A stretch of 34,273 bases of DNA from a virus, in the IMG/VR virus record IMGVR_UViG_3300044637_002626, positions 1 through 34,273 of that record; one strand, given 5' to 3'. A program made the translations under genes and the position numbers. Positions within the stretch are counted from its first letter, which is position 1. The number at the start of each line of letters is the position of its first letter. Below, piece by piece: positions 1 to 34,273 of this stretch. The notes beneath the pieces are model-generated. The model saw only the letters and a program-made list of their open reading frames with translations. It did no database searches and was not told where the DNA came from.

Positions 1-127
1 GCTTCCATTTGTAGCCATATTTTTCCTTAGCGTACTCCATCCAGTCGGCATGCACCTGCGTGGGCCGCACAATTAGGTCTCTTTCTTTTGTGCCTTCCAG
101 TAGGTCGTGAGCATGGGCGGCCATTAC
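1..127. repeat. Left copy of 127-bp terminal direct repeat (assembly overlap)
   Basis: Bases 1-127 match 34147-34273 exactly. The length equals a common maximum assembly k-mer (127), and the coding frame of the ASCH gene is continuous across the join. This reads as the overlap left when a circular or circularly permuted genome is assembled, not as a biological terminal repeat. Confidence 0.93.
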
Positions 128-376
128 CTGGCACCACGTTCCCCTTACCCAAAGAACATCTCCGGGCTGGCCGTAGGGGCATGCCATTAAGATAGATTCT
201 CCATCTTCGGTTTCCCAGATGTATTTACCCCAATCGCTTTCGTTTTGATCGCTCCGAGGCACCAAAGAAATGTCATCGAAAGGCTGAGGCTTTACCACTC
301 TTCTGGTTTGGGTTTTCCGGCCTTCCAGAATGGCCTGCACCATTGCGGTGCTGAATAGAATTGGAATGAATTTCAT
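2..376 (-). CDS. ASCH-domain-like protein, N-terminal part (gene continues at 33845-34273)
   Basis: Read on the - strand from ATG 374-376, the frame stays open to base 2 and continues in the other terminal copy to the stop at 33845. The whole protein is about 225 residues. Its beginning ([21 protein letters not shown], then TQTRR) is the classic start of phage ASCH-like proteins: a short strand, '[18 protein letters not shown]', then 'WGKYIWE' and '[11 protein letters not shown]'. ASCH folds are related to PUA domains and are thought to bind RNA or modified nucleotides; some act on N4-acetylcytidine. The start codon overlaps the stop of the upstream gene by four bases (ATGA), which fixes the start and places it in the early operon. 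Function here is inferred from family resemblance only. Confidence 0.8.
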
Positions 377-753
377 GGGGTTAAAACGATTAAATTGTAT
401 TGACGGAGCGGCCCAGATCTTGGCTCTATTCGGTAGCCGCTGGCCTTTGCCCAGGCATGTAAAACATGGAAAATCTCGATGCCCGATTGTTTGGGCGAAT
501 ACCGGCACTCGACCTGCATGCGGCTGGATGAAGCAAGGGCGGGGATGGCTTCCTGAATGGATTGGTGGCCAAAAATCCGGAACCAGTTATCTGGAATTCC
601 CTTAAAGGCGCAAGCGGGTGGATAGCCAGGCTTATGGACCCGAAACTGGATTACTACCTTATGAAGTATTTCCAGGATGCCATTTTTAGACTGAAAAATG
701 ATACTGACCAGCATATCGTCTGGGCTTCGAAAGTCGAGAGATAGCTGACTCAT
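373..753 (-). CDS. Small early protein with N-terminal QLSLDF clamp-like motif
   Basis: This 126-residue protein begins [19 protein letters not shown] resembles the beta sliding clamp-binding pentapeptide/hexapeptide (QLxLF and variants), and the start is similar to the clamp-binding head of Hda, but no AAA+ domain follows. The remainder has no family I recognise; it contains a Cys/Trp-rich middle and an aromatic C-terminal half. It overlaps its neighbours on both sides by four bases (ATGA junctions), so it is translationally coupled between the 87-residue protein and the ASCH protein in the early operon. Clamp binding is an inference from a short motif. Confidence 0.7.
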
Positions 754-1013
754 CGATCGCCCTCATTTCCTCCCTCCTCTGGGAATTGGTACCACTCAAT
801 AATTTTTAGCTTCCCAGGAGATAAAAACCTCCATTCATTAACCTGCTCACCCGTTGGAGTCTCAAAAATGTAAGTCGCCTTTGTCAATGCAGATTTGCCA
901 TTTGAGTACTCCACTTTCGCCATCACAGGTACCGACATTTTGTAAAACAATCGGTCCTCAGATAATGGGGGCAATACCGTAGGTTCGAAAACATTTAGAA
1001 CGATTGTTTTCAT
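750..1013 (-). CDS. Small early protein, tail shared with upstream DUF5131 protein
   Basis: This is an 87-residue protein with no recognised domain. Its last residues ([15 protein letters not shown]) closely match the end of the neighbouring DUF5131 protein (EWKEFPETGGNEGKR), 10 of 15 identical, and the underlying DNA shares a 15-base exact stretch. The GGNEG codons spell a purine-rich GGAGGAAATGAGGG that also lies just upstream of the next start codon and could act as a ribosome binding site. It overlaps both neighbours by four bases. The shared tail suggests a duplication or recombination at a gene junction. Confidence 0.68.
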   Translation of the reverse strand: MKTIVLNVFEPTVLPPLSEDRLFYKMSVPVMAKVEYSNGKSALTKATYIFETPTGEQVNEWRFLSPGKLKIIEWYQFPEEGGNEGDR

Positions 1014-2074
1014 CGCTTCCCCTCATTTCCTCCCGTTTCCGGAAACTCTTTCCACTCCATCCCATCCAGCATGCTGCCAGCTGCTTTGGTGCCGACTTTC
1101 ACACATCCAGTAAACTCGTCTATCGGCTTAAAACTTGTAAAGCCCTGTATCTTACCGTCAGCTCTCTTTTGCCCCATTGGGATTCCTTCACCCCACTGCT
1201 TAAAAAAGAACGGAACCCATGCAGGGCGGCACTGATCGCGAAGGCTACGGATCCAGTCGGGGTGCACGGGGCGGGCATTGTGCCCAGATTCGCCACCAGC
1301 TATTACCCAGTTAATCTGTGGATCAACTAAGCGGCCGTTTCCTTTTAAGCCTTCCGGAGTGTTTGTAACAGTAAACCCACGGAGAAGGTGCATTCGGCTT
1401 TCGCCTAACTCCCATTTATTGCTGTGGTTGAAAAACTCTATCGGCCCCAGAAGCGGCTCGCAACTCAGAAAGCGAACCGCTGCCGGAACCTGGAGAAGTA
1501 AGGGGATGCGCTTATCTGCCTGCTCCTGGTTCTCTACCGTTACCCCGAGCCATACGTTTGGCAGGGGCCAGTCTAAACCTTTCCAGTTTGGGTGTTCGCC
1601 AGGGACAGGAATTTGGTAGTGCGTAAACTTGAAACCGACCTTAAACTCATCCATGCCAGTGCTTACCCAGTCGTTTTTCTTCCACGCCATAAACTGCCAC
1701 ATCCGCTCGGGCCGCTTGGTGAGCACCTGGTAGGTAATGTGTGGAGTAATGGCCATTACCGCGAAAACTTTATCGATGTACTCAAAAGGCACATTCTCAT
1801 GGAAAAGGTCGCTCATCGAGTTTACAAATACCCGCTGTGGCTTCTTCCATTTCAGAGGTTCGAGGAGTGCTTTTTCGTCGAGATTAATCCGTCCGGTCCA
1901 CAGGATTTTGCCTCCATCGGTTTTCCATATGGTGCCCTGGTACTTCTGTTGCCCCATGGCTTCGAGGCGGTGGGCCATGCGCATGGCATAGCAATGCGTG
2001 CAGCCTGGGCTTATTACCGTGCACCCGGCAAGTGGGTTCCAGGTGCGGTCGGTCCATTCGATTTTTGTGCTCAT
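1010..2074 (-). CDS. DUF5131 / phage Gp37-Gp68 family protein
   Basis: This 354-residue protein begins MSTKIEWTDRTWNPLAGCTV and carries Cys18, Cys25 and Cys28 in the C-x6-C-x2-C arrangement typical of the DUF5131 (Gp37/Gp68) family of phages and bacteria. Other family signatures are present: VFVNSMSDLFHE, VLTKRPERM, the phrase PxVWLGVTVENQEQADKRIPLL, LSCEPLLGPI and WVIAGGESG. The cysteines suggest a metal or Fe-S cluster, and the family has been compared with radical-SAM-like folds, but its reaction is not established. It sits in the early operon, followed with a 4-base overlap by a small gene that shares its C-terminal tail. Assignment to the family is confident; role unknown. Confidence 0.9.
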   Translation of the reverse strand: MSTKIEWTDRTWNPLAGCTVISPGCTHCYAMRMAHRLEAMGQQKYQGTIWKTDGGKILWTGRINLDEKALLEPLKWKKPQRVFVNSMSDLFHENVPFEYIDKVFAVMAITPHITYQVLTKRPERMWQFMAWKKNDWVSTGMDEFKVGFKFTHYQIPVPGEHPNWKGLDWPLPNVWLGVTVENQEQADKRIPLLLQVPAAVRFLSCEPLLGPIEFFNHSNKWELGESRMHLLRGFTVTNTPEGLKGNGRLVDPQINWVIAGGESGHNARPVHPDWIRSLRDQCRPAWVPFFFKQWGEGIPMGQKRADGKIQGFTSFKPIDEFTGCVKVGTKAAGSMLDGMEWKEFPETGGNEGKR

Positions 2075-2075
2075 A

Positions 2076-2288
2076 CTACAATTCCAGTTTTTCGATGATG
2101 TGGCGCATGGCCATTATTTTTTTGAAGTTTTCCCGGATCCAGAACACTTGCTCCATCCGTTTTGAGGTAGGTTTTTCTCGCAGAATCTCGTTTGCGATGT
2201 TTTTCTGCCTCCGGGTTTTCCGGTCGAGTTCTTTGGCTTCGAACTCAAGCTGCTGATCTTCCCAGATTTTGTCTCCTATGCTTCCCAT
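2076..2288 (-). CDS. Small charged early protein
   Basis: This 70-residue, highly charged, helix-rich protein (runs such as ELDRKTRRQKNIANEIL) has no domain I recognise. It lies one base upstream of the DUF5131 gene and three bases downstream of the 130-residue gene, so it is part of the same early transcript. Low-complexity charged helices of this kind often bind DNA or partners, but nothing in the sequence decides this. Confidence 0.6.
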   Translation of the reverse strand: MGSIGDKIWEDQQLEFEAKELDRKTRRQKNIANEILREKPTSKRMEQVFWIRENFKKIMAMRHIIEKLEL

Positions 2289-2291
2289 GGC

Positions 2292-2684
2292 TTACAGTTG
2301 TGGGGTGTTGTTAAAAGGTTCGTTTTCGGGCTGAGCTTCGGCGGCAGGTAGCTGGGTTTCGAGCTCATCGTAACGCTCTTTTTCCACCACCAGTACCTGG
2401 CCTTCGGTTACCTGGTCGAGGAGGTTAAGCATGGTGCTCATCATTTCCCAGTCGCCTTCGGCCAGCTTTTCGGCCAGGCGCTGTATGCTGCCCTCGGCTT
2501 GCAAAATGGCCTGCATCGCCACCGGGTTGCTTTGAAAGGCCCGCAGCTGCGGTATGCCTACATTAAGGCGGCGGCACATGGCATCGGCATCGGCACCCAG
2601 CTTTCCGGTGCTTATGCCGGTGAGGCACTTCTGCGTAAGGGCTGTGCCCAGACGCAGAAGGAAATATCTTACGGTGTTTTCCAT
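2292..2684 (-). CDS. Early hypothetical protein
   Basis: A 130-residue protein, predicted mostly helical, with an acidic, disordered-looking tail (QLPAAEAQPENEPFNNTPQL). No recognised family. The helical centre (AMQAILQAEGSIQRLAEKLAEGDWEMMSTMLNLLDQV) has heptad-like spacing. It lies 16 bases after the zinc-ribbon gene in the early operon downstream of the primase. Confidence 0.65.
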   Translation of the reverse strand: MENTVRYFLLRLGTALTQKCLTGISTGKLGADADAMCRRLNVGIPQLRAFQSNPVAMQAILQAEGSIQRLAEKLAEGDWEMMSTMLNLLDQVTEGQVLVVEKERYDELETQLPAAEAQPENEPFNNTPQL

Positions 2685-2700
2685 TGTACAATGGGTTAGG

Positions 2701-3021
2701 TTATCGGTTTTGTTTAATCGGGCGGTAATAGCCTTCGTTCATCAGTTGGCCCCGCTCGAAGTAGTAGCGGCGCAGGCCGAGGGTGAGGTCGAATTTTGGC
2801 CAGTTGGCCTCCATGGCTTCGCCCAGTTGGGCCGCGGAGGCGGGGAGGAACCATTGTATGCTGGCTGGTACGGGCCAGTGCGCTGGCAGCTGGCTCAGGT
2901 AGTGAGCACGGGCTTTGCAGCGGGGGCAGGTTATGTAGGTGGAGATCTTCCAGGTGCGCTCTCCGGGCGCAAGGGCATAGGTGCTATGCCCGGCATTGCA
3001 GCGGTACACATGCTTTTCCAT
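2701..3021 (-). CDS. Small zinc-ribbon-like protein
   Basis: This 106-residue protein has a putative zinc site in its first 40 residues: Cys8 and His12 (YRCNAGH), then a CPRC knuckle near residues 32-35. Such ribbons bind nucleic acid or proteins. The C-terminal half (FDLTLGLRRYYFERGQL) is unrecognised. It begins three bases after the stop of the primase-helicase gene and is very likely co-transcribed and possibly linked to replication; that link rests on position only. Confidence 0.68.
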   Translation of the reverse strand: MEKHVYRCNAGHSTYALAPGERTWKISTYITCPRCKARAHYLSQLPAHWPVPASIQWFLPASAAQLGEAMEANWPKFDLTLGLRRYYFERGQLMNEGYYRPIKQNR

Positions 3022-3024
3022 GGG

Positions 3025-5985
3025 TTAGAAAGGCGCCGCTGTACTGGTTGGCCCTTTTACCGCTGCGGCATCTCCTACCGGAGTAGGTGGCTGCCGGTCT
3101 TTGTGCATGGTGTCTCCACTTTCGGCCTCCTGATCCTGGATTTCGAGAACGATGCCGTTTTCCAGTAGGCGGGTATAGTTGAATACCAGAGCGGTATTGG
3201 TTTGCCCTTTAAACTTAAAGCTCTTCTTAGAGCCCAGAAAGCTGAGGGAGTTTACCAGGTAGAGGCGGAGTGAGCCCTTATCCATGGTATTGGTACGGCC
3301 CTGGCTGCGCATTTCTTTGCTGTAGAGGCCATAGAGGTACTCGAAACGGATGTAGGCCACGTAGGTCTCCTGGGCGAAGTTGATTAGCTCCGGCATTTTG
3401 CTGTGCTCTTTAAAGAGCTCGATGGCTACACGCGGGCCACGCACTACGATGGCGCTGTCGTCTATCAGTCGGTTACTTACCAGGCTGGCAATAATTTCCC
3501 AAAAAGTGTTCGATTCATCGCTCTGGCTCATCATGCGCTCCTGCTCCTCAGAGAAGCGGTCCACCGTTTGGCGGAGTTCCTCTTCGGTAAAGGGCATTTT
3601 CAAAAACCGGGCAAAGCACTTGTAGCTGGCCATGGCCATGGCGGCATGCAAACCGAGGCGGCCCACGTTGGCACCTTCGAAACGCTGGGCATAGGCCCGT
3701 TTCTCGAGCTTAAACTCCCGGCCGATGGCTTCCTCAAACTCAGCCCTGTGCTGGAAAATGCTGGCCGTAATGGCTGAAAGCCCGGCATCCTGCATTTCCT
3801 TAAGCCGGTTGTACCAGTCTCCCTGCTCTTTGGTAAAACCTCCGTTCTGAAAGAACTGGCACAGCATGCAGCGGGTAAGCAGAGCAATGTCTTTTATGGG
3901 CAAGTGCTGCCCGGTAATAATGGCGGCACTGAGGATCTGCATGTTTACCGTTTTATTAGAGGTATTACTCGCCGCAGTGTCGGACTTGGTGTAGGGCAGC
4001 CGGTTCCAGATCTGCTTTAGGAACTCCATTTTAAACCGGTCCAGATCGGGCTGGTACTCCTCGATCATTACGATACCATCTCGCATTTGCCCCATCTGTT
4101 TGGCCAGGGCAGCCGGTGGCACGCTGGTAATGTTGGAGCCCAGGCTTACTTCTCCCGTAGGGTGGAAGAGGGAGAGGATGGACATGGCCATGGTCGTTTT
4201 TCCGGAGTCGGGCTTTCCGTAGAGGAAGAGCAAGGGAAAAAAGCCATCGATCTTAAACAGAACCGATGAGAAGATGCTCTGCAGGGCGAACATGAGGCCG
4301 ATGCGGCCATTCTCGCCATAGACCTGCACAAAGAGCTCGGCCCACTCGGAGAAAGATACGTTTGGCCTATCGATGTAGCGGAAGGTGCGCTCAAACTGGA
4401 ACCGCTTTTTCTGCTCTTTGAACATGGAACTGAGGGCGGGCAGGAAGTAGGCCCGCTTGCGGTGCTCCACCACGCCATAATCGTTTATGGCCTTAAACCC
4501 ATCGGCAGTTACAATACCGTTGGCGAAGCTGTAGAACCCATCTTCGTTATAGCCGAGGATGGAAACCTCCACCGCTTCGAGGCAGTTCTGAAAAACGAAC
4601 TCTTTAAGGCGCACGTAGTGCTTGCGTGGAATATCCCAGATGAAGTTCGATTTCTCTATGAAGGGAGCAATACCGGTAACCGATGTAAAACTCTCGGTCG
4701 GAATGCGCTCTATCCGGCTTTCGTTGCGGATGTTGGTGAGCTTTACCACGCGGCTGCCGTTGCCTTCCTCATCGGTTACCATGTAGAGCGGCTCCAGGTT
4801 AAAGTTTCCGGCACGCTCGAAGCTCCAGGCATTTTCCCGAAGGCGGCCCAGGTACAGCTCGTTGCCAAAAAAGAAAAGGTTAAAGGTGCGCACCATGTAG
4901 CGAAGGTGCTTTACAGTGTCCTTTTCGGCTTCGATGGCTTTTTTGTGCTTCACTGGCCAGTTGTATTCGATTTCCGGGTCGTCGTCGTCCTCCACCTGCT
5001 TCGCCTTTCGGGCCCGCTGTGGCTTGCCGCTTTCTGCCTGTGCCGGTGCGGCATCGGCTACGTGGTGGTACTTCGGCACTTTAATGTCGATGCCTCGGCG
5101 CTGGGCCTCTTTGTAGAACCAGCCGGGCGAGGTAAAGCGGCCGTTTTTGCGGGCATCGTCAAACTTCTTATCGCAGGCACGCTCGTCGTACTCCGGGTGC
5201 AGGGCGCTGAGGCGGTGGAAGTAGCCGCGGCCCTCTTCGCCCAGGCTGGCCATGGAGAAAGCAAGAAGCTGCCAGTTTTCGTAGCCCTGGGTAAGATCTA
5301 CTCCGGCATCTATTACCCGGCTTACCACCAGCTCCATCTTCGTGCTTTCTGTGTTGGCCACGTAGTTTTTGGGTGTTGGCTTCTGCGGCAGCTCGGTAGG
5401 GCGCTCCATGGTAACGAGCTCGCCGGTGTCCTCATCCACAAAATCGTGCTGCATAAGGAAGGCCTGGCTGTCGGGGTTGTAGTAGGCCGCTTCGTCGAAG
5501 CTGGTGTAACAGGCACGGGGCACATCCTTTCCGCTCTTATCTACCTCCAGACCGTACATGGTGTAGAAGTACACCTGCAGGGCAAGGAAGCTCTGGAGGT
5601 GCTTACTGCCATCGATCCAGATGAGGAGCTTAAGGCCCGGCGTGGCCGATGGAGAGCGGAAGAGCATGCGCACATACGGGTCAGTCTGCAGCTGCATGCG
5701 CAGGGCTTCGATGTTCTGCACATCGTCGAAGTCGAGGCAGATCAGGTTCGAGTGCTCTACCAGGCCCTCGGCCTTGCGCTCGGTAAAAGTGCCAGAGAAG
5801 GTGAAGTAGGAGAGTTTCTTTTTTGCCTCCTGCTTTTCCTCCTTGGTGTTGGCCTGGCGCACAATCCGGATCTTATCGGCCTCCACACCGGTGCGGATGT
5901 GGTGCAGGGCAAACTCCAGATCTACGGTTTTCGATTTAGTCTTGTTCAGGATCCCTCCCTCCCAAAACGAGAACTGGAACTGCAT
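3025..5985 (-). CDS. VirE-N/BT4734-like primase-helicase
   Basis: At 986 residues this is the replication enzyme of the phage. Residues about 15-180 match the VirE N-terminal / BT4734-like domain (FSGTF, LICLDFDDV, FRSPSATPGLKLL, KDVPRACYTSFDEAAYYNP), a primase-type head common in Bacteroidota mobile elements. Residues about 215-300 resemble a PriCT_2 primase C-terminal helix bundle (GYENWQLLAFSMASLG, YDERACDKKFDDAR). After an acidic linker (EDDDDPEIEYNW) comes a P-loop ATPase with Walker A GKPDSGKT at residues 590-597 and a Walker B-like VMIEEY. The expected role is primer synthesis plus helicase loading or unwinding at the phage origin. It overlaps the upstream small gene by one base (TAATG). 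Confidence 0.9.
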   Translation of the reverse strand: MQFQFSFWEGGILNKTKSKTVDLEFALHHIRTGVEADKIRIVRQANTKEEKQEAKKKLSYFTFSGTFTERKAEGLVEHSNLICLDFDDVQNIEALRMQLQTDPYVRMLFRSPSATPGLKLLIWIDGSKHLQSFLALQVYFYTMYGLEVDKSGKDVPRACYTSFDEAAYYNPDSQAFLMQHDFVDEDTGELVTMERPTELPQKPTPKNYVANTESTKMELVVSRVIDAGVDLTQGYENWQLLAFSMASLGEEGRGYFHRLSALHPEYDERACDKKFDDARKNGRFTSPGWFYKEAQRRGIDIKVPKYHHVADAAPAQAESGKPQRARKAKQVEDDDDPEIEYNWPVKHKKAIEAEKDTVKHLRYMVRTFNLFFFGNELYLGRLRENAWSFERAGNFNLEPLYMVTDEEGNGSRVVKLTNIRNESRIERIPTESFTSVTGIAPFIEKSNFIWDIPRKHYVRLKEFVFQNCLEAVEVSILGYNEDGFYSFANGIVTADGFKAINDYGVVEHRKRAYFLPALSSMFKEQKKRFQFERTFRYIDRPNVSFSEWAELFVQVYGENGRIGLMFALQSIFSSVLFKIDGFFPLLFLYGKPDSGKTTMAMSILSLFHPTGEVSLGSNITSVPPAALAKQMGQMRDGIVMIEEYQPDLDRFKMEFLKQIWNRLPYTKSDTAASNTSNKTVNMQILSAAIITGQHLPIKDIALLTRCMLCQFFQNGGFTKEQGDWYNRLKEMQDAGLSAITASIFQHRAEFEEAIGREFKLEKRAYAQRFEGANVGRLGLHAAMAMASYKCFARFLKMPFTEEELRQTVDRFSEEQERMMSQSDESNTFWEIIASLVSNRLIDDSAIVVRGPRVAIELFKEHSKMPELINFAQETYVAYIRFEYLYGLYSKEMRSQGRTNTMDKGSLRLYLVNSLSFLGSKKSFKFKGQTNTALVFNYTRLLENGIVLEIQDQEAESGDTMHKDRQPPTPVGDAAAVKGPTSTAAPF

Positions 5986-6188
5986 TACTCTCCGATGGCT
6001 TTAATAAGTTCCTGAAAATGTCGCCGCACGGAGTTTTCCAGTGCTTTTTCCCGCTCCGTTATCCGGTCGAGGTCGGCTTTCTTGCGGGCCTCGGCGGGTT
6101 TGCGGAAATGGTCTCGTTTCTTTTCCCTCAGTGTGAGGAACTCGCTGAAAACCTCTTTCAGCATGTGGGCATCTACCTCTATTTTCAT
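5985..6188 (-). CDS. Small charged helical early protein
   Basis: A 67-residue, very charged, probably coiled protein (REKKRDHFRKPAEARKKAD, then ITEREKALENSVRRHFQEL). No family recognised. The stop shares a base with the primase start (TAATG) and the start overlaps the upstream gene by four bases, so the three are translationally coupled. It could be a primase accessory factor; this is inference from the coupling. Confidence 0.65.
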   Translation of the reverse strand: MKIEVDAHMLKEVFSEFLTLREKKRDHFRKPAEARKKADLDRITEREKALENSVRRHFQELIKAIGE

Positions 6189-6610
6189 ATCCAGATAGGG
6201 GTTATGCCATCTTCCAGCGCATGGGCGAGGCGGGTGAGCGATTCTATTTCCGCCTCCATCCGCTCCCGGACATCGGCATGCTGTACATCGAGCACACCGG
6301 CGAGGTATTCTTTCCGGATCCGGATGAGGTGTAGGGTTTCGGAATAGGTGCGGTGGTCAATAATACAGGCCCGGATTCGGTAGGTATTGCGCCGCTGCTC
6401 GTGCCTTTCGCACACGGCATACCAGAGGAAGGCCAGCTCGTAGAGCCGCTTGAAAAATGCTTTTAACATGATCGTTTTTTTTTTGATGGTGGAACGGATG
6501 CGCCGGATAAGCTCCGGCCAGTCGATGTAGGAAAAGGCCATAAAGGCGGCCAGTGCCAGGATATTCCAGGCCAGGAATACCAGTAGGCTTAGGGTTTGGT
6601 GGTCTGCCAT
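6185..6610 (-). CDS. Early membrane-anchored protein with A10 slippery tract
   Basis: This 141-residue protein has one N-terminal hydrophobic segment (LSLLVFLAWNILALAAFMAFSYI, given here as LSLLVFLAWNIL and following residues 8-30) and then a basic, helical cytoplasmic part ending in TPIWI. Codons at 6475-6484 form ten consecutive A residues on the coding strand, encoding Lys-Lys-Lys after IRSTI; the in-frame ATG at about 6470 (MLKAFFKRLY) follows directly. A run of this length is prone to polymerase slippage and could give a truncated or restarted product. It overlaps the preceding gene by 22 bases. Function unknown. Confidence 0.6.
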   Translation of the reverse strand: MADHQTLSLLVFLAWNILALAAFMAFSYIDWPELIRRIRSTIKKKTIMLKAFFKRLYELAFLWYAVCERHEQRRNTYRIRACIIDHRTYSETLHLIRIRKEYLAGVLDVQHADVRERMEAEIESLTRLAHALEDGITPIWI

Positions 6611-6858
6611 GGGTCGAGGAGTTTACCGTCTTGGATTCGATGGTCGCTTCCATCGTACACAATGGCTTTTTGGGTAAGCCGGCCAGCGATTTCGGCCTCC
6701 GATGTAGGTCGGCGGTGTGCCACGTGCGAGGGGCTATCTGGAGGGTTTATAATTTGAAAGAGAGAAACCAAAAAAAGATGAGTATCGCCTTCCAAGGTTT
6801 TTCTCTGCTCCACGTACTGCATGGCTGGCGTAGGCTTTTGGGTTGCAGTTGGCTCCAT
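6589..6858 (-). CDS. Early hypothetical protein
   Basis: An 89-residue protein without recognised domain; the centre (THLFLVSLFQIINPP) is moderately hydrophobic and the rest polar. It starts three bases after the stop of the 96-residue gene and overlaps the next gene by 22 bases. Its position in an unbroken early operon supports it being real. Confidence 0.55.
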   Translation of the reverse strand: MEPTATQKPTPAMQYVEQRKTLEGDTHLFLVSLFQIINPPDSPSHVAHRRPTSEAEIAGRLTQKAIVYDGSDHRIQDGKLLDPWQTTKP

Positions 6859-6861
6859 GGC

Positions 6862-7152
6862 TTACAGTTTTTTAAGGTCTCCGATTACCAGTTTCTGCCC
6901 AGGCTCTTTCCAGTTCTGCAGGTGAGCCATACCTTCCTCGGCCAGGTCCTTAAGGCGCTGAAAAATGTGCATGGCATTCTCCCTGCCTATGTCGGAGTTA
7001 AGCTGCACGAGAGGCAGCTCGGCCATATCGCCGCGGAAATTGATGAGGAGCTGGCCCTCGCCCTCATCTTCGGAGAGCTGTACCGATACCACCGATGTGC
7101 GGCCGAGCTCAGGTAGCTCCAGCGGCAGTGCTTTGCGAAGTGTAAGTGCCAT
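6862..7152 (-). CDS. Early hypothetical protein
   Basis: A 96-residue acidic protein beginning MALTLRKALPLELPELG. A beta-rich first half (VVSVQLSEDEGEGQLLINFRG) is followed by a helix (AMHIFQRLKDLAEEGMAHL). No family recognised. It is the second gene of the leftward early operon, three bases after the Cro-like gene, so it may be regulatory or anti-host, but nothing in the sequence says which. Confidence 0.62.
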   Translation of the reverse strand: MALTLRKALPLELPELGRTSVVSVQLSEDEGEGQLLINFRGDMAELPLVQLNSDIGRENAMHIFQRLKDLAEEGMAHLQNWKEPGQKLVIGDLKKL

Positions 7153-7155
7153 AGG

Positions 7156-7422
7156 TTACGCAGTTACCGGTAGCTTGATGGACTTCGATTCGTGCGCTCG
7201 GTCGAGGGCTTCTTTTTCCTCGATCACCTGTTTGATAGCATACAGGATTTGGAAATCCTTTCGCGTTCCCTGGATGGTGTTATGCACCGCTCGGGTATCT
7301 ATCTGATTGCTGGGAGTGCTAATCAGATCCACTACACGTTTGGCGTAGCCATTGAACGTGCGATCGATCAAACTGATCCGGAGAGTCTCAAACTCTTGTC
7401 GTTGAGATGGTGAGATTGCCAT
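7156..7422 (-). CDS. Cro-like small DNA-binding regulator
   Basis: I choose the ATG at 7420-7422, giving 88 residues (MAISPSQRQEFETLR...). The frame is open further upstream, but that part would cross the operator region and has a non-protein-like composition. The segment NGYAKRVVDLI ... DTRAVHNTIQGTRKDFQILYAI resembles a helix-turn-helix followed by the 'G-x-R-x-D-x-x-I' pattern seen in short Bacteroidota phage regulators. It is the first gene of the leftward early operon and diverges from the XRE repressor, the usual position of a Cro/anti-repressor-type protein. The role is an inference from position and a weak HTH. Confidence 0.62.
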   Translation of the reverse strand: MAISPSQRQEFETLRISLIDRTFNGYAKRVVDLISTPSNQIDTRAVHNTIQGTRKDFQILYAIKQVIEEKEALDRAHESKSIKLPVTA

Positions 7423-7437
7423 AAAACTTTTGGTTTT

Positions 7438-7477
7438 CTTACTTATGTTTACTTGTGTTGCGTTGTGCTTACTTGTG
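7438..7477. promoter_or_regulatory. Four tandem 10-bp units in the lysogeny switch
   Basis: Units at 7438-7447, 7448-7457, 7458-7467 and 7468-7477 share the pattern yTTACTTrTG (third unit degenerate, TTGCGTTGTG). A 10-bp period places each unit on the same face of the helix. They lie just upstream of the Cro-like gene start and are probable binding sites for one of the two regulators, or part of the early promoter. Confidence 0.55.
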
Positions 7478-7489
7478 ATTGCGAAGGAA

Positions 7490-7506
7490 TTACAGGTTTG
7501 CTGTAA
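7490..7506. promoter_or_regulatory. Operator palindrome 1 (TTACAG-N5-CTGTAA)
   Basis: A perfect inverted repeat: 6-bp arms TTACAG and CTGTAA separated by five bases. The same palindrome recurs 20 bp further right, and a half-site (ATTACAT, 7529-7535) follows another turn on. Dyads of this size are typical targets of XRE-type repressors. Confidence 0.7.
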
Positions 7507-7509
7507 CAA

Positions 7510-7526
7510 TTACAGACTTTCTGTAA
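7510..7526. promoter_or_regulatory. Operator palindrome 2 (TTACAG-N5-CTGTAA)
   Basis: The second exact copy of the dyad, centre-to-centre 20 bp from the first and 14 bp before the repressor ATG (7541). Two dyads on the same helical face allow cooperative binding, and the position next to the repressor start suggests autoregulation. Confidence 0.7.
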
Positions 7527-7540
7527 ACATTACATTTTCC

Positions 7541-7924
7541 ATGACGAACGGTAGAAATTCCTCGTTGAAATTCATCCGGCGTACCCTCGGCAAGACTCAG
7601 AAAGAGTTTGGCGAGCTTCTGGGGCTGGGAGCCTCAGGATATGCTGAGATCGAAAGTGGTCGGGTCCGGCTTACTTCTGAAGCTATACAGAAGCTATCTG
7701 CGGAGTTTAATCTGGATCCGCGTGCATTCACCAGCACAGAAGGTCCAGGGCAGCTTCTGAAATACTTTCCTACTGAGCCATTGAAGGTAAATGAGCCCGG
7801 CGAAGCCTACGGCACCCCTCCGAATCTGACCTTATTGGAGATCGAGAAAGAGCGCCTGTCGCGAGAGTTGGAAGCCTACAAGGCCGAAAATGCCGAGTTG
7901 CGCAAACTCATCCAGAATCGGTGA
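7541..7924 (+). CDS. XRE-family phage repressor
   Basis: The start chosen is ATG 7541, giving 127 residues (MTNGRNSSLKFIRRTLGKTQ); the longer open frame would run through the operators. Residues about 8-60 form an XRE/lambda-type helix-turn-helix (KTQKEFGELLGLGASGYAEIESG, key residues Q20, G28, I37, G40). Residues about 95-125 (LEIEKERLSRELEAYKAENAELRKLI) look like a coiled-coil dimerisation tail. There is no S24/LexA-like peptidase domain, so cleavage during an SOS response is not expected. It diverges from the Cro-like gene across two palindromes and is followed by a terminator and the integrase. It is the probable lysogeny repressor. Confidence 0.83.
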   Translation: MTNGRNSSLKFIRRTLGKTQKEFGELLGLGASGYAEIESGRVRLTSEAIQKLSAEFNLDPRAFTSTEGPGQLLKYFPTEPLKVNEPGEAYGTPPNLTLLEIEKERLSRELEAYKAENAELRKLIQNR

Positions 7925-7926
7925 TT

Positions 7927-7947
7927 TTGGCGCAGTAGTTGGCGCAG
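7927..7947. repeat. 21-bp direct repeat, left copy
   Basis: The unit consists of TTGGCGCAG, a TAG spacer, and TTGGCGCAG again, so each copy is itself a 12-bp-period tandem. It is identical to 8107-8127; the two copies are 180 bp apart and bracket the repressor terminator. Confidence 0.9.
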
Positions 7948-8016
7948 TTGCGGGCCCGGTTTTGGGCCCATCCACACCCGAAAACCGGCATACATGCGGG
8001 TTTTCAGGCGGTACAT

Positions 8017-8063
8017 AGCTGCTTTTCCCGCAGGGCGTAAAGCCATGCGGGGCAGCTTTTTTT
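8017..8063 (+). terminator. Rho-independent terminator after the repressor
   Basis: A two-part stem: AGCTGC (8017-8022) pairs with GCAGCT (8052-8057), and inside it CCCGCA (8027-8032) pairs with TGCGGG (8046-8051). A run of seven T follows on the + strand. It ends repressor transcription before the integrase. Confidence 0.8.
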
Positions 8064-8106
8064 CAAAATAGCCTGTTTATCAGAGATTTATTACATGGGG
8101 TTTCAG

Positions 8107-8127
8107 TTGGCGCAGTAGTTGGCGCAG
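8107..8127. repeat. 21-bp direct repeat, right copy
   Basis: Exact copy of 7927-7947, ending four bases before the integrase ATG. Its position means anything binding here, such as the integrase itself, would overlap the integrase translation start or promoter. Confidence 0.9.
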
Positions 8128-8131
8128 ATGT

Positions 8132-9304
8132 ATGGGGAAAAGAGACTTACGGAAGGCGGTACTGGTAGATCGGGGTGGCGACTTGTCGAAACCCTGGTAC
8201 ATTACCTACTATGCCATCGATCGGGAAACGGGTAAGGCAAAGCGGTTGAAGTACACCCAGGGCATTAACCAGATCAAAGATGAGCGCCTTCGCCGGTTGA
8301 AGTGCCGGCAGCTTATTATTGCCATCGAGCGCAGCCTTTCTCAAAATCCTTTTCTGGATCCGGCAAAGCTGAAAACGCCATCGAAAGAAGTGCCAGAGGG
8401 TCCGGACCTGTCGAAAGATACGCTCATCGATGCGCTGCGGCGGAGCGTGGAGAGCAATGCCGAATCCAGATCCGGATGCCAGCGGTCGAGGGTGTATCTG
8501 CTTAAGGTTGCCCAGGCGTATTACGAGAATCGGAAAGCGCCCACGATTAAAGCCATGCGGGTGCCAGATTATTTCCACTTTCTGGAGTACCTGGAGCGGA
8601 GCCCGATTGCGGCCAGTACCTGGAACCAATACTACCACATCCTTACGGCATCGGTTCAGTTCTATGTACTTATGGATGTGCTGAAAGAGAACCTATTAAA
8701 GAAAATCCCCAGGCGCAAAGTGGTAAAGGGGCACAGGAATACACCGTTTACCATGGATGAGCTGCAGCGCATTTTTGCCCAGGCCGAAGCCGAGGGCGAA
8801 ACCAACTGGATCTACTTCGCAAAATTCATGCTTTACACACTGGCCAGACCATGGAAAGAGCTGCTGTACCTAAAAGCAAGGGAGATTCGGGAAAACGACA
8901 TCTACATACCACCAGAGCGGGGCAAAACTGGAGGCCGTACCATTCCCATTGTGCCGGCACTGAGGAAACTGATTGATGAAATGGGCATAAGGCAGATGGA
9001 TCCGGATGCGTACATCTTTGAGGATCGGCGAGAAAACAAAATAGGCCTCCGGAGGGAGACCTATTACAAAAAACCGTTCTACCGGATTCTTAAAAAGCTG
9101 GGGCTGGATGGCAGGGGGCACACGATGTATGCGCTAAAACATACAGGGGCCTGTGTGGCTTACGATGCGGGCATGCCCATCCACGTTATCCAAACCATGA
9201 CGGGGCACGCCACCATAAGCCAGACCGAGGAGTACATGCGGAGCATGGGCAGAGTGGTGCGAAACAAACTCTACATCGATCAGTGGCCGGAACTTAACTT
9301 ATAA
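8132..9304 (+). CDS. int: Tyrosine-type site-specific integrase
   Basis: A 390-residue tyrosine recombinase of normal phage-integrase length. The N-terminal half (to about residue 200) carries the arm/core-binding SAM-like region (TIKAMRVPDYFHFLEYLE). The catalytic domain shows Arg239 (LARPWKELLYLK), Lys265 (GKTGGRTIPI), the box II sequence Y333-A-L-K336-H337 where the classical form is H-x-L-R-H, His359 (MTGHATISQT) and the nucleophile Tyr368 (EEYMR). Lys in place of the second catalytic Arg occurs in some Bacteroidota integrases. It integrates and, with a helper, excises the phage. It follows the repressor on the + strand and converges on the tape-measure gene. Confidence 0.92.
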   Translation: MGKRDLRKAVLVDRGGDLSKPWYITYYAIDRETGKAKRLKYTQGINQIKDERLRRLKCRQLIIAIERSLSQNPFLDPAKLKTPSKEVPEGPDLSKDTLIDALRRSVESNAESRSGCQRSRVYLLKVAQAYYENRKAPTIKAMRVPDYFHFLEYLERSPIAASTWNQYYHILTASVQFYVLMDVLKENLLKKIPRRKVVKGHRNTPFTMDELQRIFAQAEAEGETNWIYFAKFMLYTLARPWKELLYLKAREIRENDIYIPPERGKTGGRTIPIVPALRKLIDEMGIRQMDPDAYIFEDRRENKIGLRRETYYKKPFYRILKKLGLDGRGHTMYALKHTGACVAYDAGMPIHVIQTMTGHATISQTEEYMRSMGRVVRNKLYIDQWPELNL

Positions 9305-9318
9305 GTGAATTTCCGGCC

Positions 9319-9346
9319 TTGCGAAGGACATCCATGTCCCTCGCAA
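9319..9346. terminator. Hairpin between convergent integrase and tape-measure genes
   Basis: TTGCGA-a-GGACAT (9319-9331) is complementary to ATGTCC-c-TCGCAA (9334-9346), a 13-bp arm with one mismatch. It fills the 48-bp gap between the two convergent genes. There is no long T run (only TTTT on the - strand), so termination is likely but not certain; a protein-binding dyad is the alternative. Confidence 0.55.
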
Positions 9347-9352
9347 AACCAT

Positions 9353-11836
9353 TTACGCCGCTGCCTCTTGCTCGATCTGGCTGGCTTCGTCGGCTACGGC
9401 TTTCATTTGCTCGTAGGTTACCACGGCCCGGATCCGGGTTGGGAAGGCTTCCACGGCCTGGCGCACGCCTCGCATTTCTTCCAGAAGGGCAGCGCTGGCC
9501 TGGGCGGTTACTTCGGCCGTGGCTCCGCCTTCTCCATTGCGGGTGCCTACCGGTACTACGCCACCATTTTCATACATGCCTCGGCGGCCGGTAATGGGGG
9601 CACCGTTTCGAAACATGCTGGTATCGAGTAGGGCATCGATTATAGGCCGGTTGTTTTCTACCGTCTGGCGGCTGTACACATGCAGGGCCTCGCCTCGCTC
9701 TACTTCGCCCAGGAAGCGGCCGTTTTTGCCATCTACCAGCTTAATGCCTCCGGAGCTGTGCCGCTGGCCATCGGTAAGGATGCCACCAGATGGAGAAATA
9801 ACTCCACCAGATTCAAAAAAATTAACCCCATTGATTTTTGAAATCTGGAAAGCGGTTCGTGCTACGGATGCTACTGTTAATGCAGTTGCAAAGGCAGGGC
9901 CCCAACCTGGGATAATCGCATTGAGATAATTAATATTGGCATTAGCCCAGATACCAGCTATCTCTTTCGAACTTAAAACCAAAACTTCCGCAGTAGCCAA
10001 CGCTTTGATGGCAGCGGCATTCTTTTTTCTCGCCTGCTCGTCTTGCCCCAATGCCTCTATAATAGCTCCAGTTCCCTGGGCAATGAGAGCCAGCTTTTTC
10101 TGGCTGAGGTCTTGCTGTGTTAAAATGCTTTTTTCGGCCAGCTCCTTTCGCTTTTGCTCATGGTTTTGATCGAGAGCCGTGATTTCGTTTGCAACTTTTT
10201 TAGCTTCGAGCGACTCCGACTTTCCCGCGGCCCGAATTAATGCCAATCGATTTTGGAGGCTAACTCTCGTAAGTTCATAGAGCCTTTGTTCTTTTTCTTC
10301 GGCAGATTCTACTACTGCATTTGCGGCCAGTTTCTGCGTTTCGAGTTCAAGCTGCAGGCGGGCTTCCTCATCCTGCAGGGCCTTCGCTTCTTTATCTTTC
10401 TGCCTTTGCTCTCTCTGTGCTTCGAGCTGATCTTCAAGCTCGATCAGGGCATTATCTCGAGCAATGAGGAGCTCCTTTTGAAGTTCAGTAGTGAGCTGGC
10501 CATTAATGAAGGCATCTTCGAGAGCTCGCTTGTAGTTGTTAAGAATGATTACTTCTTTCCTTTCCGCCTCATCTTCAATATTTTGAATCCGTAAATCGGT
10601 AAGCCGCCTTTCATATTCTAACGCAGCCTTATCTGCCGCTTCCTGAGCTTTTGCCTGTGCTTCCAACATGGCTTTTTGCTTTTCGGCAAAACCGTCGAGT
10701 AAGGCATTTCGGCGGACACTTATCTTTTCCTGCAGATCGATCGATTCTTTTTGCAACAAAATCCGGCTGGCTTCGGCTTCGGCCAGGGCTTTTTCAGTTT
10801 CCTGCTCGTCGAGTTTGTTGCGGAGGGTGTTCTGGTGATTAAGAAATGCCTGCTGGTACTTAAGATCTGCCAGGGCTATTTGCTCCTGCAGGCGCTGGGT
10901 TTCGATTACACTTGCTTTGTCCAACAGGAGCAAGCGGTCTGCCTCGCTCTTGGTTCGGTCTCTTGCCTGGAGTAACAGTTTCGAAATCTGCGCCTCGGCT
11001 TTTGCATTGGTTACGATGAGCTTGTTTTCGGCTCCTTCTATTTCATCGATAAGCCCGGCCAGCTTTTCGCCCTCTACCACGGCGGTTTTTATCTCTGTCC
11101 CAAACTCCTGCATTTTATCGGTGGCATTCTCGATGCCGGAGCTTACCTGGATCATTCCATCGGCCAGCTTCTTTACATCCATCTCGGCAATGCCTTCCAC
11201 AATTACGCCCAGGGCTTTAAACCGGTTTATGATGTTGTTTACAAGGAAGTTGGAGAAATCGATTAAAGCCTGTTTCGGATTTTCGAAAGCATTGAAAAGC
11301 GCCTCGCCCATATCGATCAGGATCCGGGTAAGGCTATCGGTTACCAGCCCGATGGTTTTGAGAATTACCTCCAGCTTTTTGCCGCCTTCTTCGCTGCGGG
11401 TAAACCAGGTAACCAGCGCACCCACGGCCACCACCAGCGCACCTATACCCGTGCTTACAATGGCAACCCGGAGAACTCCGAGGGCATTGATGTTGGTAGC
11501 AATGGCGCCACGCACCAGGTTGAAGGTTTCAGATAGCTGCTGGATCTGCTGGCCGGTCTGGCTCATGCCCAGCAAGTCGGCACGGGCGTTCTTTGCGTCG
11601 TCGCCCAGGTTGCGCATCTGTTGGCGCACCCGCTGGGCTTCTTCGCGTATGTCCTGCAGGCGGTTCTGGGCGGCGGCCAGTTCTTTGGTTTTGTTATTAA
11701 AGGCCTCGGTATCGGGGGTGAGTTGCCGCAGCTCTTTGCTCAGGGTCTTTACCTGGCTCTGCAGCTCGCCCAGGGTGGAGACTGCCTGCTCTCCATTGGC
11801 GGTGAGCTTTACCTGACTTTCGGTCGTACGTGCCAT
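9353..11836 (-). CDS. Tail tape-measure protein
   Basis: An 827-residue protein that sets tail length and delivers DNA. It has a long coiled-coil N-terminal third (GELQSQVKTLSKELRQL and onward), a hydrophobic segment around residues 110-145 (INALGVLRVAIVSTGIGALV), a very long charged coiled coil rich in Glu, Leu, Gln and Lys, then a second hydrophobic patch (IIPGWGPAFATALTVASVA) and a Gly-rich C-terminus (FESGGVISPSGGILTDGQRH) of the kind seen in Bacteroidota phage tape measures. It is the last gene of the late region and starts two bases after the upstream gene. The hydrophobic and coiled-coil layout supports a siphovirus-like tail. Confidence 0.88.
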   Translation of the reverse strand: MARTTESQVKLTANGEQAVSTLGELQSQVKTLSKELRQLTPDTEAFNNKTKELAAAQNRLQDIREEAQRVRQQMRNLGDDAKNARADLLGMSQTGQQIQQLSETFNLVRGAIATNINALGVLRVAIVSTGIGALVVAVGALVTWFTRSEEGGKKLEVILKTIGLVTDSLTRILIDMGEALFNAFENPKQALIDFSNFLVNNIINRFKALGVIVEGIAEMDVKKLADGMIQVSSGIENATDKMQEFGTEIKTAVVEGEKLAGLIDEIEGAENKLIVTNAKAEAQISKLLLQARDRTKSEADRLLLLDKASVIETQRLQEQIALADLKYQQAFLNHQNTLRNKLDEQETEKALAEAEASRILLQKESIDLQEKISVRRNALLDGFAEKQKAMLEAQAKAQEAADKAALEYERRLTDLRIQNIEDEAERKEVIILNNYKRALEDAFINGQLTTELQKELLIARDNALIELEDQLEAQREQRQKDKEAKALQDEEARLQLELETQKLAANAVVESAEEKEQRLYELTRVSLQNRLALIRAAGKSESLEAKKVANEITALDQNHEQKRKELAEKSILTQQDLSQKKLALIAQGTGAIIEALGQDEQARKKNAAAIKALATAEVLVLSSKEIAGIWANANINYLNAIIPGWGPAFATALTVASVARTAFQISKINGVNFFESGGVISPSGGILTDGQRHSSGGIKLVDGKNGRFLGEVERGEALHVYSRQTVENNRPIIDALLDTSMFRNGAPITGRRGMYENGGVVPVGTRNGEGGATAEVTAQASAALLEEMRGVRQAVEAFPTRIRAVVTYEQMKAVADEASQIEQEAAA

Positions 11837-11838
11837 TG

Positions 11839-12414
11839 TTATACAGTGGTGTTGAGTTCGTTGTAGATTCTTACGTGGCTATCGCCGAGGATCTTTACCT
11901 GCACCTGGATAAAGCGGGCAAGGAGCGGGCCGTACATGGTTTTGGCAAACCAGCGGCGGCGGCGTGGCGGGCCGTTCTGGTACATGCGGGTAGCAATGCC
12001 CCAGGCAATGCGGCGGGCGGCCACGCTCTCGGATGTCGGGCGCTTGTCTCCGGCATAGCCCGGTACGGTGCGGAACTTCTGCAGGCCGATGCTGAGGATC
12101 CATTTCTCGATCTCATCCACAGGTGGCCGGCGCTGGAAGGTGTACGGGTCTTTACTGTCTCGTATGCGGGCATAGTTGGCAAACGAGATCAGTACCTCAC
12201 CCACGCCATCTCCACCAAAACCAGAGATGGCTCCCTGTATAGAGTTAATGGCATCGCCGGTAAGGTTGAGCTTATTCTTCTGGGCAGAGTTGCGCAGCTC
12301 GCGGATGGCCATTTCCAGCCATGCGGCACAGGCGGCCATGAGTTCGTCGTTTACCTCTTTGGTGATTTCCACAGAAGCGAATTTCCGGAAAGCACAGGGC
12401 AAGGTATAGGACAT
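11839..12414 (-). CDS. Probable tail/neck protein upstream of tape measure
   Basis: The longest frame gives 191 residues from ATG 12412-12414, but that ATG directly follows the T run of a terminator. A GTG at 12370-12372 (about 177 residues, beginning at VEITKEVNDEL) fits the late-promoter geometry described at 12378-12412 and is my preferred start. The protein contains LTGDAINSIQGAISGFGGDGVGEVLISFANYARIRD, reminiscent of head-tail connector or tail-completion proteins, and an Arg-rich loop (PPRRRRWFAK). Being immediately upstream of the tape measure supports a tail-morphogenesis role. No firm family. Confidence 0.65.
   Translation of the reverse strand: MSYTLPCAFRKFASVEITKEVNDELMAACAAWLEMAIRELRNSAQKNKLNLTGDAINSIQGAISGFGGDGVGEVLISFANYARIRDSKDPYTFQRRPPVDEIEKWILSIGLQKFRTVPGYAGDKRPTSESVAARRIAWGIATRMYQNGPPRRRRWFAKTMYGPLLARFIQVQVKILGDSHVRIYNELNTTV
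12378..12412 (-). promoter_or_regulatory. Late promoter candidate before the tape-measure unit
   Basis: On the - strand: GTCCTA (12412-12407), 21 bases, GAAATTCG (12385-12378), five bases, then a GTG codon (12372). It differs by one base from the nAnnTTTG box. It lies at once after the terminator at 12415-12441, and bases 12407-12426 are an exact 20-base copy of 26295-26314, where the same terminator-promoter pair precedes the terminase small subunit. Confidence 0.5.
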
Positions 12415-12441
12415 AAAAAAGCCCCGGTTTTTGGCCGGGGC
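12415..12441 (-). terminator. Rho-independent terminator
   Basis: GCCCCGG (12421-12427) and CCGGGGC (12435-12441) form a 7-bp GC stem with a 7-base loop; on the - strand six T follow (12420-12415). It ends transcription of the 61-residue gene and precedes the tape-measure unit. Confidence 0.88.
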
Positions 12442-12462
12442 TGGGGTGTTTGTTTGAGTTGG

Positions 12463-12648
12463 TTACTTGGTTACGGGTAAGGTAGCGGCCACCAGCACAG
12501 TAGCAAAAACTTCTTCATCGGTAGTGAGGCGGCCAGTGCTTTTCTCTTTCCAGGCTTTGCGGTGCGGGGTGTACTGCTGGCGGATGGCTTCCATCATACG
12601 CTCTGGGTATTTAATGGAGTAGCTGCGTTTTTTTGCTTCGGCACTCAT
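12463..12648 (-). CDS. Small basic late protein
   Basis: A 61-residue basic protein (MSAEAKKRSYSIKYPERMMEAIRQQY...). It shares a base with the upstream stop (TGATG), so it is translationally coupled to the 95-residue gene. The two lie where siphoviruses keep tail assembly chaperones, just upstream of the tape measure, but I see no slippery site joining them and no family match. Confidence 0.6.
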   Translation of the reverse strand: MSAEAKKRSYSIKYPERMMEAIRQQYTPHRKAWKEKSTGRLTTDEEVFATVLVAATLPVTK

Positions 12649-12935
12649 CAGGCAAGGGGTTGAAGTTGATAGATGCGGGCATTGCGGTAAATATCTCTGA
12701 GTGAGCGGGCCAACTTTACCATGGTGCGGGCCTGGCCACGTACTACTTCGGATGGATGCTCGAGCCCGTGCAGGGTAACATCGTCAATAATTTCTTGAAG
12801 GCTGTCGGCAATGCGGGCGGGCTCCTGGCTAAAATCCTGGCCGATGTAATCCACAAAAGGGGCCAGATCGATTTCTACAATGCTACCAGTGTTTGGGCAG
12901 GTGTAGCGTACCTGTGTGGTGGATGGTGTTTCCAT
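12648..12935 (-). CDS. Late hypothetical protein
   Basis: A 95-residue acidic protein; the first part (TTQVRYTCPNTGSIVEIDL) may be a beta strand pair, the rest helical (EVVRGQARTMVKLARSLRDIYRNARIY). It is preceded by a structured noncoding leader (12936-13168) with a terminator-like hairpin 12 bases before the ATG, so its expression may be controlled by attenuation. Function unknown. Confidence 0.62.
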   Translation of the reverse strand: METPSTTQVRYTCPNTGSIVEIDLAPFVDYIGQDFSQEPARIADSLQEIIDDVTLHGLEHPSEVVRGQARTMVKLARSLRDIYRNARIYQLQPLA

Positions 12936-12946
12936 TTTTTTGAAAT

Positions 12947-13032
12947 AAAAAATGCCCCCAAGTGGCCGCTGCTTTACACAAAGTGGAACTTTGGAGGGAG
13001 CCGTTACCGGACATCCCGCAGCTTTGGGGGCA
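12947..13032 (-). terminator. Extended terminator-like hairpin before the 95-residue gene
   Basis: On the - strand TGCCCCCAA (13032-13024) pairs with TTGGGGGCA (12961-12953), inside which GCTGC pairs with GCAGC, enclosing a small CAAAGT/ACTTTG hairpin. Six T follow (12952-12947). The stem base is perfect over 9 bp. The inner part overlaps one arm of the long-range inverted repeat 12972-12987/13115-13130, so the fold could be switched. Confidence 0.65.
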
Positions 13033-13130
13033 AGGTCTTAATTCAAACAGGAGAGAAGCGGACACAAAAAAACCACTCATAACAACTTCGGAAAAGTTTT
13101 GAGTGGCTTCCGCATCCACTTTGTGTAAAG
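12972..13130. repeat. 16-bp perfect inverted repeat with 127-bp spacer
   Basis: CTTTACACAAAGTGGA at 12972-12987 is the exact reverse complement of 13115-13130. The right arm also sits inside a local hairpin (CGCATC 13111-13116 with GATGCG 13132-13137, loop closed by CTTT/AAAG). All of it is noncoding, between a secreted-protein gene and the 95-residue gene. Confidence 0.85.
13066..13106 (-). terminator. Rho-independent terminator after the secreted/membrane protein
   Basis: On the - strand CCACTCA (13106-13100) pairs with TGAGTGG (13079-13073), with an inner ACTT/AAGT helix, followed by seven T (13072-13066). It ends the transcript of the gene at 13169-13759. Confidence 0.85.
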
Positions 13131-13168
13131 CGATGCGAAGGTGGTGGAGTTACGGCAACTTTTCCAAA

Positions 13169-13759
13169 TTATTTTTTTAGGTAACGGATTTTCTGCCCGG
13201 CATTTTTTAGCTGGCGCCCCGCCTTAAGCCTCAGAATTACAGAGCTTAACGAAAGTACACCGCCCCCGGCAATAAAAATGTTGCCTACGCTCATGTTTTT
13301 AACCAACAGTAGGCCACCAACTGTATAGCCTACCACACCAAGTATGGTGCAGGTTTCGGCATTGGAGAGTTTCTGACCGGCATCATAAATATGATAGCTA
13401 AGGGCAATGCGGGCCAAACTGTCGCTCAGCTCTACCGGTGCCCGATCTACCTTGCCCAGGCTATTCATGGCCAGATCTCCGGGGTGCTTTACCATGCGGT
13501 TGCAAACGGGTGTGGTGCTGCATACCTGTTTGCGCATGTTGGTATCGGCTGCGTAAAAGCCTGCCACCTGGCGCCAGGGTATGGAGAGAGAAGCAAAGGG
13601 AGAATCTTTCCGCACAAAGTGCAGGGTGGTGGCAGTTACTGAATCGATACGGCCGGTAATGATCTGGGAGCCATCGGCGGTTTTCAACAAATCGGGGAAA
13701 CCGGTTTGCGCCTGGGCAAAGAGAGGGCTGGCAAGGATGAGAAATAGAATCTTTTTCAT
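13169..13759 (-). CDS. Secreted/membrane protein with Sec signal peptide
   Basis: This 196-residue protein starts with a textbook signal peptide (MKKILFLILASPLFAQAQ, cleavage after AQA-Q) and a mature part with a beta-rich first half (GSQIITGRIDSVTATTLHFVRK). Near the C-terminus are two hydrophobic stretches (TILGVVGYTVGGLLLV and VGNIFIAGGGVLSLSSVIL) and a basic tail ending YLKK. An exported protein among tail genes is unusual; it may alter the host envelope (superinfection exclusion or lysogenic conversion). The GxI-D-x-V-T motif resembles host envelope proteins of unknown role. It has its own spacer and terminator, like a moron. Confidence 0.72.
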   Translation of the reverse strand: MKKILFLILASPLFAQAQTGFPDLLKTADGSQIITGRIDSVTATTLHFVRKDSPFASLSIPWRQVAGFYAADTNMRKQVCSTTPVCNRMVKHPGDLAMNSLGKVDRAPVELSDSLARIALSYHIYDAGQKLSNAETCTILGVVGYTVGGLLLVKNMSVGNIFIAGGGVLSLSSVILRLKAGRQLKNAGQKIRYLKK

Positions 13760-13792
13760 AGGGTATGTATAAAAGTTGCCTGCAATATACGG

Positions 13793-14035
13793 CTACTCTT
13801 CTACTGGTACAGGTTTTGGCGGCGGGTTATCGAGTAAAGCCAATAACTGGGCAATGGTGCTGCAGGCGGTTTCACCTACCGTTGTTTCGCCTGCTTTGTA
13901 GCACTGGATAAGCTGCTGATCTTCCCGCTCCAGGCAGAGGTGCATGCAGTCGGGGCCCAGGCTCTCGTACCACTCTATGGAGTAGGTAAGCTCCTCGAAG
14001 GTTACGAGCCCGGCATTGTAGTAGATAATGGCCAT
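13793..14035 (-). CDS. Late hypothetical protein
   Basis: An 80-residue acidic protein (MAIIYYNAGLVTFEELTYSIEWYESLG) with four Cys residues and a Pro-rich C-terminus (PPPKPVPVEE). It follows the collagen-like fibre gene by eight bases and may be a fibre accessory or chaperone; this rests on position only. Confidence 0.6.
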   Translation of the reverse strand: MAIIYYNAGLVTFEELTYSIEWYESLGPDCMHLCLEREDQQLIQCYKAGETTVGETACSTIAQLLALLDNPPPKPVPVEE

Positions 14036-14043
14036 GGCAAGTT

Positions 14044-14772
14044 TTAATTTCTGGGGTGGATGGAGATAAAGTGCGATGTGTGTACCTCGGTAGTGTTGGC
14101 CGGCTGTATGGCCAGAATCAGGTACTGACCTACTGCCCAGTTAATGTTTACCGAGCCGCCTGAGAAGGTTGAAACATCGGTAAGGGCAGAGGTAGATGCG
14201 GAGAAGTTTAAGTGCGTAGCCGTAGAGCTTAACACTACCAGGTGGCGCAGTAGCTGGCCGCCTGCGGCACCGGTACCGATGCTGAGCGTAGCCAGCAAGG
14301 TGGCGCCCGAAAGAGAATCGGTTGTATTGATGTACACGCGGATGGTGTAGCCAGAGCCGGCTCCGTTCCGGGTGGTACGAATCAGAAAGTCGAACAGGCT
14401 GCCGGTGGTAAAGGTATCAGCCGGAATAAGGAGCGAGTTTACCCGGGTATTGGCCGTGGTGCCGGTAAGGGTGCTCTGGGTGGTGTTGGTAAGATACTTC
14501 CCAGCCGTGCCGGCATCTGTACCGGCTGGCCCTGCGGGTCCTGTTGGTCCGGCTGGTCCGGCGGGTCCAGTTGCTCCGGTTGGCCCGGCTGGTCCTGCTG
14601 GTCCTGCTGGCCCTGTTGGTCCTGCTGGTCCAGGCACTCCAGTAGCTTCTATTGAAGTTTTTAGATCCTGCAGCTCGTCTTTGTAAGCCACAGAAGTGAG
14701 CAACCAGTCCCATGCTTTTGCTGAAAACACGGAAAGGAACCTGTACTTTTCTGATACTGTGCGTAGTTTCAT
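14044..14772 (-). CDS. Collagen-like tail fibre / receptor-binding protein
   Basis: 242 residues: a short N-terminal head (residues 1-44), a collagen-type run of about 15 Gly-X-Y triplets rich in GPA and GPT (residues about 45-90), and a beta-rich C-terminal domain of about 145 residues ([25 protein letters not shown]) of the sort that trimerises and contacts a receptor. Collagen-like stems are common in phage fibres. The start overlaps the stop of the baseplate-like gene by four bases. The head probably docks to that protein. Confidence 0.75.
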
Positions 14773-17099
14773 CGAATAGGGCAGAGAGTAAATGTTGAAG
14801 GGGCGGAGTCCAATGGCATTGCCAGATTTACCTTTCGAATGAGATAAACCGTGTTTCTGACTCTTACTGGCTTAGAAAAATCAATCTTGGCAAGTGCAAC
14901 CTCATCCAGATAAACGGGCACATCTACGTTTTGCGTAGTGGTAATAAAGTCAATCCACTTTTTCCCAACGGTCTTGCAGAGGCCATCTTCATTTTCGAAG
15001 CGGGCAGAGGTTTCTACAGAAGTTGGCTCCCCGGCGTAGTTTTTTACGCCAGAGCTTGCCATGGGGTAAAGCGCAGAGGTAGAATCCTCCTGCATGCCGA
15101 GGTAGTTCATAAACCGAAGTGAAGTACGTTGAGAACTAAGATTGTACTTCGAATAGGCCTCTTCTTTAACTTTTGGTATTTCCCAGTTTACCCCACTTTT
15201 TTTTACCCCTCTGAACATCAAAGGGCTATCGGCATTTACCTCTACTCTTATATCTCCTTCTCCTTGCCTGAAGCCAACTGAATTATGGCTCTTGAGCACC
15301 CAGCCTACAGATCCATTATCGGCTTGAGCGAAGGCATAATACTTGTCTTCGCTCGAGACATATCGCACAGAGCCAAACACTGCCTCATTAATTGGAAGCT
15401 CCTGAGTAGTTGGTACAGATTGAAGGATTGTAAACTTATCCGGGAAAAGCAAGTCTGAAACAATAAGCGAGTTCCTGTACTCGTCTCTTGCGGAATCGCG
15501 ATAGGTAATAAGGTACCCATTGGAAGTAGGAAAATCTATGCCCTGCACGCCTGGGATCTCATAACTCCAATCTACAGGTGTATCTGACAAAACATCATCC
15601 AGTGTTTTTAGCAAAATGGAGTTGGTTCTAAAGTCAAAGAAAACACCCCAGTAGAAAAAGGTTCGCGCTGCATTCAGGAACTCATTCAAGAAAGCATCCG
15701 GCATTGCCTCTCGGATATTCCACTTGTTTCTAAAGCTATCAAAGTACCTGTACCCATCGGATGGCGTGTACAATACACTGACCTGGCTAAGAATAAGCGT
15801 AGAGTATAGAAGCTTTGCCGAATGAGAGGGATCGTCGAAAAACTCGCTGTTATACCTTAGCCCTAAGAAGCTGAATATCTTTGAAAATACCTCTTTGACA
15901 TAGATCTGCGGGCTGATCGCATACCGGAACCTTTGACCGAGGGTAATGGTGTTAAACTTAAATGCGCCTTCGTCGAAATAGTTCACCACACCCATGTAAT
16001 CCTCGTTTAATGAAAAGTCCTCATTCACAATACAGGGGTAAACAAAGCGAGCTTCTGGATCGGTAGATGGGAGCGAATTAACCTCTTGCATGTGTGCGTC
16101 CAAAAGGGTAGCGTATGATGCGAAGAAAGCCTCAGGGTCGATGTTTGAATCGAACACATCGAATCCATAACTCGATCCAATATTGGCAAACGAACCAGTT
16201 GGATTCATAAGATCGGGAAGGCTGGTTCTAATATCCTTGACTATAAAGCTATTCGTGAAAGGGATTTCACCCTCGGTAGCTTCGGCTACAATTCTTCCAT
16301 CGTGATAAGGGTCAGCATAGCGCCACGGTGTTGAGTAGCTGGTAAAACGGTACACGTGCCAGGCAGACCGTGCCCCTATCAAAATCCATTTTCCTCCTTC
16401 GCTTTCATCTACAAGCGGAAAACCCGTGTTATTCTCGAACGCTTCCCAATAGATACCATTTTCATCTACCACTACATCATTTTCGAGATATGAAGTTCCC
16501 AGAACAAAAGGCTGCGGGTAAACTGGGTTGTTAATTCCATCTACCATGTCCTGTATAGTGGTTGGTCCATCCGTGCGGAACTTCACATAGAAAACAATGT
16601 TATTCTGTGGGTAATCTGGCAAATCGTCATAAACCAATGTGGTCGTAATCAAATCGCCTTCGGCTGGCCCGTCGCCAAAAAACCCCATGTAAGCATGGAT
16701 GAAGAGATTGAACGTGATGGGCACTAAAACATCTTCCATAGGCAGATCTTTTAGCTTGGTCTCTTTCAAGTCGGCAGCAAACTGACCGCTTGCCGCCAAT
16801 AGATTAATCTTAAACCCTAAAGGAGTAGCCGCTCTTAAAACAAGCTTACAGGCAATAACAGATGTACCTGATTTTAATCTGAATCCAGGAAACTCTGTGT
16901 TCCTGGTCTGCTTTGCTTCTACATAATTCTTGAATGAGAAGAAAGCCTCATTGGTAGGAGTAGCGGGCAAATCAAACGCATACGAAAAACTGCCTGCAAG
17001 AACTTCCGGCTCGAAAATGGAGCTATTGAGAACTATGTTGATCCGGGTATCCGGGTTCAGATCTAATACGGTGCCATCGGGGGCAATAAGCTGCAACAT
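14769..17099 (-). CDS. Large tail/baseplate protein with carbohydrate-binding-like insert
   Basis: A 776-residue protein that starts MLQLIAPDGTVLDLNPD and contains FEPEVLAGSFSYAFDLPATPTNEAFF, an opening seen in large Bacteroidota phage tail proteins. Residues about 200-243 (GTSYLENDVVVDENGIYWEAF ... W-I-L-I-G) resemble small carbohydrate-binding modules of the CBM5/12 (ChtBD3) type, with aromatic residues at the expected places. The rest is beta-rich. It sits between a 368-residue tail protein (one-base overlap) and the collagen-like fibre, so a baseplate hub that carries fibres is the likely role. Confidence 0.7.
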   Translation of the reverse strand: MLQLIAPDGTVLDLNPDTRINIVLNSSIFEPEVLAGSFSYAFDLPATPTNEAFFSFKNYVEAKQTRNTEFPGFRLKSGTSVIACKLVLRAATPLGFKINLLAASGQFAADLKETKLKDLPMEDVLVPITFNLFIHAYMGFFGDGPAEGDLITTTLVYDDLPDYPQNNIVFYVKFRTDGPTTIQDMVDGINNPVYPQPFVLGTSYLENDVVVDENGIYWEAFENNTGFPLVDESEGGKWILIGARSAWHVYRFTSYSTPWRYADPYHDGRIVAEATEGEIPFTNSFIVKDIRTSLPDLMNPTGSFANIGSSYGFDVFDSNIDPEAFFASYATLLDAHMQEVNSLPSTDPEARFVYPCIVNEDFSLNEDYMGVVNYFDEGAFKFNTITLGQRFRYAISPQIYVKEVFSKIFSFLGLRYNSEFFDDPSHSAKLLYSTLILSQVSVLYTPSDGYRYFDSFRNKWNIREAMPDAFLNEFLNAARTFFYWGVFFDFRTNSILLKTLDDVLSDTPVDWSYEIPGVQGIDFPTSNGYLITYRDSARDEYRNSLIVSDLLFPDKFTILQSVPTTQELPINEAVFGSVRYVSSEDKYYAFAQADNGSVGWVLKSHNSVGFRQGEGDIRVEVNADSPLMFRGVKKSGVNWEIPKVKEEAYSKYNLSSQRTSLRFMNYLGMQEDSTSALYPMASSGVKNYAGEPTSVETSARFENEDGLCKTVGKKWIDFITTTQNVDVPVYLDEVALAKIDFSKPVRVRNTVYLIRKVNLAMPLDSAPSTFTLCPIR

Positions 17100-18205
17100 T
17101 AGATAGATGAGGCTTGGTTGTTATCGAATGCCAGGCGGAAGTCGAAGCCGTAGCTGGGCAGGTCGCCGTCGAAGTCGTTTCGGTATTCTACCGACTTGCT
17201 TTCCAGAATAATCGGCACCCAGCGCTGCAGATCCGGGCTCCAGAGAAACTTCCGAGGCGATAGCATAAAGTCCTGCATTACCGTTTCCAGAAGAGTGCGG
17301 GGCAGAAAACCGGTATAGGCCTTGTGCTTTTTGCGGCCCTCTATGCGCCAGGGCTGATATTGCTCCAGCGTAGTGTTTTGGAAAGCCGGGCCCAGATCGG
17401 ACTCGGCCACGCTCTGCGATACTTCCAGTGTGCGGGCCATGCTGCCGGTGCAGGGCAGAAAGGCCCAGCCACCACGAGAAGAGAGGTAGGCGAAATCGTA
17501 AGTGTTTGCCCGCACAGAGCCATCGCTTACCAGGCTTACCAATCGGGTAACCGAGTTGCAGGTTAGCTCCAGTGTAAAGTTAGGAGAGAGCTCCTCCGAA
17601 GGTACGGACATGGGTATGGCCCAAACATCGCCAGCTCGGGCCGAGGTAAAAGATCCGGAAACGGTACCAGATGGGCGGCCAAACAAATCGAAGTGGCGGA
17701 AAATCCAGTTTACCGTTCCCGTGGTTTGGAGCATGGCATACACGAAGCCGGTAGCCTGCCGGGGCACAAGTAGCGAACCTGGCACATGCAGAAAAATAGG
17801 CTGCGTGCCCGATGCCGTGGCAAAATCGTCGGCATACTCTTCCATCGGCTCGCCTCCCAGTACCACCAGGAGGGTGCCTGAGATGGTAGTCCAACTTGTC
17901 CACACTCCGGCATTGTAGTGCCGGTGCCGTATGCGGTACAGGCGGCTCAGCTCTGGTACCAGCACGGCATCCAGATCGGCACCGGGCAGCGAAGCCGATG
18001 CCTCCCGCATAAGGGCGGAGTGGATTATGCTATCTACCCGATCGGTAAGCTCTGCGCTGCCATCGGATGTAAATGCAAAGGTGCCCAGTACCGTGTAGCT
18101 TCCGGTATGGGCTACGGTTTCCAGGCTTACCTCTACCTCTACCGACTGATTCGGCGCAGTGGTGGTAATGGAGAAGGAGATGGGGTTGCGAGAGTATCGT
18201 GCCAT
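17099..18205 (-). CDS. Probable tail/baseplate protein
   Basis: A 368-residue, beta-rich protein (MARYSRNPISFSITTTAPNQ...). A fibronectin-like or jelly-roll fold is plausible from alternating strands (VEVEVSLETVAHTGSYTVLG), and the C-terminal 130 residues are more conserved-looking (KKHKAYTGFLPRTLLETVMQDFML). It overlaps both neighbours by one base. Position and composition suggest a distal-tail structural protein; I do not recognise the family. Confidence 0.62.
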   Translation of the reverse strand: MARYSRNPISFSITTTAPNQSVEVEVSLETVAHTGSYTVLGTFAFTSDGSAELTDRVDSIIHSALMREASASLPGADLDAVLVPELSRLYRIRHRHYNAGVWTSWTTISGTLLVVLGGEPMEEYADDFATASGTQPIFLHVPGSLLVPRQATGFVYAMLQTTGTVNWIFRHFDLFGRPSGTVSGSFTSARAGDVWAIPMSVPSEELSPNFTLELTCNSVTRLVSLVSDGSVRANTYDFAYLSSRGGWAFLPCTGSMARTLEVSQSVAESDLGPAFQNTTLEQYQPWRIEGRKKHKAYTGFLPRTLLETVMQDFMLSPRKFLWSPDLQRWVPIILESKSVEYRNDFDGDLPSYGFDFRLAFDNNQASSI

Positions 18206-18672
18206 TAGGTCCAGCGGGCTGCGTTGTAACAGATGTTAATGGTGTCAGTGAGTTTGAACTCAAACCGCCAGCCGATGAGGTTATCCACCAGGAGCGGATC
18301 TATCGGGTAGATGTCGGATTCAGAGAGGTCGATTTTGCTGCCGTTTTGTTTTGCATCTCTCAGGAGTCGAGCCATAAGGTCGAACACGATGGCCTCCAGT
18401 TGGTCGAGCATGTTATCCATCTGCGCCTCTGTGGTGGTTTTGTCGTTATACGGTTGGCAGATGGTTACGGCCGAAACCTTCTTGCCGAAGTAGGCCGAGG
18501 TGCTGGAGTTAATCTCGATGCTGGGCACTTCCAGCCAAAGGATCGGGCCTTTGAATTTGGAAACGGTATCGGCCCGGAGCTTGCTGGTGTTGCCGCAGAC
18601 AAAATTCCCGTTCAGTTCTACGTGAGAAGTGGACAGGGCGGCAAAGTATTCTTTGAGTTGCTTGTACTGCAT
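18205..18672 (-). CDS. Late structural-region protein
   Basis: 155 residues starting MQYKQLKEYFAALSTSHVELNGNFVCG, ending NICYNAARWT. The pattern (helix, 'ILWLEVPSIEINSS', then 'MDNMLDQLEAIVFDLMARLL') resembles small tail-completion proteins found beside Bacteroidota phage tail genes. One-base overlaps on both sides place it in a tightly coupled run of tail genes. Confidence 0.6.
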   Translation of the reverse strand: MQYKQLKEYFAALSTSHVELNGNFVCGNTSKLRADTVSKFKGPILWLEVPSIEINSSTSAYFGKKVSAVTICQPYNDKTTTEAQMDNMLDQLEAIVFDLMARLLRDAKQNGSKIDLSESDIYPIDPLLVDNLIGWRFEFKLTDTINICYNAARWT

Positions 18673-19469
18673 TATGCGGCAGAGTTTTTACGGTGGTGGA
18701 GATAGCGAAGTATAGTGCTGAGGGGTTGCTGCATGGTGGCCTCGAAGTCGCCAAAAAGCCCCTCGGCGGCTACCGACATAGAAACATCTACCCAGTCGCC
18801 GGCTTTGCCCTCTCCTACCTTTTTGGCAGTGCCGCTTACGTGCAGTGCCCTGTTTGCCCGGTAGGTTTGGCGGCGCAGCTCCAGCACCCAGGTAACCACG
18901 GCCAGGCGCTTGTAGATCGGTATGCGGCCCAGCTTTTTGGCCCGGCGCTCAGCTATGCCGGAGTGGTACTTTTCTCGCAGGTCGCCGTTCCATGCGGTGT
19001 TGAGTTGCAGAAGCCAGGGGAAAAGCACTACCCACCACTTACGCGGGCGGCAGATGCTGGCCACCAGAAGATTAAGCAAGTGCTCGGAAGGGTTGGCTGC
19101 GTATGCCCGGAAAAGCTGATCGGCAGCCACTACATAGTCGGCCAGCTTAAGATCTTCCGGAGCGGGCAGGTAGTACCAGCGCAGGCCCATGCGGAAGATG
19201 CGGGTAGTGCGCAGTGGAATGGGCCGGAAAAGAAAATCGGTAAAGGGCAGGAGTGCGAGTAGCTGGTCGTCGTCCAGGCTTACCCATACTTCTGGCTTTA
19301 CCGAAGGGGTGAGGATGCGGAAGGCGAGGTACTTATCTTCCGGCGTGGGTTCGTCCTTGGCCAGAAAGGGCACAATGCGGAGGAGTTGCTCCTCGCTCAG
19401 CTCTTCCCAGGTTTCCGGAAAAAGTACCTTAGTAGTGGAGGTTCCGTCTGCGATCTCGATCTCTACCAT
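18672..19469 (-). CDS. Late hypothetical protein (tail region)
   Basis: 265 residues. The first third is acidic (FPETWEELSEEQLLRIVPFLAKDEPTPED), in line with tail assembly chaperone-like proteins; the middle is Trp-rich (RPRKWWVVLFPWLLQLNTAWNG) and the rest basic. The N-terminal phrase 'ETWEELSEEQLLRI' recurs in proteins next to Bacteroidota tail genes, but I cannot give a function. It overlaps the membrane protein upstream by 41 bases. Confidence 0.6.
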   Translation of the reverse strand: MVEIEIADGTSTTKVLFPETWEELSEEQLLRIVPFLAKDEPTPEDKYLAFRILTPSVKPEVWVSLDDDQLLALLPFTDFLFRPIPLRTTRIFRMGLRWYYLPAPEDLKLADYVVAADQLFRAYAANPSEHLLNLLVASICRPRKWWVVLFPWLLQLNTAWNGDLREKYHSGIAERRAKKLGRIPIYKRLAVVTWVLELRRQTYRANRALHVSGTAKKVGEGKAGDWVDVSMSVAAEGLFGDFEATMQQPLSTILRYLHHRKNSAA

Positions 19470-19686
19470 TCCTTTCGATTTTCTCGAAAATTCGGTAGAA
19501 GAGCACGTAGAGAAGTAGGACCGAAAACGAGAAGGCCAGCGTAGGTTTCCAGAGGTGGAAGTCTGAAAATTCAGGATCCCAGCCAGCCTGCCACCAGTTG
19601 TAAGAAGAAGCGATTACAGTGCTGCAGAAAAGCACGATGGCCGAATCGTGTACGATGTAGCCGAAGATGCGAAGGGGGTTTTTCAT
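19429..19686 (-). CDS. Two-TM membrane protein, lysis-cluster candidate
   Basis: I choose the ATG at 19684-19686, which overlaps the endolysin stop by four bases, giving 85 residues. There are two hydrophobic segments: IFGYIVHDSAIVLFCSTVIA and PTLAFSFSVLLLYVLFYRIF, with a basic C-terminus (KIERNGRDRDRRRN). Small two-TM proteins beside endolysins are often holins or antiholins. The longer frame to 19740 would overlap the endolysin far more. Confidence 0.6.
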   Translation of the reverse strand: MKNPLRIFGYIVHDSAIVLFCSTVIASSYNWWQAGWDPEFSDFHLWKPTLAFSFSVLLLYVLFYRIFEKIERNGRDRDRRRNLHY

Positions 19687-20198
19687 TGGTTCCAGCGGGC
19701 GAAGTTGTAGATCTGTTTTATGGGGCGTGTAAGCCGGCACACGCCACCACCGTCTCGGCTGCCGCTTCCGTTGGTGTTGCCTTCTATGGTTACCACGAAC
19801 TTCCCAGAAGGGAGCACTTGCTCCACGATGCCTACGTGTCCGATTCGTTTGATGTATTTATTCCAGACTGAGAAAACATCTCCTGGCCGAACATCTTCTC
19901 TCTTAACAAGTCGAACTTTGGTAAACCATGCCGCCGCCATGCCTCCGGCAGCGGGTTGCTTGCATTGCTTATGGCAGTAGGTCGCAAACCACCCACACCA
20001 GGCAGTGCCGAGCCAGCGATCAGTGCCTGCCGCATAGCGTACAATCCGATCCACTTCGGGCCCACGATTATTCCTACCAGGGGTCTCCCTTGTGCCGATA
20101 AGCGGGCGGGCTTGGTTAAGAATGCAGGTAGCTCCATTGCTTACAGCATTGAAGTTAATGCCCAGATGGATAAGGCATAGAAGGCAAAGTAGGCGCAT
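19683..20198 (-). CDS. CHAP/NlpC-P60-like endolysin with signal peptide
   Basis: From the ATG at 20196-20198 this is 171 residues with a hydrophobic Sec-type start (MRLLCLLCLIHLGINFNAVS). The catalytic domain shows the Cys of TAWCGWFATYCHKQ, the His of RIGHVGIVEQ and a following polar residue in IEGNTNGSGSRDGGG, the Cys-His-Asn/Asp order of CHAP amidases/peptidases. It would cut peptidoglycan after export. The frame is open to 20309, but that longer start has no hydrophobic leader. The gene overlaps the upstream membrane protein by 58 bases, sharing the signal peptide region. Confidence 0.8.
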   Translation of the reverse strand: MRLLCLLCLIHLGINFNAVSNGATCILNQARPLIGTRETPGRNNRGPEVDRIVRYAAGTDRWLGTAWCGWFATYCHKQCKQPAAGGMAAAWFTKVRLVKREDVRPGDVFSVWNKYIKRIGHVGIVEQVLPSGKFVVTIEGNTNGSGSRDGGGVCRLTRPIKQIYNFARWNQ

Positions 20199-20482
20199 AG
20201 GGCACAGTAGTAAAGTGGCATGGGAATCTGACCTTCTATCTTTTCCCAATCGAAAAGGAAAAGGTAGAACCGGTTGAAGTTGAGCATAAGTGCGAGCGTG
20301 GCCATCCATCCAGCGATATACATTACCGCAGCTCCGGCGAGGATGTTGGTAAAGTAGCCAGGCGGAATGAGGCCAGCTTCCGGGCCCCAGATCTTATACA
20401 CGGCATAGTAGCCCAGTGCTGCTACCAAAATGGCAATGGGGGAAAAAATAAGTTCGTTGAATTTGGCAAGGAGGTTTTTCAT
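20141..20482 (-). CDS. Multi-TM protein, holin candidate
   Basis: 113 residues with three or four hydrophobic segments (FSPIAILVAALGYYAVYKIWG, FTNILAGAAVMYIAGWMATLAL, YCALCAYFAFYALSIWALTSM) and a short basic N-terminus. Size, topology and position directly upstream of the endolysin fit a class I-like holin. It overlaps the next upstream gene by four bases. Confidence 0.6.
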   Translation of the reverse strand: MKNLLAKFNELIFSPIAILVAALGYYAVYKIWGPEAGLIPPGYFTNILAGAAVMYIAGWMATLALMLNFNRFYLFLFDWEKIEGQIPMPLYYCALCAYFAFYALSIWALTSML

Positions 20483-21108
20483 GGCACAATGGAAATGTTT
20501 GAAAGGGTATCGATTTTACTATCCGGATTCATTACCAGGAGCTTTACCTGCCTTGGCCGCTTGCCCCAGTTCCAGGGCCATAGGTGGCGCAGCCGCCATT
20601 TCGGCCGGGTTTCCAGTAGCATAAGCGGGTTGGTAACCGAATCGCGGATGGAGATGGAGTCGCCGGTAATGGTTCCGGAAATGGTGCCGAAGCGGGTAGC
20701 TGCCCGGAAGCGGCGCACTACGGTAGGGAAAGAGTCGGAGGTCCCAGTCGTGGCGTGCAGCGTATCAGTGTGGAGCGGGGCTTTAATCTCCCGCTCGGTA
20801 GTTACGGTTGCCTCCGTCAGGATGCTGACGTCTCCCAGGTCCAGCCCCGACTCTTTCTCTACCTGCCGGATCCGTTCTTTCGTCAGGCTCCGGAAAGTGC
20901 TTTTACTAACTTCTACTTTTTCCTGCGTGGCCATCTGCTGGCCACCTTTCCCCACTTCGCGGAAGGTGTGCCCTTGGTGCAGGGCTACCACGGCTTTGGT
21001 TTCTTTTTTTGCAGCACGCAGCTGCGCCAGATGCCATGTCCATGCGTAGCCCAGCCCCAGAAGGGTAAGCAATGCGATGGCTCCGATTATGATGCTGCGA
21101 AACGGCAT
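20479..21108 (-). CDS. N-terminally anchored periplasmic protein (spanin-like candidate)
   Basis: 209 residues with one N-terminal TM helix (SIIIGAIALLTLLGLGYAW) followed by a helical stretch (LAQLRAAKKETKAVVALHQG) and a long, mostly beta-rich, polar domain. In the lysis cluster, a single-TM protein with a long external domain could be an inner-membrane spanin. No conserved spanin motif is visible, so this is position-based. Shares one base with the upstream gene. Confidence 0.55.
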   Translation of the reverse strand: MPFRSIIIGAIALLTLLGLGYAWTWHLAQLRAAKKETKAVVALHQGHTFREVGKGGQQMATQEKVEVSKSTFRSLTKERIRQVEKESGLDLGDVSILTEATVTTEREIKAPLHTDTLHATTGTSDSFPTVVRRFRAATRFGTISGTITGDSISIRDSVTNPLMLLETRPKWRLRHLWPWNWGKRPRQVKLLVMNPDSKIDTLSNISIVP

Positions 21109-21380
21109 TAGTCTACAGGTTGTCGTTTCCGGCTGTATTGATGAGAGAGGAAACCTTCGAGCTTGCTTATTGCCTGGGCAAGCTCGTGCTGCGATTCAGC
21201 CAGGCGCTTCCGATCTTCACGCTCGCTTTCGAGCTCTTTTCGGAAATATTCCAGCTGCAGGTTTATGGTGGCCATCTGCTTGGTATAGGCAACGTAACCG
21301 CCAAAAATGGCACCACAGAGAGTAAAGGATAGGGTGGCAAATGCGATCCACGCCTCCGGTGTCATAACAATCATACCCAT
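21108..21380 (-). CDS. Small single-TM coiled-coil protein (lysis cluster)
   Basis: 90 residues: a hydrophobic N-terminal helix (AWIAFATLSFTLCGAIFGGYVAY) then a charged coiled coil (EYFRKELESEREDRKRLAESQHELAQAISKLEGFL). The layout is that of small i-spanins or phage holin-like XhlA proteins. It starts the lysis cluster right after the 333-residue head gene. Start may be the second Met (residue 6). Confidence 0.58.
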   Translation of the reverse strand: MGMIVMTPEAWIAFATLSFTLCGAIFGGYVAYTKQMATINLQLEYFRKELESEREDRKRLAESQHELAQAISKLEGFLSHQYSRKRQPVD

Positions 21381-22382
21381 TTACATTCGAAAGGATTTGC
21401 GGCATTCATTATCTGGCATCTCCACCATGCGGGCAGAGTTGGTGTTCTCTTCCGGCACTGGCCAGAGCGGGTAATCCGCTTTATTATCCATCAGGAAGCG
21501 CAGGAGTTTGCCCAGGTACTGATCGGCCCGGCTCCGGTGTTTCTGGATGTAGGCATTTACCTGATCCGGAGAAGCCTGCTGCCGCTGCTGCTGGCCGTTG
21601 TTTTCATTCACTACCCGGATGCCGTTGGTAGTTACTTGGAGCACGAGTTCGGGCAAACCTTCCGCCATAGCTGCATGCGCCAGATAAGGAGCGATTTTCC
21701 AAAGGAGCTTATCCTGCGCTGCATCAGTTTCGCCGAGCGCCAGATCTTCGAGAAGTGCATCGAGTAGCTCGTCGCCCAGGTACGTGGGTAGGAGTTCGGT
21801 CTGGATCCGCTTAATGATCCGGGCAAAACGATTAAAGAACCGGTGCGGCTGGGTAACATCTACCAGGCTGGCAAATACGGTGCCGTTCGGAATAATGAGC
21901 CTCCGGGCGGCCTGCCGTTCCTCCGACTCATCCCAGAAGTCGTAGTCGGCTTTGTTCTTTTCCAGAAAAGCGAGGAGGCTTTCCGAGAATACATCGGCAT
22001 TGTCCGAGATGTGGTCGGCCAGTTGGTTGTAGGTCCATTGGCGCACCGGTGCCGAGCCTTCGGTATTTCCTTCGCGGGTTCCTTCGTTGCCCAGGTCCAC
22101 CACACCGCTGGGCATTTGCTCCAGTAGCGTGTAGTAGGTGAGTGGCCGCTGGATCTGGAAGAGGAGCTTTTGGCGCTTGGCATCGTCCGGGTCGGTAACG
22201 GTACCATCCCAGGCATCGTACCACTCGGCCATATCCAGGAAGGCCGTTTCTCCGATAAGAGGCTTAATGTACTTTTCCTCTGCCGCTTCCACGAACGAAG
22301 CCAAGGATTCGAAGTCCGTCTGCACAGAGAGGCGGCTGTAATACAGGCGCAGCTCGTCGGTCGTATTAAGAAGCTGGGGCAT
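21381..22382 (-). CDS. DUF6712-like head protein next to portal
   Basis: 333 residues beginning MPQLLNTTDELRLYYSRLSVQTDFESLASFVEAAEEKYIKPLIG. This start (a Thr-Glu-Leu-Arg head followed by an 'EAAEEKYIxPLIG' helix) is what I associate with DUF6712 proteins of Bacteroidota phages, often beside head/neck genes. It is helical and acidic and overlaps the portal gene by 17 bases. A head-tail connector role is plausible. Confidence 0.65.
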   Translation of the reverse strand: MPQLLNTTDELRLYYSRLSVQTDFESLASFVEAAEEKYIKPLIGETAFLDMAEWYDAWDGTVTDPDDAKRQKLLFQIQRPLTYYTLLEQMPSGVVDLGNEGTREGNTEGSAPVRQWTYNQLADHISDNADVFSESLLAFLEKNKADYDFWDESEERQAARRLIIPNGTVFASLVDVTQPHRFFNRFARIIKRIQTELLPTYLGDELLDALLEDLALGETDAAQDKLLWKIAPYLAHAAMAEGLPELVLQVTTNGIRVVNENNGQQQRQQASPDQVNAYIQKHRSRADQYLGKLLRFLMDNKADYPLWPVPEENTNSARMVEMPDNECRKSFRM

Positions 22383-23673
22383 TGGTAGAAACGGTGGTTT
22401 GTTTTCCAGTCGGGTTTTTGTCGAGCGTGGTAAGCTGGGTGTCCTGAACTGCGAGGAAGTAGTCAGGATTCACTCCAGCCATCCACATAAGCATGTTGAG
22501 AGGTTCGAGTAGTAGGCTCCGAGGGATCGGAGTCTTAAAAGCTGTATGGAGTTCGGCTGCAGTGCGAAGTTCTGAGGCAGAGGAAGAAAGCTTACCACCG
22601 GTATCGATGCCGGCCAGGGCTGGGTTAATACCCACGGCACCACCTACTTCGATACGGAAGTCTTTAAAGAGCTGCAGGTACTTTTCATCGCTCGATTTAT
22701 TATCCAGAGAAATGATTTCCACACCAGGAAAAGGCTTTCCGGATGAGGGATCCACCATAAATTCTGTAAGTATGGCTTTATCTACATTACGAGTACCAGA
22801 TAGGTGCTCATCCATCTTTTGCTGCAGTTTCTCAAAGGCATCCTTACGCTCCTGAGAATCAGGCTCGCCAAATCGGTCGAGCCATTGAGATGGGATTTTG
22901 ATATGATACTTGGTATTGTACCCATTATCGAGCCCAGCCTTGTGGAACTGAGGTATCTTATTCAGCAATTGAATCGTTTCAATCGCTCCCCACCAGCTGG
23001 GCACTGCGTAGGTAGCCTGGCCTGAGGTTGGCATGGCAATGTGAAAGATAAACTGAGGCTCTACTTTTTCGATACCAGTGTAGTAGCGAGGGATTACGAT
23101 GCCTTTATCGGCTCCACCTTTGCCATCTCTTTCCCGAAAATAGATGTAGTTGTTTATCTGTCCGGTTTCATCGTCTCGCTCTTCCGCTCGAATGCTGGCC
23201 CAGTCCACTACTTTTACCTTTGCAGGCTTTCCGAGTGCGGTAAGCGTAACCAGTAGGTACACATTGTTGCTCTGAGGCCACTGCACGCACATTTCCAGCC
23301 ATAATTTCCGGAGGTTTATCTGGCGGAACCAGTTCTTTGCAGCTGCATCTTCCACCTCTTCCAGGATGCGCTTGGCTGGCATGCCATTAGTCCCTGCTTC
23401 GAGTCTCTTTTGAAAAAGGCAAAGTCCGGATCCATGGAGAAACTCCGAGTCCGTTTTCAGAAGCTGGGGCATGCTGGAGCTTTGCCAAATGGTTTCCAGC
23501 ACCAGATCGGGCAATTTGTCGTCCGATCCAAACTTTTCTATATCGAAGCCATGCTTTGTACCCTTCCTCTTGGTCTTAAGGGTATTACTCGACTGAGTTA
23601 CTTCGATAAGTACACCACCAGATCGGTGCTGGATGTAGCCGATTAACGGCTCGTGTTTCTTACTTTTTGCCAT
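22366..23673 (-). CDS. Phage portal protein
   Basis: 435 residues. It has the features of a portal: a helix-rich wing (AAAKNWFRQINLRKLWLEMCVQWPQSNNVYLLV), the stem region, a membrane-like segment near PQFIFHIAMPTSGQATYAVPSWWGAIETIQLL, and the 'SSDEKYLQLFKDFRIEVGGAVGINPALAG' region. It is the docking ring for the terminase. It lies downstream of TerL and overlaps the genes on each side by 14-17 bases. Confidence 0.78.
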   Translation of the reverse strand: MAKSKKHEPLIGYIQHRSGGVLIEVTQSSNTLKTKRKGTKHGFDIEKFGSDDKLPDLVLETIWQSSSMPQLLKTDSEFLHGSGLCLFQKRLEAGTNGMPAKRILEEVEDAAAKNWFRQINLRKLWLEMCVQWPQSNNVYLLVTLTALGKPAKVKVVDWASIRAEERDDETGQINNYIYFRERDGKGGADKGIVIPRYYTGIEKVEPQFIFHIAMPTSGQATYAVPSWWGAIETIQLLNKIPQFHKAGLDNGYNTKYHIKIPSQWLDRFGEPDSQERKDAFEKLQQKMDEHLSGTRNVDKAILTEFMVDPSSGKPFPGVEIISLDNKSSDEKYLQLFKDFRIEVGGAVGINPALAGIDTGGKLSSSASELRTAAELHTAFKTPIPRSLLLEPLNMLMWMAGVNPDYFLAVQDTQLTTLDKNPTGKQTTVSTNAPAS

Positions 23674-23965
23674 GGCGTACAGAAATGCCGTTCAATCCCA
23701 TAATGAGAGGGATTTTCACAGAAAATGGGTGGTTTTCTTCGATGTCAAATAGCAAAAGGGTGTGTGCCCGATTGCGTTCCTGCTTTTTGAATGAATCATT
23801 CTGCGCCCATCGCTGCCGGATGTCCTGCCGCTTCGGTACGCTGGCCAGTCGAACTCGCCTTTTCACTTTTCTGGCCATCGATTTCTCGCTGATAAAGTCC
23901 AATTCGAACTCTCCCATCGAGTTGTGAATGATTGCCAGCGCATCGTGAATGCTTAAGTCTGCCAT
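23660..23965 (-). CDS. Small late protein before portal
   Basis: 101 residues, basic, with MARKVKRRVRLASVPKRQDIRQRW in the middle and strand-like segments at the end. It is the first gene of the portal-lysis-tail unit and follows the late promoter element GTCCTA-N21-CAATTTTG with four bases between TTTG and the ATG. Function unknown. Confidence 0.65.
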   Translation of the reverse strand: MADLSIHDALAIIHNSMGEFELDFISEKSMARKVKRRVRLASVPKRQDIRQRWAQNDSFKKQERNRAHTLLLFDIEENHPFSVKIPLIMGLNGISVRHGKK

Positions 23966-23969
23966 GGTT

Positions 23970-24004
23970 CAAAATTGAAGTCCGCATAAGGGCTTTAATA
24001 GGAC
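23970..24004 (-). promoter_or_regulatory. Late promoter candidate before the portal unit
   Basis: On the - strand: GTCCTA (24004-23999), 21 bases, CAATTTTG (23977-23970), four bases, ATG (23965). Spacing to the base matches the elements before TerS and the prohead protease. The right box resembles the Bacteroidota -7 TAnnTTTG. Confidence 0.68.
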
Positions 24005-24175
24005 AGCTTTTCGCCCATCAGATTCTCATTTTTCAAAAACGACCTTTTTGGAGGCCAAAACCTTAAGCCATGGCCGTGCTTTTATCCATCCCACTTCTCC
24101 GGAGCCGATGTGCACGGGCGCACTATCGCAACAAAAGGTTGCGGTATTCCTTTTTCGGCTTATATGAAGATGTTG

Positions 24176-24198
24176 GAGTAGTTGCCAGGCAACTACTC
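24176..24198. promoter_or_regulatory. Perfect 23-bp dyad (possible operator)
   Basis: GAGTAGTTGCC and GGCAACTACTC are exact inverted copies around a single central base. No T run follows, so it is more likely a protein-binding site than a terminator. Its GTAGTTG core recurs in the origin iterons and the integrase-side repeats. Confidence 0.75.
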
Positions 24199-24220
24199 GC
24201 CAGTAAAACAGGCGGTTAGG

Positions 24221-25744
24221 TCAGGAAAGGAAGGTGCTCATGGCACTAAAGTGCGAGTAGTTACCCAGGCGGGAGTACAGGGAGCACAGAAGGTAATCTA
24301 CACAGTCGGATAAGTGGGTAGCCATCTCCTGGGGTATGTTTCGGCGCTCGCTCGACTTGTCTTTTTTAAAGTCGGAGGTGATCTCAGCGTACTGCATGCT
24401 CATCATTACGGCCTTGCAGTTATGGGCATGGAAGCGGATAATGGGGTACTTCGGCTCTGGCCGGCGTAGTAGGTTATTGATAAGGATCTGCCTGGGGCGG
24501 TGCTCGGGTAGCTTTCCGGATGCTTTCACCACACAGGCCCAGCCATTATGCAGGAAGCGATTCTTTACCTGCACGAAGATGGCATCGGCACCTAAGCGCT
24601 GGTTATGGGCGGTGGTATCTCCATAGACCTCTACATACTTCACCTGGTGCATGCTGTATTTGTTGCAGAACTTATCCACCAGCCGATCTACCAGAAGGAG
24701 TTCGGATTTATCCTGAAGTGGATCAGGTACTTCCCAAAGGTTATCGATAAAGCGCAGCTCCTGGGCATTACTGAGCTGGGTCTGCTGGGCCACCACCATG
24801 GAAGTGAATCTGTTGTTAAAGTCCATGGAAAGCAGAAGCGCTCCATCCAGCTTTATGAAGGTATCGCGTGTTATTTTCCGAGTGCCCTCGCCAAACTCGT
24901 ACTCGAATACATCGAGGCAGGCATGCTTCTCTTCGGAGAAGCTGGGGTAGTAGCCGCCACCGATTGGCCGATCGAGTTCTCCATTCTCAACTTCAACAAA
25001 CCACTCCATAGGGGAGAGCACCTGGCGAAGGTTCTCGATGTAGTCTCGGCCGAGGATGGCCACATTATCGTGCGTGGTGCCAGACATGAAGAGGTAGAGA
25101 TCCGGATTTGCTTTGGCAAATTCCCGCCACTCGAATACCCAGCGCCCGTTTGGATCCCAGGGGGCAGAGGTAAAGTGTGCGATGCTTTGGTGCATGTAGT
25201 TACGCACAGGATCAAACTTACCAGGGCCGGTAGTGCGACCACGCACAGAGGCCACAAAGATTTTATTCCACACGTCTGGCTTAAACATGGCAGACTCATC
25301 TCCAGATAAAGAGTCAAAGGAACCGCCACGGAACCGGTCTTTTACTTCCAGAGAGCCCAGCTCCTTTACATGTCCATTGATAAAGAAATAACAGTATTCC
25401 GGGTTTTTGGGAGCTTTAAAGGGCGAGGCGAAATGCTTTGGCGGCTTTCTGCCGAATACCCACTGCCCTTGCCTGGTGTGCTCGTTGTACTCGTTAATAT
25501 TGTACAGCTTCCAGGTGCTTTCCAGTTCTGGGCAGGTTTTGGTGAGGAGCTGGTAATAAGTAGGCGCTACGATCAGCGATTTGCCTGTAGGTAGGTTGCG
25601 AAAGAGCGCATGCTCATGGTGCCCCATTACGTGGGTCTTTCCAAAACCACGGCCAGCGATCAGCGCCTTTCGCTTTTGCCGGGCATGCAGGAAAGCAAGT
25701 TGCTTAGGGCTTAGCGAAATAACCTTAACCGACTTCTCCGCCAT
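24221..25744 (-). CDS. terL: Terminase large subunit
   Basis: 507 residues. The ATPase half has Walker A GRGFGKT (residues 31-37), a Walker B-like LSGDESAMF and the region VRGRTTGPG; the nuclease half has acidic residues at LSMDFNNRF, VYGDTTAHNQ and LSDCVDYL. It cuts concatemers and drives DNA into the procapsid. It overlaps TerS by 20 bases. The gene stops just before a 255-bp regulatory spacer. Confidence 0.92.
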   Translation of the reverse strand: MAEKSVKVISLSPKQLAFLHARQKRKALIAGRGFGKTHVMGHHEHALFRNLPTGKSLIVAPTYYQLLTKTCPELESTWKLYNINEYNEHTRQGQWVFGRKPPKHFASPFKAPKNPEYCYFFINGHVKELGSLEVKDRFRGGSFDSLSGDESAMFKPDVWNKIFVASVRGRTTGPGKFDPVRNYMHQSIAHFTSAPWDPNGRWVFEWREFAKANPDLYLFMSGTTHDNVAILGRDYIENLRQVLSPMEWFVEVENGELDRPIGGGYYPSFSEEKHACLDVFEYEFGEGTRKITRDTFIKLDGALLLSMDFNNRFTSMVVAQQTQLSNAQELRFIDNLWEVPDPLQDKSELLLVDRLVDKFCNKYSMHQVKYVEVYGDTTAHNQRLGADAIFVQVKNRFLHNGWACVVKASGKLPEHRPRQILINNLLRRPEPKYPIIRFHAHNCKAVMMSMQYAEITSDFKKDKSSERRNIPQEMATHLSDCVDYLLCSLYSRLGNYSHFSAMSTFLS

Positions 25745-26261
25745 TTTTTACAGGGATTGGATCCACTACACGGTGCGGCACATCGATGGTGAAAACCTTA
25801 TCTGCAGCTTCCAGATACTTCGGATCGGTAGTGAAAATGAATAGATCCGGCTGGTAATTGTCTGCAGAATCGAGCCCGCCATCTGGCAGGTTTTTCAAAT
25901 TCATAAGCTCGATGGCCTGTTTCGAAAGGTTGGCAAATGCCTGCAGGTCGCCCTCTTCTCGGGCTTTTCTTGCGGCTGCCACCAGACTCTGGTACCACAT
26001 GTTTCTTTCTGCCTGCAGATTGATGGTGAGCGCATCGCAGAAGATATCGCTCGCCTCCTGGGTAATGCGGGCAGCGGTAGAGATGGCCAGATCCGGAAAG
26101 TGCTTACACAGTTCCCGTGCCCGCTCCATTACCGTGTACATGCCTACGGAAAGGGCAAAGCTCATGCGGTACTTTTGTACCATGTCGGCCTCCTTTGGCC
26201 TGGCTCTCCGCTTCCCGGCAATTATTTCGCGGTAGCGGTCTATCTGATCGGGTTTCAGCAT
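25725..26261 (-). CDS. terS: Probable terminase small subunit
   Basis: 178 residues, helical. It begins MLKPDQIDRYREIIAGKRRARPKEADMVQKYR, a plausible HTH-like DNA-recognition head, followed by a helical middle (AARITQEASDIFCDALTINLQAERNMWYQ). It directly precedes and overlaps TerL, the usual TerS position. The upstream spacer has a terminator and a late promoter candidate. TerS sequences diverge fast, so the call relies on position and size. Confidence 0.68.
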   Translation of the reverse strand: MLKPDQIDRYREIIAGKRRARPKEADMVQKYRMSFALSVGMYTVMERARELCKHFPDLAISTAARITQEASDIFCDALTINLQAERNMWYQSLVAAARKAREEGDLQAFANLSKQAIELMNLKNLPDGGLDSADNYQPDLFIFTTDPKYLEAADKVFTIDVPHRVVDPIPVKNGGEVG

Positions 26262-26265
26262 GAAA

Positions 26266-26300
26266 CAAAGTTGCCCGGCCGCCTCGGCAACTTTTAGGAC
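26266..26300 (-). promoter_or_regulatory. Late promoter candidate before the terminase unit
   Basis: On the - strand: GTCCTA (26300-26295), 21 bases, CAACTTTG (26273-26266), four bases, ATG (26261). It overlaps an AAAGTTGCC/GGCAACTTT inverted repeat (26267-26275/26286-26294). It begins two bases after the T run of the preceding terminator. Confidence 0.7.
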
Positions 26301-26302
26301 AT

Positions 26303-26331
26303 AAAAAAGCCCCGCAACAAAGTCGCAGGGC
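26303..26331 (-). terminator. Rho-independent terminator
   Basis: GCCCCGC (26309-26315) pairs with GCAGGGC (26325-26331) with one mismatch; six T follow on the - strand. It ends the 247-residue coiled-coil gene. The sequence AAAAAAGCCCCGCAACAA is shared with the terminator at 33586-33614. Confidence 0.85.
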
Positions 26332-26363
26332 TTTCACTTTCTAAAACCCTATTATACTGAAAC

Positions 26364-27107
26364 CTAACCTTTGAGTTCGGCTTTCAGGTTTTTGATCTCG
26401 GCCCGGATGGCATCGAGTTCGGCTTTCAACTTGGCGGCATTCTCAGCGATTTCCGGATTATCCGGGCGCTCTTTTGCGCTTTTGTTGGCCTTGGTTACGT
26501 TGGCTCTTAGGTTGCGCTCGGTCTTTTCTAAGCCTTCCAGCTTCGCCTGCAGCTCAGCCAGGTTGCTGGGTGCTGCGGGTTTCGTAGCCTTCCAGAAAAT
26601 GCCCTTGCTGGCCAGTAGCCGGAGCTGTGCGCTGAGGTCTTGGATCTTCTCATCCAGCTTGCCCAGGGTTTCCATCTTCTCCTTTGCTTCTTCGCTGAGC
26701 TCCTCGCCTTCTTTGGTGTTGGCGGCCAGCCAGTCGCTCAGTTCGTTGCGCTGGGCGTAGGTAGCACGGCGAACGAGGATCAGCTCTTTAGCGCCATCTC
26801 CCAGGCTTTCGCCACTGAGGGCTTCTTGCTCTTTGGCCTCATCTTCCAGAAGCGATTCTACCAGCGGATCCGGGCCTACGGTTTCCTGCACCGGCTCCGG
26901 CACGGAAGGCGCAGTAGGCTGCACGGGCTCATAGTTTCGGCCGATGGCTTTGCAGAGCTCGTACTCCAGCTTCTTAAGCCGATCAGGCGTTTCCCGCATT
27001 ACATAGTTAATGATGTTGCGGTTCTTGCAGACTTTGGAAAGGAGCTGCACTCCTTCGTTGTGGTTTTTCACCTCGGCATCGAGCCAGGCTTCAATACTTT
27101 CTTTCAT
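26364..27107 (-). CDS. Coiled-coil late protein
   Basis: I choose the ATG at 27105-27107, giving 247 residues; the open frame further upstream runs into a terminator hairpin. A short N-terminal domain (MKESIEAWLDAEVKNHNEGVQLLSKVC) is followed by a Pro/Glu linker and two coiled coils (SEEAKEKMETLGKLDEKIQDLSAQLRLL; ENAAKLKAELDAIRAEIKNLKAELKG). It stands alone between two terminators, so it is expressed as its own unit. Possible roles: scaffold-like, head decoration or DNA-packaging accessory; no family recognised. Confidence 0.65.
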   Translation of the reverse strand: MKESIEAWLDAEVKNHNEGVQLLSKVCKNRNIINYVMRETPDRLKKLEYELCKAIGRNYEPVQPTAPSVPEPVQETVGPDPLVESLLEDEAKEQEALSGESLGDGAKELILVRRATYAQRNELSDWLAANTKEGEELSEEAKEKMETLGKLDEKIQDLSAQLRLLASKGIFWKATKPAAPSNLAELQAKLEGLEKTERNLRANVTKANKSAKERPDNPEIAENAAKLKAELDAIRAEIKNLKAELKG

Positions 27108-27131
27108 GGTCGGTATCAGTTTTACAGGCAA

Positions 27132-27167
27132 CAAAAAAGGGAGCGCAATGGCTCCCTTTTTTAGGAC
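27132..27167 (-). promoter_or_regulatory. Weak late promoter candidate overlapping a terminator
   Basis: On the - strand: GTCCTA (27167-27162), 22 bases, CTTTTTTG (27139-27132). The A of the nAnnTTTG box is missing and the spacer is one base longer. The terminator hairpin 27133-27162 lies between the two boxes, so the element may both end one transcript and start the next. The ATG is 24 bases downstream. Confidence 0.35.
27133..27162. terminator. Bidirectional rho-independent terminator
   Basis: Six A, GGGAGC (27139-27144), six-base loop, GCTCCC (27151-27156), six T. Symmetric, so it can act on both strands. On the - strand it follows the tail-tube candidate gene. Confidence 0.88.
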
Positions 27168-27180
27168 GGTTTGGCAACTT

Positions 27181-27720
27181 TTAGCCGGCTGTGGTTAAGT
27201 CGGTAATGGTGCCCGCAAATTCGATCAGGCCCTCGGCGCTCTTGTAGTAGAACTCCAGCTCCTGGCCGTTTGGTGCTTCCAGATCGTCTCCGAATTTCCG
27301 GTTTAGTTTGCGGAGGATGGCTGGAGTTTCTTTGGTGCCTGCAATGAAGATTTGCCCGCTGTTAAGCACGAAGGCAAACACACCGCGGAAGGTGCCGCGT
27401 ACCTGGTTAAGGTAGTCGCGGTTTACCGCAGAGTTACCTTTCACCATGCACTTCCCGATGGATTCGTAAGCTGGTGACTGCGGCGTGCCGATGTCGTTTT
27501 CCTCAATCCCTGCTTTGCCACCTTCGGAGTTTTTGATGAAGTCGAACTCCATGAATTTCTTACCAGAGGCAAACGTGAAGGCATCAGACAGGTACTTTTT
27601 GGTAGTACCGTCTTTTGCATCCATCGCAGTGATGTCAGATGCCAGGATGCCAAAGATCCGGGCCACGCCTCCAGGTGCACTTTCGCACGTGGAGGCCATA
27701 TTGATGAGCGTTACACACAT
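27181..27720 (-). CDS. Probable major tail (tube) protein
   Basis: 179 residues, beta-rich with a C-terminal sheet-like region (GVFAFVLNSGQIFIAGTKETP ... ELEFYYKSAEGLIEFAGTI). Size, composition and position right after the major capsid gene suit a tail-tube protein. It could instead be a head decoration protein. The stretch MCVTLINMASTCESAPGG at the N-terminus is Cys-containing, unusual for a tube protein, and the true start may be the second Met. Confidence 0.6.
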   Translation of the reverse strand: MCVTLINMASTCESAPGGVARIFGILASDITAMDAKDGTTKKYLSDAFTFASGKKFMEFDFIKNSEGGKAGIEENDIGTPQSPAYESIGKCMVKGNSAVNRDYLNQVRGTFRGVFAFVLNSGQIFIAGTKETPAILRKLNRKFGDDLEAPNGQELEFYYKSAEGLIEFAGTITDLTTAG

Positions 27721-27746
27721 AGCTTTCTCAGTGGGTTAGGAGATTA

Positions 27747-28685
27747 CTACGCTTGGTCGTTGGTCCAGATTACCTGGCCATCGCAGAAGTTTACTCCTGC
27801 ACGGAAGTCGCCCATGATTTTGAGCGTCCGGTTGAACGGCTGCACTTCGATGTTGCTTCCGATTCCGTCCACATCGTAACCATACACCAGATTTTCTTTT
27901 GGTGTGAAGATTACACGCTGGCTGGTGCCCATGCCTGGTACTACAATGATCTTGGCACGAGTGCCTTCCACGTACATCTGGTCGAAAGACTTGTTGTACA
28001 CTACGGCACCAACTTCGGCACGGTAAGCCTCCAGATACAGATCTGCCACCGACTGAGACATCAGGCAGTACATTTCTTTTTGGCGGTACTCAGGAGCAAT
28101 AAGGGCACGAATGCCTTTTACCTGGTCGAAGGCATTGGAGGCATCGATTACTTCGCCATCGTACACGTTGCCTGCAGGGATTTCGGTAGATGCGATTGCA
28201 GCGGTAATGAGAGTAAGAATACCGCTCATGGTAGCGGCCGCAGTCGTTCCGCTGGCGTTGTAGGTTCCGGACCAGATGGCAGTCTCCAGGTCGTCAATTA
28301 CCCGCTCGGTAATGGCATCCATGATGAACTGCTCGAGAGGGATGTCGAATGGAGAACCAGGAGGCGCACCTTCTACCTGACCGATCCAGGACTGGTACAG
28401 ATCCAGCGGCACGATGCTGATGTCGAAAGAGCACCGGCGGGCTTTGAGAATTTGAGCGCTGAAAACCAGGGCATCAGATGCTGCGGTAAAACCTCCACCT
28501 GATGCGTACGGCTTCAAAACGGAGCCAGTGCGCAAGCGCATGAGAGGTACCTCGTCGATAATGCTACCATAGGTGGTAAACAATCCGCGAGTAGATTCTT
28601 TGAGGGCTTTCCTGAAAGCCTCTGCCTTATTCTGCCGTGCGTAAGCCCCGAGGGTGCTGTTGAGGGCGGTAATAGTTACAGACAT
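27747..28685 (-). CDS. Major capsid protein (HK97-like)
   Basis: 312 residues. The first ~30 residues (AYARQNKAEAFRKALKES) form a short helical arm, followed by an HK97-type core: 'LMRLRTGSVLKPYASGGGFTAA', 'CSFDISIVPLDLYQSWIG', an A-domain with 'RALIAPEYRQKEMYCLMSQSVADLYLEAY', and a C-terminal strand pair (RVIFTPKENLVYGYDVDG ... GVNFCDGQVIW). It follows the protease-scaffold gene, the standard order, and precedes the tail-tube candidate. Confidence 0.82.
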   Translation of the reverse strand: MSVTITALNSTLGAYARQNKAEAFRKALKESTRGLFTTYGSIIDEVPLMRLRTGSVLKPYASGGGFTAASDALVFSAQILKARRCSFDISIVPLDLYQSWIGQVEGAPPGSPFDIPLEQFIMDAITERVIDDLETAIWSGTYNASGTTAAATMSGILTLITAAIASTEIPAGNVYDGEVIDASNAFDQVKGIRALIAPEYRQKEMYCLMSQSVADLYLEAYRAEVGAVVYNKSFDQMYVEGTRAKIIVVPGMGTSQRVIFTPKENLVYGYDVDGIGSNIEVQPFNRTLKIMGDFRAGVNFCDGQVIWTNDQA

Positions 28686-28734
28686 GTTAGAAGTGGTTGC
28701 TGCTTAAGAGGTGAGAAAAAGAGAGTTAAGAGTG

Positions 28735-29343
28735 CTAAGCGAGGCGAGCCTTCGCCGCATTGATTTCCCGCTGGCGTTTAGCCCATGGGGTTTCTTCAAG
28801 CGGGTTGGTGGCTGTGCCCTTCTTGCCATCGCTTACCCGGTTGCCAGTAGGCACTACTACGTTGCGCATCAGGGGCGCTTCGGTAATGGCCCGGAGCGTT
28901 TCGGCCTGCCGGCCTACTACTTCGCTCAGGCGGCTTACTGCTTCGGCAAGGGCACGCACCTGGCGGTCGGTTTCTGTGCCATCTTCTGAGGCAGAAGCGG
29001 CTGCAGGTTCGGCGGCAGGATCGGTAGTAGCCGCAGGTGCTACCACTTCGGTAATGAGGCCGGCATCGTCGGTAGTGATGGTGTAGCCATCCAGATCGCC
29101 GGTGAGCGTGTGCGTACCGGCAGGCGGTACATCGCTGGTGCCGTTAATGTACACCTGGTCTCCCACGGCTGGGATTTCCGAGTCGGATTCGATCGAGATT
29201 ACCGTGCCATCGGGCAGGGTGTTTTCGATGCTGCGGGGCGTTTCGGTTGCCGCAGGCTCTCCGGCAGCATTGCGCTTACCCATGCCGAGGATGCCTTTGA
29301 TCTTATCGATAAGATCTTCGGTTTTCTTTTGCGATTTATTCAT
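28735..29343 (-). CDS. Possible nested scaffold from internal start
   Basis: An in-frame ATG at 29341-29343 (MNKSQKKTEDLIDK) begins exactly where the scaffold part of the fusion starts, giving about 202 residues. Lambda-like phages make a separate scaffold from such an internal start. The start is supported only by its position in the domain layout. Confidence 0.35.
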   Translation of the reverse strand: MNKSQKKTEDLIDKIKGILGMGKRNAAGEPAATETPRSIENTLPDGTVISIESDSEIPAVGDQVYINGTSDVPPAGTHTLTGDLDGYTITTDDAGLITEVVAPAATTDPAAEPAAASASEDGTETDRQVRALAEAVSRLSEVVGRQAETLRAITEAPLMRNVVVPTGNRVSDGKKGTATNPLEETPWAKRQREINAAKARLA

Positions 29344-30189
29344 GGTGAGGAAGTTGTGAGACTTTAAGCTACGGGCTTGCCCGTTGTAGCGGTTAATGAA
29401 GTTTTCGAGGATCTGTGGCTGCTCCACCAAAATTCGCATGATCTCCGGGTTGTTATCCAGAAAATCGGTAGCTCGCTGGGCCAGGCTGCCACCATCGCGG
29501 AACATGTTGAGCGTGTTTGCGCCCTGATCTACGAAGTCGGTAAAGTGCCAGGCCTGCACCCGTTCGTACAGGATTCTCTCTTCTTCTGGAAGGGAGAGCA
29601 TGTAGAGGCCTTGTTTATTACTGCCTTCCCAGTCCTCTTCCTGCCCTTCGGCATTGATGAAGTACATAGGCCCAGGTGAGAAAACGATGCTCATCATCAT
29701 CGCATCCGGATTTTTGGATGCCATGCCGAGGATGTAGGTTTTAAGCCCTGGCTTACCTGGGCTCATTTCGGCAACATCGTCGAGGGTGATGTCGGCTATT
29801 ACCTGGTTATCCCGCAGGCGGAAGTTCCGGGCCCGGCCGGCAAAGGTTCCCAGCGCTGGATTGCACTCATTCGGGTGCCCGAAGCGGATCTGCATGCCAG
29901 CGGCTTCGAATGCTTTGCCCAATTCAGCCAGCTTTTCGATGAAAGCCTGTGGAGTTACTACACGGAGGGTAAGATCTTCGTAGCTGCCCCACTCATCTTC
30001 GTCGGTTGGTGGAGTCCATACCCAGGTCCAATCCCATCCGGCTCCGCCACGGGGCTGCATGGCCTGGCAAAGCACCACATCACGAAGGATGCCCGCTTCC
30101 AGATCCACATTGGCGGCAGCTACGCCAGCACTGGCGGCCCGGCTCATTACCTGCCCGCGGCTGTTGGCAAATGGATGTAGTTTTTCCAT
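28735..30189 (-). CDS. Prohead protease-scaffold fusion
   Basis: 484 residues from the ATG at 30187-30189; an earlier in-frame ATG (30207) lies inside the late promoter. Residues about 1-225 form a protease of the Mu gpI/S78-like prohead type: His in RFGHPNEC, beta strands around GTFAGRARNFRLRDNQVIADITL, Ser in MMMSIVFSPG and an Asp in WHFTDFVDQGAN. After about residue 285 comes a scaffold-like part: MNKSQKKTEDLIDKIKGILG, a disordered Ala/Thr/Glu-rich linker, then a helix (QVRALAEAVSRLSEVVGRQAETLRAI). A capsid maturation protease with built-in scaffold precedes the capsid gene, as in lambda C/Nu3. Confidence 0.78.
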   Translation of the reverse strand: MEKLHPFANSRGQVMSRAASAGVAAANVDLEAGILRDVVLCQAMQPRGGAGWDWTWVWTPPTDEDEWGSYEDLTLRVVTPQAFIEKLAELGKAFEAAGMQIRFGHPNECNPALGTFAGRARNFRLRDNQVIADITLDDVAEMSPGKPGLKTYILGMASKNPDAMMMSIVFSPGPMYFINAEGQEEDWEGSNKQGLYMLSLPEEERILYERVQAWHFTDFVDQGANTLNMFRDGGSLAQRATDFLDNNPEIMRILVEQPQILENFINRYNGQARSLKSHNFLTMNKSQKKTEDLIDKIKGILGMGKRNAAGEPAATETPRSIENTLPDGTVISIESDSEIPAVGDQVYINGTSDVPPAGTHTLTGDLDGYTITTDDAGLITEVVAPAATTDPAAEPAAASASEDGTETDRQVRALAEAVSRLSEVVGRQAETLRAITEAPLMRNVVVPTGNRVSDGKKGTATNPLEETPWAKRQREINAAKARLA

Positions 30190-30193
30190 GGTC

Positions 30194-30228
30194 CAAAAGT
30201 CCACCATGGGCAGGCCCTATCTTAGGAC
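30194..30228 (-). promoter_or_regulatory. Late promoter candidate before the capsid unit
   Basis: On the - strand: GTCCTA (30228-30223), 21 bases, GACTTTTG (30201-30194), four bases, ATG (30189). Geometry identical to the elements before TerS and the portal unit. Confidence 0.68.
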
Positions 30229-31013
30229 TATTCCGCTACCGTGTATTCGTAATTATTGTTTCCGGAGGTGTTCAAATACAGGCTTCCATCCACCAAAACC
30301 ACTGTGCCTACTACTACGGCAGACTCGCTCGGGTTGAAAGGCTGGAGAGGTCCGAGATCTTGGTAATCTGTATTGCCAGAAGGCGGATCGGTATGCGGAT
30401 TTTCAGACAATTCTCTCCAGTAGATGTTCCCCTCGTAAAGCATGTAGTTGTTTATGTCGGCCGGGTTGCTGGTGCTCCAGGTGCCGATGTAAGGCTCTTT
30501 CAGCTCCCAGTGCGCAGGGTCGAGGGTGTAGGTTGCCTTTTTGTACCGGAAGAAAGCCTGCATTTGGGTGCTTACCAGCTCCAGGTCGAAGCCTTGCTTT
30601 TGCCCAGGTGCAGTGCCGGTGCCGTAGTCGCGATTAAGGCGGAAAGGAACATCCTCATCTCCAGCGATAAACCACTCCTCGCCTTTGCGGAAGATAAGCC
30701 ACCAGCGCCCTTCGGCATTGGCCCGCAGCCACTCGCTTACATTACCGCTCATGGCAAAACCCAGGCTGCACTCGTAGGCTACGCCAGCGGCCACATTGCG
30801 TTGGCGAGCCTTATACTGTGCACTCTCGAAGTCGAACTTAAGTCGCTGGGGGATGGCATCCATCGGAGGGAGCCAGAAGATGCGCTCCTGCGCAAAGAGG
30901 GTTGAGAACTGATCGCCGAGCGGCACCAGGTAAAGTTCGGTAATGCCCGAAATGAGCACAGGGCAGGTACCTTCCTGCACTTCGGCGGTTTCCAGAAACT
31001 CAAGTAACTCCAT
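30228..31013 (-). CDS. Structural protein with carbohydrate-binding-like C-terminus
   Basis: 261 residues. The N-terminal 150 residues are beta-rich (KFDFESAQYKARQRNVAAGVAYECSLGFAMSGNV, WWLIFRKGEEWFIAGDED). Residues about 187-223 (INNYMLYEGNIYWRELSENPHTDPPSG) resemble a small CBM5/12-like module, and another strand pair follows. It shares one base with the upstream gene and precedes the capsid unit. It may be an adhesive head decoration or minor tail protein; family unknown. Confidence 0.62.
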   Translation of the reverse strand: MELLEFLETAEVQEGTCPVLISGITELYLVPLGDQFSTLFAQERIFWLPPMDAIPQRLKFDFESAQYKARQRNVAAGVAYECSLGFAMSGNVSEWLRANAEGRWWLIFRKGEEWFIAGDEDVPFRLNRDYGTGTAPGQKQGFDLELVSTQMQAFFRYKKATYTLDPAHWELKEPYIGTWSTSNPADINNYMLYEGNIYWRELSENPHTDPPSGNTDYQDLGPLQPFNPSESAVVVGTVVLVDGSLYLNTSGNNNYEYTVAE

Positions 31014-31489
31014 TAAAATAGGCTTAGCTGCCCCGAAGTTGGCTCCCGTTTTTTCGGCTGTTTTAAGACAGGGGCCGTAGGGTTAAGTGCTTTTTCCTTA
31101 TGCCGGAGCCAATTGCGGTAGGCAGATCCGATGTCGTACTCATCCTCCGTAATCTGGTATAGCTGCAAAAAAGCCCGCAGCGCCGATAATGCGCAGCCGC
31201 CTTGCGATACGGCCACTGCCATGCAGGCATACATCCGATCTCGAAACTCTCTGCTAAGGGTATTTACCAGCGAGTAAGCCACGAAATAACTTGAAGTGGA
31301 GATCTGCATACAGAGCACGGTAGAGGAGGTAGTTTTTCGCTCCATGGCAGCCCTGGAACGAGCGTAATCTTTATGCAAAACCACATGCCTACCGGGCGGA
31401 TGGTACACGCCATTTATGGTTCGATCCTGTACGAATTTCAGGATATAAGGAGGCACCGGTACTTGGTGCAACTTCTTTCTAAAATCCAT
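31013..31489 (-). CDS. Late-region first protein with C-terminal QLSLF clamp motif
   Basis: From ATG 31487-31489 this is 158 residues (MDFRKKLHQVPVPPYILKFVQDRT). A longer form from 31498 is possible. The C-terminus ends KKREPTSGQLSLF, and QLSLF matches the consensus beta sliding clamp-binding pentapeptide. The body (TVLCMQISTSSYFVAYSLVNTL ... ALRAFLQLYQITEDEYDIGSAYRNWLR) is helical. It is the first gene after the putative origin region, so a replication- or late-regulation-linked protein is possible. Confidence 0.65.
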   Translation of the reverse strand: MDFRKKLHQVPVPPYILKFVQDRTINGVYHPPGRHVVLHKDYARSRAAMERKTTSSTVLCMQISTSSYFVAYSLVNTLSREFRDRMYACMAVAVSQGGCALSALRAFLQLYQITEDEYDIGSAYRNWLRHKEKALNPTAPVLKQPKKREPTSGQLSLF

Positions 31490-31700
31490 TTTTCCCATAA
31501 GACAAATGAGGGCCAAAAATTCCGGATTATCAAGTATTTAGCCTTTTTTTTGATAGGACAGGTGAGGGCCATTTTTCTTGTTTTCGTCCTGTACTACACT
31601 CGGAGCCTTTGCCCCTCTCCTGCCCGATCCGGACGGCCCGCATCTGGGTACTTTTGCTCTTTTTGTGCCACACCTTTTTTTATAGGTGGCATTTTTGGCA
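31490..31700. other. Noncoding leader of the late region
   Basis: No convincing gene. It holds two 17-bp imperfect direct repeats (31499-31515 and 31555-31571, 14 of 17 identical, both containing TGAGGGCCA) 56 bp apart, with an 8-T run between them. They lie upstream of the QLSLF gene and could bind a regulator. The rest (31572-31700) is pyrimidine-rich with no clear feature. Confidence 0.5.
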
Positions 31701-32019
31701 GCTACCACAACTACCTCAACTACCTTTTTATGTAAGGCTCTCAGGTTCTGAACCTTACAAAATATTTTGTAGGTAGTTTTAGGAGTTTTCGAGGTAGTTG
31801 CGAACTACCTTTTTCAACTACCTCGGCCCAGCCTCGCCAAAACTACCACCAACTACCTCCAACTACCTTTTTGTACCCGAAAACTACCACCACCAAACCA
31901 GCCCCAAAAACCGTAAAACCCTATATATCAATATTTTTCTATTTATAAAGAGAGAAATATATATATAAGGTAGCTGAGGTAGCTGAGGTAGTTGCTTTTT
32001 CTGTGCTCTTCGAACTACG
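31701..32019. repeat. AACTACC iteron array (origin of replication candidate)
   Basis: Copies of AACTACC(T/A) or its complement lie at 31709-31716, 31718-31725, 31771-31778 (complement), 31792-31799 (complement), 31803-31810, 31816-31823, 31841-31848, 31851-31858, 31861-31868, 31882-31889 and 31986-31993 (complement). Variants are GCTACC at 31701 and AGGTAGCT at 31968 and 31977. Some are spaced 9-10 bp. One pair makes a perfect palindrome (AGGTAGTT-gcg-AACTACCT, 31792-31810). A nearly pure AT stretch (31921-31967) lies inside the array. Iterons plus an AT-rich unwinding-like region are typical of an initiator-dependent origin. Confidence 0.65.
31731..31759. other. Hairpin inside the iteron region
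   Basis: TGTAAGG (31731-31737) pairs with CCTTACA (31753-31759), with a small inner TCAG/CTGA helix; it is followed by the symmetric AAAATATTTT. It sits between iteron clusters and may be a structural part of the origin. Confidence 0.5.
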
Positions 32020-32212
32020 TTCGTATCTTCTGGTTTGGTCGGAGGGCCGGGAAGCCTGAAAAATCCGAATCCACTTTCCCGGCCCGGAGGCCAAACGCCG
32101 AATACCTCTCCAATTTTTTGACATAACTTTTTTTAATAGATAGACAGAACTACGATGTATTGATAGAGGTCTGAGGGTATAGGTTGGTTGGGGTGCGGGG
32201 AAGGGCCGAGAT
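32020..32212. other. Noncoding stretch beside the iteron array
   Basis: No gene that I can support. An open frame on the - strand (31939-32301) crosses the AT-rich iterons and has a composition unlike protein. A T-rich tract and TTGACA-like bases near 32117 are present but not part of a clear promoter. Confidence 0.5.
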
Positions 32213-32286
32213 AAAGGCGCTGAGGTTCGGCTATATGGCTGCGGGCTGTACCACTGGCCAGTACGTTCGATTCTCAGCGCCTTTTT
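32213..32286. terminator. Large hairpin at the end of the protease gene
   Basis: AAAGGCGCTGAG (32213-32224) pairs perfectly with CTCAGCGCCTTT (32273-32284), 12 bp, enclosing 48 bases with some inner pairing; five T follow on the + strand and three on the - strand. It lies 22 bases beyond the metalloprotease stop, so it probably ends that unit. The size and loop could also mean a small structured RNA. Confidence 0.55.
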
Positions 32287-32307
32287 GTTTTGAGGGAGCA
32301 AGAGGGC

Positions 32308-33528
32308 TCAGATGCCCAGCGCCTGGATCTCGCGGATGCGGTTGTACTGCGCATCGTCGAACCAGATTACGAAGCCATCCAGATCCTGATTTATGGCCAC
32401 CTCCAGCTCTGTGCGGGTGTTGCCCGATATGGTTTGCAGCGTGCGCCCATCCAGCGCCTGTATGCGCATGCTGGTTACCGGGTTTCCCCATACGCCACCA
32501 GAGAAGAAACCGGTGAGAATCCGGATCCGGTTGAGCCTCCGCACCTGGGAGAACGAAAAGCGGATGGATGCCTGGCCAGAGGTTACCCAGCGGGTGTCGC
32601 CTTTGGCATCCATTACATTGCTGGCCGCTCCCGCGAAGGTGGTGCCCAGCGGCTGTATGCCGTAAGGGATCGGGCCCTCAGCCGCAGCGGGTATGTAGCT
32701 CGGCAGGTTGGAGTAGAATAGTGCCCTGTGCAGTACCGGCAGGCAGGCAGGGTGCATCCACCAGTTTTGTGTGCGGAAGATATGGCCGTAGCTGTTTATG
32801 CCGGCTTCCATGCGTGCGGTGGTGCTGCCGCAGTTGGCTGGTACCGGGCTGCAGGTGCGCTCTCCGGGCCAGCACGTGTCGAGGCGGCCAAGGGTGGCAC
32901 CATTCTCGTCGGTCCAGGCGCAACAATTGTGGGAGTGGCTTATGCCCAGGTTGTGCATTACCTCGTGCAGCCAGCCGTACTCGTCCAGGCCGGGGCGCTC
33001 GTCGGTGCCGGGCTCTACTTTGCCGAAGCCGCACACGGCATACCTGGCACTGGTTACCGAGCCGCGGCTTATGTAGGCAATGCCGCCGAAGTTGCGGCCG
33101 CTGATCCGGAATTTAAAGTGCTCAGGCCGATTCATTATTTCTGGCTGGCTGGCCCAGGTGGGGAGCAATGCGCCGGCCGTGGTAATGGTTTCCAGGCTGT
33201 CGGGCGTGGTGTTTATCTTAAGGGTAACAATTTCGAAGCGCAAACCATACAGGCGCTCGGCATTTCGGCTTATGCGTGCCCATCGGTCTCGCACCACTGT
33301 TTCGGTTTGGCTGCCCCAGTGGCTGCGGTAGATGCTATCTACCTCCACATACAGGCGCACAATGCGGTTGCTGCGGTAGGCCGGATCTCGAAAGTTGGGC
33401 TCGCTGGCCACACGCAGCGCCACACGGGGGGCAGCGGGGGCTTCGAGCTCGCATACATGCGGTTTGGCGGGCTCCAGGGCATAGCCCTGGAAAGCCCAGC
33501 GGGCGTAGTGTTTCAGTTTTGCTACCAT
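32308..33528 (-). CDS. Metzincin-type metalloprotease with discoidin-like domain
   Basis: From the ATG at 33526-33528 the protein has 406 residues; an earlier start is TTG only. Residues 188-198 are HEVMHNLGISH, the metzincin zinc site HExxHxxGxxH, followed by a Cys-rich stretch (SHNCCAW ... CWPGERTC) and a likely Met-turn (ARMEAGINS). The closest resemblance is to reprolysin/M12-like proteases. The last ~108 residues (ASNVMDAKGDTRWVTSGQA ... RIQALDG ... DGFVIWFDDAQ) look like an F5/8 type C (discoidin) carbohydrate-binding fold. No signal peptide is apparent. It stands alone between two terminators, like a moron or a virion enzyme. Confidence 0.8.
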   Translation of the reverse strand: MVAKLKHYARWAFQGYALEPAKPHVCELEAPAAPRVALRVASEPNFRDPAYRSNRIVRLYVEVDSIYRSHWGSQTETVVRDRWARISRNAERLYGLRFEIVTLKINTTPDSLETITTAGALLPTWASQPEIMNRPEHFKFRISGRNFGGIAYISRGSVTSARYAVCGFGKVEPGTDERPGLDEYGWLHEVMHNLGISHSHNCCAWTDENGATLGRLDTCWPGERTCSPVPANCGSTTARMEAGINSYGHIFRTQNWWMHPACLPVLHRALFYSNLPSYIPAAAEGPIPYGIQPLGTTFAGAASNVMDAKGDTRWVTSGQASIRFSFSQVRRLNRIRILTGFFSGGVWGNPVTSMRIQALDGRTLQTISGNTRTELEVAINQDLDGFVIWFDDAQYNRIREIQALGI

Positions 33529-33548
33529 GTTGGTGAGGTTATGGAGAG

Positions 33549-33584
33549 CAAGTTGCCACGGCCGGGCAGGCAAGGGTTAGGAAC
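33549..33584 (-). promoter_or_regulatory. Weak late promoter candidate before the metalloprotease
   Basis: On the - strand: TTCCTA (33583-33578, preceded by G), 22 bases, CAACTTG (33555-33549), then a 20-base leader to the ATG. It resembles the strong elements but has substitutions in both boxes. It directly follows a terminator, as at 12.4 and 26.3 kb. Confidence 0.4.
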
Positions 33585-33585
33585 G

Positions 33586-33614
33586 AAAAAAGCCCCGCAA
33601 CAAGGCTGCGGGGC
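33586..33614 (-). terminator. Rho-independent terminator ending the early operon
   Basis: GCCCCGCA (33592-33599) pairs with TGCGGGGC (33607-33614), 8 bp; six T follow on the - strand. It follows the 63-residue gene. It shares AAAAAAGCCCCGCAACAA with the terminator at 26303-26331. Confidence 0.9.
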
Positions 33615-33656
33615 TTTCCATCATTATTTTCAATCACACTTGTTCAATCCTATTCT

Positions 33657-33848
33657 TTACCGCGAGGTACTGGTGTACACATCGTAGCTATTGGTGCGCT
33701 TTCGGGGTATGGCATAGGGCGTAAGGCCCTTGTCTCGCATCTCGGTCTTTATGGCCTCTACCTTGCCCGGATCGAGTGTGTGGATCCGGCACTCGGTTTT
33801 GCCAGTAAACCGGTTGCGGCCGTAGATGTAGAAAACTTTTTCGGTCAT
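33657..33848 (-). CDS. Small basic early protein
   Basis: 63 residues (MTEKVFYIYGRNRFTGKTECRIHTLD ...), basic, with a strand-like start and a helix (GKVEAIKTEMRDKGL). It overlaps the ASCH stop by four bases and is the last gene of the early operon. No family recognised. Confidence 0.62.
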   Translation of the reverse strand: MTEKVFYIYGRNRFTGKTECRIHTLDPGKVEAIKTEMRDKGLTPYAIPRKRTNSYDVYTSTSR

Positions 33849-34273
33849 GGTAGAAAGCCCTCCGGCATTTGGTCCAACTTTTCAAACTCAATCACCCATA
33901 CCCATGGGTTTGCATCCCAGCTTTCTGCGCCATTGATTGAGCACCAGAGATGCTCGAAAGAGCGTGCTGGAAGGAAAGTGTGGAAGCTGCGACCTTCGGA
34001 GTCGGTTACATATCCCTCATAGGGATCAGAAAAAAACACGCCTTCCTTAATGGCATCTTCCTGGGTAATGGATTGCAGCCTTTCGATGGTTACCGATTTT
34101 ACCCGCAGCCATATCCGGCAAGCGGCCTTTGGCATGTGGATGGAGGGCTTCCATTTGTAGCCATATTTTTCCTTAGCGTACTCCATCCAGTCGGCATGCA
34201 CCTGCGTGGGCCGCACAATTAGGTCTCTTTCTTTTGTGCCTTCCAGTAGGTCGTGAGCATGGGCGGCCATTAC
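33845..34273 (-). CDS. ASCH-domain-like protein, C-terminal part (gene begins at 376)
   Basis: The frame here is open from the stop at 33845 to the contig end and continues at the other end (2-376), because bases 34147-34273 repeat 1-127. Starting at the internal Met at 34270 would give only 141 residues; the true start across the join gives about 225. This half contains the ASCH-like features WKPSIHMPKAACRIWLRVKSV and 'ITQEDAIKEGV', both seen in phage ASCH-like proteins, then FEHLWCSINGAESWDANPWVWVIEFE, the usual end of the family. Confidence 0.82.
   Translation of the reverse strand, partial: VMAAHAHDLLEGTKERDLIVRPTQVHADWMEYAKEKYGYKWKPSIHMPKAACRIWLRVKSVTIERLQSITQEDAIKEGVFFSDPYEGYVTDSEGRSFHTFLPARSFEHLWCSINGAESWDANPWVWVIEFEKLDQMPEGFLP
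34147..34273. repeat. Right copy of 127-bp terminal direct repeat (assembly overlap)
   Basis: Identical to bases 1-127; see that entry. One copy should be dropped to obtain the unique circular sequence. Confidence 0.93.

Follow-up and report, generated by a model that had tools for sequence, protein, structure and literature searches.

Replacing the upstream element of a host promoter is a known phage strategy. In the middle promoters of phage T4, the MotA box replaces the -35 element while the -10 element is kept, and MotA and AsiA appropriate the host sigma factor (PMC6755090). In the Bacteroidota, the TAnnTTTG box of sigma-A spans -12 to -5 in Flavobacterium psychrophilum, and leaderless messages are rare, at 5.5% (PMC9723704); in B. 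thetaiotaomicron, 5' UTRs shorter than 10 nt make up about 3.7% (PMC7366714). Our literature searches, with subscription papers outside their coverage, returned no GTCCTA element, no late promoter or regulator of Bacteroidota tailed phages, and no Helgolandviridae promoter. The element presented here, its phylum, its leaderless geometry and its candidate factor family were not found in that searchable literature.

We scanned the window, that is, the whole 34,273-nucleotide stretch of viral DNA analysed, for GTCCTA-N21-nAnnTTTG-N4-ATG, and found three exact copies, all on the - strand. An earlier note had reported these copies at the same positions, with the 21-base spacing and the ATG four bases past the box, together with a fourth copy at 12412-12378 followed by a GTG five bases on, and all of them were recovered. 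The copies, a variant and the genes behind them are as follows.

30194..30228, - strand: exact copy, GTCCTA-N21-GACTTTTG; predicted +1 is the A of the ATG at 30189-30187
28735..30189, - strand: first late gene behind the 30194-30228 promoter, family F24, 484 aa; ATG at 30189, not 30207
27132..27167, - strand: variant promoter, GTCCTA-N22-CTTTTTTG, ahead of the F12 gene (ATG 27107), from sequence and fold
26266..26300, - strand: exact copy, GTCCTA-N21-CAACTTTG, ahead of terS, from the sequence scan
25725..26261, - strand: terS (small terminase), ATG 4 nt past the TTTG box, located ahead of TerL
23970..24004, - strand: exact copy, GTCCTA-N21-CAATTTTG; also exact ahead of the F42 orthologue in relative G010
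23660..23965, - strand: gene behind the 23970-24004 promoter, family F42/F32, 101 aa, directly preceding the portal gene
12378..12412, - strand: fourth copy, GTCCTA-N21-GAAATTCG, one box mismatch, preceded by a terminator T-run
11839..12372, - strand: F15 gene, predicted to start at the GTG, which gives an N-terminus that aligns with those of F15 orthologues

The GTG at 12372 is in frame with the open reading frame 11839-12414, and F15 orthologues in three relatives (G008, G026 and G031) have exact copies with an ATG at N4. Similarly, the F24 orthologue in relatives G010 and G015 carries the same element with a box-to-ATG gap of 4 nt. The 30189 start of the F24 gene is in frame and agrees with the orthologue N-termini, and a shift of this start from 30207 to 30189 is supported in line with them. 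Orthologues thus bear out the proposal that the element settles start codons. The F24 gene, which had been called a prohead protease, gave no PHROG match. As for the weaker versions noted before, the one ahead of 27107 was confirmed, with a 22-base spacer, and recurs in relatives; the one ahead of 33528 (TTCCTA-N21-GCAACTTG) was rejected for two box mismatches. Two further GTCCTA hexamers were also rejected: that at 19521, which has GAATTTTC at spacing 22 and overlaps a 103-aa ORF, and that at 31559, which lacks a box.

The window has seven GTCCTA hexamers, every one of them on the - strand, which also encodes the virion genes; TerL and portal were identified among these. The exact pattern occurred three times in the window, and none of 500 dinucleotide shuffles contained even one copy, confirming that the shared spacing is unlikely by chance. 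A post-hoc control, in which any hexamer at any spacing of 15-30 before nAnnTTTG-N4-ATG was allowed, gave a best same-hexamer, same-spacing count of 3 in the window against no more than 2 in any shuffle, a value that 3 of the 500 reached. A single phrog_874-type gene is split between the window ends, 2-508 and 33845-34273 (- strand), which encode its N-terminal and its C-terminal portion; the two peptides overlap, and the window therefore probably represents a whole genome in circularly permuted form. Its early region also holds a DUF5131 gene (1010-2074, - strand; Pfam E 1e-100).

We then turned to a sample independent of the motif. Loci were chosen by TerL alone, and late-strand hexamers were scored 21 nt before an exact nAnnTTTG; the window TerL alone as query gave no IMG/VR relatives. 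Among all 4096 hexamers in the IMG/VR TerL loci, GTCCTA ranked first (45 occurrences) and GTCCTT second (23), the next reaching 9, which was also the best count for any hexamer on the opposite strand. The spacing from GTCCTA to the box was 20 once, 21 in 45 cases and 22 in 14, with none elsewhere between 10 and 32 and a single match on the opposite strand. After removal of seven loci whose records had also surfaced via the motif, 71 loci remained. In these, 53% of GTCCTA and 42% of GTCCTT hexamers had the box at exactly 21, against a background of 1.8% and a best value of 9% for any other hexamer; 58 of the 71 loci had at least one boxed site and 42 had two or more. About half of the GTCCTW hexamers in TerL-selected loci have no box.

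The same was found in GTDB prophages (72 TerL-selected loci from named Bacteroidota: Spirosoma, Dyadobacter, Hymenobacter, Runella, Larkinella, Flavobacteriaceae, Pedobacter and others), where 28% of GTCCTA and 45% of GTCCTT were boxed at 21, the next best being GTCCTC with 14%. The element occurs among phages of the orders Cytophagales, Flavobacteriales, Chitinophagales and Sphingobacteriales. Most loci favour one form of the final base, A or T, and some genomes use both. Two cultured phages have the GTCCTT form: Polaribacter phage Leef_1 and Cellulophaga phage Ingeline_1, in which GTCCT is the most enriched pentamer (15-fold). Microcystis phage Mea-Yong924-1 (MZ447863) has 6 of 9 GTCCT pentamers boxed, plus a homologue of the protein F11 considered below; with this Bacteroidota-type late promoter regulon and F11, its real host is probably a member of the Bacteroidota associated with Microcystis.

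Records selected by the motif itself gave a consistent picture, and the search of related phages that the earlier note had called for showed that the element recurs widely, beyond one genome. At least 120 IMG/VR stretches matched the pattern with ATG; several contigs had two exact sites, and many sites lay directly behind terminator T-runs. These phages have portal, terminase and other structural families in common with the window. Across 40 records from two pattern scans, the pattern without ATG matched 82 sites, versus 3 for the reversed pattern, and all sites of each record were on a single strand. The earlier note had named an equal frequency of the motif in spacers and in coding DNA as refuting; instead, its sites precede gene starts on one strand. 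When the box was accepted with up to one mismatch, it followed GTCCTA at exactly 21 in 156 of 267 cases from 43 sequences, at 22 in 11 and at 20 in 5. An IMG/VR search with terminator plus GTCCTA (TTTTTTATGTCCTA) returned mostly chance matches and is therefore unusable as a sampler.

With the sigma-A box at -12 to -5, GTCCTA would occupy -39 to -34, where hosts have their -33 element; the A of an ATG at N4 would fall at +1, giving a leaderless mRNA. The three window genes with this geometry are accordingly predicted, from sequence, to be leaderless. At TerL-locus sites, an ATG or GTG stood exactly 4 nt past the box in 42 of 145 cases (about 29%) versus 4.1 expected from other offsets, and the other sites had leaders of tens of bases. 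The very short leaders proposed earlier would be of zero nucleotides by the published box position, a layout present at only this fraction of the relatives' sites. The -7 box itself agrees with the host's: its A, TTT and G were strongly conserved at GTCCTA sites, with 1.1-1.9 bits per column in sites that had been chosen by the box itself with at most one mismatch, and its first T is often C or G instead. No conserved TTG or TTTG corresponding to the -33 element was found in the spacer, and upstream nothing but GTCCT[A/T] was conserved. The spacer is free in sequence and fixed in length: its bases are unrelated between sites (below 0.3 bit per column after the first column), with the exception of the last column in GTCCTT sites (0.4 bit).

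Two window copies directly follow intrinsic terminators.

26301..26332, - strand: intrinsic terminator hairpin with its T-run abutting GTCCTA (limits approximate), from sequence and fold
12413..12443, - strand: intrinsic terminator abutting GTCCTA, from sequence and fold (-16.3 kcal/mol)

In the F12 promoter (27132-27167) the spacer is itself an intrinsic terminator hairpin (-18.1 kcal/mol), whose T-run contains the TTTG box. This nested design was also found in G008, G010, L308, L311 and L313, and the six genomes folded had five different stems.

Taken together, the comparative data support a phage late promoter with a Bacteroidota -7 box and the -33 element replaced by GTCCTA, as the earlier note had proposed. 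We consider it highly probable that this is a clade-wide late promoter of Bacteroidota tailed phages, in which the host -7 box is kept, GTCCT[A/T] takes the place of -33, and a phage factor, most likely F11, is involved. Exchange of the -33 element with retention of -7 implies a phage protein that contacts both the polymerase and GTCCT[A/T]. The -7 box (nAnnTTTG, -12 to -5) would be recognised by the host's RNA polymerase and primary sigma, and a phage-encoded protein, most likely F11, would bind GTCCT[A/T] at about -39 to -34 in place of the -33 TTTG contact. F11 would be expressed at the end of the early region, immediately ahead of the first late promoter; late transcription would start 5 nt past the box, the message being leaderless where the ATG is at 4 nt; and the upstream terminators abutting GTCCTA would insulate the late units. 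The sequences show directly the element with its set spacing, its strand, its specificity for phages, the geometry of the start codons and the F11 correlations; transcription from the element, its late timing and F11 as the factor are what we infer from these patterns. A phage-encoded factor, as postulated earlier, remains the best reading, the motif being unenriched in hosts and a candidate gene being at hand, with F11 as the putative protein.

31016..31498, - strand: F11, 161 aa, candidate reader of GTCCT[A/T] (near-universal, placement, HTH fusions in relatives)

Twelve families occur in at least 22 of 23 near-complete genomes, among them terS (family F03, 23 of 23) and F11 (22 of 23), although co-occurrence is weak evidence for F11, which co-occurs with other clade genes by descent. 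The eleven other families were taken as virion, lysis or packaging genes, their roles being assigned by annotation, neighbourhood or sequence and for several of them presumptive. F11 is the only near-universal family in these 23 genomes with no evident virion or packaging role. In the window it stands just ahead of the first late promoter. The first late site is within 1 kb past the F11 stop in 49 of 71 loci, and sites are denser downstream of F11 (1.89 per 10 kb) than upstream of it (0.71). In several relatives F11 is fused to a C-terminal HTH, above Pfam cut-offs in L383 (MarR_2, HTH_24) and L399 (HTH_28). Its near-universality, its place at the early/late boundary and these fusions make F11 the best candidate for the factor. 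That it founds a new phage factor family, replacing Bacteroidota -33 recognition through GTCCT[A/T] and driving a phylum-wide and partly leaderless late switch, we regard as an evenly balanced proposition.

F11 matched no Pfam, PHROG or PDB family. Its predicted fold is confident (pLDDT 84), the Leef_1 homologue alone resembles it clearly in structure, and its core showed no recognised DNA-binding fold and no significant PDB fold; similarities to MukF, gp79 and TnpE were set aside as weak (Z 3 or below). The window copy is without the HTH extension. F11 was not detected in G027 (40 kb) or in several long contigs carrying sites, and a comparison of F11 residues with the A or T at position 6 gave no clean switch residue. 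The HTH types differ between L399 and L400 on the one side and L381, L383, L390 and L277 on the other; they are transposase-like HTH_28, MarR/HTH_24-like and sigma-region-4-like, as though phages had swapped the module that reads DNA. In Flavobacterium phage 6H (L300) the F11 homologue is weak, and neither a GTCCT element nor any other enriched box was found in that phage.

It is possible, if doubtful, that the same promoter is served by another phage factor, such as the LuxR-type HTH protein F26 or another early gene, and that F11 is a virion-morphogenesis or replication protein. The short F11 forms do lack a recognised DNA-binding domain, and LuxR-type and other HTH proteins are encoded in early regions; but F26 is present in only 8 genomes and F16 in about half, whereas F11 is near-universal with no evident virion or packaging role, lies at the early/late boundary and is HTH-fused in several relatives. 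The phrog_874-like gene (33845-34273 plus 2-508) was also considered as the factor and rejected, occurring in only 8 of 40 relatives.

An alternative sigma encoded by the phage, reading both boxes, is improbable. Extended F11 models are nearest to DnaA DNA-binding and ECF sigma structures, at non-significant values (best E 0.075), and the L381 extension matches Sigma70_r4 at 3e-5, just below the cut-off; however, no F11 member matched sigma region 2. Such a sigma would go with two boxes that both differ from the host consensus, but the downstream box is that of host sigma-A, for which no new sigma is needed.

That a host activator or unusual host sigma reads GTCCT[A/T] and is exploited by the phages is very unlikely. 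The spread of the element over phages of four Bacteroidota orders would suit a widely available reader, but in 16 whole host genomes the GTCCTW pattern was overall rarer than its reversed control, and the matches clustered inside prophage, for example five in 21 kb. Furthermore, no GTCCT-type motif is among the six F. psychrophilum sigma motifs (PMC9723704). The element belongs to phages, not hosts. Finally, chance, shared ancestry of a few repeats or a non-promoter repeat serving packaging or recombination is a negligible explanation: two window copies share a terminator context and the phages are related, but the spacers are unrelated at a fixed length, the genes whose starts the sites face come from many different families, shuffles gave no copy, and the TerL-selected IMG/VR loci and GTDB prophages refute it.

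Bacteroidota tailed phages dominate many environments, and the promoter is recognisable by sequence across whole families. It thereby allows late operons and start codons to be called where phages and prophages lack annotation, and it comes with a concrete regulator candidate. It could also serve as an orthogonal, phage-specific promoter system in Bacteroidota, and it predicts that a set of messages are leaderless, as few are in this phylum.

In summary, the closest model is the T4 middle promoter, in which a host -10-type box is likewise kept and the upstream element is swapped for a phage-specific box. The T4 box lies near -30, whereas here the hosts are Bacteroidota, the element is GTCCT[A/T], and it stands at a fixed 21 nt from a TAnnTTTG-type box; the genes served are late structural genes, with predicted leaderless starts. 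No match was found between F11 and MotA or AsiA, and, remote similarity aside, nothing MotA- or AsiA-like was matched by the other small early proteins of the window. The element shares with Bacteroidota sigma-A (Bfr) promoters (PMC7366714, PMC9723704) the -7 box nAnnTTTG, placed alike with respect to the start, but has GTCCT[A/T], unenriched in host chromosomes, instead of a conserved TTTG at -33. The Helgolandviridae and Duneviridae (Leef_1 and Ingeline_1; PMC8776804) likewise have portal, terminase, head protease and F11 homologues, with the GTCCTT version ahead of their late genes; the window phage differs from these phages in its richness in GC (53%) and its use of GTCCTA, and the relationship is no more than distant, with 25% TerL identity to Leef_1.
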